From Tubiluchus corallicola (Eukaryota; Priapulida; Priapulimorpha; Priapulimorphida; Tubiluchidae): 64,000 bases of DNA. The position numbers were made by a program, and so were the translations under genes. Location: assembly GCA_030141605.1 (NCBI GenBank), contig JAQGDQ010000485.1:74501-138500 (forward strand), given 5' to 3'. Below are positions 1-64,000 of this stretch, one piece after another; position 1 is the stretch's first letter; every line of letters begins with the position of its first letter. The notes beneath the pieces were generated by a model, which saw nothing but the letters and a program-made list of their open reading frames with translations, did no database searches and was not told where the DNA came from.

Positions 1-9
1 TGACTTGTG

Positions 10-752
10 TTATCGTTTACCTCGTGCATCAAGATTGTACATATTACCCTCGTGCGTAAAGATTGTACATCTTTTTAACAATTGTTTAACCAAAACAGTT
101 TTTAAGTTGTATTGATTACTGATTGTTTTACAATCGTCCTGTTTTTGACGGAATAGCAGATCTATTATATTTCGAGCCCCTTGCAGGGATGAGAATTTTC
201 CGCGGATACGCGGAATTCCGAGTTCTTGGAAGACCAGTAGTGCCATTTTTGTAAGTCGCGTAAATTCGTTGAGAACGTTTTTATGGACCCTGTACATTAT
301 TTCACAAACTGACCGCTAGTTGGCAGGCCGTCACTTTGTTTACATCACATACATCAGTGTAACCACGGGTAGATCTCTATGTATAAAAATATAGAATCAA
401 TTGTGCGGAGTTCTTTGAGTCAATTGCAGACAGTTTTTATAGATTTTTGCATAGGAGCGGCCAGTACTTAGGCGTTTTTGAGACAATTAGGTATCATGTA
501 TCCTTGATAATTGGGTATTTTAAATTATGCATGAAACAAGGTAACTGATATTTTAAGTCCACTTAGAGGCTCTTTATTGTCACAAAATTGCAATTTGTTG
601 CTGCCTACGGCCTGTTTCAGAGTTTTTTGCAATTTGTCATTCCCATCCCTGGCCCCTTGTGCAAGTTTATCACAAACGTTTTGCCAATTTTTGCTCAATT
701 TGTGGTCACATTTTTGCTGAGTTTGTTTTTGAAGCACATAAGTTGTAATTAT
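10..752 (-). pseudogene. Short unidentified ORF split by a hAT-type MITE
   Basis: On the minus strand an open frame runs from just after a stop at 753-755 down to 652. It is interrupted by the MITE at 184-651 and resumes in the same frame from 183 to a stop near 10. Removing the MITE and one copy of its 8-bp target duplication leaves a continuous frame of about 88 codons. The duplicated site encodes QGA in both halves. I do not recognise the product. The C-terminal half is Lys/Asn/Gln-rich with segments such as NIIDLLFRQKQDDC. It could be a disrupted exon of a gene lying to the left, part of an older repeat, or chance. The only support is that the frame is open on both sides. Confidence 0.3.
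184..651. mobile_element. hAT-type MITE (CAGGGATGAGAA family), full length
   Basis: The left end reads CAGGGATGAGAATT and the right end reads ATTCCCATCCCTG, an imperfect terminal inverted repeat. The 8-bp flanks at 176-183 and 652-659 are both GCCCCTTG, a perfect hAT-type TSD. There is no transposase. Related copies lie at 32268-32429 (right end only) and 63239-63726. The interior (about 300-480) also resembles the middle of the TA-flanked MITE at 48384-48833, so the element looks chimeric. Confidence 0.85.
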
Positions 753-3035
753 TTAAAAGCTGAATGTTCACTTCGTGTTTCGATGTTGAAGCTTTCGTGT
801 GCGTTTCTAAACATACGCGATGCCGCTTATTGTGACGACATCTTGGCATACATATCTTTCTCAGGCGATGCACATTTTTTTCATATTCTGTATTAGAAAA
901 TGCCTGGTGCAAGTCTGCTGCCAAATTTGTGACACAAGTACTTATATCTGCTTGGCACTTATGTATCAGCAACAAACTATTTTTATATTGCTTTTATGTT
1001 GTAGTGTCATGATTGTTGTTGTGTCATGCTTTCTATTAGAGTTGTTTTCTCAAAAGGACGTGGCATATCTGCATAGTTTTCTGCAATAAATGAGCTTGTT
1101 TTGTGCCACCAATTTCGTATTCTTTCAACACATGTCTATGGGCTTCAGCAATTTTGTATATATGGTTTCAGCAGATGCCTTAGTACTCTTGCATCTGCAC
1201 ACTTACTAGATTCTAATTTTATATAAAAAATTGCATTTAGTGTAACCTGTCTTACAGCTGTTGTAGGGGTCCGCCACCACAAGTTTTAATACCGATTGTG
1301 TGTCAAATTTATTGCTAAGCTAAAGTTGTATCATATATAGATTAATTAGATTTAGTATTTCAGAAGATTATTGGGTTGTTTTGGAATAAATCATCAATTC
1401 TATAAAATTTGCACAAATATTTTCTAAAAGCACAAATGATTTTCCATTTTATTAGTTTGACACCTAGGTCCCAATTCAATTCAATTTTTATTTTCTCAAT
1501 AGCAGTTAAAATTTCTCATAACTATTTTTACATTTCATTGCAGCTGAGAACAAGCAGCGAAAGACCAATTGGTCACTTTCAGCTGCCCCTTATTAAAAAT
1601 ACAAGTTTACTTACAGGCTCATGACATTTTTTAGGTGTTTGTGTATATATATATATATATATATAAAAGGCAAAAGCAACAAAAATCAACTCAATGCAGA
1701 AATGCAATTCAAAGCATAACAATGCATAAGGTCAAGCAAAAAATTAATGAAATTCAATGTAGAGAAAAAAATAGTATCAAATAAAAAAAGCAACAAAAAT
1801 CTACTCAAAGCAAAAACTCAGAATAAAAGGAAGTTTTCACAAGCAATGCAAAACGCAATTTAACTTGTAGCAAAAAATTATATCAAACAAAATGAAACTC
1901 AAAGCGAAAATTTTATAAAGCAAAAGCAATTCAACTGAAATTAAAAGAATTTGTCAAAACGAAAGCAAAACAGAATTCAACTTAGAGCAAAATTATATCA
2001 CACAAGTCCCAGTTTTTATCAAGATTATAAAATAGACTGAATGGCAAAGGTTAGTCTAATTATAGCACCAAATTAGGGTACCTGCGTTTAGGAAACCTAA
2101 AAACACACGAAGCTGAGCCACTTTTACCCAAAAAACTCAGGGTCAAATTTGAGTCGGGAATTGCCTCGTCCTACCCCATAATGAAAAAATGCCCGGATTT
2201 CGGACACTGTTTGCTGGCATGGAGAAACTTCGAGATTTCCTTTTATCAATAATATTATTTTATTTCATTCAATATATGGCCGGTGCCCGAAAAAATGTGT
2301 TTGCCCGATTCCGTCATTTCCGATTTCACGGAAAAAAAGCACTTGAGATCATTATTGTTTGGTCCTTGGAGCTCTAAAAGTTGAACCAAAACGGACGTGA
2401 TTGTAATCTATCGATAATTAGAAGCGCCGACTGGCAGCACAATTTGTTCTCCAAGAGAAACTTTCAGAAGCGCTTTATAACATGTTATTTTCTGGATTGT
2501 TTCTGCTAAAATTTAATATTTTTTTATAAATAAGATAATTTTATGTTGTTTTTCAAAAATAAACAATCTTAGGTGGACAGTAGTTAAACTGATAATATCC
2601 CTTAGATATTTACAGCACGAATGAAACAAAACACGTAATTATAATTGCAAGCTAAACTAAATACAGTAACAAAAATCAGGAAGACAGTCAAAGGACCGTG
2701 TAGGATAGACAGAAATTAATGATAAGAGAAAAGAATAAGACTGTGATCGCCAGGGGAAAATCTTTCAGTAGGACCAATAAAATTTGGACTAAGTTAAAAA
2801 CAAATACATTTTGGTCATAATTAGAAATGCATTACCATGGATTCGTGGATTTGATGTTGAATAGATGGCAGGACTTTGGAAACATTACAAATTATCAAAA
2901 CTGCACTACTCCCTGCAAACAAAGGACAGTCGAGCAAATAATGTTTGGCGTCTTCAGTAAGCTAATCACAGGTATGTCTTTGACAAAGCGTAGTTAAAGC
3001 GTTATTCTTTTAACCCTGATTGTTTTGATGATCGT
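753..3035. other. AT-rich stretch without a recognisable gene
   Basis: No convincing coding exon was seen on either strand. It holds the repeat at 1459-1720, a (TA)n run near 1644-1664, and a strongly A-rich stretch at about 1665-2000 built from recurring AAAGCAA and CAACAAAAAT words. Short open frames here look like chance. Confidence 0.5.
1459..1720 (+). repeat. Interspersed repeat, plus-strand copy
   Basis: This segment, running from a CAATTCAATTCAAT motif through TTTCATTGCAGCTGAGAA to GAAATGCAATTCAAAGC, recurs in inverted orientation at 41905-42120 with clear similarity. In the other copy it lies directly upstream of a 177-codon minus-strand ORF. Class unknown; it has no terminal repeat that I can see. 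Confidence 0.6.
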
Positions 3036-3517
3036 TTAAAGGGAAGAAAAGGTAATTTTAAAGAATGTGTAAAAAAACTTTCCCTGCAAAGTTATATTTT
3101 TTAGAATTACGCTTAGCTATTGGAAAGACTCACGCAATTGGCAAATAAAATTAATAATAATTAAAAAATATTAGTGCCACTTGGTAAAACAAAACTGCAT
3201 CGCTATCCCAGTGTGCACCACTTGTTCACAAAAACACACATTACTGATCTTTATTGACAAAAATAGAGTAATTTACCCTATTGCTCAGTTTGTGAAGAAG
3301 AGTGTATTACGAATGTTATGATTATTTTTTCAAACTTTACACAATGTTATCTAAACGGCTTAACGGTTATATAGTGGGAGTTTAAATTTACAAGTTTTAT
3401 ACAGCGCCTGTTAATGCAAGTTCTGTATCAAATAAGACAGCATGTAGGTTTAAGTGATACAAAATTTCTGGACGATTTTTTAAGCTTTATTTATGAAGGG
3501 TGTTTTTTGTGCTTTAA
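3036..3517. mobile_element. TTAA-flanked MITE (TTAAAGGGAAGAAAAGG family), copy 1
   Basis: It begins TTAAAGGGAAGAAAAGG and ends TTGTGCTTTAA, with TTAA at both borders as expected of piggyBac-type targets. It matches 5713-6203 along its length and 40459-40765 (inverted, partial). No coding capacity. Confidence 0.6.
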
Positions 3518-5712
3518 CTTAACAAAGTCAATTTGCAATGTATGATGCACCGAATTCAGTCTAGTGCCAAACGTGAAATATTTTACGCTACTAAAAAATC
3601 AAAAATGTGGTATCATATTCGATTTTAAATTCTTCTAAGATGAAGATAGTTTTACATGGGTGAGGATGATTGTTCAAAACACTTACAGTTGCAGGAAAGA
3701 ACAATTACGAAGATTATAATGATTAGTATAAAACAAAGCAAAATCATTACAATTTTGAAACGAATAACAAGTACTGTCTCTATTACAATGTGGCAACAAA
3801 TAGTTCCAATGATTTATTGCGATCGCGTTCCAATTTAGATTAAAAAATCCACCAGTAATTATAATAATGCATCATTTTATCGAAATTTTTATATTTGTAA
3901 GCGTGCATACGCAACATAAACTGAAACATTTAAACAAAAAATTGAGCTAAGCATTATATGAAAATCACACTACATATAAAGTTAAAGTTGAAAATGAAGT
4001 TTTTGCCTTTGGCTAGCATTAATCCATGTAAAAATGTAATTTGCAAATTATTACTAAATCTTCTAGCTAATTAGAAATATTGTTCATTAATCATTATACT
4101 TCAAAATTTAAATGACTGTTGCTAATCCGCAAATCTCACCTATATAAATTATATTCCATTTTTGGCGAAACAATTAGCAGTGCAAATAATGACAATTATT
4201 ATTCAATGTAATACTATATGATTTATATATTAATGCGGAATAGAGGAAAGTCGGGTATCTTTTTATTCGTTTTTTAATGTAAATGATTTCATTTCCTTGT
4301 AAAACAATGCACTTAACTTTGTTTCTCTGTTAAAAAATTGCAGCAAGCAGAAAGAAGCCAAATAATGAGTTTGCTTAATTATTTCTCTGTACATTTATAG
4401 TCACAACAGATGCTTATAAAGCAGCAACGAATGCTATGTAGACCGATGTTTTATTTTGTTGTTTTATTTACTCTTTTATTTCGTCTCGTAGACATTCACA
4501 ATCTTAAGCCATAAAAATGCATACAAAATTTAAATAGAAAAAGATGAAATAAAATTAGGTGGCTGAATCGGTTGCTCTGTGACAGCGAATCATCGTAAGC
4601 GTATCAAAGCATTCCGGCGTTCATATCATTCATTAGTTAGCCAATAGGAGCTATCTTAACATCTACGCGCTGTGCTTGAACTACACGTGTTAAGTTGTTC
4701 TTATTTTTTGGTACCCGATATGTGCGTTTTGTAAATTTTGTTATAAGTTTCATTTATATGGAAACTTCTTAGATATATCTATAGTATATTGGATGCGATT
4801 AATATTAATAAAGGGTTTGAAATTAGTGATTACTCAAATAATTACTAGGCAATGTTGAATACTGATGTTGAAATTTGAAAACGGGAGTGTGCGTATTTTG
4901 TCATTATCACACTGTCGAGTCACATAGACATATACATAGACATAGAACATTTATTTTCTCCATTTGTTTGACATGACAAGCTTTTTTAAATATTACTTAA
5001 TTATAGTAGTGGAGCAGGGCAGGGAAGGACCATAGGGTCATCTAGTCTCCTGCCCTGTCTTAGTATATTAAAAGTAAATGGTGAGACTGCGGATAACAAA
5101 ATCAAATAGGAAAAAAATAATAATAATAAACAGTATAAATGAAAACAAAGTATAAATGAAAACAGTATAAGTGAAAACAAAAAAATAATAAAGTTAGATG
5201 ACATCTAAATCTAAACAAAACAATACAATTAATACAAGTAATTATGATTATTATATATATTTTCAAATAGGGGCCTAATTGACAGGGGATTTTGACTGTA
5301 TGGAGAGATAAAATAAGTATCAAAAAAGTGTAATATAGAAAATTTAAGAGAAAAAGTAAGTATAAGAAAGAGCAACAATTACTTAGGAGATGAGAAAAAA
5401 AACACTTGATAGCTTGCTTATTAGTCTTACAAGTTATGTATTACAGGTATATTCATTTAGTAAGAATTTTGTGTATTTTTTGGAAGCAGAAAATAAGCTA
5501 CCTCCAAAGGTATCTTTTGGCAACGAGTTCCATAATTTAACTCCTCGTGATTTTAAGCTATTGAAACCATGTCGGGTAAAAAATCTCTCACAAAACTGGT
5601 CAAAGGCAAAGACTGAAAGCGTGAGAATGAGGCGGTAGGGATTAGCAAGCTCCCCAGTAAATGTCAGCGCTGTGCTTCATTTTCAATCTCCCACAATCAT
5701 GTACCAAACGTA
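3518..5712. other. AT-rich stretch; unclassified repeat debris
   Basis: No supported gene. A short direct repeat of the words GTATAAATGAAAACA occurs around 5140-5180. An 82-codon open frame at 5390-5638 (containing FGNEFHNLTP) has a tail resembling the C-terminal end of non-LTR retrotransposon ORFs. It is too short and diverged to classify. Confidence 0.4.
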
Positions 5713-6203
5713 AATCAAGGGAAGAAAAGGCAATGTTAAATTATGTCTCAAAAGACTCCGTGCCACATAGATTTTCGCTTACTTGCTGGAAAGACTTATG
5801 TAACTGGAAAAGAAAATTATTAATTATTTAAAATGTTTTCACCAATTGGTAAAATGTCGCTGACTCACTCTCCAGGGTGCCCCACTCACTAACCAAAAAA
5901 CGTATTTTTAGTCTTATTGACAAGATACAGTGATTTTAAATTTTGTTTAGTTAGTGACTTGTGCACTACGAATGCTCTGATTATTTTTTCAAACTTTACA
6001 AAATGTTATCTAATCTTGTTTCGAATGACCTGTCGTGAAAATGGCTGCGTCTAACGGTCATCGCGGAAGTTTAAATTTACATGTTTTATACAGCGTGACT
6101 GCCGATTGAAGTCCTGCATGCAAAAAGGCAGTATGTAAGTGATATAAAATTTCAAAACGAATTTTTCAAGTTTATGTTTATGAAGGGTTTTCTTGTGCTT
6201 TAA
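5713..6203. mobile_element. TTAA-type MITE (TTAAAGGGAAGAAAAGG family), copy 2
   Basis: It aligns with 3036-3517 from CAAGGGAAGAAAAGG to CTTGTGCTTTAA. The left TTAA is degraded (TAAATC) and the right TTAA is intact. It lies about 290 bp upstream of the ARHGAP19-like start codon, so it occupies the probable promoter/5' UTR region of that gene. Confidence 0.55.
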
Positions 6204-6493
6204 GCAATTTTTTTTGTTCACTCTGAAAAATATTTGTTCTGCACCAATCAAATATGCTTGCTTTGAATACTGCCATTTTTAATTTATCATGAGATGTGTA
6301 AATGAATGTGTGTGAATGTGTATTTTCTATTTCATACAAAGATTTACCATGCTCAAACAAACTTTTTGCACTACTCTATAAATAGTCACTGTGTTTGCAT
6401 ATAGTGATAGTTTCTTGTTTGCCGAAATGCAAATTAAAGTGTTTGGGAAAGAAACTAATAATAGTCGTTTGGATTTTAGGCTGATGTAAGAAA

Positions 6494-9400
6494 ATGGCGG
6501 ATCATACTTCATCTACATCATCGTTATCTGTGGATGAGGAAATTGAACGCCTGCGCAGTTTGTACCCGGAGAAGTTTACAGAGTTGTGTCTCATGCATCT
6601 TACATTTGCCCTAGAGCTAGGGACACAGGCGCTAAATGCACTACTAACTGACAGAAATTCTAATCCTAAAAAGCCAAGACCCCAGACGCCATTCTCCAAA
6701 AGAGAAAATTCTGATGCTTGTATGAAAAGTAATAATTAATGTTATGCACATACACGTTCCTTCCCTGTTAAATTTGGTCTTGCCCCTTTAACTGTCATCA
6801 GTCATGTGACCAGGTAGTTGGCCAGGTAGACATTACCTGACATGCAATTCAATTGATACGATGTGAAATTTGTAGTAGATTTCAATTGTTTTTTTTGCAA
6901 GTTATCAGTGCCAAAACTCAGGGAGACCACATGTAAGTGTCTAATTATGTTTATTGAACTGCTTTATGCTATTAGAACAATTTCGCTTTTATTTTTTTGT
7001 ATAATTATAGACGAAAATCACGTAACCTAATTTAGTAATGTACCTTTATCAAACTTATGTTTTTCGTTGAAAAGTTATTGCTGTAATTTATTATTACAGA
7101 TAAAACGACAAATGCTGCATATTAAACATATTTAATGTTCTGGAGTTTAAATGTAGTACAATTAAGATTCTGGTTGCAACAGAATCTTCTTGATTTACCC
7201 ACGTTTTTTTTATTTTCTTATTTATTTGTTGTTGTTAATTTTGAATGGCATTGTAACTTCTAACAAATATGTGTTGTAGCTCAATTTTGTGTCATGCTTC
7301 CATTAGTATTACTGTCATAAAAACTTTAAAGTAAAAAAAAAGTTTTTGAGATTCCTTTACTATTCAGAAATTTAAAAATATACTGATCTTACTAAAGGAT
7401 GCTAATAACCAAATCTGTAATCGCAAAAAATGTGTGTTTTTATCTTTTAATCAACTGATACATTGAGTTTCTTGTAGTACTTTTTTATTTGTTTATCTTG
7501 AAAGTTTTTGCCTTTTTTTCCAGGAGAGCAAGGTATATTTGGTGCACCTTTGACACGGGAAGGCATTTCCAAAGTCTTTCAGCTGATACAGTTTTTAGAA
7601 AGAGATGACAGTAAGTTTTACTGTCATCAATATGAGCTACTATAATCAATAATGATCTGTAGAATTCAGTACAATATCAAGCATGTGGTATGAATCTTTA
7701 TCATACTTTAATCTTCTACAAACTGGACTAGTAAATTTCTAGAATTTTTACTGAAAATAGAAGTAGAAATGTTCATTTATATTCTAAGATGTTGTGTAAA
7801 AATGATCGCATTTATCAGGTCTTGTATAAACTGATTATTTTTATTTGTGTAATTTTCTTATGTCTATCCTATTACCAAAGAATCGTTTACCATTGCTTTT
7901 ATGCTACCACAAACATTTCTTGTCCATAATACATCTTTGTCTGACCTTCCAGACATTAAACAAGTGGGACTATTCAGAAAAAGTGGGCAAGCCACTCGAC
8001 AAAAGGAACTGAAGTCTCTGCTGGACAATGGAATTACATTCGATTTGGACTGTGGTTATTTCAGTGCGCACGATTGCGCTTGTGTCTTGAAGACCTTTTT
8101 GGGGGAGTTGCCTGAGCCGTTACTAATCGACAGCCACTATGCTCCACACTGTTTGGTGCCAGGTAATGTTCCATGGAATGTGAACTTTATCAAGCAATGT
8201 TCCTGCTGTCCTGTTCTTTATGCTATTTCCTGTTTTCAATTAACGATGAAAATTCATTTTTTTTTACATTTTTTCATGCACACAGTAAAGTATTATAAGA
8301 TAGAAATGTAAAGCATAGGGTAGGGAAGTCAGTTTTAAATCTCATATTTACAAACTTTTCCGAGAATTATGTGGCGTCTAAACTAACATTATAATATTAA
8401 AATATTGCCAGTAATTTACCATTTGGGTTTCGTATATTTATTTCTGGAGAAATTCTGGAGCATTAGAAATCTAAAAATTATCTGGCTATCTAACTTTTCT
8501 AATTTTAACTTTTAAAGAAATCTGTCATGAAGGGTCAGTGGGAGATGCAAAGAAAAAAGCCTTTCAACAGCAAATTAGAGCCGTACAGCTTTTAATACTT
8601 TTACTGCCACAAGAGAACTGCAGGTCAGACGTTTTTTTTTCTACTTCCAGTGTTTAAGACTGAGAAAATGTTTTAGTTTAGAGAATGTTGTAAAGTGAGC
8701 AGAAGTAAGCAAATATGTTTTAACCCTGTTTGAAGCATGTTAACGGGGGTTAGGATCTTCTTTGGATAAAGGTATTTTTTCCTAGCTTTTGTGTGTAAAT
8801 GAATACAAACTCATTTCATTTGTAGCAAATGTTTACATGATAATTTACACGTAGGGCAATTTCCATGCCTACACAAATACTTAGACAAGTTCAGTTAACC
8901 AAACACCGGAACATAATACCTCACGGTTCAGCAAGTTTGCAAGCATTCTATGATTTCAAAAAAAAGGGGTGGAAGTTACCAACATTAATCACGCGAGGAC
9001 CCTAATATTAGTTAAACAAGATAGCTATCACTACACAACCAACCAACCAGGCGATCTATAAAAAAACTGCACAAAATCTTTACAGGACAAACAGATTAAA
9101 TTTAGTGTGCAAGTGTTTCCATTATAGTATAAAAGCATAAATGCAATCCAGAGTCACATTCAAAATTGCACAGCAAACTAATTACCGATACTGCATTTTG
9201 AAGATAAGTTGTACAATTGAAAAAAAGGCCAAACCCTCTGGGATGTTAGGCTTATTTCAATGTTTGTGAAAAACTTTAGAAGGAATAAAGGTGCAACAAG
9301 CCCCTCGTGCAATTAGTAAAAGCATGTTAAACAGTTCGCGTTTGGGCGCTCACACTTTAAACGTCTGTTCTCCCACCAATGATGTCATTTGTCGACTGAA

Positions 9401-12400
9401 AAAAGCAACACGCTGTAAATTTACATCAAAACATCAAAAATAAATGTTTTCTTACAAAAAATTAAATTTTATGATATTTTTGCATGAATATTAGGTAAGC
9501 TACAGCATGTGCTTATGGAAAGCCACGAGGCACTTTATGAATTCGACCAGTAACATCATAGTTTTCAAGTGAATGGCGGTTGCCACCTAGCTTAAAAATT
9601 TCTTTATAAGATAGTATAAATTAGCTTTATGCTTCACAAGACAGTTTGTTTTGCAAATTTGTCATATTTTCGTAAGTCCAAATGATAACAGTAAAATAAA
9701 GCCAACGTACTAAATGACTCGTATTTGCCTTTAATAGCTTGTAATCATAATTAAATACGTATAAAATATGTCAAGACGATGGTAATAATAAAATATAGAA
9801 ATCAATGATCACAACAGCTTACCTCAAACAATTTTGGAGCATTCTGAATCATAAATGATACAGCTTTGGTCATATTTGCAGCAGTTTTATGCAGTTCTGT
9901 AGCAGTCATCTGGTAAATAAAGGCAACGTTAGTAAAACCAATTTTTAACTTTTAAAATTGTCGTTTAAAAAGTGAGATAACCTATACAACATACAGAAAG
10001 CACAGTGATTATTTCATCCGCTGTGCTATAGGTCCTAACCACAAAGGATGCAGAATGAAAACCCAAGACCCATACTAACCTTAAAATGATAGACTTTACC
10101 TTTTTCCTTAAAGCTCTCTGATCCAACTATTAATGAATTTTGTAATTTTTACATTACGAAAGAAGAAGCAAAATTCCTGTCAAACGCAAATACTTTTAAG
10201 GCAGTAGTCAGGTAACTAGGGAATTAAAAGGTGGTGAATGAAGTATTAGTAGGGTTAATGAACAGGGTGCATGAGATTATGGATATCCATAAAATAAGAC
10301 CAAAAATCCATAAAATGAAATTTGAAAAATCCATAAAATAAGAAATGCATAAAATAAAAAAATATTTTTTTTTGACATTTTTTTGTACAAAATAAGGCAA
10401 TCAAAACTGAATACAGGCATTGGATCGGAAACTTCAGCCTAGAGGGCATTCTACATTCGTACCAAATAGATGAATTATTTGAACTGAAGTGATGAATTAC
10501 AAGGCACTGTCTCGTAAAATTTGATTAAATTTGAAGTGATATGAAACCGATAAAATTAAAACGAAACCGATAAAATTACAACTGAGTCCTGGGTGTTTAA
10601 AAACACGTTTCAAGCACTCCTGTTTTTTACTTTTTAATTGATTTCTCCCTGGGCATCTCTTTCCACATATAGTCTATTTCTTATTTTATTGATATCCATA
10701 AAATAAAATTTCAAAAATCCATAAAATAAGCTATTTTATTTATTTTATACATATCCATAATCTTATGGACCCTGTTAATGAATGACAAAAAACAAGGGAA
10801 TTTGATGCTACTTTTTTGAAACACTTTAGCTAAATGCCTTATTTAACTTTTTTACAGATTGCTAAAAGATCTTTTAAACCTCTTACACCGTGTTACAGAA
10901 GCTCAGTCTGATAACAGAATGAATGCCGATAACCTTGGAATGATGTTTGCTCCACACATTTTGTGTCCTCGAAAGGTAATTATGTACTGACTAGTTGCTT
11001 TCACTAAAAACTTATTACAGTCTAGTCTCGTTATCTCGCCACTGTCCGTCTAGGGCAAATTTTTGGCGAGAGGCGAGTATGGCGAGATAACGGGAATATA
11101 ACGAAGTTAGTCTATATGTATATACATAATAGTTGATTAACATAGTGTTCCTCTATGTGCATGTAAAATATATTTCGCACTATGATACCAACCAACATTA
11201 GATAAATACAAATTTCCTTTTTTTGTTCAGGATTAAGACAAAACAGTTTTCGCTTCAGAGACATCATGTAAAGTTGCTCACACTTTGTGGAAACTCAAAC
11301 TTAAACGCAGCTTTGGTGTTATAGAGTAAGGTTATCGGTGACGCTTTAGTTTCTCTGCGCATTAACCAACCAACGCACTCCTAATCTAATCCTGGTGAGA
11401 CACACACTAGACTAATTATGTCTGTTTATTGAGTACAGCAGCATTGTCTACATACCGCGGTTATATTGATCGACACGCGGTATATGTATTGATCGATTCA
11501 CCTCTGAGTTTGTCTGTTTGGCGACATAACGAATATAGTTTACATAAGCACTCATCCTAGCATGACGTGGCGAGGGCGAGAAGCGAGGGTGGTGACTTAA
11601 CGAGGTAAATATCAAAGCAGGAAATCCGTCCTGGTACTTTCTATGGCGAGAGACAAGTTTGGCGGCATAACGAGGCTATAGTATACATTGTTTTTCATTT
11701 GCTTGGATTGCCTTACTTATCATAATTTTTTTGTCTTTGTACTATCATTTTTGTACTATCAAGTCCCTAGTTACCTGACTACTGCCTTAAAAGTATTTGC
11801 ATTTGACAGGAATTTTGCTTCTTTCGTAATGTAAAAATTACAAAATTCATTAATAGTCGGATCAGAGAGCTTTAAGGAAAAAGGTAGAGTCTATCATTTT
11901 AAGGTTAGTATGGGTCTTGGGTTTTCCATTCTGCATCCTTTGTGGTTAGGACCTATAGCACAGCGGATGAAATAATCACTGTGCTTTCTGTATGTTGTAT
12001 AGGTTATCTAACTTTTTAAACGACAATTTTGAAAGTTAAAAATTGATTTTACTAACGTTGCCTTTATTTACCAGATGACTGCTACAGAACTGCATAAAAC
12101 TGCTGCAAATATGACCAAAGCTGTATCATTTATGATTCAGAATGCTCCAAAATTGTTTGAGGTAAGCTGTTGTGATCATTGATTTCTATATTTTATTATT
12201 ACCATCGTCTTGACATATTTTGTACGTATTTAGTTATGATTACAAGTTATTAAAGGAAAATACGAGTCATTTAGTACGTTGGGTTTATTTTACTGTTATC
12301 ATTTGAACTTACGAAAATATGACAAATTTGCAAAACAAACTGTCTTGTGAAGCATAAAGCTAATTTATACTATCTTATAAAGAAATTTTTAAGCTAGGTG

Positions 12401-15400
12401 GCAACCGCCATTCACTTGAAAACTATGATGTTACTGGTCGAATTCATAAAGTGCCTCGTGGCTTTCCATAAGCACATGCTGTAGCTTACCTAATATTCAT
12501 GCAAAAATATCATAAAATTTAATTTTTTGTAAGAAAACATTTATTTTTGATGTTTTGATGTAAATTTACAGCGTGTTGCTTTTTTCAGTCGACAAATGAC
12601 ATCATTGGTGGGAGAACAGACGTTTAAAGTGTGAGCGCCCAAACGCGAACTGTTTAACATGCTTTTACTAATTGCACGAGGGGCTTGTTGCACCTTTATT
12701 CCTTCTAAAGTTTTTCACAAACATTGAAATAAGCCTAACATCCCAGAGGGTTTGGCCTTTTTTTCAATTGTACAACTTATCTTCAAAATGCAGTATCGGT
12801 AATTAGTTTGCTGTGCAATTTTGAATGTGACTCTGGATTGCATTTATGCTTTTATACTATAATGGAAACACTTGCACACTAAATTTAATCTGTTTGTCCT
12901 GTAAAGATTTTGTGCAGTTTTTTTATAGATCGCCTGGTTGGTTGGTTGTGTAGTGATAGCTATCTTGTTTAACTAATATTAGGGTCCTCGCGTGATTAAT
13001 GTTGGTAACTTCCACCCCTTTTTTTTGAAATCATAGAATGCTTGCAAACTTGCTGAACCGTGAGGTATTATGTTCCGGTGTTTGGTTAACTGAACTTGTC
13101 TAAGTATTTGTGTAGGCATGGAAATTGCCCTAAATTATTATTTTTTTAATGATTTTGTAAAGCAGACCCAACTTGTTGTTACTATCATCGAATACAGTGT
13201 TCCCTCACTTATCGTATGTGTTCCGTTCCTGGCCCACCCGCAATAAGTGAATTTCCGCGAAGTAGGGACACTATACTTATTAAGTAGTTATACATTATTT
13301 TAAGTCTTTATAAACCCTTATACATAACCCTTTCCCATTCCCTTAATAACTTTTCCCATATTTTTAATATATTTTTATACATTTGTGATTTTTTGTGCAA
13401 AATTCATCAAATCTATACATTACTGTGCAATACATACTACGCATGTGCAAAAATACTTTAGACGGAGTACCGCAAAACCCGCGAAACAGCGAAAATACAG
13501 CGATAAATATTTTACATTAATATTTTTGAAAACCCGCAAAACAGCCAGTCCGCGATAAACGAACCGGGAAGTAACGAGGGAACACTGTAGACGGTGCTGT
13601 ATTTATGCTTAGGTTATTCTTTACTGAGAAACGTAATATATCAGGATTAAATAGCCCTAGCAATAATATAAGTAACATTAAACTATCCAAGTCAAGCACT
13701 ACTTACCTTTATAAATGTATGAATAAAAGTAACGACTGAAATGTGTCTGCTACAATTAAGATGTCGTTTAATTTAGCATATGGCAAGAATATAGAGTTTT
13801 ATATACCTTGTATTATCATAACTTGTATAAGCATGTATTATGAAGAAGCTTATTGTTAGATACCAGAAGAGCTGCTGATAGACATAAGAACATCTTGGAA
13901 TGAAGAGCAAAGCAAAAAGCAAACGCAAAGGATGGATAGTAGCGCTAAAACAAAATCGCAAACAGGATCTAAGAATTCGGTAATGCAACTACATCAATCG
14001 TCTGATTTCTGTGGAATTTTTGATGTTAAGTGCATTCAAGATAAAAAATGTGTTTCCTTTACAATTGTAGCGGGTGCATAGGCCCTTTTTGGTTTTTATT
14101 TAGTTACTGCCACGGTGCTGCCACCTGTTTGTTTATTTAGTAGACTTTTTACCTTTTACAGTAGTCACTCTTTTAAAATTGAAGCACCTAATATCCTTGA
14201 ATACATTGGCATTTTGATCTTTGAGCTATAGCTACAGTAGTTGTATGACATTTTACCCGTCTTTTGGTTCTCTCCGCCATTGCTCTATTTTTCTGACTGT
14301 GATGAACATTATGACTCTAAATTTCTTACGAGTTTATTGTTCTGACATCGTTGTTTCGTTGTTCTTAAGGCCTTGGAGTTCTCATTCCTGTCTTTGTAAC
14401 TATTAAAGGCTCTAACAACGTAAGTCATTATTAATTAATTTCAATATAGTTTACATAATTTTTATATCAGTATTCTTAGTTATAGTCATACATCTAATCA
14501 TGCGATGAACTCTCTTCTACTCAATGCAAATTAAACTAATTGTTAATTATTGTATTACAGAATAAAGAAACTTTTGGTCAACACATTAAACTGGTGTTTT
14601 GCATCCATTTCAACAATATTGTAAATTTGTAGTGATGATGAGCATAATGATGGTGACAACATGGGTACGGGTTACCATACTCTCTTTTTATAGGTTTCTT
14701 GCGTAATCTTAATTTACCGGCTCATTTTATACAACTTTTTATTTTTTATTGCATGTAGAAGCATCAGAAAAGAGCATTGGCAGTGACGGAGCCGGTTAAG
14801 ACAGTTGTTAGCTTTGCTGATCATCAACAAAGTTTACAGGATGATGTTTGTAATGATACAGAATTTCATCTTGCTCAGCTATATGCACAGGTTCAAAGCA
14901 TGCCGGATTCTTCTAAAAAACGCAAACTCATTAAGCAGGTGCGTTGAACTAGAATAATAATTTTGGACGAGTGTAAGGCGATAAATGTAGTATTACTGAT
15001 ACAAACTTTGATCTGAAGAGTAGATAGTAGATGCTTTAATAGTAGACCCTTAGCTATAACTACTGCTTACACACGTTTGCAATTATTTTCATTTACGTAG
15101 AAAAAGAAGAAAAGAAATTACTGTACCTCAAACCGGGGCCTATTTCAGCCTAGGCGAGGCCCGGGGAAGTGGGGCGTGTGAGGCTGCATCGGGGTGGGGG
15201 GAAAAGGGGCGGGCGCTGCCGCGGTTGGCACCCAGAAAATTTTTGAACTGCTAGAACGCCGGAGAAGCATTTTCGAAGAGAAAATATGGAGTTATACTGC
15301 TGTTAAAGGAAAGAACAAATGAAAGAAAAACTGCTTTATTCTCAAGACCAGTCCTTAATTCTTGTCAATACTGGCAAACGGCACTCGTGCGGCAAGAGAG

Positions 15401-16615
15401 GGAGAGAGGAGGCAGTATGTTCGCATGAAGCAAAAAAATGTTACCTTGGCGCGAGGCCCCCCTGGAGGGTGAGGCCCCGGGGAAGTATCCCCACTTCCCC
15501 CCCTTGAGATAGACCCTGGCTCAAACTAATTTTACTGAAGCACTTCCTAGTTCTCTCAGCAGTAATTTTTGTCCAGATATTGTCTGGTAGATTAGTATTT
15601 ATATTCAATTCTAACGATTCTGAACATAAATTGTATGATGTTAATATTATTTATATTACGGAGTTTACAAGTTACGATTCTTGTTTGACTTTCACTTCAC
15701 GTGATGCCAACATATTTTTCATTCTTTTTGCTGCTGCAAATATGAAAGCAGGACTGTTTATCTTTATTTTATTATGTGCCGTTTTTCAGTTCAACAAGCA
15801 AAATGGTTATGGAACACCTGAACACCCGTCCAAGAAGCATGTGCGGAGCAAGTCAGGTGGCGAGGCTTTTTCTTTGTTATATAAAGGTTCCGTGTAAATT
15901 ATTATTCATTATTTTTATTGGCATTTAAATGTTTCTTGCAATTATTGCTTTTGCATTTCCTCTCAATCATGTGGCTGTTTCTGACGAAGTTGGTACTTGT
16001 TACATTTCTGTTTAGCGGTGATTAGGGTCCAGAACCCTTTGCCAACAAATGTTCTTAAAATTTGCTGATTTCTGATTTGTTACTGGGATGGTCATCATGA
16101 AACCTAATGCAAAATTATCTTTCAATTGCTGTATTCTGGGCCTTCAAAAGTTCTTATTATGCTCTAAGCATTTTTGTTGTTTGGTTTATGTTTTGAAATG
16201 GTCGTGATCATTACAACACACGATGTTTAGTCTTAAATTGTTTTATGTAACAAGTCAATCATTTTGTAAATTTAGAAACGGGTGTTTAATCCTAAGAGAG
16301 GAAAATCCAATTATGGAAGCGACGTGGAAAATTTGTTCGAGAAGGTAAAATGTTTTAAATGACATTTTTGTTTTACAGCTTATTGTACTTCTTTCAAAGC
16401 TGACGAATATCTGATACTGATTGTTCCATAATTCTTTTGCAATCATGCCACTTATCTAAAGTAATGACATACTAAAATCTGAAGCTTCTCGCTGAAGATA
16501 ATACAGGCAGGGCCTATTTCAAGGGGGGAAGTGGGGATACTTCCCCGGGGGCCTAGGGGGCCTCGTACCAATGTAACATTTTTTTTAGTTTATGTGAACA
16601 TACTGCCTCCTCGCC

Positions 16616-16662
<47 letters not shown>

Positions 16663-17175
16663 TCTCTCTCTCTCCCCCACCCCCCGAGGAGGCCTCACAC
16701 ACTCCACTTCCCTGGGCCTCGCTTAGGCTGAAATAGGCCCTGATTATACAGGCATAAAGTAATTTTTACTTACTGATAAAAAAATAACAGGGCGATTATT
16801 GAAGTATAGTGTGTTATTTCACTTTAGTATGTATAGAAACTACTGGACAATACTTTAAAGTCAGTTTCTCCTTCTGTGAGCAAACTTCCAATTGATATCA
16901 GACATGTGACAAAGGTTGAGACACATTTAAAAACACGCCAAAGGGTTTTCTGTTTGATCACCACACTTATTTATCATTTTTGCAATAACTATAGTATCAT
17001 TTTTATCATAGTATCATTTTTGCAATAACTATAGAAAGAAGACTGTAGATCAAAGGCACAGGTTTCTGGTATGGAAACTGCAAGGTGTTTTGATGTGAAT
17101 TCGAATCTGCCAAACGTTGCCAATACGAAATCAGATCAGCCTTTGCAGAAAACTGGCAAGTGCACAGTGTGGTGA
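6494..17175 (+). CDS. ARHGAP19: ARHGAP19-like Rho GTPase-activating protein, complete, 11 coding exons
   Basis: A GTPase-activating protein predicted to speed GTP hydrolysis by Rho-family GTPases, chiefly RhoA. Exons read: 6494-6728, 7524-7610, 7953-8162, 8518-8623, 10858-10975, 12075-12161, 13860-13979, 14759-14938, 15790-15891, 16276-16344, 17035-17175. All introns are GT-AG and the phases agree throughout, giving 1455 nt or about 484 residues, close to vertebrate ARHGAP19 (about 494). RhoGAP signatures: the arginine-finger segment QVGLFRKSG (Arg about 116), FLGELPEPLL, and NRMNADNLGMMFAPHIL. The downstream MPDSSKKRKLIKQFNKQ also matches ARHGAP19 specifically. The start ATG has context AAAATGG. 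A polyadenylation-type AATAAA lies at 17902. The weakest junction is the exon 9 donor at 15892 (C|GTGTAA), chosen because the stronger GTGGCG at 15857 breaks the frame. The protein ends CTVW. Introns are full of MITEs and hold a large inverted duplication of exon 6. Confidence 0.92.
8852..10222 (-). repeat. Left arm of a 1.37 kb inverted duplication in ARHGAP19 intron 4
   Basis: The reverse complement of this arm matches 11764-13132 almost base for base. The stretches I aligned differ only by scattered substitutions and a 3-bp indel, roughly 97-98% by eye. The inner edge is at CTAGGGA/TCCCTAG and the outer edge at TAGGGC/GCCCTA. The arm contains an antisense copy of exon 6 and of a TTAA-type MITE, so it was copied after that MITE was present. 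The 1.54 kb spacer holds a hAT MITE, exon 5 and a TA-flanked element. Confidence 0.9.
9823..9909 (-). pseudogene. Antisense duplicate of ARHGAP19 exon 6
   Basis: The minus strand here is identical over all 87 nt to exon 6 at 12075-12161 (MTATELHKTAAN to KLFE). It is flanked by the same CAG acceptor and GTAAGC donor. It lies inside the left arm of the inverted duplication and cannot be spliced into the plus-strand gene because it is backwards. The perfect exon match beside scattered intron differences points to a recent duplication or gene conversion. Confidence 0.9.
10263..10774. mobile_element. hAT-type MITE in ARHGAP19 intron 4
   Basis: Ends are CAGGGTGCATGAGATTATGG and its near-inverse CCATAATCTTATGGACCCTG. 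Flanks at 10255-10262 and 10775-10782 are both TTAATGAA, a perfect 8-bp TSD. The subterminal parts consist of repeated ATCCATAAAATAA words in both orientations. No ORF. It lies in the spacer between the two inverted arms. Confidence 0.88.
11018..11681. mobile_element. TA-flanked DNA transposon remnant (pogo/Tigger-like ends) in intron 5
   Basis: The left end CAGTCTAGTCTCGTTATCTC and right end GGCATAACGAGGCTATAG form imperfect inverted repeats, bounded by TA at 11016-11017 and 11682-11683. The CTCGTTATnTCGCC-style terminus is typical of Tc1/mariner-pogo relatives. No transposase ORF. Confidence 0.65.
11764..13132 (+). repeat. Right arm of the inverted duplication, carrying functional exon 6
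   Basis: It is the partner of 8852-10222. It spans the end of intron 5, exon 6 (12075-12161) and the first part of intron 6, and it includes the MITE at 12250-12768. Because this arm holds the in-frame exon, it is presumably the source copy. Paired with the left arm in the pre-mRNA, it would form a long stem looping out exon 5. Confidence 0.9.
12250..12768 (+). mobile_element. TTAA-type MITE (TTGGCCTTTCC family) within the inverted arm
   Basis: It starts TTAAAGGAAAATACGAGTCA and ends near TTTGGCCTTTTTTTCAA. It aligns end to end with the better-preserved copy at 37000-37562. The antisense copy in the left arm is at about 9218-9734. Confidence 0.6.
13195..13587. mobile_element. TA-flanked MITE (CAGTGTTCCCTC family) in intron 6
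   Basis: Inverted termini are CAGTGTTCCCTCACTTATCG and CGAGGGAACACTG, bounded by TA dinucleotides at 13193-13194 and 13588-13589. The GATAAACGAACCG...GCGAAACAGCGAAAAT body is typical of pogo/Tigger-type short elements. A second, left-truncated copy is at 44205-44688. Confidence 0.75.
15134..15528. mobile_element. MITE with GGGCCTATTTCA termini, copy 1 (intron 8)
   Basis: It begins CGGGGCCTATTTCAGCC and ends TTGAGATAGACCCTG, imperfect inverted repeats. Flanks CCTCAAAC (15126-15133) and GCTCAAAC (15529-15536) agree at 7 of 8 positions. The interior is much more GC-rich than its surroundings. Confidence 0.7.
16508..16742. mobile_element. MITE with GGGCCTATTTCA termini, copy 2 (intron 10)
   Basis: Both ends carry CAGGGCCTATTTCA / TGAAATAGGCCCTG. 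Flanks ATAATACAGG (16498-16507) and ATTATACAGG (16743-16752) match at 9 of 10 bases, longer than the 8 bp expected for hAT. The interior holds a (CT)n tract at about 16618-16675. Confidence 0.75.
16618..16675 (+). repeat. (CT)n microsatellite
   Basis: An almost uninterrupted CT dinucleotide tract of about 58 bp inside a MITE in the last intron of the ARHGAP19-like gene. Confidence 0.9.
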
Positions 17176-17356
17176 AGTTGTCCTCCGAGGTTCGTTTTAC
17201 TATGTATTAAGCATAGTTTATTATGGCTATGGCAGAAAAAAACGTGTTAATTAAGTTTACTTATTATTCATTATTTTTATTAGCAAAAATTGTTCCTGGC
17301 ATACTCGACTAGTTGTTTCTGCTTTGATAAGAGGCTACTGCTGTTCTTGTTGGAAT

Positions 17357-17790
17357 CTGGGGCGGAACTAGGGGGGGGGGCGCCCCCCTTGTCAAAATTT
17401 GTGCCCCCCCTCCCTGCAAAATCGAACAAATAATTTTTTTGCAGTGAAAATTGCAGTTCGCATGTAATCATTTTCAATATGAATTAGAATTAGGTAAAAA
17501 AATGTTTGGTAGCTTCGGTGTATTATTTTCTTAAAACTTGTGTGTGATAAATTTCTGTAAATAACAATTTAGTTAGAGGCACATTAATAACGTTAGGTTA
17601 ACTGAGAGTTAATTTTCTCATTATTGCTCTGTCTGCTACGCCGTCCTACACACATGCTAATTATAGGCCTGCATGCAGTATGAAAGGGGTTAAAATTGGC
17701 TTAACCATTATTAACCACTTCGGATACCTCGCCCCCCAGAAAATTTTTGCGCCCACCTCCCCCTGCTTGCCACATCTAGTTCCGGCCCTG
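17357..17790. mobile_element. hAT-type MITE just downstream of ARHGAP19
   Basis: Ends are CTGGGGCGGAACTAG and CTAGTTCCGGCCCTG. Flanks at 17349-17356 and 17791-17798 are both GTTGGAAT, a perfect 8-bp TSD. It lies in the probable 3' UTR, between the stop codon at 17175 and the AATAAA at 17902. Confidence 0.85.
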
Positions 17791-18266
17791 GTTGGAATGT
17801 ACAAGATTGGTTTGTAACGACTGCTAAGATTTCCCGCATTGGTTTTGTTCCTGATCTGTTGCTTAGCAGGTTTATCATACAGTTTATTTATTTGCGTCTG
17901 AAATAAATCAGTTAACCACCTAGGTTAATGAGTTTTGTCTGATCCTTCGATCATGCACAGTTCCAGTATGCTTAATATTCACAGCACGTATTGTTTTCTG
18001 CTTGTCAAATGACACTTTATAAAAAAATACCTCACATTTAGGTTGTATTGTGTCATCACGATATATAATTCTTACTATTATTTCAAAAATGCTTGAAAAT
18101 TGCAGTAAAACTGTAGTTCACTAATGCTGAAAAGTAGTTTTCATGAAATTTTAGCGAGAAGGCTGTAGTTACTGCAATTAGCCCAGAAAGTTCTCACTAG
18201 CAGCCAATTCAAGAGTTGAAAGAAAAACTCTTTATGCTGCTATATTTGCTAGTGAACAGTATCCAA

Positions 18267-19025
18267 GTATAGGTTTTACATGTCAAATGTAGACACAGGA
18301 AAGTTCAAATGTGACTTAGGTAAGTCAAATGTAGACATAGGAATTTCGAATGTGTTTTGGTAACTCAAATGTGACTTAGGTAAGTCAAATGTAGATGTAC
18401 TACTTTGAATAAATCGGTAATTACCTTATTTAAGTGCAAATTACGAAAGATAAATCAAAGATAGTCATCACCTCTTTCATAACTTTGAAAAATGTGTTGT
18501 TTATCGTCAAATTAAATTCTTTGATAAACCATAACGTCGGTAGAAAAGAATATATTGGTCTCCACTTCCCAATGAACAGTGAATCACTAATTAGTTTTTT
18601 AAGTAATGCATTAGCTTTGCATTAATGAATTAGTTTCTCTCAAGAAACATTGTTTATTTTAAGAATGTATTGTTTTCTCTAACAGTTCCAATGGTATGTC
18701 AAGTTTGCAGAATGAACTATTACTAGACCTATAAAGTTATTATTTTAACATTCTTAAGAGCAATTATTAAGTTAAGATCAAAGAAGATTAAATAGATTAA
18801 ATTTTACTTCATTAAGCTTTACCACCTATCCACATTTGAGATACCATTGTCACATTTGACTTGACATGTGATAAGATTTCTTAAAAACGCTTAAGATTTT
18901 TTGAAAACCATTGTTAACACATTTGAACTACCAAAGTCTACATTTGAGTTACCAAGACACATTTGAATTACCTAAATCTACATTTGAGTTAACGCAGGTC
19001 TACATTTGACATGTAAAACCTATAC
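18267..19025. mobile_element. Foldback-type element with tandemly repeated inverted ends
   Basis: The left end GTATAGGTTTTACATGTCAA and right end TTGACATGTAAAACCTATAC are perfect inverses. Each arm continues as several degenerate repeats of (T)CAAATGTAGAC/TCAAATGTGAC, at 18280-18400 on the left and 18830-19010 inverted on the right. If the end is taken as TATAGG, a CAAG flank repeats on both sides. The AT-rich core has no significant ORF. Confidence 0.7.
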
Positions 19026-19991
19026 AAGAAGATCGAGCATGTTTTGCTGTATGGCATATTAGCAACAGTATGCAAAAAAATGCATAGAACTTTTCAGAAA
19101 ACAGATGAGCGTGTGCTCTAGCTATGAAAAAATATTTGCAAATATTCCCGTATCCCTGACTGCATAGCCGATTGTCGCGGCCTAATTTTTCTATTGTGAT
19201 CAGTGCTTTCTCTTGTGGTTTTCATTCACTGAGATTCTTCTAAATTTAACCTCTGATTGCGCGCTTTCGTAAGTGGTGGTTAGTTTTCATACACTCAAAT
19301 TAGGTCATGTGACATTGACTGGCTTTTTATAGAATATATAAAACATTAATGCAAATACAAGGGCAATCATTGAAAAAATCTAAATTTTTTTACCGACATT
19401 ACCCCAATACGCACTATTTAATGACCGTTTCTCCTCCATCTTTTTTTCTTTTTCACCTGACAGCACACAGTGGTAGGCTGAAATGTCCTTTGTTCGCTTT
19501 CATATTACATGGCATTGTAGGATGTTTTGGTGGGGTGTGTTCTCCAACACTGTATTAATAAGCATGTCTGGTATGATGAAACTTCGACTGATCAACTCCG
19601 TGATTGTAAAGAGCTGACATCGAAGAACAAAAAGAGAGAAAAATTTGTTTCGTGTGAACAGCGAGTATTATGAAAAGCTTTCAAGGGTACTGAGTACTGA
19701 CAGACACTCAGTTTACTAAAGCAATTAGAAAATTGCATTTTTTTTATTCTTTCATCCCCCCCCCCCCAGAAAACATGGTAATGAGAATTTGGCTAGCACT
19801 GACTGATCCCAAGTCACCTTGGGCTCTTCTTTCAGGAAAATGTTGACTATCGTACGGAAAAGCTACAAAAAGATCCACGAAATGTCTGTGAAACAATAGA
19901 TTACACCTGGCATAGTGTTTTACTTTTTGAAATTTTCACACGTTATGGTATTCAGTGCTTGTTAAAAGTTGGGCGAGTAAAGTGTTTTATT

Positions 19992-21430
19992 TTCTGTAGT
20001 TTCAAATGATGTCAACAGTTTCAGAACAAGCAAGTTAAAAAATAAGATAAAGTACAAGTGAAAGAAGTCATACTAGAATTGTGATAATATGTGCTGTGAC
20101 AATCAACTTTCAAGTTGTCTATAGCACGGGTGTGCAAATTGTGCAACTAGCCGGGCCACATTAAACTTTGCCGCAATTCCTGCGGGCCACAGGCACATTG
20201 ATCAAGGAGCCAAGTACAGAAAGGCCTAATAATGATTTTTTTGCATCCGACCTGCGTACGTCATTTTCTATAGTTTCAAATGATGTCAACAGTTTCAGAA
20301 CAAGCAAGTTAAAAAATAAGATAAAGTTTAATAAAAAAAATATTTCAAGATGACTTCTGCCCGTGCAGTTTTTGTGTTTTACCATGTATTGTTAAAAGCA
20401 CTAGAGATACCAGTGATATCGTTCAAAAACTAACATGGCTTATTTGTGCCTGTACAAAACTTATCAATTTTTAAATATAATATAGTTATCAGCTATGTCT
20501 AAGCTGCATTTTGAGGTCCAGTCATATTTCTGCTTTAAGAGAAGATACGTGTGTCTGTTCTTTATGAAACTAAAGTTTAATCTCGCATTTTCATTACAGG
20601 CCGGGAATGGACGATGAAATGTGCAATTTTTACATCATGTACTGGGTGGATGATGGTAATCTCCTTCATAAGAAGAACTGCTTGACGGCTTATTATTGAA
20701 ATGCATTATTGAAGTTTTGTTTCACTTACTGCTGTAAGTTGCTCTAAGTTGTGACAAGAATTTTGTAGTTTTTTTGCCATTCTAGTTAACTAATCATTGT
20801 ACTCTCAACTCAAAAATAAATTCCATCTAAATGTGATATATATTATATTGTAATTTAATACAATTCACAGTTATTTTTGTGTATGTGAACACTGAACATG
20901 TTGTAATTACAACAAGAAATTTACACATATGGCACTAGAAGCATGCTTTATCTTCATTGCTCTAGTCAATTATTATAACTTGGTTAGCTTTTTGCAAAGA
21001 ATAAATTCCAGTTAAGTTTCAAATGTCATTTACATTATACCGTTTTATCATTGGTCTAATATCTAGCCTCGGTATTACGAATTAGAGAGAACTAGTTAGC
21101 ATAAAAACTACTTCTGAGGTAATCCTACCTAATTTATCATTATCAGGTCAATCTTGGGAAGTTAATGATGACCATTACTTTCTATACGTTTTTTAGCTGT
21201 ATTCTGTTACGCACAATGACAAGTGAAAGAAATCATACTAGAATTGTGATAATATGTGCTGTGACAATCAACTTTCAAGTTGTCTACAGCACGGGTGTGC
21301 AAATTGTGCAACTAGCCGGGCCACATTAAACTTTCCCGCAATTCCTGCGGGCCACAGGCACATTGATCAAGGAGCCAAGTACAGAAAGGCCTAATAATGA
21401 TTTTTTTGCATCCGACCTGCGTACGTCATT
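19992..21430 (+). repeat. Shuffled local duplications around hAT MITE fragments
   Basis: The segment at 19992-20054 (TTTCAAATGATGTCAACAG region) is repeated at 20263-20325. The segment at 20052-20260 is repeated at 21222-21430, including non-element flank plus the left half of the hAT MITE at 21290-21770. The blocks are close to identical, implying a recent template-switch or break-repair event. The PHM-like exon lies between the two copies. Confidence 0.75.
20600..20655 (+). CDS. Isolated exon like the copper-M site of peptidylglycine alpha-hydroxylating monooxygenase
   Basis: Bounded by a good acceptor (TTTTCATTACAG) and donor (ATG|GTAATC). The 56-nt segment encodes PGMDDEMCNFYIMYWVDD. PHM/PAM enzymes have a closely similar segment (EEMCNLYIMYYMEA type) whose Met is the methionine ligand of the CuB site; that Met is present here (DEMC). 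These enzymes hydroxylate C-terminal glycine-extended peptides in the secretory pathway as the first step of peptide amidation. I found no other PHM exon nearby (no HTHH or HHM segments). This is therefore either one exon of a gene with very large introns or a stranded fragment. It sits between copies of a duplicated segment. Confidence 0.5.
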
Positions 21431-21770
21431 ACTACTACACTCAAGAAACTATTTTAGAAGTTATTAAAATTTATATTATAAACCATATATTTCTACTTTC
21501 ACGACAAATAGTGGTAATTTCATTACAGTGCATATTAGTAATGTGTATCACACAGTCTGTGTAGTACAGTGACGTTAAGCTACAACCGTCTCGTAAGGGT
21601 TAATGGCATCCGATCTAGTAGAAAAAACTACCTGCACTATCTTTGAATCGTGGCACGGACATCACCTGGATACACTCAATTAATCGTCCGGGCCGCATTT
21701 TCATTAGGTTGACAAATCTCTTCACGGGCCGCACAAATTCTCTCAGCGGGCCACAATTTGCACACCCCTG
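21290..21770. mobile_element. hAT-type MITE (CAGGGGTGTGCAAA family)
   Basis: The left end CACGGGTGTGCAAATTGTG and right end CACAATTTGCACACCCCTG are inverted repeats. Flanks GTCTACAG (21282-21289) and GTCTATAG (21771-21778) agree at 7 of 8 positions. Repeated GGGCCAC/GTGGCCC words lie near the ends. The left half is also present at about 20128-20260. Confidence 0.85.
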
Positions 21771-21778
21771 GTCTATAG

Positions 21779-23404
21779 CAAGTTGTGAAATCAGACAACA
21801 TAACACAATCACCATCACCCATTCTGTAAAATAATACATTACTATTCTTAAGTATTGATTTTATTCATTAACTTGAATTCTTGATGACTGTTTAAATTTT
21901 CTATTCAGTTTTTAACTTATAGTAGATATTTGTATTTTGCTAGAATAAAATGAAATTTTTTGTTTTGAATTTAATTTTCGGCTGAAATGAAACAATTAAT
22001 TATTCACTGGCATGTAACTTGTCATGTATAGTTCAGGATGTAATGTAGATAAACTGCCAACAGCGAGTTTATAAACTACTTAAAAATTTCATAGAGATTT
22101 ATATATACAGTAATTGTTTATAATTCATCCATTCTGTAAACATAGTTATATTAATTTTTGCTAGATTTGAAATTACATTTTTTATTTTTAATGCACATTT
22201 TATGAATATTTACATTGTCATAATATAATAACTTACGAATTTAACTGCATTTAACAGTTCTTGCAAGATTTAGTAATAAACAAAAAAGACCAAGATTGCA
22301 ATTAATGTAAATTTGCAAACCTAGTTTGATAAATATTATATCATTATTATTATTTATTAAGCCATTTGCAGGACGCACTATATTATTTGATCAAGGTCAC
22401 GCCCTACACTGCTTCAAGACGAGCAATTAAATGATCCTTTATATTTTTTGTTGTAAATAACGTATTTATTTATTGTACTTTGTTTATTTGTAAAAGTTAA
22501 TGAAATGATGCTACTAATTTATTTTAATATGTTTTGTTTAAAAGATTTATACACATACTATTGGTGAATTTACCCTTAAATTTCAATTTTTAGTGGTGAA
22601 TTTAGCATATCATTTGTTTAGTTATCACCTTGGCAACTTATCAAGTAATTTAAGCTGGTTTAGATGTGTAACTTATGTTAAGAGATATAGCTTCAAAATC
22701 AAAGACATTTTTTGCCTAAATGTAGTGTTTTGTTTTCTGTCTGAAAACGTCATCGATCATACCATCAGATACATCTATAATAGCCTCTAGCCTAGATACC
22801 ATACACTTTCTTCTAGACTAGTCACACCACGTTTTAGATAATATGACATAACAAACTACTTACATGCCTGAGGTGAGTGTGTTGCCAGTAAATTAGAGAA
22901 GTAGTTTGGAAACTAATGGAAACACATATTTTATTTGAATAAATTTTGTTGTCAATTTTCTTGTAAATAGAATTTGCATATGATAAGCAATAGCTTTTCT
23001 TGAAGTATAACGTTTAACTGATTGTTAATACTCCTTAAACAACAGAAAGTACAAAGTGAAGTACAAGTTGACTTTTTAAAATTTGCTGCACTGCCTTGTC
23101 TATGGCATTTTAAGTTAAACATTCAATGCAACAGTACTTATGCTGTACAACATTCACTGTAAGTACATATTCAATGCCTTGCACAAAAATATCTAAATCT
23201 ATTAACTCTCGTATTGTAATACGTTTGGCTCAGTTTTCTCCACTGCTTAAGTTTATAGTAACTTCCATTTAAAGTTATGGTTTTAAAAAAAACTCAGTAT
23301 GACAAAAAGTATAATTGCTGAAAGGTAAGTAGAACAATTTCTCCCTAGAATATAAAGCAATACTTTACCTGATTATGTAAAACATAATATTTTAGTGAAT
23401 GTAC
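21779..23404. other. AT-rich stretch, nothing recognised
   Basis: No supported coding exon, RNA gene or element with visible termini. Short open frames on both strands are compatible with chance in AT-rich sequence. Confidence 0.5.
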
Positions 23405-23487
23405 CCTTTTTGGCTTTCCTGCCAGATTCCTCTGCCTCCTTGTAGCGATGTTTTGCTACCAACCAGTGCATGGTTTCTGGAACTAAC
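23405..23487 (-). CDS. Isolated exon like SLC22 organic ion transporters
   Basis: On the minus strand a pyrimidine-rich acceptor (TTTGTCTCTACAG) is followed by an 83-nt exon encoding LVPETMHWLVAKHRYKEA then EESGRKAKK, with a GTACAT donor. SLC22 proteins have a conserved cytoplasmic segment of the form PESxRWLxxxxRxxEAxxxLxxAAK after transmembrane segment 6, and the match here is position for position (PET.HWL...RYKEAE). I could not find neighbouring exons on this strand in the window. It may belong to a gene with large introns or be a captured fragment. Confidence 0.5.
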
Positions 23488-24748
23488 CTGTAGAGACAAA
23501 GCAGTTAAATAAATCTGCTGTAGTAGTATAGTTCCGTAGTATGTCTCTGCAGAATCAATCTTTGGATTTGAAATTTTATCGCTGAGTATTAATATGAATT
23601 CTACTTGTGTAACCCTCGGAAAGAATAGGATATTTATTGCGCAAAATATTTCTAATTTCAATAACGTTGCTATTAGTAATTGTGATATACTTATCTATGA
23701 GCTGTACTGGCTTACTTGAAGGGGAAAACCACCTACCTCGTTTTCGTGCAAAGAAATTCGTCGGATTTTGTATTATATGCTCAGTGACTAATGTAAGTAT
23801 TCTTGTAAATTATTACTCATAAATGTTTATCAATTGCACTGTTTTAACGTGTAATCTAATCCTGATTTATGCTATAGGTAACTGAGCATGTATAATCATC
23901 ATTACGTTATAGTCATCATCAACTGCATTTCAAGACGCATGAGATGCAAACTTACGTTCAACATGCGTCTCTTAGGTTAAGTTATTAGTAGTTGGATGAT
24001 ATTTAGTTACCATTTATTCGTATATCACGTTGCATTCACGTTAGCGAAATAAAAGAACGCAACATTGGCCTAATTATAACACACTCGCACAACATACAAA
24101 ATGGATAATAACGGTTCCAAAGGAACAGATTTGCAAGTAAAATTTAAGGCATGAAAAGTTTACATAAACAGCACAAGCAAAAAATGGGGAACTAACCTTG
24201 ACCGTTACAATTTCAAATTGTGGGTGCAGATGCCTTCGTTATGTTTCTTGGGAGGCCGACAAACTTGCGCCACCTGCATTTTTCAACTGCACTTTTTTCA
24301 AATATTGCAAGTTCATCCATGACAAAACATTCGAAATTTGCGTTTCTCGGGAGAATTAGCCACAGGAGTCAGACTGTACGCTGTAGCGCTTTGGAAAAAG
24401 TGATGGTTCTTCTGGACTGAGTTGTTGCGTAATTGTATAGCACATGAACGATGATTTTACTCCTTTGCAGCTTTTTAGCTTTGACCCTTGCAAGTCGCAT
24501 AGCACTTAACCACAAGTTTCAGATGTTTTAATGATAAAGTAATTTTAAGTTCTAATTAAATTCGAAGGTTTCCCTTGCCAAATGCTTGTAAATTCAGTAA
24601 TGTTAGCTGAGTAATCCTTTTAATGTATTTAAACTTATTTACAGGTTAGATGTAGGTGTCTTTTACACGTGAAAGCCAACACAAATACTTAGTAGGATAA
24701 ATTAGCATATTTACTAAAAACACACAGGCAATTCTGGCAAAGATATAC
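23488..24748. other. Intergenic stretch, nothing certain
   Basis: A plus-strand frame ending at a strong donor (AAT|GTAAGTATT, about 23789) and a short minus-strand frame around 24215-24330 (MDELAIFEKSAVEKC) were seen. Neither has a paired splice signal or a recognisable family. I do not call them as genes. Confidence 0.4.
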
Positions 24749-25899
24749 ATGATTACAATGAAGACTGATGGTCAAAATACTGAAAAATGCGATCCTGAGG
24801 TCACTTACCTCTCGAGGTATTTAGAAGAAGATATAAAAAATATAAATATGGCATTTAGTCATTACAAGCTAAAAATGAATAATGACAAAACAGAATTCAT
24901 GATACTGTCACCCTCATTAAATACTAATGATGCATCATCAACCACTTTGACAATAGATAATGCTGTAATCAAACAAACTAACAATGTTAAATTCCTGGGC
25001 ATACAAGTAGACAATAATCTTTCATGGGATGATCACTTTAATAACATATACACAAAAATGGCATCTAGCACATCATATCTCCGACAAGTTAAAGGGCAAC
25101 TAACAAAGGAAACTAAAACACTAATATATAAAACTTTAGTTCTACCACACTTCTTATATGGATGTACGCTACTTCAAAAAACCAAAAGAGAAAATTACTT
25201 AAAATTAAATCTCCTTCAAAACTATGCATTGAGATTGATAGCTGGGTACTCATACAAACACAAGGCAGGTAGACAAAAATTCAAAGCTTCAACAACTAAC
25301 CTGAGAAAAACTTTAAAATTCCCAATCATTGAAGCACACAAAGAATATTTTACTCTGCTTTTTATATTTAAATACATTAACAACATCAGCAAACCATTCC
25401 AGAATAACAGATTTACCTTTTTTCCAAATCCTATCGTTAATTCCAGAACAAGCAATCTAAAACAAATTAGGACAAATACCCACTATGGAACGAACTCTGT
25501 AATCAAACAAGCAATTTTACTTTGGAATTCTCTACCATTACAGGTTAAACAAATCAAGTCCCTATCAGCATTTAAAACAAAATTAAAATCACTAATATTA
25601 ACCAGATATGAAATACCATCACACCAGTACGACAACATACACACTAATTCCGAATTCATATACCCACGGCCATATTAATTAAATCATAGTTTTTTTAATA
25701 TTTTTTTGTGTATAGTTGTAAATATGTTTGATTTTATTCGTCATTACTGCACAGTAGTTTAGATTGCACTGACGCATTTGCCTTCAGCAGTGTAAGTTTT
25801 TATTAACTAACACTGATTGATTATCTCTATAAAGTTTTTATCAGTGATTATCAATGTTTTTAATGGCAAATAAAGATTATTATATATATATATATAGGT
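24749..25899 (+). mobile_element. 5'-truncated non-LTR retrotransposon (CR1/Jockey-like) with RT C-terminus
   Basis: An uninterrupted 309-codon frame (24749-25678) encodes the end of a LINE reverse transcriptase. It contains LKMNNDKTEFMIL, VKFLGIQVDNNLSW, a YKTLVLPHFLYG segment and the typical tail AILLWNSLPLQVKQIKS followed by AFKTKLKSL. The catalytic YxDD region and everything upstream are missing, so the first ATG is arbitrary. The 3' UTR has AATAAA and ends in a (TA)n tract at about 25879-25896. The intact frame suggests a fairly recent insertion. A related 3' end is at 53560-53626. Confidence 0.85.
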
Positions 25900-26937
25900 A
25901 ACCAAAGATCAGATACAAAATGCATCCACATCTGAAATAAAACCTGGGTGTATGAAGATTATGCTGAAATTTTCATGCTTTAATGATAAATGCACAATTG
26001 TTTGGCTTATTAGCTCCACTATTGTCTGGTCTGCTTGATTGACAATGACTGTGTCAAATTTTGCTTCTGTGGCTGCGTCTGCACTCGCTCAGTCAAATCA
26101 GTTTAGACTTTTCTGCTAAGACATTTCATTTCCGCGAAGATTTCCCTTATTGTTATTGCTGTTATTTTGCAAAAGTAGTAATTGCCTGTCTACCTGAACG
26201 ACTACTATATTTTTGGAAGTTGTGCTTACAGATCACTGGCATAGCAGTGTTTAGGTTTTTGCTGGATTACGACAGTGCTTGAGTTGCCTTGAGCCCGTAT
26301 TTCTTTTATTTTAGAATTCTGCCTGTCCAGTGTCCACAATAGGCTTAAGGCTTACGCCCAAGGTAAGGAGCGTAACGATGGTGATAATATTATGATGTTT
26401 ACATCTATGCGTTCTGTTTTTATCGTGATGTTCGAGGCAGCTACTTAAAAAATTTCTGAATTTTAAAGCTAAGCAGATAGTAAAGCATACCCTTGAATGA
26501 ATTCATTGTTCCTTTCGAAGATTGTGGTAGTCGTCGTGCAGGGCTATATTTTTGTCAGGCATTACAATTGTTTATTTTGAAAGTGTTTCACTATTTCAAT
26601 TTATTTATTTCACATCAATAGTATGTCATAGTAACATACCTTTTACATATGATATTTATATATATGTACATCACTGCATAATTTTAGTTCAAGTTAACAG
26701 GTATAATGATAACAATTCGTGTTTGTTTATGATTAGACTACTGCAGCAATTCAAGATGCTTGTAATCGCTATAAGAATGGCTGAATGTGAAATAGAAACA
26801 AGAGGGAGAATCTATGTACTATGTTATGGCTAAAATGAGAAAATTATGGAAGAAGATGTGAGAATTATAGTTGTTATGATAGCGCCAACGTGCAAGCACG
26901 TGTAATAATGAACTCAGTAAATGATGAAATTATTAAC
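25900..26937. other. Intergenic stretch with one small candidate exon
   Basis: No recognisable gene. A 48-nt segment at 26315-26362 sits between a strong acceptor (TTCTTTTATTTTAG) and a strong donor (AAG|GTAAGG) and is open (NSACPVSTIGLRLTPK). It could be an upstream exon of the zinc-finger gene at 28560 or chance. Confidence 0.35.
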
Positions 26938-27308
26938 TGTTGTGTTTTGTTTCTCTCGGAAGGCTCGTAGAGAAAACCAGAAAACACTTCGTCAAATTAA
27001 ACTAATTTATTAAGCGAGAATTCTACAACACAAAAGTATGAAGGAACGCAAAATGATTACACTAAACGTGAAAATCTGGAAAACGTTTAAGTGTATCTGA
27101 AAATGTAAGTATACGAGAGAATGTGTAAGTGGCGTCCGTGTGAATCTGTGTGCTCCCGTCTCAGCGGCCTGCTTCGCCTTATATAGCGTGCCCGAGAAGG
27201 TTCTAGAAGTTTTGTTCCATAACATTCTACAAGGTAAGACGGTTATTCTAACGGAACATTCTACAATGTTCTATGTAATTCTAATAGATGCCAGCGATCT
27301 CTACAACA
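26938..27308 (-). mobile_element. Solo LTR, copy 1 (minus orientation)
   Basis: In its own orientation it begins TGTTGTAGAGATCG and ends AACACAACA, with perfect TGTTG/CAACA terminal inverted repeats. Flanks at 26933-26937 and 27309-27313 are both TTAAC, a 5-bp TSD. A TATATA-type promoter box (CTTATATAGC on the plus strand) and an AATAAA-like signal lie inside. There are no internal retroelement genes, so it is a solo LTR. The partner at 34912-35275 is in the opposite orientation. Confidence 0.85.
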
Positions 27309-27313
27309 TTAAC

Positions 27314-28520
27314 AATAATTAATAAATACAATAATAATATTGTTTCGATGGGTTGATCTTCTTTGCTTGCTACAAGTTCTCAGTCACTCTTAATCACCCT
27401 GTACATTGAATATTTATCTATCAAAATTGTTTTTAACAGCAACAGTTTCCAATCCCTTAACAGTAACAACTAGTCCACAACAGTAACATCTTTAGCAGGG
27501 ATGCGCGGAGTATTCGGATCACCGACTTTTTCCGGAATATATATATATGTTTGGGCTTTCAAAACCAAATTTGAAGCTAGATTACATTTTGCTCTTTCTT
27601 CCTTCTTTATTTACCAAAACATATCATTCCATCTAAACAAAACCATAAACAAATGACAAAAAATAAATAACACTAGCCAAAAGTCAATTTTACATAATTC
27701 AGAGTTTCATACTGCACCGTCGCATTAATCAATAAATAGCTGTTATCTAATAGTAAATTTAAATTTTATAAAGTAATTAGAGTATATACGTACGTTTTTA
27801 GCCCCAAATCATAAGCAATTGCAACAGATAACGACTACATTTAATCAACCCACCATGACACGTCCTCACTTCACACGCCTCTGACACCGATCAAACTGAT
27901 CACGTGTCCACGCCAAAAAAATCACCACAAGGTGGCCAAAGCCAACAACAAGTGGAGGCCACCAAGCATACCAATGCCAGATTTCTAGTACAATATACAT
28001 ATGTAAAATGTTGGAAGCTGCTATTTTGAAATTGAAGAGCAAATTTATTTATAAACACTTCTGGGTGCTGAGTTAAAAGTAGAGTGTTATCGTGCAATGA
28101 TTTATAGATTTAATAACTATCTGAATTTTTTCTGCCACTTAAGAAATAACATTGTAATTTCTCGGTTCTTATTTGGATGGTAATCATTCGACGAAAAGAA
28201 GACTGATACCTATGGAGCCATACTATAGAATGAATTACAATACGAATTGAATGCTATTTGTACAGTGATAAAATTTTCTCAAAATGCTGTTTGCTCTAAC
28301 ATAGTAAATATTTCTTTATCTAATAATGTCAATGTCATCCCTATTATCTCTGGAAACTATGTGGCCAAGATACTTCTCCGTTTCGCACTTGTTGTATGTT
28401 TCTTACTAGTATGGAGAGGCAAAAAATACGGAGACAATGTTATTTTGGAATTATGTGGCAAGTTTTATCACTAATGTAGCTTTTTTTTTACTTTGCAAAA
28501 TTATTATCATGTAATTTTAG
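27314..28520. other. Intergenic region upstream of zinc-finger gene 1
   Basis: AT-rich, with a short (TA)n at about 27538. A CAGGGATGCGCGGAG word at 27497 resembles a hAT terminus, but I found no partner end. The first, presumably non-coding, exon of the zinc-finger gene should lie here or further upstream but cannot be placed. Confidence 0.4.
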
Positions 28521-28559
28521 GTACCGACCGAAGGGTAAATCGTATTGGCTGAAATCACC

Positions 28560-29561
28560 ATGGAACCTACGATCTACTTCAAGTGCACAGCCTGTTCTGA
28601 ATGTTTCGTGTCAGAGGACATTTTCTTTGCGCACACCCGTACATGGCACTGTAAAATACTCGTTAGTGAAGGTCAAGATGCAGAGACATCTACGGACGAC
28701 TTTGAAGTATTCAGTGGTAAATGTAATTCAGATAACATTTATGACATTTCTTCCAATGACAGTATGACTGAGTGTACTACTATAAGTGGCAATGCGAGTC
28801 CCGATGTACATGTTACAAAACAGAACTTCATGGGAAATGCTGTACAGCAAGAATCTGTTTTAGAGGAAGACATTATGATTGATGGTATAGATGTCTACAA
28901 TGGTACAAGTTTTCAAACAAATACCGACACTACTGAATTACATAATCACGCCAGTGATGTCTCAAGTAACGAGGAAGAGTCGCAGAAATGTAATGATCCA
29001 TGCGAATTACATTATGTTAAGCAGGAGCAGTACCAATCGTGTCACGGAGAGCACAAAGTGTTGACACAAACGCTAAGCCAAATGGTATCTCAAGCATTTT
29101 CCAATCAGCTTGAAAATACAAAAATGCTGCAAAAAGTTCATTCGGCAAGAACTAATTGTGTCAGGAGAATGAAAAAACTGCAATGTAGCAGTGCAGTGCC
29201 CTTTGAAGGAAAGATTATGAAGCAGTGTGCTTATTTGTGTAGATTTTGCAGAAAAGCATTTAGATCTGCTGCACATGTTGAAATGCACGAACGAATACAC
29301 ACAGGTGAAAAACCTTACTTTTGCAACGTGTGTGGAAAGGGTTTCAGTCTTGAAGGTAACCTCAAAATTCACATGAGAATACACACGGGCGAGAAACCGT
29401 TCTCGTGTAATGTTTGTGAAAAAAGCTTTAATCTCAAAGGGAATCTGAAAACACACATGAGAGTTCACACTGGTGAGAAACCCTACGTGTGTTACGTGTG
29501 CCACTGGCGCTTTTCTCAATCATGTAATCTGAAGTCTCACATGAAAACACACTGCGATTGA
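28560..29561 (+). CDS. Cluster C2H2 zinc-finger protein 1 (4 fingers, N-terminal orphan finger)
   Basis: A predicted nuclear DNA-binding regulator of 333 residues. The ATG at 28560 has ideal context (CACCATGG); an upstream TTG in the same frame is not used. A 3' splice site ends at 28520, so the coding exon is preceded by a 5' UTR intron. Residues 4-46 form the family's invariant module, C-x2-C-x3-F-x5-F-x2-H-x4-H ([10 protein letters not shown] ... HTRTWHC), followed by [13 protein letters not shown]. The linker (about 47-220) is acidic and Ser/Thr-rich with VKQEQ at 153-157, a SUMO-type site; the family site near residue 95 reads VQQES, without its Lys. Four standard fingers occupy 227-247, 255-275, 283-303 and 311-331 with TGEKP linkers. 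The protein ends two residues after the last His. Contact residues (-1,2,3,6) read SAHM, LGNI, LGNT, QCNS. Target unknown. Confidence 0.9.
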   Translation: MEPTIYFKCTACSECFVSEDIFFAHTRTWHCKILVSEGQDAETSTDDFEVFSGKCNSDNIYDISSNDSMTECTTISGNASPDVHVTKQNFMGNAVQQESVLEEDIMIDGIDVYNGTSFQTNTDTTELHNHASDVSSNEEESQKCNDPCELHYVKQEQYQSCHGEHKVLTQTLSQMVSQAFSNQLENTKMLQKVHSARTNCVRRMKKLQCSSAVPFEGKIMKQCAYLCRFCRKAFRSAAHVEMHERIHTGEKPYFCNVCGKGFSLEGNLKIHMRIHTGEKPFSCNVCEKSFNLKGNLKTHMRVHTGEKPYVCYVCHWRFSQSCNLKSHMKTHCD

Positions 29562-29814
29562 ACGCCATTAATTTTGTGACTCAAATTTGTGAATGTGTAA
29601 ATCTGAACTGAACTGAAAATTTTATTAGGATTGTGTTTACAGTTTTTCTACATAAATGGAATCTGAAAGTACCAAGATTATCAACCGGAAAAAGGTGTGA
29701 GCTAGGCAGAACTGGCTTCACAAAGCGCAGATTGTGTGATGCTTTTCTATCTACCCGACAAACTCTGCTTTTTTGTTTTTAGGGACTGATATGAGGGTCT
29801 TTGCTAGGGGTGAG

Positions 29815-30165
29815 CATTCGAGTCAAACCGAACTTCAGTGTTTAGAATTTGAATCAAATTTGAATTACGATTGAAAGATTTTCAAACAAGTTTTCGAACC
29901 ACCAGTATAAAGTGGTCTTACAAGGCTCGCCCATATTACTCGATTTTGTTCTGCAGTAAAACCACTAATAATTTGTTTAAAAATGGTGCACAGAAATCAC
30001 AGCTAAACTGTGCTGAGTGCACGATGTTTCAAACGTTTTAATGATAAAGAACATATGTAGTTGAAGTGCTGAAATATTCGAATCTATAATTTTAGGTTTG
30101 AGTCGAATTCGAACGTTGGAATTCGATTCGATTTTTCGAACTCGAACGTTTGATGCTCACCCCTA
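29815..30165. mobile_element. hAT-type MITE (TAGGGGTGAGCATTCGA family)
   Basis: Inverted termini TAGGGGTGAGCATTCGA and TTTGATGCTCACCCCTA. The flanks GTCTTTGC and ATCATTGC are only partly alike, so the TSD is decayed. The interior is AT-rich with repeated TTCGAAT words. Confidence 0.75.
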
Positions 30166-30676
30166 ATCATTGCATGTCATTGATTTGTAATCTTTCATTT
30201 ATGACTTTTGAGGATGCTAGTTGGACGGCGTTTCTGAGTTTTGATTTGGTTATTGTCCAAAAGTTCCGTTTAGTGTGCCATGTATTGCCGTAACATCATT
30301 TTATCTGGTGCATAACCATCTTTAGCTGTTTTGTTTCTGGTAGTCTCATGTACTAGGTTGTCTTATTTGCTTGCAATTATTTATGCACTTTGATTATTTT
30401 AAGGCAGTCAATTACTCGTCCAAAAAATTTGTGGTGATATGTACATTTCTGGCATACATTTTTATAATCATGTTTCGATTATGTGTAAAAATTTTTACTC
30501 TTTATAATATGTAACATATATACAGTTAGACATTTAAGGAAACCAATATGTATCGAAACACTTTTTTGTTTTCTGTATGATATTATCACTTTACGAATTA
30601 CAAATGTGAGAATTCGTACATGGGAACATTTTTTATATGTCGTACTAGTCGGTGAAGATTTGTACAACCTCACTAC

Positions 30677-31200
30677 TTAAAGGAAAACCGGGCAATTGCA
30701 TAGAAGTTAGTTCAAAATAAAGTATGCTCTAACATGTTAAAAACTACAACAGCGTTCTTTAAATCGAAGCTTAGGTTAAGAATTAGTTTACCTCGGATAC
30801 TCAAATTTTGTTAAACTTTCAAAGCTACGTACCGCTTGGCAAATCCACTAAACTGGCAATGGCGCCCTTTTCTCAAGGCGCAGTATCGTTATAAGCAAGA
30901 TCATATTCGTGTGTGAGGTAAGTGGATGTAGAGCTCATTTTCGTGTTATCAGATCAGCGTCTTATAGAAATCTTCGCTTATGCAAGCTGATTATGCAGGA
31001 AGATGCCTGCCAGTGAACAAACTGTCGTTAGTTTGTGACATAAGCGATTGCGGTGTTTGGTTGCGGTAATTGTTAATTAACTATAAGGTAATTATTCATT
31101 TATTGGAAACAATTGCTAACTTTTATAGGCACAAAATGTATGTTTTGGACAGTAATTAAAATAAGATTGAGTCTAATAAATCCTCCGGTTTTCCTTTGAA
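30677..31200 (+). mobile_element. TTAA-type MITE (AGGAAAACCGG family), copy a
   Basis: It begins TTAAAGGAAAACCGG and ends CCGGTTTTCCTTTGA (the right TTAA has decayed to TTGA). It is one of six copies, all within the zinc-finger half of the window. Non-coding. Confidence 0.75.
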
Positions 31201-32267
31201 AGACCTGTCAGAATAACAGCTGATTTAAACAGGTTATAGAGCAGTGTTTAGGCCTATAGTTAGCATGTAGTGGTATTTTAGCAACATTTGTTAATAGGAC
31301 CTATGATTTTAAGCTAGCAGCATGTTAAAAATTTTATGTATTTTGACTGAGTTAATGTAATGCTTTTACGTGAAGTTCTAAAAAATACATAAGATTTAAT
31401 GGTTTTAGTCTTCATTATTTGTGACAAAAAATAAGTAATTATAGTAACAAAGTTTCACGCATTTACAAAAATTGTTGTGGTGAATATGGCTTAAAAAAGT
31501 GCAAGGTTCTAACAAGATATATTATATATCTTATATATATAAATATAGTCTTATTATATATTGCAAAATGCACAAAGTACCATAATACTCATGAATTCAG
31601 TCGTCATGACTGAAAAATTATATAAACTGATATACATGTAATTAAACTTTTATAAAATGTATGGGCTTCTAAAGCTTGGAACGATGCCTTAAAATGGTTT
31701 AGTATCAATGCAATACAAATAGAATGCATGTTCCCAGGATTCACGGGGGAGAGAAGAACGTATCTTTGCTACGTTACACATGTAGCTTCAATGTCTGACT
31801 GTTCCTGCACGGTAAGTATGGTTACTTGGTGCAGACTTAGTGCAAATTAGTCAGCGTCAAGTGATAATTGTGTTGGCACCTTTCAAGTGTAGGGGTGGAG
31901 AAGGAAGGCGGTTTTCGTTTCGGAAAAGCTGATGCGTCACTAGTTCAGAGATGTAAGCGAAGGTTTCTGCGCTCGTTTGTGAATTTGTCGTTTTATTTGT
32001 TTTCGCGAGTACAAAGCATTATTAAATTTACAATTACTTTTACTAGTGCATTTTATGTGAATGAATTTGGACTTTAATGGCTTTATTTTTTATCGCAGAT
32101 ATAGTTCGACTGTATTAAGACAAAAATAAAAAACACATTAACTACAGCGTGTTTCCTTTTTATACCAAAACAAGAATTTTCAATTTGGAGACTGCCGTCT
32201 CGTCAAGAAAGGACGCTTGCACATTTTGTAAGTGCAACTATTGTGCCTGTCTTTCCAAAGTTATATT
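31201..32267. other. Spacer with a possible decayed zinc-finger exon
   Basis: At 31739-31812, between an AG and a strong donor (CACG|GTAAGTATGG), the plus strand reads FTGERRTYLCYVTH, reminiscent of a finger linker and first Cys (HTGEKPYxCxVC). It may be finger debris or a 5' exon of gene 2. The rest is AT-rich without visible features. Confidence 0.3.
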
Positions 32268-32429
32268 TATAATGTATCCTTAATAGTTAGGTATTTTAAA
32301 TTATGCATGAAACAAGGTAATTGATATTTTAAGTCCACTTAGAGGCTCTCTATGGTCACGAAATTGTAATTTGTTGCTGCGTACGGCCTGTTTCAGAGTT
32401 TTTTGCAATTTGTAATTCTCATCTCTGCT
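32268..32429 (+). mobile_element. Right-end fragment of the CAGGGATGAGAA hAT-type MITE
   Basis: It matches about 485-651 of the full copy at 184-651 (AAATTATGCATGAAACAAGG through TTTCAGAGTTTTTTGCAA) and ends with AATTCTCATCTCTG, the terminal repeat. The left part is missing. Confidence 0.75.
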
Positions 32430-32496
32430 GTTAATAATGAATATAGTAATTCTATGCATTGGCTACTCAGAAATACAAATAAAAATGAGTAAACCA

Positions 32497-33022
32497 TTAA
32501 AGGAAAACCGGATGATTGTGTTAACACGAGTTCAGAATAAAGAATACAATAGCTTTTTTTAAATCAATGCTTAGATTAAATAATAATTACCTCGGATACT
32601 CAAATTTCGTTAAACTTTCAAAGGTACCCGCGACTTAGTGAATCTACTAAGATTGGCAACGGCCCCTTTTTGTCACATTCGCATGGCCGATAAATAGAAG
32701 GCAGTACCGTGATAAGCATGATCATGAACTGCAGTGTTTGTTTCTGACGTCATATGACGTAGAGCCCGTTTTCGTGGCATCACGTGTTTAAGCAGTAACA
32801 CTTACGTAAACATGCTTGACACGCAAGTTAAGATGCCTGCCATTGCACAAACTGTGGTTAGTTTCTGATGTAAGCAATAGCTGTGTTAGGTTGCCGCTAA
32901 TTAACTTTCTAAGCTAATTATTTAAAATATAAGAAACAATTGCTAACTTTTATAGGCAAGAAAATGTGTATTTTGGGCGGTAAATTTAACTGAGCCTAAA
33001 CAATCGTCTGGTTTTCCTTTAA
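32497..33022 (+). mobile_element. TTAA-type MITE (AGGAAAACCGG family), copy b
   Basis: TTAAAGGAAAACCGG at the left and GGTTTTCCTTTAA at the right, with TTAA at both borders. It contains a perfect CRE palindrome TGACGTCA at 32745-32752 within TGACGTCATATGACGT. Confidence 0.85.
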
Positions 33023-33187
33023 ACAAGATAGTAAAATTAAAGTTACGTATAAACTGTAAATAACAAATCACACACTCTAGCCTCATCAAACATGTTATTG
33101 TTTTCATTATCATACAGTAAATTGTCGCTAATAAAAACAACTTTAATCCTTGCATTATATGATTGTAATTATTATATTACCCTAAGT

Positions 33188-33754
33188 CAGTGGTTCTTAA
33201 CCTTGTTGGATGTACCGAACCCCACCAGTTTCATATGCGCATTCACCAAACCCCTCTTTAGTGAAAAATAAAATATGATTTTTTTCAAATTCAAGACATA
33301 GATATGTTTTTTACTGGTACACAAAATGAGCCGTGCATGAACATCACCTTGTTCAAAGAACAAAACCAACACAATGCATAAACTCACAACAAATTACATA
33401 CCTGCAAATCAGTGTGCTTCTGCTGTTGCCTTTGAGAGACCAGTTCAGATATGCGTGCCTTCACCTCAGCAAGTGCCACTCTCATGTCATTTTCACAGCA
33501 AAGTCTGTTCCTTTTCTTCGTTTTTATGTGTAGCATCCTCGAAAAGGATTGCTCACAAAGATATGTTGTAACAAATGGTATAAAAAAATCCAGGGCTTTC
33601 TTAGCAATAACTGGATACTTGTTCATTTGTCGACACCAAAACGTTGAGAGCGTTGTTATTCTGAAAAGTTGCTGTTGAACCTGGCTCTGCCGAACCCCTG
33701 AGATCGACTCACCGAACTCCTAGGGTTCGATCGAACCCAGGTTAAGAACCACTG
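33188..33754 (-). mobile_element. Internally deleted hAT transposon with transposase C-terminus
   Basis: Termini CAGTGGTTCTTAACC and GGTTAAGAACCACTG are perfect inverted repeats. Flanks CCCTAAGT (33180-33187) and CCATAAGT (33755-33762) match at 7 of 8. On the minus strand, 33384-33626 encodes a hAT dimerisation domain: YPVIAKKALDFFIPF, TTYLCEQSFSRMLHIKTK, then RNRLCCENDMRVAL. It resembles the transposase family that gave rise to ZBED5/SCAND3-type host genes. The N-terminal DNA-binding and catalytic parts are absent, so the element is non-autonomous. Confidence 0.88.
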
Positions 33755-34306
33755 CCATAAGTACAATGAAAATAAGTTTTCTTTCACTACATTGTTGGCA
33801 CAGGCGTATAAGTATGTTTCCAACTGGCTTTAATTTATTATTTGGAGTCAAATTAATACAAGCTGCTATGCTTTAGTTGACTGATTCGTAACATGTTGCA
33901 TGAAGTTACATTGACCGAGGATTTTCAGCGCTTTTTTTAAATTTCTTCGGCAACTGAACATTGTATGAGGAGATGTTTGTGGAAATTAATTTTGCATTAG
34001 TTCACAAGGTTCTTCAAAGGTTATCTGGTTGTATCGAGGTTTTAATAGTTAATAATCAGTAAAACCGCTATCAAGAGCAAGATAATGCCCACAGAGAGCC
34101 ATAATCTTGTTTCTTGTCAACTTTGATCTATTTTACTGCGACGTGGAACAGGTGCTGACAGCACAATGTGGGCATAAATCGATTTGGGTTTACACGTTGT
34201 TCAGCCATTTGGACTAAATTCCTTTTAGCACAAACTTGTTTGCTAGGTTGTGTTTTCATTTGATATCAGTGGTGTTATAACATTCTGATCATATTGAAAA
34301 CTGGAG

Positions 34307-34666
34307 CCTCGTCTGATCACCGAAGTTAAGCAACATAGAGCCTGGTTAGTACTTGGATTGGTGACCGCCTAGGAATACCGGGTGCTGTAGGCTTACGGGA
34401 TGCCCACACTGTATCTTGACACTAGCAGCCAATGGCTAGAGGGCGGAGGAGGTCAAGTGACTCAACAGTCTTGTGTAGAGGAGTAAACCTTCCTGATCAG
34501 GAGTGGAGCCCCGAAGGCGGACCAGTGCAGCATGCTCACTGACTCCGGCAGCTCCTGCAGCCAACCTGGTGCCAAACATATCGCTCCGCTTTCCTTTGGA
34601 CTACACCAGGGAGGAAGAGAGGGGGTTCCTGTTGTCTGGGCAACTCAGTATGCCAACAACAACAAT
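34307..34666 (+). mobile_element. 5S rRNA-derived SINE, full length
   Basis: The head (34307-34395) closely follows the last three-quarters of 5S rRNA: CTCGTCTGATCACCGAAG, then CCTGGTTAGTACTTGGAT, GACCGCCTAGGAATACCGGG and TGCTGTAGGCTT. It keeps the region of the internal pol III promoter (box A, intermediate element, box C). A body of about 260 bp follows (GGAGTGGAGCCCCGAAGGCG, CGGCAGCTCCTGCAGCC, GTTGTCTGGGCAACTCAG) and the element ends in an (AAC)n tail at 34653-34666. The body recurs inverted at 52748-53163. The plus-strand ORF over it is incidental. Confidence 0.85.
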
Positions 34667-34911
34667 GTAAATGTAAGCAAAAGTTTGTACACAAAACGAT
34701 ATGATTGTTTTGGTGCAATGAATGCAAAGGAGCCTCTTCAGAATAACAAATAAAAAACAGTATCATCAAAAGCAATACCACATATTTGTAAAAGATTTGA
34801 GAAGCAGCTTAGGAAGGTATCCAAGGACTATTTAGTAAGAACTACTATAGTGTCAACAAAGGGCTTGCACAAATTATTCAGTCCAGGGAAGGCACTAAAA
34901 CAGTTGATTTT

Positions 34912-35275
34912 TCTTGTGGAGATCGCTGGCGTCTATTAGAATTACATTGTAGAATGTTCCGTTGGAATGATCGTCTGACCGTGCGGAATGTTCTGGAACA
35001 AAGCTTCTAGAAACTTCTCGGGCATGCTATAGAAGGCAAAGCAGGCCGCTGAGAGGGGAGCACACTGATTCACACGGACGCCACTTACACATTCTCTTGT
35101 ATACTTGTATTTTCAGATACACTCAAACGTTTTCCAGATTTTCACGTTTACTGTAATCATTTCGCATTCCTTCATACTTATGTGTTGTAGAATTCTCGCT
35201 TAATAAACTAGTTCAATTTGACGAAGTGTTTTCTGGTTTTCTCTATGAGCCTTCTGAGAGAAACAAAACACAACA
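34912..35275 (+). mobile_element. Solo LTR, copy 2 (plus orientation)
   Basis: It matches the reverse complement of 26938-27308 throughout (GAGATCGCTGGCGTCTATTA through TTCTGAGAGAAACAAAACAC). It starts TCTTG (one change from TGTTG) and ends CAACA. Flanks at 34907-34911 and 35276-35280 are both ATTTT, a 5-bp TSD. AATAAA lies at about 35202. With copy 1 it brackets zinc-finger gene 1 in inverted orientation. Confidence 0.85.
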
Positions 35276-35315
35276 ATTTTGCAAGAAGGTATTTCTAATT
35301 TTACATAATATATAT

Positions 35316-35317
<2 letters not shown>

Positions 35318-35357
<40 letters not shown>
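35318..35357 (+). repeat. (TA)n microsatellite
   Basis: A pure TA dinucleotide tract of about 40 bp. Confidence 0.9.
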
Positions 35358-35363
<6 letters not shown>

Positions 35364-35636
35364 AGTACAGATACATTTTATCTATATATTTATTTATCTA
35401 ACGAGCCATTAATCACAGAAAAGGGGAAGTTAGAGCTCAGTATTCCACTTAAAATCAAGAATTTATAGTGAAGAATGTTATATTTTGAATTACTCAAATT
35501 ACTGAGCATGATTTGCACCTAGGACCTTCTTATTGGTGGTTAACTGTATTCTTATTGTTTCTGTAATAGCAAACAACCAAACTGGTTATAAAGACATTGT
35601 GAAACATGATAGCAAAGAAATGCTTTTGGTGGTCAC

Positions 35637-36063
35637 CAGGGGCGTATCAGGACTTTACGATGCCCTAGGCTGCTAGTTTTGTCCAGCCTATCTCTATTGT
35701 GAATTCATGGTTGTTTATCTAATAAGCAGATTAAACAATTACTTGTGGTGTATTAGAAACATTATTATCCTAGTTTCTACGTGGTCATTGTTAATTACAT
35801 CTACTTGCATAGCACTCGTATAAAAGCATGCCGCACAACTGTTTGTTGTGTAATACCTTGCACCTGTTCATTATGTGGCACTTATATAAAAACTTCTCTC
35901 AGTGACTGCTTGTGTGGTGTGTTATAAAATGTGATTATTTACATGAATATGAAAGAACACACATTTTTCGAGGAGAATAAGAACTTTTTCTAAAATATGA
36001 CACCCCTCAAACTTTGGCGCCCTAGGCTATAGCCTAGTTAGCCTATTGGTTAATACGCCCCTG
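35637..36063. mobile_element. hAT-type MITE upstream of zinc-finger gene 2
   Basis: Termini CAGGGGCGTATCAGG and TTAATACGCCCCTG form inverted repeats; CCTAGGC words recur near both ends. The 8-bp flanks GTGGTCAC and GCTGTTAC agree at 5 of 8. It sits in the last 5' intron of gene 2, 49 bp before the acceptor at 36112, so it could displace the branch point. Confidence 0.75.
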
Positions 36064-36147
36064 GCTGTTACATGGCATATAATTTGACTGAAAAGCTATG
36101 ATGTGATTTTAGGTTCTCACTGAGAAGTAAACCATTATTGAACAGCA

Positions 36148-36954
36148 ATGGAACCATTGGTCTACTTTAAATGCACAGCCTGTTCTGAATGTTTTGTTTC
36201 TGAGGACATTTTCTTTGCACACACCCGTACCTGGCATTGTAAGATCTTGATTAGTGAAGGTCAGGATGCGGAAACAGAGGATGAAGATGAATATTCTATC
36301 TGTGCTGGCGAGTTTGAAAGTGCAGCTGACGATAATTCTTGTACAATATCCAGTGCTTCTGTATGTGAGAAAATCATTGATTATACAGCTGGTGATTCTG
36401 AAAGTGACAAATACGTTGATCATAATAAGGAAAGTGATATTAAAAGTGAGCCAATGCCTCAATTCGGTGAGGATTTTCCAATTTTCGAGACTAATGCTCG
36501 AAGCAATGATCACAGTGCGGTATTAGATGATGGTCCAGCCAGCACCATAATAAATCAACTACATCTTTCTGACTTTTATTCAGGGGTGCGACATATTCAG
36601 GAGAAACCACATCAAATACCTGCTAGTCAGAGCAATGTTTTACCACAGATAACACTACACCAAAGTCAAAAGAAAATTAATAAAATATGCTACGCGAAAA
36701 AATTATTATCGTCTAAAGGACAGTCGGTAAAAACGACAATCGAACCATTCGGCTCGGCTGAAAAGCAGCCGCGAAAAGAGTCGGCTTATTTCTGTCGCTT
36801 TTGTCGGAGGCCATTTTGTGCGCCTGCACATCTAATACGACATGAACGAATTCACACAGGTGAAAAACCTTTTGTGTGCTCCGTGTGTCAGCGGGGTTTT
36901 GCCCAGGCGGGTAACTTAAAAGCTCACATGAAGACGCATCGTATGCCTGATTGA
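36148..36954 (+). CDS. Cluster C2H2 zinc-finger protein 2 (2 fingers)
   Basis: 268 residues, starting at the ATG 35 bp after a 3' splice site (AG at 36111-36112). The invariant N-terminal module is intact ([31 protein letters not shown]). A very acidic stretch follows (EDEDE at 44-48), then the SUMO-type motif IKSEP at 98-102. Only two C-terminal fingers are present, at about 216-236 and 244-264 (contact residues AAHR and QGNA), separated by TGEKP. The protein ends four residues after the last His. Two fingers contact only about six base pairs, so dimerisation or a partner would be needed for selective binding. It is the shortest intact member, and the fewer fingers could be ancestral or a deletion. 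Confidence 0.9.
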
Positions 36955-36999
36955 TGTTAGTGGTAATTAGTGGAGCAGTGTGGATTACTTGCATGGACC

Positions 37000-37562
37000 T
37001 TAAGGGAAAGGACAAGTCATTCAGCTTGTTGGGTTTATTTTACTGTTATCACTGTTAGAAAACTCTAACAAAGAAATTTGCAAAGAACTGCCCATATAGT
37101 ATAAACTTAAAATATACTACCTCTGAATAGAAATTTTCAGGCGCAGTGGTTGCCGCCATTCACTCGACAATCATGATGTAACTGGGAGACTTCGTGACTT
37201 TTTGTAAACTCGTCATGGCTTTCCGTAACCATGCGCTGCTTAAAACTGATTCAAACTTCTGCAGCTTACATAATGCTCATGAAAAAATATTACAAACTTA
37301 GCTTTGTAATTTCTTTGTAAAAACTTAATACACTTTTGGTGAAGATTGACAGTGCGCTACTTTTCTTCAAGACGAATGACGTAGCTGGAAGAAGAATGGG
37401 TATTGAAAATTGGAGCGCCCAAGCATGAAATGATCGCGACTTTAAAGTGATTTTACTAGTTACACAAGGCGCTTATTGCAGCTTTATTACTAAATCCTTT
37501 TAGCATTTTTTGTGAACATTGAAATGAGCGTAATCTCTTGGGAAGCTTGGCCTTTCCTTTAA
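37000..37562 (+). mobile_element. TTAA-type MITE (TTGGCCTTTCC family)
   Basis: Starts TTAAGGGAAAGGACAAG and ends CTTGGCCTTTCCTTTAA, inverted repeats with TTAA at both borders. It starts 46 bp after the gene 2 stop codon, so gene 2 transcripts probably include or end in it. The related copy is the element in ARHGAP19 intron 6 (12250-12768). Confidence 0.8.
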
Positions 37563-37691
37563 GTATGTGTGAACAGAACCATTATGAAAGTAACAACAGC
37601 AGTGTTTCAGTTGAAATAGAATCTTGTCAACTCTTATGTGCAGCTGAGCCTGTATGAAGTCATTAAATTATTTTTCATTTCTATGACTTTA

Positions 37692-38232
37692 TTAAAGGAA
37701 GACCGGACGATTGTTTAGACTCAATCTCATTTTAATTTACTGTCCAAAATATACATTTTCGTGCCTGTAGAAGTTAACAATTGTTCCTTATATTTGAATA
37801 ATCAGCTTAGAAAGTTAATTAACGGCAACTGAACACGGCCATTGCTTACATCAAAAACTAACCACAGTTTGTGCAATGGCAGGTGCCTACCCTTGCGGGT
37901 CAAGCACGTTTGCGTAAGTGTTACTTCTTAAATGCATGATGTCACGAAAAATGGGCTTTACATCATATGACATCATGAAACTAACACAGCAGTTCATGGT
38001 CATGGTTATCACGGTACCGCCTTCTATTTGTCGTGACAAAAAGGCGCCGCTGCCAATCTTAGTAGATTCACTGAGCCGCTCGTAGCTTTGAAAGTTTAAC
38101 TAAATTTGAGTATCCGAGGTAATTATTATTTAATCTAAGCTTTGATTTAAAAAGAGATATTGTAGTTTTCAATATTTTAGAGCATTCTTTATTCTGAACT
38201 CGTGTTTACACAATCATCCGGTTTTCCTTTAA
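37692..38232 (+). mobile_element. TTAA-type MITE (AGGAAAACCGG family), copy c
   Basis: TTAAAGGAAGACCGGACGATTG to CCGGTTTTCCTTTAA with TTAA at both ends. It ends 280 bp before the acceptor of zinc-finger gene 3. The CRE site is mutated here (TGACATCA). Confidence 0.85.
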
Positions 38233-38548
38233 GGATTTTAGGAAAATGAATCTTTTTTTCTGTTTTTGTTCAGTGCCTCGCTTTCCGGCATTTCACAATT
38301 AATTTATTAATCCTGTGACTTAATGTGTACAAAGCTGAATGCAAATTTAAACTATTTTTGTAATGTATAAAATTCAATAAAACAATCTAATTTCTTAATT
38401 TAATCTGTTAGTATCTTTGCAAATAAGAATAGAACAAAATAGATCACCGGAAAGTTTAAAATATCACATGAACCTAAACTGTCCTTTGTACTGCTTTCAC
38501 ATGCATTTTAGGTTTTTCTTGGTGAATAAAGATTGATGAACAAACACA

Positions 38549-39574
38549 ATGGAGCCAATGATTTACTTCAAATGTACAGCTTGTTCTGAGTGTTTTATGT
38601 CAGAGGATATTTTTTTTGCACACACCCGTACCTGGCACTGTAAAATACTAATTAGTGAAGGTCAGGATGCATATACCTCTACCTTGCATAGAGCCGGATC
38701 AGTTTTTGACGCGAAGACTTACATTTCCACTGAGGAGAGTTTTCATGCAAAAAATGACATTTATAGATCCAGTGGTGTTCAAGCTAATGAAGAGAAAAGC
38801 AGATGTACACCGGCAGTTTCGACTGACCTTCGTGGTACCCCCCATTCTCTCCTTGATGAAGGTACTTTAAAAGTGGAGCCAAGCTCTGAACTTGATTACT
38901 GTTTAATGGCAGGAAGTGGGAGTGCAAGCGAAATGGTAAGTTCGCTAAATTATGCCAGCAGCATTACTGTAAGTAATGTAGCGTGGAAACAATCACCTCG
39001 TCTTTTGTCAAGTGAATCATCTGTTTATCAGGCCGCACGGGGAAAGGTTTTTTCCCAGGAAGTAAATCAGACATCAGAAAATAAAGTGAAACAGTGGGAT
39101 AAGAAAAGTGTGCTTGGTAAAGCAAAGATGTTCAAAGATCAGTACAGTACAAGCAGAATGCAACCTTCTCCAAGAGCAGATTTTTCGCAGCCAAACAAAG
39201 AAGTGCATATTGAAACGCAAAGACCTAAGAGAAGGACAGTGTATATCTGTCACGTTTGTGGTAAAGCGTTCAGATCAGCTGCTCTTGTTGACCAACATGG
39301 ACGCATTCATACAGGTGAAAAACCTTACTCCTGTGATGCGTGCGGAAAAAAGTTTACTTTTGAGTGGAACCTAAAAACTCACACTAGAATTCACACCGGT
39401 GAAAAACCATATTCCTGTCACGTGTGTGGAAAAAGTTTTGCTGTAGTGTCCAACTTGAGAGCCCACGTGAAAATTCACACAGGTGAAAAACCTTTTACAT
39501 GTTCAGTTTGTGAAAAAGGTTTTACTCAGAATCGTGACTTAAATAAACACTTGCTGATACACAGTAATTTCTGA
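38549..39574 (+). CDS. Cluster C2H2 zinc-finger protein 3 (4 fingers)
   Basis: 341 residues. The acceptor AG is at 38510-38511 and the ATG is 38 bp downstream (ACAATGG). A weak out-of-frame upstream ATG lies in the leader at about 38535. The N-terminal module is intact ([32 protein letters not shown]). The linker (about 45-225) is Ser-rich and includes LKVEP at 107-111, the conserved SUMO-type position, and a basic patch RPKRR just before the fingers that may serve in nuclear import. Four regular fingers lie at about 234-254, 262-282, 290-310 and 318-338 with TGEKP linkers. Contact residues read SALQ, FWNT, VSNA, QRDK. All Cys and His ligands are present. It is the most canonical member of the cluster. 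Confidence 0.92.
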   Translation: MEPMIYFKCTACSECFMSEDIFFAHTRTWHCKILISEGQDAYTSTLHRAGSVFDAKTYISTEESFHAKNDIYRSSGVQANEEKSRCTPAVSTDLRGTPHSLLDEGTLKVEPSSELDYCLMAGSGSASEMVSSLNYASSITVSNVAWKQSPRLLSSESSVYQAARGKVFSQEVNQTSENKVKQWDKKSVLGKAKMFKDQYSTSRMQPSPRADFSQPNKEVHIETQRPKRRTVYICHVCGKAFRSAALVDQHGRIHTGEKPYSCDACGKKFTFEWNLKTHTRIHTGEKPYSCHVCGKSFAVVSNLRAHVKIHTGEKPFTCSVCEKGFTQNRDLNKHLLIHSNF

Positions 39575-40078
39575 TGTTTGAAGCACTGCGTGTAAGAAAT
39601 TTAATTGGAGATGAAATGCTGTTAGTTTTGCCTTGTGAATAATGTGGCTTGTGGTGTACATATGATAGCATCTCTGGAGACTGCAGAGATAGGATCTCTG
39701 GAGACCCTATAACCAGGGCTGGATTACCCTAATTAGGCTATTATAGGCTACAACATAAGGCCCTCAAACTTGATGCGTCCTAAAATATTTTGAAATATAA
39801 CTTTTTTTTAAATATAATTTTTTGGAAAATGAGTATGATATTTTGACATTTTGCATTGCTGAATAATTCATTTAACTTTAAAAAAAGAAAACCTAAGAGT
39901 ACGAAAACCCAATTTTAAAAGGGGCCTCTGTTTGAGACCCTTTATTTAAGATAAAAGGCCTATGTTTCAGGCAGCTTATACAATGCATGGCAAAGAAATG
40001 TTCTAAGAAAATGTACACTGGCATATAACATGCTAGCTATTTGCTCACAGGGTACTGAAAAGTCATGATGTGGTTTTA
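39575..40078. other. Spacer downstream of gene 3
   Basis: A CAGGGCTGGATTACC word at 39713 resembles a hAT terminus without a visible partner. From about 39960 the sequence resembles the 5' intron upstream of gene 2 (GCAAAGAAATG, GGCATATAA, ACTGAAAAG, ATGATGTG.TTTTAG), indicating a duplicated gene upstream region. Confidence 0.45.
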
Positions 40079-40152
40079 GTAAAGCACACATCTATAGGTG
40101 AAAAACCTTACTCTTTCTGTCTGTACAGAAAAAGCGTTTCTTCAGAATAGTG
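40079..40152 (+). pseudogene. Remnant of a cluster zinc-finger gene (single decayed finger)
   Basis: Directly after a gene-2-like intron end (GATGTGGTTTTAG), the plus strand reads GEKPYSFCLYRKSVSSE. Its DNA aligns with the last finger of gene 3 (GGTGAAAAACCTTxxxC...GAAAAAGxxTTxxTCAGAAT). The N-terminal module, the linker and all other fingers are gone, as expected of an internal deletion followed by decay. Confidence 0.65.
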
Positions 40153-41351
40153 TAAGTATTCTAACTCCTCCTCGGCTGGAGCTGCCCTCAAACTCTTTCG
40201 AACCCGTCTGAAATATATTTCACTTGTGATACAGTGTATATTTTAACAACATTTACATACAAGGAAGTAAAATTATTGCAAATTCTTTAAGCAAACTAAA
40301 ATAGGTTGTTTGTCAATAAAAATATTATTCAAGAAATACCAATATTTTACTATTTATTGCAAACCAAATTAGCACATTTTTTAACACAACCGTAGTGAAA
40401 AAAAAACAGATTTTACAGATGTTACCAGAACTTGATGAGCCCCAAGCCTAAGGCACCAGAAAACCCTTCATAAACATAAAGCTTAAAAATTCGTCTTGAA
40501 ATTTTATACCACTTACATACTGGCTTTTTACATACAGGACTTCAATCGGCAGTAACACTGTATAAGACGCAAATTTAAACTCCCGCGATTATCTTTAGAC
40601 GCAGCCATTTTGACGATAAGTCATTTGAATAAAGTTTAGATAACATTGTGTAAACTTTGAAAAAATAATCAAAGCATTCGTAGCACACACGTTGCTAACT
40701 GAGTAAAATTTTAAATTACTGTATCTTGTCAATAAGTTTAAAAATACGTTAAACTTATTTTTGCGGATCTGGGAAACCCGCGCACAGGTCCTGGTGGCAC
40801 CTCTTAGACAACAGAGAGGGCGCAAAGAAATACGCCGATCACTGCAAAGTCACAAATAATTGTATGGCTGATTGCCACTATGGATTTGAATAATTGTTAA
40901 TTTAATTTTTATTGTCGGTTTTTATCGGTGCATTGTTTCCGTAATTAAAACGGACTAGCAGTTATAAACAAAGAAAAGCAATGGTGGTTTTTAACTAGTG
41001 TTAAGCTGATATTAAAAATTGTAAGTGAATTTCTATTTCGTTCTTGAAAATTTTTTGTGAAAAAGTTTGTACTTCACAAAGCTTGCATGACAACGGAGAA
41101 GTTTCTAAGCCTAGTAGTACTGCAAAAATTATAATTAAAATTATGATTCTGCCTCTCAGCGGAATCTTTTTGATTTAACCGCGGTTTTTATTTATTATTA
41201 TTTGCGTCTGCAAACTCACAGGTTTAGGGCCAAACTCTTCTGATTCTATAACTTGCTTGCCACTTGCGAAGTCTGAGAGACCTAATCATAACACGGTTAC
41301 CGACATTTTTACCGAAATTGAGCTATATTTGATGCTTCAACAATTTCACTA
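40153..41351. other. AT-rich spacer
   Basis: Apart from the inverted TTAA-type MITE fragment at 40459-40765, no supported feature was seen. Confidence 0.45.
40459..40765 (-). mobile_element. Inverted fragment of the TTAAAGGGAAGAAAAGG MITE
   Basis: The reverse complement matches about 5890-6195 of copy 2 and 3225-3510 of copy 1 (TTTTTTCAAACTTTACA, ATGTTATCTAA and TGAAGGGTTTT are shared). The end that would carry TTAAAGGG is missing. Confidence 0.65.
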
Positions 41352-41885
41352 TTAAGTGAATTCCAACACGAGATATGAAGAAGTGGGCTCTGATGTTAGT
41401 GCGAGAGTGGTGTAGAAATAATTTAGAGTTGTGCTCACTGATGTCTTTATACTGATGCATGCTGGTCTAGAAATAAATTTACCACTACATAAAATTGAAT
41501 TACCACTGATGTCTATAGCAGTAAGATCTATAGCATCACAGCATTGTTCAAGAGAAGATACAGAATCTGATTCAATATCAGAAGTTGAACTAATACACCG
41601 CCATTGAGTTCTTTCTAAAGCATCCCTTAGAGTAACATACTGAGGTGAGCCAAACAATGCATCATGCTCAAGTATTGTCCTAACTACAGCTTTGTACAGA
41701 GGGTTCACTCTCCATGTAGGGGGATTTATGTGTGATCTGTCACCCACTGTATCAAAGGTCATAGAGCCTGTAGGTTTCAGGTTATTTTTACAGTTTTCCA
41801 ATAGTTTTATAGCCTCCTGTAGTTTTTGAATTAAGGTTTTACACAGTTTTAGTACGTGGCTAGGCGGGGTTGAGTGCTTGTGCAT
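41352..41885 (-). CDS. Unidentified 177-codon ORF
   Basis: An uninterrupted minus-strand frame with ATG at 41885, long for such AT-rich DNA. A Lys-rich helical-looking start (LCKTLIQKLQEAIKLLENC) is followed by a compact segment containing RSHINPPTWRVNPLYKAV, RTILEHDALFGS and LRDALERTQW. A Ser/Asp/Cys-rich end follows. I recognise no family. It is preceded on its own strand by the repeat at 41905-42120, whose other copy (1459-1720) is not followed by this ORF. It may therefore be a retroposed or transposon-borne gene, or a host exon beside a repeat. No polyadenylation or splice evidence decides between these. Confidence 0.4.
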   Translation of the reverse strand: MHKHSTPPSHVLKLCKTLIQKLQEAIKLLENCKNNLKPTGSMTFDTVGDRSHINPPTWRVNPLYKAVVRTILEHDALFGSPQYVTLRDALERTQWRCISSTSDIESDSVSSLEQCCDAIDLTAIDISGNSILCSGKFISRPACISIKTSVSTTLNYFYTTLALTSEPTSSYLVLEFT

Positions 41886-41904
41886 GAATAAATGTGGGCT
41901 GAAA

Positions 41905-42120
41905 TGCTTTGAATTGCATTTCTGCTTTGAGTTGATTTCTGTTGCTTTTACCTTCTATACATACACAAACACCTAAAATATGTCATCACCCTGTGAATAT
42001 ACTTGTATTTTTAATAAGGGGCAGCTGACCAAGTGACCAATAGGTCTTTCGCTGCTCCTTCTCAGCTGCAATGAAATGTAAAAGTAATTATGACGAATTT
42101 AACTGCTAAATTGAATTGGA
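41905..42120 (-). repeat. Interspersed repeat, minus-strand copy
   Basis: The reverse complement of this segment aligns with 1459-1720 (shared words include TTTCATTGCAGCTGAGAA, CAGCTGCCCCTTATTAAAAA and TAGGTGTTTGTGTAT). It lies immediately upstream of the 177-codon ORF and may contribute its leader. Confidence 0.65.
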
Positions 42121-42239
42121 TTGAATTGTGGGCCATATGCATTTAGAAAATTTCCATCAGGAGCAGAGACAGAGATCACGGAAGTTGGCGACACCATTGT
42201 TCAGTGTTTCTAAAGTCAGGTAAAAATTATGCCCCAAAT

Positions 42240-43460
42240 TGGCTGATTGCTGACCCCACTGTTGGAAGAAAACCGAAAGTAAGGTCAGGGAGACTTCCTT
42301 TCATTGTTAATTAACGATGGCTTGTAGTATACCAATTGAAAAGTCTCGGTGAGACAGACAGAATTGTATGAATTATGCCTAGATTGGCTGACCTCTGAGC
42401 CCATGACCTCCCTGGGGAAAAATGAAATTGGGGAGTGGGATTAATGTTTCCAAACTCAAACAACGGCAAATGAAAGGTCTCCACGAGAAGAAATGAATGG
42501 TATGAGCTAAGCTCAGACTGGCCAACCATTGACTAGGAGGGAAATAACTAATGAGACTTCACAGACTAAGTGATAATTTTTTGTGGTCGGGGATACAAAT
42601 GCTTCAGGTGGAACAGTGGGTTGTAGTACACCCATATCTCGGTTTGCCGGATAACTTGGGGGGACGTTTGTCCGAATTTGCCAATTGTTCGCATTACCGA
42701 TACTAAGCTAATAAAGTAGGTGCCATGTACGTATTAGGCTCACAGTAATGTAGAATCAATCACCAAATTGTCTCAGAAACGTTTCCTAGGCCGCTCCTAT
42801 GCAAAAGAATATATAAAAACTATCGGCAGTTGACTCAAATAACTCTGCATAATTGACTTTACATTTTTTCTGCACATGCCTAAATAAGATACTTTTGTGC
42901 GATCAATGAGCTTTTACTATATTTATTTTGTTTTACTTCTCTTTTTTGCACTATAGTACACGTAGAAACAATCATGTTAAGTACAGTTGTTACACACTGC
43001 TTGGTAACACTAATGTAACAATGTAAACAAAGTGGCGGGCCACCAACAAGCGGTCAGCTCGTGAAACATTAAATTGTGTCCGTAGTATGCTGGACTTTTT
43101 AACGGTCCAGATTTTGTCCGAATCTTCCAGTATCCGTAAAAGTGAGGTCCGGCAAACCGAGATATGAGTGTGTATCAAATGAAAGGTCTTGTTAAAGTGA
43201 ATTGAGTGGCATGAGTCACACTCACATTGGTTGACCCCCGACACCTTAGTCATGTGTCAAATGAAAGGCCTTGATAAGGTGAATTGAGTGGCATGAGTCA
43301 CACCCACATTGGTTGACCCTCGACACCCTAGTCATGTGTCAAAAGTGAGAAGTTTCAATTTTAGTTTCTATGCAAGTTTTCAGTGAGGCAAATCAAATGA
43401 TGAACTTTGACCCACATCTGATTGACCCTTGCCCCCAGGTCACGGTCAAGAAGTGACAAG
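42240..43460 (+). repeat. Degenerate ~80-bp tandem satellite, split by a MITE
   Basis: Units of the form TCAAATGAAAGGTCTTG ... AATTGAGTGGCATGAGTCAC ... ATTGGTTGACCC occur back to back at about 43174-43253 and 43254-43333, with a third partial unit after. More diverged units lie to the left at about 42240-42560 and right to 43460. The TA-flanked MITE at 42629-43172 inserted within the array. Confidence 0.7.
42629..43172. mobile_element. TA-flanked MITE (ATATCTCGGTTTGCCGGA family), copy 1
   Basis: Ends CACCCATATCTCGGTTTGCC and GGCAAACCGAGATATGAGTG are inverted repeats bounded by TA. The middle (about 42740-42850) resembles the inside of the hAT MITE at 184-651. A related element is at 48384-48833. 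Confidence 0.75.
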
Positions 43461-43739
43461 TTCTGATTTCATTGAAATTTGAAACTGTTAATATCAAGCT
43501 CAACAGTACTTAAGTACATATTATTTAATTATTCTGAAAAAAATTTCAATGTAAATACGAAACAAAAACTGTTACTTAAAACATCTCCCTGTCCCAGAAG
43601 CAGAATCTTACCAGAGTTTCTGTCACCATCAAAACTGTTCACTAGAGATTCATAAATTATTATGATGTTACATGATGTCGAACTATTACTTAGTCGTCGG
43701 ATTCACTGAACTCAAGATTATGGATTAGAAATGACGTCA

Positions 43740-44130
43740 GTGCCGCCGTCTTGAATTTAAGAGGGCAAATCAGAAATCTGACTCTGTCAGTCGATGCAGT
43801 GTGCGTTTTAATTTATTTCTGTAAAATTTCATGATGGTGCATTGAGAATTGGCTGAGTCTTAGGCTTTTTGAAAATCACGCTATTGTCACCATCATGAAT
43901 TTAATAAGGCAAATCAAGAATTTGACTCCAACAGTCGATGCAGAATTCATTCTAGTATATTTATATGCTTCGTGCGAATTGGCAGAGCCTTAGCCTTTCT
44001 TCTAAAGTAATGTTGTCACAGCTATCTTGAATTCAGAATGACAATTCGAAAATCGGACTCCATCAGTCGATGCCAATTTTCCTCTAGCATATTTCTGCAA
44101 AGCTTCATGACAATCTTTTCCAAATGACGT
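43740..44130 (+). repeat. Degenerate ~133-bp tandem repeat, three units
   Basis: Three diverged units share TTGAATTTAAGAGGGCAAAT / GACTCxxxCAGTCGATGC, at about 43750, 43886 and 44017. They end in TTTCTGCAAAGCTTCATGAC-like sequence. Confidence 0.6.
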
Positions 44131-44204
44131 TATTTTGTAATTACAATTATGTTACTAATTAATTATGAAATCTAAATTGAGAATGGGGGATCAAAAACCC
44201 AACT

Positions 44205-44688
44205 CCATGTTCCGTTCCAGGCCCACCCGCGATAAGTGAATTTCCGTGAGGTAGGCACACTATACTTATTTTAGTAGTTATACATTATTTTAAGTTTTCA
44301 TAAACCTTCCCCACACTCTTATGCATAACACTTTCCATCAGTCAACCAATCGTATATTGTGTACAATCTCACCTGGGCAAGTAGTGTCTCAAGCGGGCAC
44401 AAGTACTACATTTCGTTTTTGGTGTGTATTCATCCGCCGAATAAATACACTATTTACTGTAAATGGTAATTTTTCATGATTTATAATATTCTTTTAATGT
44501 TAGAATTAATATTTTTAATATATTTTTATACATTTTGTGATTTTTTATGCAAAATTCATCAAATCTATACTTTACTGTACAGTACGTACTACGCATGTGC
44601 AAAAATATTTTAGACGGAGTACCGCAAAAACCCGCGAAACAGCGAAAATACCGCGATAAACGAACCGCGAAGTAGCGAGGGAACACTG
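44205..44688. mobile_element. Left-truncated TA-flanked MITE (CAGTGTTCCCTC family)
   Basis: It matches 13195-13587 from GTTCCGTTCCxGGCCCACCC to GAGGGAACACTG, and is followed by TA. The first ~20 bp of the left end are missing, and an extra ~160 bp lies inside (about 44335-44500). Confidence 0.7.
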
Positions 44689-44690
44689 TA

Positions 44691-45952
44691 CACTAATGCA
44701 GTCAGTTGATGTTTTGCAAAGCTTGCAATCTTTTTGACAAATACGATGATGATACTCTGTAGTGGGTTTCTGTGCCAATAATTACAGCCATTGCCTACCT
44801 TTGTGCCTGCTCTGCTTACCTAACCACCACGCGACAGCAACATTCCACATGCTCCTCTGCTTGACTGTCTATTATCTATCACTAACTTAGTGTCAGTAAA
44901 CAATAACCTGTTTAGGTTCAACACCTCTAACCATTATATCTATTTTTATGCTTGTTAGAACTGACAAAAATATACCTAAACCCTTTCTTGGTGTAGTGGC
45001 AAATGGTGTCAGCCACTTTTTGTTTTCACTGTAGTGACGTCTGTCGCATTTTTTTCAGATACTGTGTAGTATCTGATCTGTATGCAAAATTTCTCTCCAT
45101 GAATACAAGCTATTTTATGATTATAATTACACTCCTGCAAAAATGAGAATATAATCACCTCTCAAAAAACTAGAACTATAATATGTAAACCTACTCCCAT
45201 GACCTTCTTTCTCCAAACTGTTTTTAGCACTATCCTGTTCTCACTGACCTACCTTGCTTTTCCTTTTTCACATTTATTACATATTTTTTTCTCTCTAGTA
45301 CAAAGTACATATACTAACAAATGCCAGGTGCCACTTGCTGGTTGGCCGCTGCTTTGCGATATGCTTCAGTGAAACCTAAAGACATGTGCTCACACTTAGC
45401 ATAGCCTCTGTGGTTAACGCATTTCTAGGACCAATTTTTACGTTTGTTTTCATAAACAAGAAATCTGTTCAAATCTGTTCATAATTGTTCAAAGAGGAAA
45501 AAAGTTCTATTTGTAATGTTAAGAATGAGGACAATTGAAATGAACAATGTATTGTTAAACTAATTCATATTGAATAGAATGCTAGTCTAACTGTATTTCT
45601 ACTGGCTGTGCCACTTAAATTTAGGTCGTGAGCCGCTACTGTGTTACATGTTGCATCTGTAGGTTGAGTACTAGTGTTATTGAACCTAGGTAATAACGCA
45701 AACTTGAGCATTAATTTTAGTATTTTAATCACATAATCACTATATGTATATATAGTTACATTGACTTAAATTTAACCTTCAATTGTTTATGTGTGGAGCA
45801 TAGAATTGTCTTATGTGGAAGAAAAAATGCCACAATGAAAAACAAAAAACATCTATTGAGTCACATGTAAACATTGGTGACGAGGTGTTTAGAAATGTTT
45901 CGTTGTGTAGATACTACGTGTAGATAGCTGAACATTTCTCATGTAATTTTAG
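44691..45952. other. Spacer upstream of zinc-finger gene 4
   Basis: AT-rich; no element termini, exon or RNA gene seen. It must hold at least the end of the 5' intron of gene 4, whose acceptor AG is at 45951-45952. Confidence 0.5.
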
Positions 45953-45998
45953 GTTATGACTGAAGGCTAAACATTTTAAGACAAGCAAACGATTCAAC

Positions 45999-47369
45999 AT
46001 GGATCCTTTAATCTACTTCAAATGCACGGCCTGTTCTGAATGTTTTATGTCAGAGGACATTTTCTTTTCGCACACTCGAACCTGGCACTGCAAGATTCTT
46101 GTCACTGAGGGTCACGATGCAGAGACTGTGCTTGATGTTAGCTTACATGCTTTTAGTGAAGATGACTCTGATATAGTTGACCTCAGTTCTTCTGGCATGT
46201 GTAACTCTACTGCGATGAATGACAGAAATGAATGTGCTACTCCAAAAGGCAATGCTGTTGATACTAGCTCACTTGCAAAGAAATATTTGGATGATAATGG
46301 TGTAAAGATTGAGCCAGTCTCTCAGTTAAACGATGGTATTACAACAGATGATGCGAGTGAAGAAGACCAAATCATGCGCATTGAAAATAGTGCAAGCATT
46401 GTAGCTCCATTTGATACTCGAGATGCAAGCATGAAGGATCCAGAAAGTGAAATCCTACCTCAGCCAGTAGATGAGACATTTGTCCAACAGGAACCGACTT
46501 TCAAGTTTATAGATGACAACGCTGGCATTGTAGCGCTGGCTGACGCTCATAGTACTAACAGAAAAGACCAGCAAAGCAGAAGCCCACCTCCGTTTACAAC
46601 AAAGGAAACACACATTAAACAGGAACCATCAGTCATGTGTGTAGGAGATAGTGCAGGCATTTTAGTTTCAGATGATGCTCATGACACTAATGTAGAACAT
46701 CAACAAAGTCCGAATCCATCTCAGCTTGCTGGTGGAAAGACGTGTATTCAACAGGAATCGTTCAAATTATCTGATGTGTCTGATTACACCTTGCTGGAAG
46801 CAAAGTGCTTGCCTCATAGAGGGAGGTGGACAGTGAGAAAAAGGACACATCTTGATAACTTGCCAGACATGTTTAAAAATCATATTACGAAAAAGAAAAA
46901 ATCCGAAAGAAAACAAGTGCCAACGCTCAAGCCTTTTGGAAAACAAAATACAAGAGAATTTGCATATCAGTGCGGGAAAGCATTTCAATCAGTTGCAGAA
47001 GTCGAAATGCATGACCGCTTTCACACTCATGCAAAACAGTACTCTTGCAATATCTGTAAAAAAGTCCTTTCTTCTAGAAGCAGTTTGAAGTCGCATTTTA
47101 GAAGTCATACAGGTGAAAGACCGTTTGTGTGTTCGTTTTGCAAGAAAGCTTTTCTACAGACCGACGCTCTGAGATCACATTTAAGAATTCACACGGGCGA
47201 AAGACCGTTCATTTGCTCTTTTTGCCAAAAGGGTTTCGCTCAGTCTAATAATCTGACGGCACATATTAGAATTCATACTGGCGAAAAACCGTTTGTGTGC
47301 CGTTTTTGCCAAAAGGGTTTTGCACAGTCTTCCAACTTGAGAAGTCACAATAAGACGTGCCGTAATTGA
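45999..47369 (+). CDS. Cluster C2H2 zinc-finger protein 4 (largest member, internal repeats)
   Basis: 456 residues; ATG 47 bp after the acceptor at 45952. The N-terminal module is intact ([32 protein letters not shown]). The linker is the longest in the cluster. After VKIEP (102-106) come three tandem 44-residue repeats (132-bp period) at about 129-172, 173-216 and 217-260. Their equivalent cores read VQQEP, IKQEP and IQQES, so only the second keeps the SUMO-acceptor Lys. A basic patch (ITKKKKSERK, about 296-305) is a likely nuclear localisation signal. The first finger is broken: three residues including one Cys are missing (AYQCGKAF instead of AYxCxxCxKAF). Four fingers follow at 350-370, 378-398, 406-426 and 434-454; the last is C2HC (HNKTC). 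Contact residues read SSSS, QDAS, QNNA, QSNS. Confidence 0.92.
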   Translation: MDPLIYFKCTACSECFMSEDIFFSHTRTWHCKILVTEGHDAETVLDVSLHAFSEDDSDIVDLSSSGMCNSTAMNDRNECATPKGNAVDTSSLAKKYLDDNGVKIEPVSQLNDGITTDDASEEDQIMRIENSASIVAPFDTRDASMKDPESEILPQPVDETFVQQEPTFKFIDDNAGIVALADAHSTNRKDQQSRSPPPFTTKETHIKQEPSVMCVGDSAGILVSDDAHDTNVEHQQSPNPSQLAGGKTCIQQESFKLSDVSDYTLLEAKCLPHRGRWTVRKRTHLDNLPDMFKNHITKKKKSERKQVPTLKPFGKQNTREFAYQCGKAFQSVAEVEMHDRFHTHAKQYSCNICKKVLSSRSSLKSHFRSHTGERPFVCSFCKKAFLQTDALRSHLRIHTGERPFICSFCQKGFAQSNNLTAHIRIHTGEKPFVCRFCQKGFAQSSNLRSHNKTCRN

Positions 47370-47541
47370 AAGGAACAACTGTGAAGCCGCTATAGTATTT
47401 GCAATTGTTACTGTGTCGGTTCCCACGCAACATTTGTGACTCGATTTCTGCTCAGGAATGGGCGCAGTAATTATTGAAAACGTCAATGAAAAGGCTTGCT
47501 GCTTTCAAGCGCATGAAGTTGGTAAAGCTAAATGTTTGTCT

Positions 47542-47805
47542 TTAATAGTGACCCAAGAAGTAGCCTTGGAATTCGGTGTAATGGTCATCATGTGTGCTTG
47601 GCAACCGATATTGCACAATGCAGATCTTAGTCAGTAAATCGATGTGTGACTTCTGTGAAAACTGAATGGTTTCATCTACCAGATTGGCTCCGTATAAAGA
47701 TCCTTTTGGTGGAACCCGTATGTCGTATAGTCGTTCAAATGCAGCAGCGACTTCTGCTGGTTCAGCGTCACATCTTAGAGCTTTAGCATTGGAAATGAGC
47801 TCTTT
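47542..47805 (-). CDS. Unidentified terminal exon on the minus strand
   Basis: After an acceptor (CCATTAACAG, minus strand) an 87-codon frame runs to TAA at 47542-47544. There is no in-frame ATG near its start, so it would be an internal-to-terminal exon in phase 0. Composition and spacing look like real coding sequence: ELISNAKALRCDAEPAE, AAAFERLYDIRVPPKGSLYG, HIDLLTKICIVQYRLP, ending EFQGYFLGHY. I do not recognise the family. No upstream exons on this strand could be identified. It starts on the opposite strand only 172 bp past the gene 4 stop, so the two transcripts would converge. It could be a real gene, a captured fragment or a retained piece of an old gene. Confidence 0.4.
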   Translation of the reverse strand, partial: KELISNAKALRCDAEPAEVAAAFERLYDIRVPPKGSLYGANLVDETIQFSQKSHIDLLTKICIVQYRLPSTHDDHYTEFQGYFLGHY

Positions 47806-47982
47806 CTGTTAATGGTTGATTAATAGATTAATTGATATTACAACCATGTATGAATCGACGATATACAGTAATTCAATTAATCGAGAGCAAAATATGCTAA
47901 AGGAACTAAAAGGAAGTATGCTGGCATAAATTAACCGAGTCCTTCTATTTTTTCTGTATTTTTCTCATCTTCCACAATGCAG

Positions 47983-48080
47983 ACAATTGTGAACGACAGT
48001 GTTGCAAACGCTGGGCTCCAAATTTGCTGATGTGTGATGAGTGTAGTGATGTACTCATAGAGTTATTAATGAAAAAGCAG
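47983..48080 (+). CDS. Candidate Cys-rich internal exon
   Basis: A 98-nt segment flanked by a strong acceptor (CTCATCTTCCACAATGCAG) and donor (CAG|GTATGTG). One frame is open and Cys-rich: NCERQCCKRWAPNLLMCDEC then SDVLIELLMKKQ, with two CxxC-like pairs suggesting a small zinc-binding unit. No family recognised and no neighbouring exons found. It might be an alternative 3' exon of gene 4, 0.6 kb upstream. Confidence 0.3.
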
Positions 48081-48383
48081 GTATGTGTTTATAAAAATAG
48101 TTTCCGAGTATGAAAAGTGGCAAGCTACGATGAAGACGTGAAGAAGTTGTAGGCTATATCTCACGGCAATCATCGAAAAATGTGGCTAAAACACTAAAAA
48201 TTATCGCAAAAGATTAATCGTGATATCGAATTACAAGATAAGAGTGTAGCCGAATTGCAAAATTTCAAAATCGCCCATGTTTAGCTCTTACTGAGCGATG
48301 GATAATGGATTCCCAGTTTTTGCTGAGTAGTTGCAGGTGTTGTAAAAGGTAAACGTAGAAACTTTACTCTTATGTTGCTCTTA

Positions 48384-48833
48384 CTGAACTCATATCTCGG
48401 TTTGCTGCACCTCGCTTTTACTGATATCGGAAAAATTGGACAAAATCTGGACTGTCAAAAAGTACCGCATACTACGGACACACTCTCTTGTTTCGCAAGC
48501 TTATCACTAGTTGGCGGGCCTTCACTTTGTTTATATCATTACATCAGTGTAACCACGTGTATATCTCTGTGTATAAAAATATAGAGTCAATTATGCAGAG
48601 TTGTTTGTGTCAATTGCTGACAGTTTTTATATACTTTTGCATAGAGGCGGCCTGTAGAAGAAGTTTTGGAGACTATTAGGCATTTGATTCTACACTACCT
48701 AATGTAGTCTACATTACCTATGAGTCTGATACATGGGGCCTACTGCGTTAGCTTAGTATCGTTAAAATACGGACAATCAGCGAACTCGGACCGACGTCTC
48801 GCCGCTTTTGTCTGGCAAACCGAGATCTGAGGG
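48384..48833. mobile_element. TA-flanked MITE (ATATCTCGGTTTGC family), copy 2
   Basis: Left CTCATATCTCGGTTTGCTG and right CTGGCAAACCGAGATCTGAG, bounded by TA. The interior (GTTGGCGGGCCTTCACTTTG; GTATAAAAATATAGAGTCAA) is the part shared with the hAT-ended MITEs at 184-651 and 63239. Confidence 0.75.
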
Positions 48834-48835
48834 TA

Positions 48836-49518
48836 GTTCATTTTAAACTTTTTTTGTGCTTCTTTAATTTGAGAATTCACTATGAGTGTTTTAAGTACAG
48901 TAGAAGTATGTTTGAATTTTCACTATTCAGTATATTGTAGTTTCAGATAAGATAGTCTTTATCGGCTACCAAAAAATAGAATGTGTTTTGAATTTTAAAT
49001 TTATTACGGGAATATTAACCCGCAAACTCTGAAGTACTGTATATTTCAAAAAAGGTTATAAAATAAATTTGTACATGTATCACTCCTACATGTTTAGAAA
49101 GGTCCAGGTTAGCAAGAAAGAAAACTAGTGATTTATTTAGCGCATCTGATAAGAAATTATCGTATAATATCATTACTGCATGCTCTCAGGCATCAGCTGC
49201 TCGTAAATAATTGTTCAGTTTTCATGCAAGATAACGTAATTTCTTATAATACTATGTTGAAATGTTTTCACGTCATAATTAGTACTGGGGTTTAAGTTTT
49301 GAAGTTTTATAGACCACAAAATTTCAAGGCAAAAAATTTACTGATCTTTTAAATGTTGAATATCGCACATAGTTTCAAATGCATTACAAGCAAACAGTTT
49401 TTTGTATTCACTTGCATTTTAGAATATCTGTAATATTTTAGCAATACAACAATGTCAATATGTTATAGGTTACGTATGTTTTGCTATTGTTATTTAAAAT
49501 TTCTTATATAATTTTTAG
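48836..49518. other. AT-rich spacer upstream of a zinc-finger pseudogene
   Basis: No supported feature. It ends with a retained acceptor (ATAATTTTTAG, AG at 49517-49518) of the kind that precedes each cluster gene. Confidence 0.5.
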
Positions 49519-49563
49519 GCCTGTCTGCAGAGTAGACAATTGTTGATGGACTAAGAACTTAAG

Positions 49564-49740
49564 ATGGAGCCAATAATCTGTGTCAAATCACAGGCCGTTC
49601 CGAATGTTTTATGCCAGTGAACATTTTTTGCATGCACCTGTACTTACTACTTAGCAATGTGTAGGATTCTGATTAATGTAGGTCAGAATGCATTTGACAA
49701 TTCTTGTGGATCCAACATTGTGAAGGTTAACGATACCATG
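49564..49740 (+). pseudogene. Decayed N-terminal module of a cluster zinc-finger gene
   Basis: After a family-type acceptor and a 45-bp leader, ATGGAGCCAATAATC and the following ~150 bp align with the invariant module of the intact genes (CAGGCCGTTCCGAATGTTTT; ATTCTGATTAATGTAGGTCA). Substitutions and indels introduce a stop by codon 19 and destroy the Cys/His ligands. The linker is cut off by the TTAA-type MITE at 49758 and no fingers follow. Confidence 0.85.
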
Positions 49741-49757
49741 CAGAGTGACCTGTATTA

Positions 49758-50314
49758 TTAAAGGAAGACCGGACGATTGTTTAGGCTCAATCTCATTTTA
49801 ATTTACTGTCTAAAATATACATTTTCTTGCCTATGAAAGTTAACAATTGTTCCTTATATTTGAATAATTAGCTTAGAAAGATAATTAATGGCAACTGAAC
49901 ACAGCTACTGCTTACGTCAGAAGCTAACCACAGTTTGTGCAATGACAGGCATTTTCCCTTGCGCGTCAAGCACATTTGCATCAGTGTTACAGTACTGTTT
50001 AAACGCGTGATGTCACAAAAAATGGGCTCTACGTCATATGACGTCAGAAACTAACACAGCAGTTCATGATCATGCCTATCACGGTACCGCCTTCTGTTTG
50101 TCGGCCACGCGCACGTGATAAAAAGGCGCCGCTGCCAATCGTAGTAGATTCACTGAGCCGAGCGTAGCTTTGAAAGTTTAACGAAATTTGAGTATCCGAG
50201 GTAATTATTATTTAATCTAAGCTTTGATTTAAAATAAGCTATTGTAGTTTTCAATATTTTAGAACATTCTTTATTCTGAATTCGTGTTTACACAATTATC
50301 TGCTTTTCCTTTAA
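49758..50314 (+). mobile_element. TTAA-type MITE (AGGAAAACCGG family), copy d
   Basis: TTAAAGGAAGACCGGACGATTG to TGCTTTTCCTTTAA, TTAA at both borders. A perfect CRE palindrome TGACGTCA is at 50039-50046. It lies directly behind the decayed zinc-finger module. Confidence 0.85.
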
Positions 50315-50654
50315 CAACTGCTTCCCTGTTACACCAAAGGAGGATTTTGATAATTATAGTAAGTGGGCCAAGAGTATCTCATGTGAAATATATGGTGGTC
50401 GCTCTGTGTGTCTCCGTGATGAAAAATTAACCTTTCATGAAAGCTATTTGTAACAAAAAACTGTTGCCTATGGCAGATAATGAGTTTGCTGTCGATCATT
50501 TGTGTTTTTTCGACTGTAAAGTAAAATTAAAAAATAAAATAACAAATTTCTCCAAAAGTGAATCTCTTTCTTTTAATAGTTTAGATTATTGCACAAGAGA
50601 ATTTAGTAATGCCTACAACATTTCTTTGTCCGTCTGTCGTTCTGTCCATTCATA

Positions 50655-51945
50655 AGTCTGTTCGTCTATAATTCTGTTTCTGGCCTTGTGAATAAAGTTT
50701 CAAGCCAAACTTTCTGTTCATCTATAATTCTGTTTCTGGCCTTGTGAATAAAGTTTCAAGCCAAACTTTCTGTTCATCTATAATTTTGTTTCTGGCCTTG
50801 TGAATAAAGTTTCAAGCCAAACTTTCTGTTCATCTATAATTCTGTTTCTGGCCTTGTGAATAAAGTTTCAAGCCAAACTTTCTGTTCATCTATAATTTTG
50901 TTTCTGGCCTTGTGAATAAAGTTTCAAGCCAAACTTTCTGTTCATCTATAATTCTGTTTCTGGCCTTGTGAATAAAGTTTCAAGCCAAACTTTCTGTTCA
51001 TCTATAATTCTGTTTCTGGCCTTGTGAATAAAGTTTCAAGCCAAACTTTCTGTTCATCTATAATTCTGTTTCTGGCGTTGTGAATAAAGTTTCAAGCCAA
51101 ACTTTCTGTTCATCTATAATTCTGTTACTGGCCTTGTGGATAAAGTTTCAAGCCAAACTTTCTGTTCATCTATAATTTTGCTGGCCTTGTGAATAAAGTT
51201 TCAAGCCAAACTTTCTGTTCATCTATAATTCTGTTTCTGGCCTTGTGAATAAAGTTTCAAGCCAAACTTTTTGTTCATCTATAATTCTGTTACTGGCCTT
51301 GTGGATAAAGTTTCAAGCCAAACTTTCTGTTCATCTATAATTCTGTTTCTGGCCTTGTGAATAAAGTTTCAAGCCAAACTTTCTGTTCATCTATAATTCT
51401 GTTTCTGGCCTTGTGAATAAAGTTTCAAGCCAAACCTTCTGTTCATCTATAATTCTGTTTCTGGCCTTGTGAATAAAGTTTCAAGCCAAACTTTCTGTTC
51501 ATCTATAATTCTGTTTCTGGCCTTGTGAATAAAGTTTCAAGCCAAACTTTCTGTTCATCTATAATTCTGTTTCTGGCCTTGTGGATAAAGTTTCAAGCCA
51601 AACTTTCTGTTCATCTATAATTCTGTTACTGGCCTTGTGGATAAAGTTTCAAGCCAAACTTTCTGTTCATCTATAATTTTGTTTCTGGCCTTGTGGATGA
51701 AGTTTCAAGCCAAACTTTCTGTTCATCTATAATTTTTTTTCTAGCCTTGTGAATAAAGTTTCAAGCCAAACTTTCTGTTCATCTATAATTCTGTTACTGG
51801 CCTTGTGGATAAAGTTTCAAGCCAAACTTTCTGTTCATCTATAATTCTGTTACTGGCCTTGTGGATAAAGTTTCAAGCCAAACTTTCTGTTCATCTATAA
51901 TTCTGTTACTGGCCTTGTGGATAAAGTTTCAAGCCAAACTGTTTG
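50655..51945 (+). repeat. 56-bp minisatellite, about 23 units
   Basis: Units of TTCTGTTCATCTATAATTCT, GTTTCTGGCCTTGTGAATAA, AGTTTCAAGCCAAACT repeat every 56 bp; one unit near 51176 has a 3-bp deletion. Two unit types are interspersed: GTTTCTGG with GTGAATAAAG, and GTTACTGG with GTGGATAAAG, the latter commoner to the right. The 56-bp period is not a multiple of three and no long frame crosses it. The first type carries an AATAAA hexamer in every unit. Confidence 0.97.
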
Positions 51946-52682
51946 TTCTAACTTCTTCATCTTTAACTAATAAGTTGCTAATTAACTAATAACTAATAAT
52001 CTAGGGTTGTCTCATTCAGCATGCTTTCCTGAAACCACAGCATCTGGTTTATAAGGTAAGATAAAATAAATTTTTGCAAGGAATTTACAATTCGCCAGAC
52101 AGTTTAAATGCACTAGCCCCTAACCCCGAAAAATATAGATTTAGCCATTTATTTGAGGTCACTTTTATTTGGATATCGAGTTACCGAGATTTGATATTTT
52201 TGATCCTGAATGCCATTTGATTTTTTTTAAAGCACAGCTGACATAGGTAAGGAGTTTAATGTTTTCCTTGACCTTGAAATGCAGATTTAGTCATTTATTT
52301 GGAATAGTTTGGATATTGGGCTACCTAGGTATATCACTTTTGTGTTTTTGTTGGGAATCTTGGATATAACATGTCATAACATGAATGCATGTCTAGACTT
52401 TCTTCCTGTTATTTTCCATCTCGAAAGTGTTTTAGGACCATAAGGCGAAGCTAGTAAATTTTGCTGCGGTAAATAACGTGGAGTGCAAAATGACCCCTGT
52501 AAGCCCCCGACTGTTAGGTTCCACGGGAAGAATCGTGGAACTTTGTCTTTGCTGATGTTCTTTTTGAAACTAGTATATTTAGCCCAAATTTTTTTCATAT
52601 CAGATATTTGCATAATTAATATAAACAGTTAGTTTAAACAATATTTTCATTTGACAAGAAATATTATAATTGTAATAAGTAC
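51946..52682. other. Spacer, nothing recognised
   Basis: Two loosely similar blocks (TTTAGCCATTTATTTGAGGT and TTTAGTCATTTATTTGGAAT) about 135 bp apart hint at an old tandem duplication. No gene seen. Confidence 0.4.
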
Positions 52683-53213
52683 AATTTCAATAATGCTTTA
52701 AATAATACTAGACCATTATGGTAAAGTTTCATCATTCATTGTGCAGCGCACAGGTACATGCTGTTGTTGGCATCCTTCTGTCTCGGAAGACAATGGAGTG
52801 TGCGCCAAGAGAGCCTGTTATTGATCACATTGATAGAGCTGCAGCGTCGACTGTGGCTGAGCGATCCGATCCTTGAACGTCTCCAGGGCGCACGCCTGGG
52901 CAAGGTGTATGGATATCCTGAGTTGCCCAGACAACAGGAACTCCCTCTCTTCCCTCCCTGGTGTAATCCAAAGGAAAGCGGAGCGATACGTTTGGCATCA
53001 GGTTGGCTGCAGGAGCTGCCAGAGTCAGTGACCATGCTGCGATGACCATGCCGCCTTCGGGGCTCCACTCCTAATTTGGAAGGTTTACTCCTCTACACAT
53101 GGCCTTTGGGTCACTTGACCTCCTCCACCCTCTAGCCGTTGGCTGCTTGTACAGCTCCTCTGCTGAAACTTTACCATCATGGTCTTAGTATTATCCGAAG
53201 CATTATTGAAATT
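52683..53213. mobile_element. Element with ~50-bp terminal inverted repeats enclosing a SINE body
   Basis: Left 52683-52731 (AATTTCAATAATGCTT ... ATGGTAAAGTTTCA) and right 53164-53213 are inverted copies matching at about 45 of 50 positions. Between them lies an inverted copy of the body of the 5S-headed SINE. I cannot tell whether this is a transposon that captured a SINE or an inverted duplication around it. Confidence 0.65.
52748..53163 (-). mobile_element. SINE copy without the 5S head (minus orientation)
   Basis: The reverse complement matches the body of the SINE at 34307-34666 (AACGGCTAGAGGG, GGAGTGGAGCCCCGAAGGCG, GGCAGCTCCTGCAGCCAACC, TTGTCTGGGCAACTCAG). The 5S-like head is absent. 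About 160 bp of extra sequence beyond the shared 3' boundary contain CGGATCGCTCAGCCACAGTC. Confidence 0.75.
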
Positions 53214-53559
53214 CTGTACTACCAAGAACCTATTTAAGTACAATTGCAAGTAATCAAATAGCTAACAGGTATAACCTATATAAAAGCCTTTCAGTGAGTC
53301 GATACTCACTTATAAGTTCCTTAGGTACATGATTACAAAAATTGTTATTTATTCTATTGGTAAGAAAGAAATTAAGAAAGTTATGTAACTTGTTTGTTGA
53401 ATAGCGGGTTGAAAGGAACAAAAACGGTTGAATTCTGTATCAATAAAACGTGTTTATAAAAATTAATCAAAAAATGAAGATACAAACTGATGTATTAAAA
53501 TCTAAAACAAGTCTAATACAAGTCAAGTCTATTTAACAGCATAATACCCTTGTATAAAT

Positions 53560-53626
53560 AGAGATATCCAGTGATTACCAATGTATATTAATGGAAATAA
53601 AGAATATTATATATATATATATATAC
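53560..53626 (+). mobile_element. 3' end of the LINE family at 24749-25899
   Basis: CAGTGATTACCAATG ... ATGGAAATAAAGAATATTATATATA resembles the LINE 3' end at about 25840-25896 (CAGTGATTATCAATG ... ATGGCAAATAAAGATTATTATATA), including the (TA)n tail. It is probably a severely 5'-truncated insertion. Confidence 0.55.
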
Positions 53627-54035
53627 ATGTATAATATCCTTGAAAATGCGGATGTATAATTATAGTACACCATAATCTGAGGCTGTTTACTGCATTTTAA
53701 CTGCAGGCATGTCAGGAAATGACATAAAAAACTATTGACAGTGTTACAGTGAGGCAGTGCCAGTTTAAATTTAATATAGTGTTACTGCATTAATATCCAA
53801 TTCCACTTTGAAATTTTTCAATATGGGTTGAATCAAAAATCTATTAAGCAGTCAAACAACTAGGCACATATTCACGAAAATAATTCACAGACTTGTTGAC
53901 TTGCAGAAGTTACTGTAAACCTTTTATGAATCATTTAAGAAGTTGCTAAAGGCACAATACTTCTCTTTTTGAAAGTTTGTCATGTAATTTCTAGGTTGTG
54001 ACAGAAAAGAAAGACTGTTGAACTAAAGGATCGTT

Positions 54036-55149
54036 ATGGAATCGATGATTTATTTCAAATGCACAGCCTGTTCTGAATGTTTCATTGCTGAGGACATTTT
54101 CTTTGCGCACACCCGTACCTGGCACTGTAAGATACTGATTAGTGAAGGTCAGGATACAGACATCGCCTATTGACAACTTTGCAGCGTCCACAAACAAAAA
54201 TTTTGATGCAGCTGACAGCTCTTATGGGAACTGCGATGTTGCTGCTAAAGATGTTGCTATCAGCAGATCTAAAACTTCGAGGAATCATCATCTCGGTGAT
54301 GATCAAGACGCGGAAATTTCTCAAATTAACAGCGGCTTCCCAAGTTCCACAAGGAGCAATTTTGACATAATCAGTGGCTCCTGCGAAAAATACGATGTCT
54401 GCGCCTCTAATGGTAATAATAGTCAACATTCTAATGTGTGTAACAATATGCCTGATAAAAATTCATCTCTCATAGAGACTAACCTTAATGCAAATGCAGT
54501 AAAGACCGAACCGACCTCTCCATTAGATGATGTGGGTTACGGCATAAATGCAACGACTAATGTATGTGCACAAGCTGATTTGAACAGTATAAAAGTAAAT
54601 GATGATCCTGGCATCGACAGAATAGAAGAACAACAGCAATCACTCTTACCTTTCCTGTCAACACTAGAGTGTGCTTCATCAACAGATATTTGCAGAAGTG
54701 CAAATGTTGCACAGCCAATTAACTTATTTTCCAACCAGAGGAGATATTCAACAAGAGTAAATGAGTTACACATGCAAGCTGGCATATACCGGCCAAGCGA
54801 AAACGCTCTCGTAAAAGAATCTGCTTATTTCTGTCGATATTGCAGACGAGCGTTCAAATATCTCGAGCATGTTAAAAGACATGAAAGAATTCACACGGGT
54901 GAAAAACCTTTTTCGTGCAGTGTGTGTAGAAAACGCTTCAACCAAGAAGGGAATTTAAAAATTCACATGGTGACTCACACAGATGAAAAACCGTTTTCTT
55001 GCAACGTGTGTGGAAAACGTTGTAATCTAGAAAGAAATCTAAAAAGGCACATGAAAATTCACACAGGTGATAGACCTTTTATGTGTTCTATTTGTAATAA
55101 ATGCTTTACTCAGTCTTCTCACTTGAAAAAACACATCGTGACCCACTAA
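54036..55149 (+). pseudogene. Cluster C2H2 zinc-finger gene 5, frameshifted after the N-terminal module
   Basis: The acceptor AG is at 53993-53994 and the ATG at 54036. The N-terminal module is intact ([29 protein letters not shown]), but the frame then stops at 54171-54173 after 45 codons. Compared with paralogs (GATGCAGAGAC), this gene reads GATACAGAC: two bases of an AGAG run are missing at about 54156. The other frame is open from 54142 to 55149 and encodes the rest of a normal member: linker with VKTEP (genomic 54499), then four fingers with contact residues YEHR, QGNI, LRNR, QSHK. In the third finger the core Phe is Cys (GKRC), and the second linker is TDEKP. Over 300 clean codons after the lesion mean it is very recent, polymorphic, or an assembly error. 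Confidence 0.85.
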
Positions 55150-55423
55150 AATTGAAAATGTGTTGCTGTGACAAAAAAGCTTGGGCAGTCCTTGTGAAAA
55201 ATCCGTATTTTTTTTACATTTCAAAGTATCAAAAATGACATTAAAATCTCGTGAAAACTCGTACCCGTACTCTTTTTGGGACAGAATGTTGCATTTTTAA
55301 TGTTATGACAAAAAATTTTCTTCTTTATAAAACATGAATTCATTAATATACAGCAGTCTTGATATAGATCAATATTGTTTATTATTAAAAACATGTTGAC
55401 TAATTTAATGTAGAACAAATATG

Positions 55424-55985
55424 GTGAAACATTTCATTAGCTATATGGGACCAGTCCTATGGAATAGACTAAGCTGCAATTCAGAATGTAGTCGCTCCCT
55501 TTCAACTTTAAAAAAACCGTCAGAAAAGAAATATTTCAAAAGTATATTTGAAGAATAACACAGTTTGATAATGGTAATCACCTGCATTCTTTTTCCACAG
55601 TAATCTTAATAAAACGTGACTGTGCTCAACAGGTTACTGAACACTTTAGAATCATGATCACAGTTCTTAGTTCTCTCTCCATTTCATCTTTCATTCACTA
55701 CTCCCCCCCCCCCACTTTTATGTATATATTATTATTATTTCAATTATTAATCACTTCTTTAAGATTTCCACGTACAGTTTGGCCTATCAAGCTATGCTTT
55801 TAGGCTCAAACTGTATGCATCAAAATTACTCTGTAATGTAATTTGCACATGTATCTGATGCATGAGAATCTCTTTTGTAATTTCTGGATAATATTGCATT
55901 TATATTTATATTTACTTCAGTGAAATTATCTGTATTTTTATTATAACTGTTAGATGCAGAGTGGAAATAAATAAACTTATAACTT
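55424..55985 (+). mobile_element. LINE 3' fragment (CR1/Jockey-like C-terminus and 3' UTR)
   Basis: The frame at 55424-55558 encodes ISYMGPVLWNRLSC ... LSTLKKPSEKKYFKSIF, the characteristic end of a LINE reverse-transcriptase ORF (GPxLWNxL ... FKxxxKxxL). About 420 bp of AT-rich 3' UTR follow, ending near AATAAATAAACTTATAACTT. It is strongly 5' truncated. Confidence 0.65.
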
Positions 55986-56169
55986 ATTTTGTATACTATA
56001 CATTTAACCATCTTTACTTGGCTAAAAATACCAACTCTGGTCAGTATTTTTCTGTGATGCTTATGTGTCAAAAACAAAAATGAACAGCCAAGTGATTACT
56101 TCACGAAATTTTCGAATATGAATTATGTCAGTCTTAATAGAAATTGTTGCTTAATAAAACAAATTACTG

Positions 56170-56420
56170 ATAAAAGATGAAAAGGGCAATAACGACAGCA
56201 GTTTGCTTGGTTAGTAATTGCGTGGGTGACAATAGTAAGCTCGTACACATGTTCTTATTGGGACAGAAGTCTTTTTTGCTTGTGCACAAAAAACTGAGGT
56301 CGCATTTGAAGACACATATTAATCTGACGATGCTGCTTGATCATATTGTACTGCGACAGTTAATGCATGAATTTTAATGCTATATTTTTAATGTTGTGAA
56401 AAGATGTTTCATTGTTTATA
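56170..56420 (+). pseudogene. Decayed 3' end of a cluster zinc-finger gene
   Basis: At 56259-56320 the plus strand reads KSFLLVHKKLRSHLKTH, the second half of a C2H2 finger. The following sequence (ATATTTTTAATGTTGTGAAA ... TTTATAAGACATAAATTCG) aligns with the 3' UTR of gene 5 (ATTTTTAATGTTATGACAAA ... TTTATAAAACATGAATTCA). It appears to be a duplicate of the tail of gene 5 or a close relative. Confidence 0.6.
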
Positions 56421-56503
56421 AGACATAAATTCGCTGATGTTTTATAAACTTAAGTTTTTTCAGTCTTGTCTTGAGACTGAAAAAGTGGTACATTAAATAT
56501 GTA

Positions 56504-57018
56504 CAGTCAACCTCGGATATAAGGGACACCTCAGAACCGGAAAAAACTGTTCCTTATATCCGACGTCCCTTATAGCCGTAGTCGAGTCAGACTGAGGGTG
56601 TATCTAGATCTGTACTTTTACCCATATTTTTATGGATTATTGCTACACATTCAGTGTAAACGGTATGTAGGAAGCTCCTTCAGTGATGCGAGATGTATGT
56701 GACCACGGAAATCCAGCTGTTCGGAGGCCAAGTTTGTGGAAAATAGAGGTTAAAAATCAATCAATTTTGCTTTGATCATAGGGTCCCTTTTATGCGAGGT
56801 AATTTACCTGGGTTTTTATTACGCAGGACCTGAGGGTATCATCCCTTTCAACCGAAAGTCCCTTATATCCGAGTACCTTATATAGTATTTATATATATAT
56901 ATATATTTATATATATTATTTACCTTAGATTTTTACAGAAGAAAAATGTTACGAAAAATCGGGATCGGTGTTAGTGGTTCCTTATAAGCGTGTGCCTTAT
57001 AAGGGACGGTAGTTGATG
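56504..57018 (+). mobile_element. TA-flanked MITE (CAGTCAACCTCGGATATAAGG family), copy 1
   Basis: The left end TACAGTCAACCTCGGATATA is intact; the right end (GTGCCTTATAAGGGACGGTAG) is degraded. The body has many CCTTATATCCGA / TATAAGGGAC inverted words. A complete relative is at 59386-59824. Confidence 0.75.
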
Positions 57019-57891
57019 TCTAACCCTGCTGTGCTTTAAATAATTGCAACGCGCTAAGTCAACTTACTTTTTAAAATGAATTTTTATTTAGCAACATTTC
57101 ATGTTCTCCATGATCAGCGGATTTTCAAATTACTCTAGAATCCCCTAACAAAGTAAATTTCTGATTTTGAATCGGTGTAAATTTTTGCTGCATTTATTAA
57201 ACCGTTGGTAATACTAATTGTCAGTTCTCGGACACTTGCATCTTTTGTGCAATAATAATAATTGGCTTCCCATGTTGCAGGATAAACCGTACTGTGTAGA
57301 GCTTTCGTTGAAGTTTTCAAAATGTGACAGGTGCAAAATTATTTTTTAAAGCAGTCCCCCAAAGTTTTGTTTAAAATATTTGGTTTGTTTCGTTTTGCAT
57401 ATTACTAAACAGTGCTAGATTTGGAAGTCTGGAACTCAACAGAAAGGATAGACTGAATGGGAGGAAATTTCATGATAATAAATGAATGGGGGGAAAAAGT
57501 AAATAATTAGGTTTCTTTAATCATCAGATTACAGAACGAAGTTGGAGACGTTTCAAATTTGTAGATGAGAGCTGATTATGGTGCTATTTTTTGATATGAC
57601 TCAAACATTCAGCAAGTATTATATAATTATGCCATTGCAATTCTAGTGCCAAAAGCATGTTTTCATTAAGATAAGTGAACAGCATTGTTTGTAGTAATGA
57701 TTTCGTTTTATGGAGCTTGGCACCCTATGCTAGTGATGAGCTGGTGCAGAAGTTGCAACAAAGCGACGTAAATAAAGCTGCACATCAAGTTATGCAGTAC
57801 CTGCACAATCGAAGATAGTGGTTTGTTATATTTCGTATATGTGTCATATTTTAAAACTTTGAAATTGGTTAATGAATCGCGTTAAAGGAAG

Positions 57892-58103
57892 CCTTAAAAT
57901 CTTGCAAAAAACCACATGGTAAACGTAAAACAACTTGGATAGCTAAGATAAATAAAGATGTTCAACAACTTCAACCAAATCTATCTTTAGGAAAACTTAC
58001 GCTGTTAGTGTTAACTGCAGATAGAAGTGGGTGGAATGCTCTGATAAATGTTGATACCTCAATACCTACAATGGGTGGAATGAGATTTTGAAGAAGAAGA
58101 AAT
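57892..58103 (+). mobile_element. LINE 3' ORF fragment (RTE/Jockey-like tail)
   Basis: A 66-codon frame reads KSCKKPHGKRKTTWIAKI ... TADRSGWNALI to a stop at 58089-58091, followed by a short (GAA)n tail. The pattern G(R/K)xxxTWxxxIxxDx...AxDRxxWxxLI is typical of the C-terminus of LINE endonuclease/RT polyproteins. Confidence 0.6.
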
Positions 58104-58556
58104 TGGTTGTGTGAACTTTGAAGTCGTGTAGGCAAGCTTTTCTTAAATCATAGCAATTTAATTATCTTCTTTTAAAATTATGCTGCATTTCTTAGCGTTT
58201 GTAAGATAAAGATTTAAATTAATTTATTTCACATTCACGGTTAATAATCAGTACAAAAGATCACAACAAAATACAAAGATTGCCAAAAATGTGAGGGCAA
58301 CATGGGACCCATAGGTTCTTCGCATGTTGGGATAGACACATCTTATGTCTGATGAGCAGTTTATATAAGTTGTAGACTAGAAAGCGCGCTTAAAGTTATT
58401 GAGTCGTTATTGACTTTGTGTCTTGGATTCGTGCCTCATGATTTTTGGTTACTTGTGGCCCATCCCTCTTCTGTTCCTTTAATTATTAGCATTAGTTACT
58501 GTTATATAAAGTAGTTTATTACCCTTTTATAATATTCTATTTTTCAACTTGCAGTA

Positions 58557-59098
58557 CTAATCGTTATTAGACTCAACCTCATTTTAATTTACTGTCTAAA
58601 GTATACATTTTCCTGCCTATAAAAGTTAACAACTATTCCTTATATTTGAATAATTAACTTTGAAGGTTAATTAACGGTAGCCGAACACAGCTATTGCTAA
58701 CGTCAGAAACTAGCTTCAGTTTGTCAATAGCAGGCGTCTTCCCTTGCGCATCAAGTACATTTGCATAGGTGTTACAGTACTGTTTAAAAGCGTGATGTTT
58801 CGAAAATGGGCTTTACATCATATGACGTCAGAAACTAACACAGCAGTTCATGACCATGGTTATCACGGTACCGGCTTGTATCTGTCGGCCCAACGAATGT
58901 GACAAAAAGGCGCCGCTGCCAACCTTAGTAGATTCACTGGACCATGCATTGCTTTGAAAGTTTAACGAAATTTGAGTATCCGAGGTAATTATTATTTAAT
59001 CTAAGCTTTCATTTACAATAAGGTATTGTAGTTTTCAATATTTTAGAGCATTCTTTATTCTGAACTCGTGTTTACACAATCATCCGGTTTTCCTTTAA
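58557..59098 (+). mobile_element. TTAA-type MITE (AGGAAAACCGG family), copy e, left-truncated
   Basis: It matches copies c and d from TAATCGTTATTAGACTCAAC to CCGGTTTTCCTTTAA. The left terminus is lost. CRE palindrome TGACGTCA at 58823-58830. Confidence 0.8.
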
Positions 59099-59385
59099 GT
59101 AAATTACAGTCACCTTGATTCTAATCGGTACCATCACAAATCGCCAGTAGTCGGGAATAAAGGCAATTCTCTTGACCTTATTCTCAACAAGTTAAAATTA
59201 CTACTTACATAACACTAGACCCATATCATTACAATGAGTGTGGATAGAGAGGAGTTAATTCCAGTCTAGTATGACTAATCATACTAATTGAATCATTTCT
59301 CACAGCTTTTAGTTCTACAAATTTCTGCAGTTTCTATTTATAGCCGCTCATTCCATCTTGTACAACTGGCATGAAAAACTTTGTA

Positions 59386-59824
59386 CAGTCAACCTTGGAT
59401 ATAAGGGACACGTCGGGGCCAGAAAAAACCGTCCCTTATATCCGATGTCCCTTATAGCCGAAGTTGAGTCAGACTGAGGGTGAATCTAGACTTGTACTTT
59501 TCTGCACTTTTACCCATATTATTATAGATTATTGCTACATAGTCAGTGCAAATGGTATGTATGAAGCTCCTTCAGTGATGCGAGATGTATGTGACCGCGG
59601 AAACCGAGCTGTTTGAAGGCCGAGTTTGCGAAAAATTGGGGTTAAAAATCGATCACGGTTTCTATTATGCGGGACCTGAAGATACCGTCCCTTATAACCG
59701 AAAGTCGTTTATATCCGAGTACCTTATATACGAAGATTTTTACATAGGAAAAACATTACGAAAAATTGGGACCCGTGTTGGTGATCCTTTATATAAGCGA
59801 GTGCCTTATACCCGAGGTTGACTG
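59386..59824. mobile_element. TA-flanked MITE (CAGTCAACCTCGGATATAAGG family), copy 2, complete
   Basis: CAGTCAACCTTGGATATAAG at the left and CTTATACCCGAGGTTGACTG at the right, bounded by TA (59384-59385 and 59825-59826). The 78-codon plus-strand frame inside is incidental to the repeat. Ends resemble pogo/Tigger-type elements. Confidence 0.85.
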
Positions 59825-60139
59825 TACCACTGATTCTATCCCAGTCTGTTAAACTATTAAAGCAGAGATCACATTACCTGGACATCTTACTCGATCTTCC
59901 AATGAACTGTGACTAGTCTGTGATTGTAGAAATAACATAAAATGAGTCTTCGTTATTGTGGGCATCAAGCTTACTGACCAGAAATTCTCTGTCAATGTAT
60001 GGCTAGCTTTTTTTGTGAATTGGGGTCAAGTTGCCAAATTTCCAGTCAAGTGTATGCACAATATGTACAATTGTGAAATAAGAGGTTATGCAGCTCTTTC
60101 AGGACTCTAGGTGATAACCATTGGGTGCCTATAATTTAC

Positions 60140-60695
60140 TTAAAGGAAAACCGGTTGATTGTGTAAACACGAGTTCAGAATAAAGAATTCTCTAAAATAT
60201 TGAAAACTACAATAGCTTTTTTTGAACCAAAGCTTAGATTAAATGATAATTACCTCGGATACTCAAATTTCGTTAAACTTTCAAAGCTACGCGCGTCTCA
60301 GCGAATCCGCTAAGATGGACAGTGTTGCGTTTTTGTCACGTGCGCTTGGCCGACAAATAGAAGGCAGTACCGTGATAACCATGCTCATGAACTGCTGTGT
60401 TAGTTTCACGACGTCATATGAAGTAAAGCCCATTTTTCGTGATATCATGCGCTTAAGCAGTACTGTAACACCTATGCAAACAAGCTTGACGCGCAAGGGA
60501 AGACGCCTGCCCTGCCAAACTGTGGTTAGTTTCTGACGTAAGCAATAGCTGTGTTCGGTTGCCATTAATTATCTTTCTAAGCTAATTATTGAAATATAAG
60601 GAACAATTGTTAACTTTCATAGGCAAGAAAATGTATGTTTTGGACAGTAAATTAAAATGAGATTGAGTCTAAACAATCGTCTGGTTTTCCTTTAA
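60140..60695 (-). mobile_element. TTAA-type MITE (AGGAAAACCGG family), copy f
   Basis: TTAAAGGAAAACCGGTTGATTG to CAATCGTCTGGTTTTCCTTTAA, TTAA at both borders, in the opposite orientation to copies c-e. The CRE position reads CGACGTCA, one base from perfect. Frames inside on both strands are incidental. Confidence 0.85.
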
Positions 60696-61407
60696 AGTGA
60701 TTTGGCCTACAGTTGTAGTTTAGTGTTAATAGTGTCTTTATTAATAATGATGTGGTTTGAGAGCTTTCCGTTGCATGTATTTAACATATTGGGTAAGTAC
60801 AATTACAATTCACACAATACATACACAGTTTACAAAGATATAAACACATACATATATAAATGCTATAAAAACAATTACTACGTTATTAAGAATGCAATTA
60901 TACATGTCAAATTCAATAATTTAAACTAAAGACAGAACATCAAACTTTGACGTACAAACCCAATAAACTCGCCATTGTTTGTCGATGTTGTAGTCTCATA
61001 AACTTTGCATCATGACAGGGAGGTAGTTGCAAATCATGCAGGATAACAGGTTTTGCCCCTTTGATGATCACCTATTTTTACTAGCCTAGTAAAAAGTAAG
61101 CAATTTTTCAACAATAATACTGCCAAACCATTTCTGATAAATTAAACAATAGATTAAAAAGTTTATTAACTGCTGGCAAACCCAACTATTGATGACATAA
61201 TAAATGAACATAATTTTCAACAACACAAATATTCCATGAGCGTGTTACACGTGTTTGCAAAAGCGAAAATTGAAGTATAGTGCTACTGTACGAGATTCAG
61301 CATGATATACTAAACTCGACAAATTTTAAGATAAAAGATTCAAATTTCAAATTTACCTATGCGCTCACACATGAGCTTTCGAAAGTGTGTGCTATATCAT
61401 AAACAAA
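60696..61407. other. AT-rich spacer
   Basis: No supported feature; short frames only. Confidence 0.45.
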
Positions 61408-61878
61408 CACCTCTGAACTTAGAGGTACAGCACCTGTTTTTTGTGCAACTTATTTCTGATAAGTAGGCACTAGTTCCTGTCTAATTACCCAATGACGAAA
61501 CACGGTGAAGAACCAGCCGTAGGAACACGAAATTACTTTTGCGTGATAACAGTTCTGTCACGTAAGTCCTTCTTGAAAGAATAGTATGTTTCTTTTCAAT
61601 ATTTTAAAGAGTACATTGTTTTGACCTACAGTTTAAGATTGGGTCCAGTTTTTAACGAACACCTCTGAACTAAGAGATACAGCACCTGTTTTTTGTGCAT
61701 CGTATTTCCGAAATATAGGTGCTAGTGCCTAGCTAACTAACCAATGACGAAATGCATGTCACAGTGAAGAACCAGCCGTGGGATCACGAAATTACTTTTG
61801 CGTGGTAATAGTTTTTTTTTCATTATTTTAAAGAGTATATTGTTTTCACCTACAGTTTAAGATTGGGTCCAGTTTTCC
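61408..61878 (+). repeat. Tandem duplication (~250 bp) upstream of zinc-finger gene 6
   Basis: Units begin CACCTCTGAACTTAGAGGTA at 61408 and CACCTCTGAACTAAGAGATA at 61660. Both include CAGCACCTGTTTTTTGTGCA, GTGAAGAACCAGCCGT and TTTAAGATTGGGTCCAGTTT. The second unit ends CCAGTTTTCCTTTAA, reminiscent of the TTAA-type MITE ends. The array stops about 65 bp before the gene 6 acceptor. Confidence 0.85.
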
Positions 61879-61988
61879 TTTAAGTAGAAGGATGCGTATT
61901 TTAACTTTATATGAACATATAAATGTTTCTGTTTACTTTTTAGGTGCAGGAAAATAGCGAACAGCAGTGACAAAGCAAACAACATAAA

Positions 61989-62888
61989 ATGGAACCAATG
62001 ATTTACTTCAAATGTACTGCCTGTTCTGAGTGTTTTATGTCGGAGGACATTTTCTTTGCGCACACCCGTACATGGCACTGTAAGATTCTCATTACGGAGG
62101 GTCAGGATGCAGAGACTTCTATTGACAATGACCTTTCAAGTTATGACCGCAAGTCTGAAGAATCTTATGGATTTTCTGCCGTGGTCGCATCCAGTGATGA
62201 TATTTCTGATTATATAACTGACGCCAGCAAGTGTGCAGATGGAGACTTGATTAGTAAACAAAGCATTTTCAGTGATGAAGTCTGTCTGAAGCTCGAACCA
62301 GATTCTCAAATAAATGACAAGTCTTTCACAGATGCTACGAGCCAAATGTCAACTCCAAAAACTAATATTGATATTGTTACTATTGAAGATGACAATAGCG
62401 GCTTAGATAAGCATGACACGCATACACCTCATTCTTTACCAGTGCCGCAGTATCTTGATCAAAGCATGTGCCAAAGCTCTCGTAGTTCAAACTATCGCTC
62501 TCCAAAATTGCCACCATTTCTCAGCCATTTAAAAATGAAAACGAAGCATCCGAAATTTAGTGCGACACTGCAGTCTCATTTCGGACAGTCCATGCCCGTG
62601 TCGGTCAGGTCAACAAAGTCAAATACCAGAAAGGAAACAGCATATTTCTGTCAGTACTGCCGGAAGGCATTTACAACATTCCAAGGGCTTCAAAGACATG
62701 AGAGGATTCACACGGGTGAAAAACCTTATTCTTGCAATGTGTGCGATAAACGTTTCACGGTGTCGTGCAACCTGAAAACTCACATGCGTGTTCATACTGG
62801 AGAAAGACCTTACAAGTGTACTACATGCCAGAGCAGCTTTGGTCAGCTTTCAGAACTGAAAAGACATACAAGGTCACACACAAGGTGA
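61989..62888 (+). CDS. Cluster C2H2 zinc-finger protein 6 (3 fingers)
   Basis: 299 residues. The acceptor AG is at 61942-61943 and the ATG lies 45 bp further (AAAATGG). The N-terminal module is intact ([32 protein letters not shown]). The linker (about 44-218) is acidic and Ser/Asp-rich at first, with the SUMO-type motif LKLEP at 100-104 followed by DSQIND, which closely matches the VSQLND context of gene 4. A basic Lys/His region (KMKTKHPK, about 182-189) precedes the fingers. Three complete fingers lie at 221-241, 249-269 and 277-297 with TGEKP and TGERP linkers; contact residues read TQGR, VCNT, QSER. The protein ends two residues after the last His. AATAAA signals at 62926 and 62994 lie in a tandemly duplicated segment. 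Confidence 0.92.
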
Positions 62889-63020
62889 ACCTTACAAGTG
62901 CACTTTGACTTACAAAAATAGTTGCAATAAACTTTCAGTACTGATTTACATGGTGAACTTTACAAGTGCACTTTGGCTTACAAAAATAGTTGCAATAAAC
63001 TTTCAGTACTGAAAATGATT
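62885..63020 (+). repeat. 68-bp tandem duplication carrying the gene 6 poly(A) signal
   Basis: TTACAAGTGCACTTTGACTT ... GCAATAAACTTTCAGTACTG occurs twice in direct succession with few differences. It gives two AATAAA hexamers 68 bp apart, at 62926 and 62994. Confidence 0.9.
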
Positions 63021-63238
63021 TGCAGGGTCACAGCAGAGAACGTTCGCCAGGAGTAAACGTGTTAAAACATCGTTGTCAACTTTCCGGACGAAGAATTCCT
63101 GCAAGACCACAATGCCCAGGCATCAAATATGCCTGCACTGGAAAAGGAGATTTGGAAGAAAATGGGGAAAAGTGTTATGTATGTAGACCAAGGACGTCCA
63201 CTGCAACTTTTCTAAGTTGGGAGGGCAGAGGAATATAC
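63021..63238 (+). other. Possible zinc-finger debris downstream of gene 6
   Basis: The plus-strand words TGGGGAAAAGTGTTATGTATG at about 63160-63181 resemble the finger linker (CAGGTGAAAAACCTTATGTATG), reading GEKCYVCRPRTS. No complete finger is present. Confidence 0.25.
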
Positions 63239-63726
63239 CAGGGATGAGAATTTTCTGCGGATATGCGGAATTCTGAGTTTTTGGAAGACCAGTAGTGCCA
63301 TTTTTGTACGTGTAAATTCGTTGAGAAAATTATTATGGACCCAGTATATTGTTTCACAAACTGACCGCTAGTTGACAGGCCGTCACTTTGTTTACATCAC
63401 GTACATCAGTGTAGCCACATGTAGATCTCTATGTATAAAAATATAGAATCAATTGTACAGAGTTGAGTCAATTGCAGACAGTTTTATATACTTTTGCATA
63501 GGAGCGGTCAGTACTTAGGCGTTTTTGAGACAATTAGGTATCATGTATCCTTGATAGTTGGGTATTTTAAATTATGCATGAAACAAGGTAATTGATATTT
63601 TATGTCCACTTAGAGACTCTCTGTGGTCAGAAAATTGCAATTTGTTACTAGCTTCAATGGGGTTTCGCCACCTTGAACCCCATTAGAGGAGGCCCCAAAC
63701 CCCTGTCCTGTTTCAGAGTTTTTTCA
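63239..63726 (+). mobile_element. hAT-type MITE (CAGGGATGAGAA family), right end disrupted
   Basis: It matches 184-651 from CAGGGATGAGAATTTTC to TTTCAGAGTTTTTT, but carries an extra ~70 bp near 63649-63710 containing a small hairpin (AATGGGGTTT / GAACCCCATT). The terminal repeat is replaced by the next element. Confidence 0.8.
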
Positions 63727-64000
63727 GAGGATATAAGGGACTTTTGGTTATAAGGGCTGGTATCTTCAGGTCCCGCGTAATAGAAACCCAGTTAAATAGC
63801 CTCACGTATAAGGGACTCTATGATCAAAGCAAAATTGCTCGATTTTTAACTTCAGTTTTTCGCAAACTCAGCCTTCGAACAGCTCAGTTTCCGTGGTCAC
63901 ATACATCTTGTATCACTGGAGGAGCTTCCTACATACCGTTTGCACTGAATGTGTAGCAATAATCCATAAAAATATGGCTAAAAGTACAGGTCTAGATACA
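63727..64000 (-). mobile_element. TA-flanked MITE (CAGTCAACCTCGG family), inverted, cut by window end
   Basis: The reverse complement matches the left and middle parts of 56504-57018 (TGTATCTAGA, CCATATTTTTATGGATTATT, AGGAAGCTCC, CGGAAAxxxAGCTGTTCGAA). It abuts the broken hAT-type MITE, suggesting insertion into it. Confidence 0.75.

Follow-up and report, generated by a model that had tools for sequence, protein, structure and literature searches.

A large clustered family of C2H2 zinc-finger genes with a near-constant N-terminal finger and a predicted SUMO acceptor site in Tubiluchus corallicola

Six module-bearing genes and a remnant

The window (the whole 64,000-nucleotide stretch of DNA that was analysed) contains six genes on the forward strand that share a short N-terminal segment, hereafter the module, followed by a linker and C-terminal C2H2 zinc fingers. 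The features are as follows (all on the + strand).

28496..28559, +, 3' splice acceptor-like TTTTAG/GT and then a 39-nt 5' UTR, ahead of g28
28560..29561, +, gene g28: module 28560-28697; [VIL]KxE site 29016-29027; four C2H2 fingers 29238-29552
36148..36954, +, gene g36: module 36148-36285; SUMO consensus IKSEP 36439-36453; two C2H2 fingers 36793-36939
38549..39574, +, gene g38 (ortholog P0016): module 38549-38683; SUMO consensus LKVEP 38867-38881; four C2H2 fingers 39248-39562
45999..47369, +, gene g45: module 45999-46136; SUMO consensus VKIEP 46302-46316 and IKQEP 46614-46628; four C2H2 fingers 47046-47360, preceded by a decayed finger
49564..49692, +, degraded module remnant with an internal stop codon (tblastn E 0.003)
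54036..55149, +, gene g54: module 54036-54161, frameshift directly after the module
54139-55149, +, body of g54, open in a different frame from the module: VKTEP 54499-54513; four fingers 54832-55146
61989..62888, +, gene g61: module 61989-62126; SUMO consensus LKLEP 62286-62300; three C2H2 fingers 62649-62879
Exon starts, in gene order: 28521, 36113, 38512, 45953, 53995, 61944

The first-pass annotation of this DNA described six same-strand genes plus remnants with a near-invariant N-terminal finger in common. All six modules (starting at 28560, 36148, 38549, 45999, 54036 and 61989) were recovered by tblastn on the + strand with E values of 9e-32 to 1e-24, and a single remnant was found. The description is thus confirmed, with one correction: g54 is broken or misassembled, its module lying in one frame and the remainder of its protein in another. 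The pattern C-x2-C-x3-F-x5-F-x2-H-x4-H fits every one of the six modules; the helix SEDIFFA, described as constant, is exact in four of them and reads SEDIFFS and AEDIFFA in the other two. As the annotation also stated, the linkers have diverged past alignment (14-32% identity when force-aligned; 10 pairs from five genes, with the frameshifted g54 left out).

An acceptor-like arrangement lies 35-46 nt upstream of the ATG in 6/6 genes. A shared upstream promoter or first exon was considered and rejected, since the upstream regions have only dispersed repeats and otherwise short weak matches in common; the best match, between g28 and g54, is 56 bp of AT-rich low complexity. No finger part was found beside the remnant at 49564 in a tblastn search with the fingers of one gene, and a weak mir-184 match adjoining it (E 0.32) was taken as chance.

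Genome-wide family, module conservation and orthologs

Across the 343.5 Mb of the host genome, the module is matched 119 times. The contig that holds the window carries eleven close copies on its + strand (from 56 to 137 kb), six of them within the window, and one divergent copy on the - strand; the cluster thus continues upstream of the six genes. Within the window it is set among dispersed repeats. C2H2 fingers follow the module in the same open frame at 110 of the 119 loci (nine have no in-frame finger), and module and finger array share one coding frame and exon. The gap from the module to the next finger is at least 100 residues at 108 of these 110 loci, the exceptions being L104 (7 residues) and L107 (61 residues), which is not the arrangement of a normal DNA-binding finger. 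Most C-terminal arrays have two to four fingers, with a maximum of 20, and 53/119 loci have two.

The module has the signature of a C2H2 zinc finger (C-x2-4-C-x12-H-x3-5-H, a hydrophobic core and a bba fold). Cys9 and Cys12 are present at 119/119 loci and His25 and His30 at 118/119 (with the register of rows L021 and L102 corrected by eye), the sole exception being the degenerate L103, and a nearly invariant Cys31 follows the last histidine. AF2 predicts the bba fold with a mean pLDDT of 74.8 and places an extra edge strand (residues 32-36) behind the bba core. The six window modules score below the Pfam zf-C2H2 cut-off of 25.2 bits (best 14.9 bits). The helix is acidic at +1 and +2 and hydrophobic at +3, with an entropy at +1 of 0.08 bit versus 3.64 bit in 263 C-terminal fingers, and the mean net charge is -1.9 versus +2.9 in the C-terminal fingers. 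The module therefore lacks two characteristics of DNA reading, namely a neighbouring finger and residues at -1, 2, 3 and 6 that vary and are polar or basic. This bears out the earlier view of a C2H2 finger poorly suited to reading DNA, with its ligands kept, its helix constant and its net charge acidic.

No Pfam or NCBIfam model, and hence no domain named in these collections, matched the module above its cut-off. KRAB and zf-AD were not detected at E values up to 1 in the six window proteins (among the best 25 of 31 families for g38; body only for g54), nor in the modules alone; a genome-wide zf-AD search that gave no match is uninformative, since its control matched in 0/14 genomes. Searches of PDB sequences returned weak matches only, the best being a designed C2H2 protein (E 6e-4). 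Neither prokaryote genome contigs nor viral contigs yielded a confirmed relative (28 and 67 pattern stretches, respectively). A literal search of papers for the peptide gave 0 papers, and keyword searches of open-access papers, a scope outside which most subscription papers fall, listed none on the module. The available main text of a 2025 paper on cephalopod C2H2 genes has no word-start match to N-terminal, associated domain or SUMO (PMC12513265).

Among proteins from other assemblies, 15/17 are reciprocal best matches of host members, and module identity in such proteins is 66-94%. Across 14 ortholog pairs, identity is 454/499 in the module and 2037/2862 in the linker, and the DNA-contact residues are identical at 143/156 sites. 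Between paralogs, these contacts diverge (first-finger contacts pN 0.65, finger scaffold pN 0.42; 90 loci). The stability of the one-to-one orthologs suggests lasting regulatory roles of the members more than a rapid evolutionary conflict with transposons.

A SUMO consensus in the linker

The consensus [VIL]KxE occurs in 22/23 linkers of our first set, including 6/6 of those read after the motif had been noticed. It is present in 80/103 further genomic linkers (mean of 13.8 and maximum of 27 in 2000 shuffles) and, with orthologs of the first set also removed, in 67/89 (shuffle mean 12.1, maximum 24). [VIL]KxE ranks first among 126,674 and among 126,896 patterns. In an AF2 model of one member, the linker pLDDT is mostly around or below 50. 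The linkers thus have the sequence character of SUMO substrates (psi-K-x-E in a disordered region), the site being a predicted acceptor only. Among co-repressor motifs, those of the CtBP, eh1, WRPW and HCF types were found in 0/23 linkers; PxVxL occurs in 2/23 (0.74 expected) and a SIM-like pattern in 4/23 (4.45 expected). The first-pass annotation had overlooked [VIL]KxE, as well as Cys31, the size of the family and the finger contacts kept between orthologs.

Proposed function and comparison with known systems

We propose, with a probability of roughly 60%, that the family comprises about 100 transcription factors that are regulated by SUMO, probably act as repressors and use their N-terminal finger to dock one protein common to all. 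The solitary, near-constant finger would bind one shared protein partner rather than DNA; the long disordered linker would be free to vary save for its SUMO acceptor site (mostly [VIL]KxE, with a proline next in some cases); and the C-terminal fingers, which differ among paralogs, would select the DNA target. The linker lysine may be SUMOylated, and SUMO and module together may recruit co-repressors, in which case most members would repress. The first-pass annotation saw the module as an associated domain for partner binding or dimerisation; a constant module on a clustered C2H2 family is borne out, and that interpretation as a whole is partly supported. A more specific version, which we offer only tentatively, is that the module docks a single dedicated cofactor, which could be a SUMO ligase or a SUMO-reading corepressor that modifies or reads the linker in cis, and that the family is an independently evolved counterpart of the whole KRAB repression system, with about 100 specificities in a single genome and no KRAB domain.

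ZAD dimerises, and the module could likewise pair members so that their short arrays join into longer composite sites. The many two-finger arrays would profit from pairing, the extra edge strand could serve it, and DUF3669, another zinc-finger protein module, is described as oligomerising (PMC6923878). We consider dimerisation rather unlikely, as near-identical modules would presumably pair all with all, leaving no selectivity, and as CLAMP 40-153, which has a comparable finger, formed no dimer by NMR in the reported experiments, although CLAMP 1-153 did meet full-length CLAMP in yeast two-hybrid (PMC9226498). It is similarly doubtful that the family silences transposons and expands with them, like KRAB and FiNZ proteins. 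The repeats around the window cluster, the greater variability of contact codons than of finger scaffold between paralogs, and the KRAB pathway, in which SUMO leads to SETDB1 (PMC7915335), are consistent with silencing; the contacts kept between orthologs stand against the adaptive evolution described for FiNZ genes (PMC10547256), and an array of two to four fingers recognises a short site. The module's full ligand set and nearly single sequence across copies would also suit a conventional finger that reads a single fixed DNA or RNA target, but the negative charge, the helix residues and the distance to the next finger make this highly improbable. Least credible is that the module owes its constancy to gene conversion or recent duplication instead of to function: at most some local homogenisation is possible, as window module pS (0.59) is below that of linker (0.73) and fingers (0.78-0.87), whereas homogenisation is contradicted genome-wide by saturated synonymous sites (module pS 0.89, pN 0.156; 97 core loci), and proteins from other assemblies retain the module at the identity given above. 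As few residues change while synonymous sites are saturated, the module is, on this codon-level evidence, under purifying selection rather than recently copied.

The docking reading would enlarge the small group of zinc-finger families that have expanded around a constant effector region, here an unnamed associated domain. It suggests that a zinc finger can itself take on the effector role by exchanging DNA binding for protein binding, and the occurrence of module and SUMO site together points to repression by a shared route. With its stable ortholog contacts, the family can serve as a test case of a large clustered zinc-finger family outside a fast arms race.

The KRAB and ZAD families combine a constant N-terminal module with variable C2H2 arrays and occur in genomic clusters, and the family described here, which has no name, seems to be a counterpart of the KRAB proteins. 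It differs from KRAB, ZAD and FiNZ in having a C2H2 finger as its module, encoded in one frame and exon with the array, in the two to four fingers of most arrays and in the contacts that orthologs keep. FiNZ, compared by description rather than by sequence, has the same three-part likeness in the available text (PMC10547256). That survey, as described there, took in open frames with five or more fingers only, so the six window genes would fall outside its count; surveys with this requirement would miss most of the family. AFV1p06, a zinc finger of an archaeal virus, is also counted among the closest known systems. In DUF3669-KRAB proteins (ZNF746/ZNF777), an extra N-terminal interaction module is likewise combined with a potential SUMO acceptor, important for repression there; DUF3669 is another domain, which occurs in amniotes and has six human members according to the text available (PMC6923878). 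Drosophila CLAMP has a lone N-terminal C2H2 finger with atypical contacts that stands apart from the DNA-binding cluster and binds the protein MSL2 (PMC9226498), a protein-binding use that the module here probably shares. The CLAMP finger appears weakly in fold and profile lists for the module (E 0.35), with no significant sequence relation, and CLAMP is described in the available account as one protein, whereas the family here is large.

Window genes and their surroundings

The first-pass annotation had described six same-strand paralogs with a common N-terminus, and tblastn located all six copies of this module, a C2H2-type finger of ~46 residues, on the forward strand, as well as one remnant.

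28560, 36148, 38549, 45999, 54036 and 61989, +, module copies of the six zinc-finger genes (g28, g36, g38, g45, g54 and g61, named by module start)
49564-49692, +, module remnant with a stop codon inside

An uninterrupted frame from ATG to stop is present in five of the six genes; in g54 a frameshift lies immediately 3' of the module and the other 336 codons are open. All six genes have a splice-acceptor-like TTTTAG/GT or TTCTAG/GT 35 to 46 nt 5' of the ATG. Because this site precedes the ATG in every case, the window copies resemble normal gene duplicates that carry an intron in the 5' UTR, rather than retrocopies. Genome-wide, the site was found at 47 of the 97 core loci (module match of at least 60 bits) compared to a shuffle mean of 19.5. 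Other features of the window are as follows.

7853-8311, +, RhoGAP exon (PF00620, E 9.6e-14), 5' of all six zinc-finger genes
8852-10225 and 11761-13132, long inverted repeat (1375 bp, 98.8% identity, arms ~1.5 kb apart)
24701-25678, +, 325-aa open frame
30676-31197, 32497-33022, 37689-38233, 49755-50314, 58567-59098 and 60140-60695, ~550 bp dispersed repeat, copies 1-6
33384-33719, -, hAT transposase dimerisation remnant (PF05699, E 1.1e-6)
34276-34393, 5S rRNA-like stretch (Rfam RF00001, 50.5 bits)
50657-51948, minisatellite (23 copies of a 56-bp unit, 96% matches)

We take the RhoGAP exon to be ARHGAP19-like, and read the inverted repeat as a young element or a recent rearrangement. The 325-aa frame matched no Pfam family at a cut-off of E 0.01; to us its sequence resembles the terminal part of a non-LTR reverse transcriptase. 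The six copies of the ~550 bp repeat are 68-89% identical and lie in both orientations between the zinc-finger genes. DNA just 3' of the 5S-like stretch (34421-34651) is repeated in the opposite orientation at 52915-53150, an arrangement that we read as that of a 5S-derived SINE.

A zinc-finger family in the host genome

The window corresponds to C2089:74501-138500 of the host assembly (343.5 Mb, 2344 contigs); its RhoGAP exon, the intron-like sites and the TGEKP-linked fingers suggest that the host is an animal. Searching this assembly with the 47-residue module of g28 gave 119 matches with E no higher than 0.001, which is not an exact gene count because it includes near-identical loci; divergent members may also escape the search. 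The matches lie on 45 contigs (hand count), with the largest groups on C478 (17 loci), C2149 (15), C2089 (12, including the window), C1347 (7) and C1737 (6). At 110 of the 119 loci the open frame of the module continues into one or more C2H2 fingers, the first of which is at least 100 residues away in 108 of these. Two fingers per locus is the commonest number (53/119) and 20 the maximum, although a few counts may be low, the 113 loci outside the window having been retrieved mostly as ~2 kb stretches.

Locus L036 is near-identical to L037 and L045, and such loci could be haplotypes left uncollapsed in the assembly or copies made recently. The near-identical gene pairs L036/L037 and L050/L081 (contigs C478 and C539) may each represent two haplotypes of a single locus; the open frame of L081, on C539, is short and lacks fingers. 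L106 is far longer than other members, with a 1682-aa open frame encoding the module and 20 fingers. The C1737 loci (L110, L113, L114, L116, L119 and L120) form a divergent subfamily that differs in its N-terminus and in the tail of the module and has 5-6 fingers; it retains C9, C12, H25, H30 and C31 and may be an older branch of the family.

Conservation of the module and the fingers

K8, C9, C12, E19, F22, H25, H30 and C31 are invariant in an alignment of 43 copies hand-picked for diversity, and the Cys after the last His is absent only from L104 among the 119 loci (two rows re-registered by eye). For the six window copies AF2 predicted a strand at residues 5-9, then a hairpin and a helix at 19-26, followed by an additional strand at 32-36 (mean pLDDT 74.8). 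The helix had been described as acidic and near-constant, unlike that of a DNA-reading finger, and this holds across the 97 core copies: +1 is E in 96, +2 is E or D in 88, +3 is V or I in 78, +4 is F in 96 and +6 is A in 83, whereas the equivalent positions vary among 263 C-terminal fingers. The mean net charge of the finger core is -1.9 for the module and +2.9 for the C-terminal fingers. As a lone acidic finger, the module appears a poor candidate for reading DNA. The module gave only sub-threshold matches in Pfam and nothing relevant in NCBIfam, whose library covers prokaryotes.

In the window, pooled pS and pN are 0.59 and 0.076 for the module and 0.73 and 0.57 for the linkers between module and C-terminal fingers; in the fingers, pN is 0.51 at DNA-contact codons versus 0.30 in the scaffold (other finger residues). 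The lower module pS in the window would be compatible with a degree of local gene conversion. Over the 97 core loci (4656 pairs) the module has a saturated pS (0.89) and a pN of 0.156; in the first fingers of 90 loci pN is 0.65 for contacts and 0.42 for scaffold. These substitution estimates indicate that selection holds the module, more tightly than the finger scaffold.

Of 17 related proteins from public assemblies, 15 each form a reciprocal best match with a single host member, and 14 of these pairs were long enough for residue comparison. Identical residues number 454/499 in the module, 2037/2862 in the linkers, 616/677 in the finger scaffold and 143/156 at DNA contacts. The pair P0008/L063, which may be paralogs, accounts for eight of the 13 contact differences. 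In a phylogenetic tree, P0016 was sister to g38 with support of 100/100, in a group with g28, g54 and g61; the same tree has many long branches and leaves g36 and g45 without firm placement. The reciprocal pairs and their conserved contacts indicate that the family expanded before the split of the compared lineages and that the compared DNA specificities have been stable since.

A putative SUMO site in the linkers and a proposed mechanism

The tetrapeptide [VIL]KxE, the SUMO acceptor consensus (PMC12630355), was noticed while reading linkers and then counted. It occurs in 16 of the first 17 linkers (six from the window and 11 from proteins found elsewhere), where shuffles expect 2.2 and reach at most 9 in 20,000. 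All six proteins read after the motif was noticed contain it, giving 22/23, with P0009 the single exception. [VIL]KxE ranked first of 126,674 three-residue patterns in this set, in a screen whose p-values assume independent linkers, which paralogs are not.

Excluding seven loci with linkers shorter than 60 residues and three near-duplicates from the 113 left 103 genomic linkers, 80 of which contain the motif (shuffle mean 13.8, maximum 27 of 2000); it again ranked first, of 126,896 patterns. The count is 85/113 with all loci kept and 67/89 without 14 orthologs of first-set proteins (shuffle mean 12.1, maximum 24). Among the 103, the motif is present in both close (67/84) and divergent (13/19) copies. 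Of nine related control patterns, only [VIL]KxK exceeded expectation, and slightly so (16 vs 11.7); the other eight did not. Among the 17 core linkers without [VIL]KxE, 11 have a relaxed form of the site, for example AKxE or IKxD, and 6 have none. Pro directly follows the motif in 25 of the 103 linkers. Counting against a SUMO site, the motif was strictly kept in 16 of 20 cases across the 15 ortholog pairs, and its K and E were conserved just marginally more often than K/E elsewhere in the linkers (p ~0.08 each).

The reading best supported by these sequence comparisons is that the family encodes transcription factors in which the module would be a protein-docking finger common to members, the linker a disordered spacer regulated by SUMO at the putative site, and the C-terminal array a DNA-reading part private to each member. 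We infer that members would repress transcription, as SUMO-modified transcription factors usually do (PMC7915335, PMC12630355). CLAMP is a precedent for the use of an N-terminal C2H2 finger, there with atypical contact residues, to serve a protein partner (PMC9226498).
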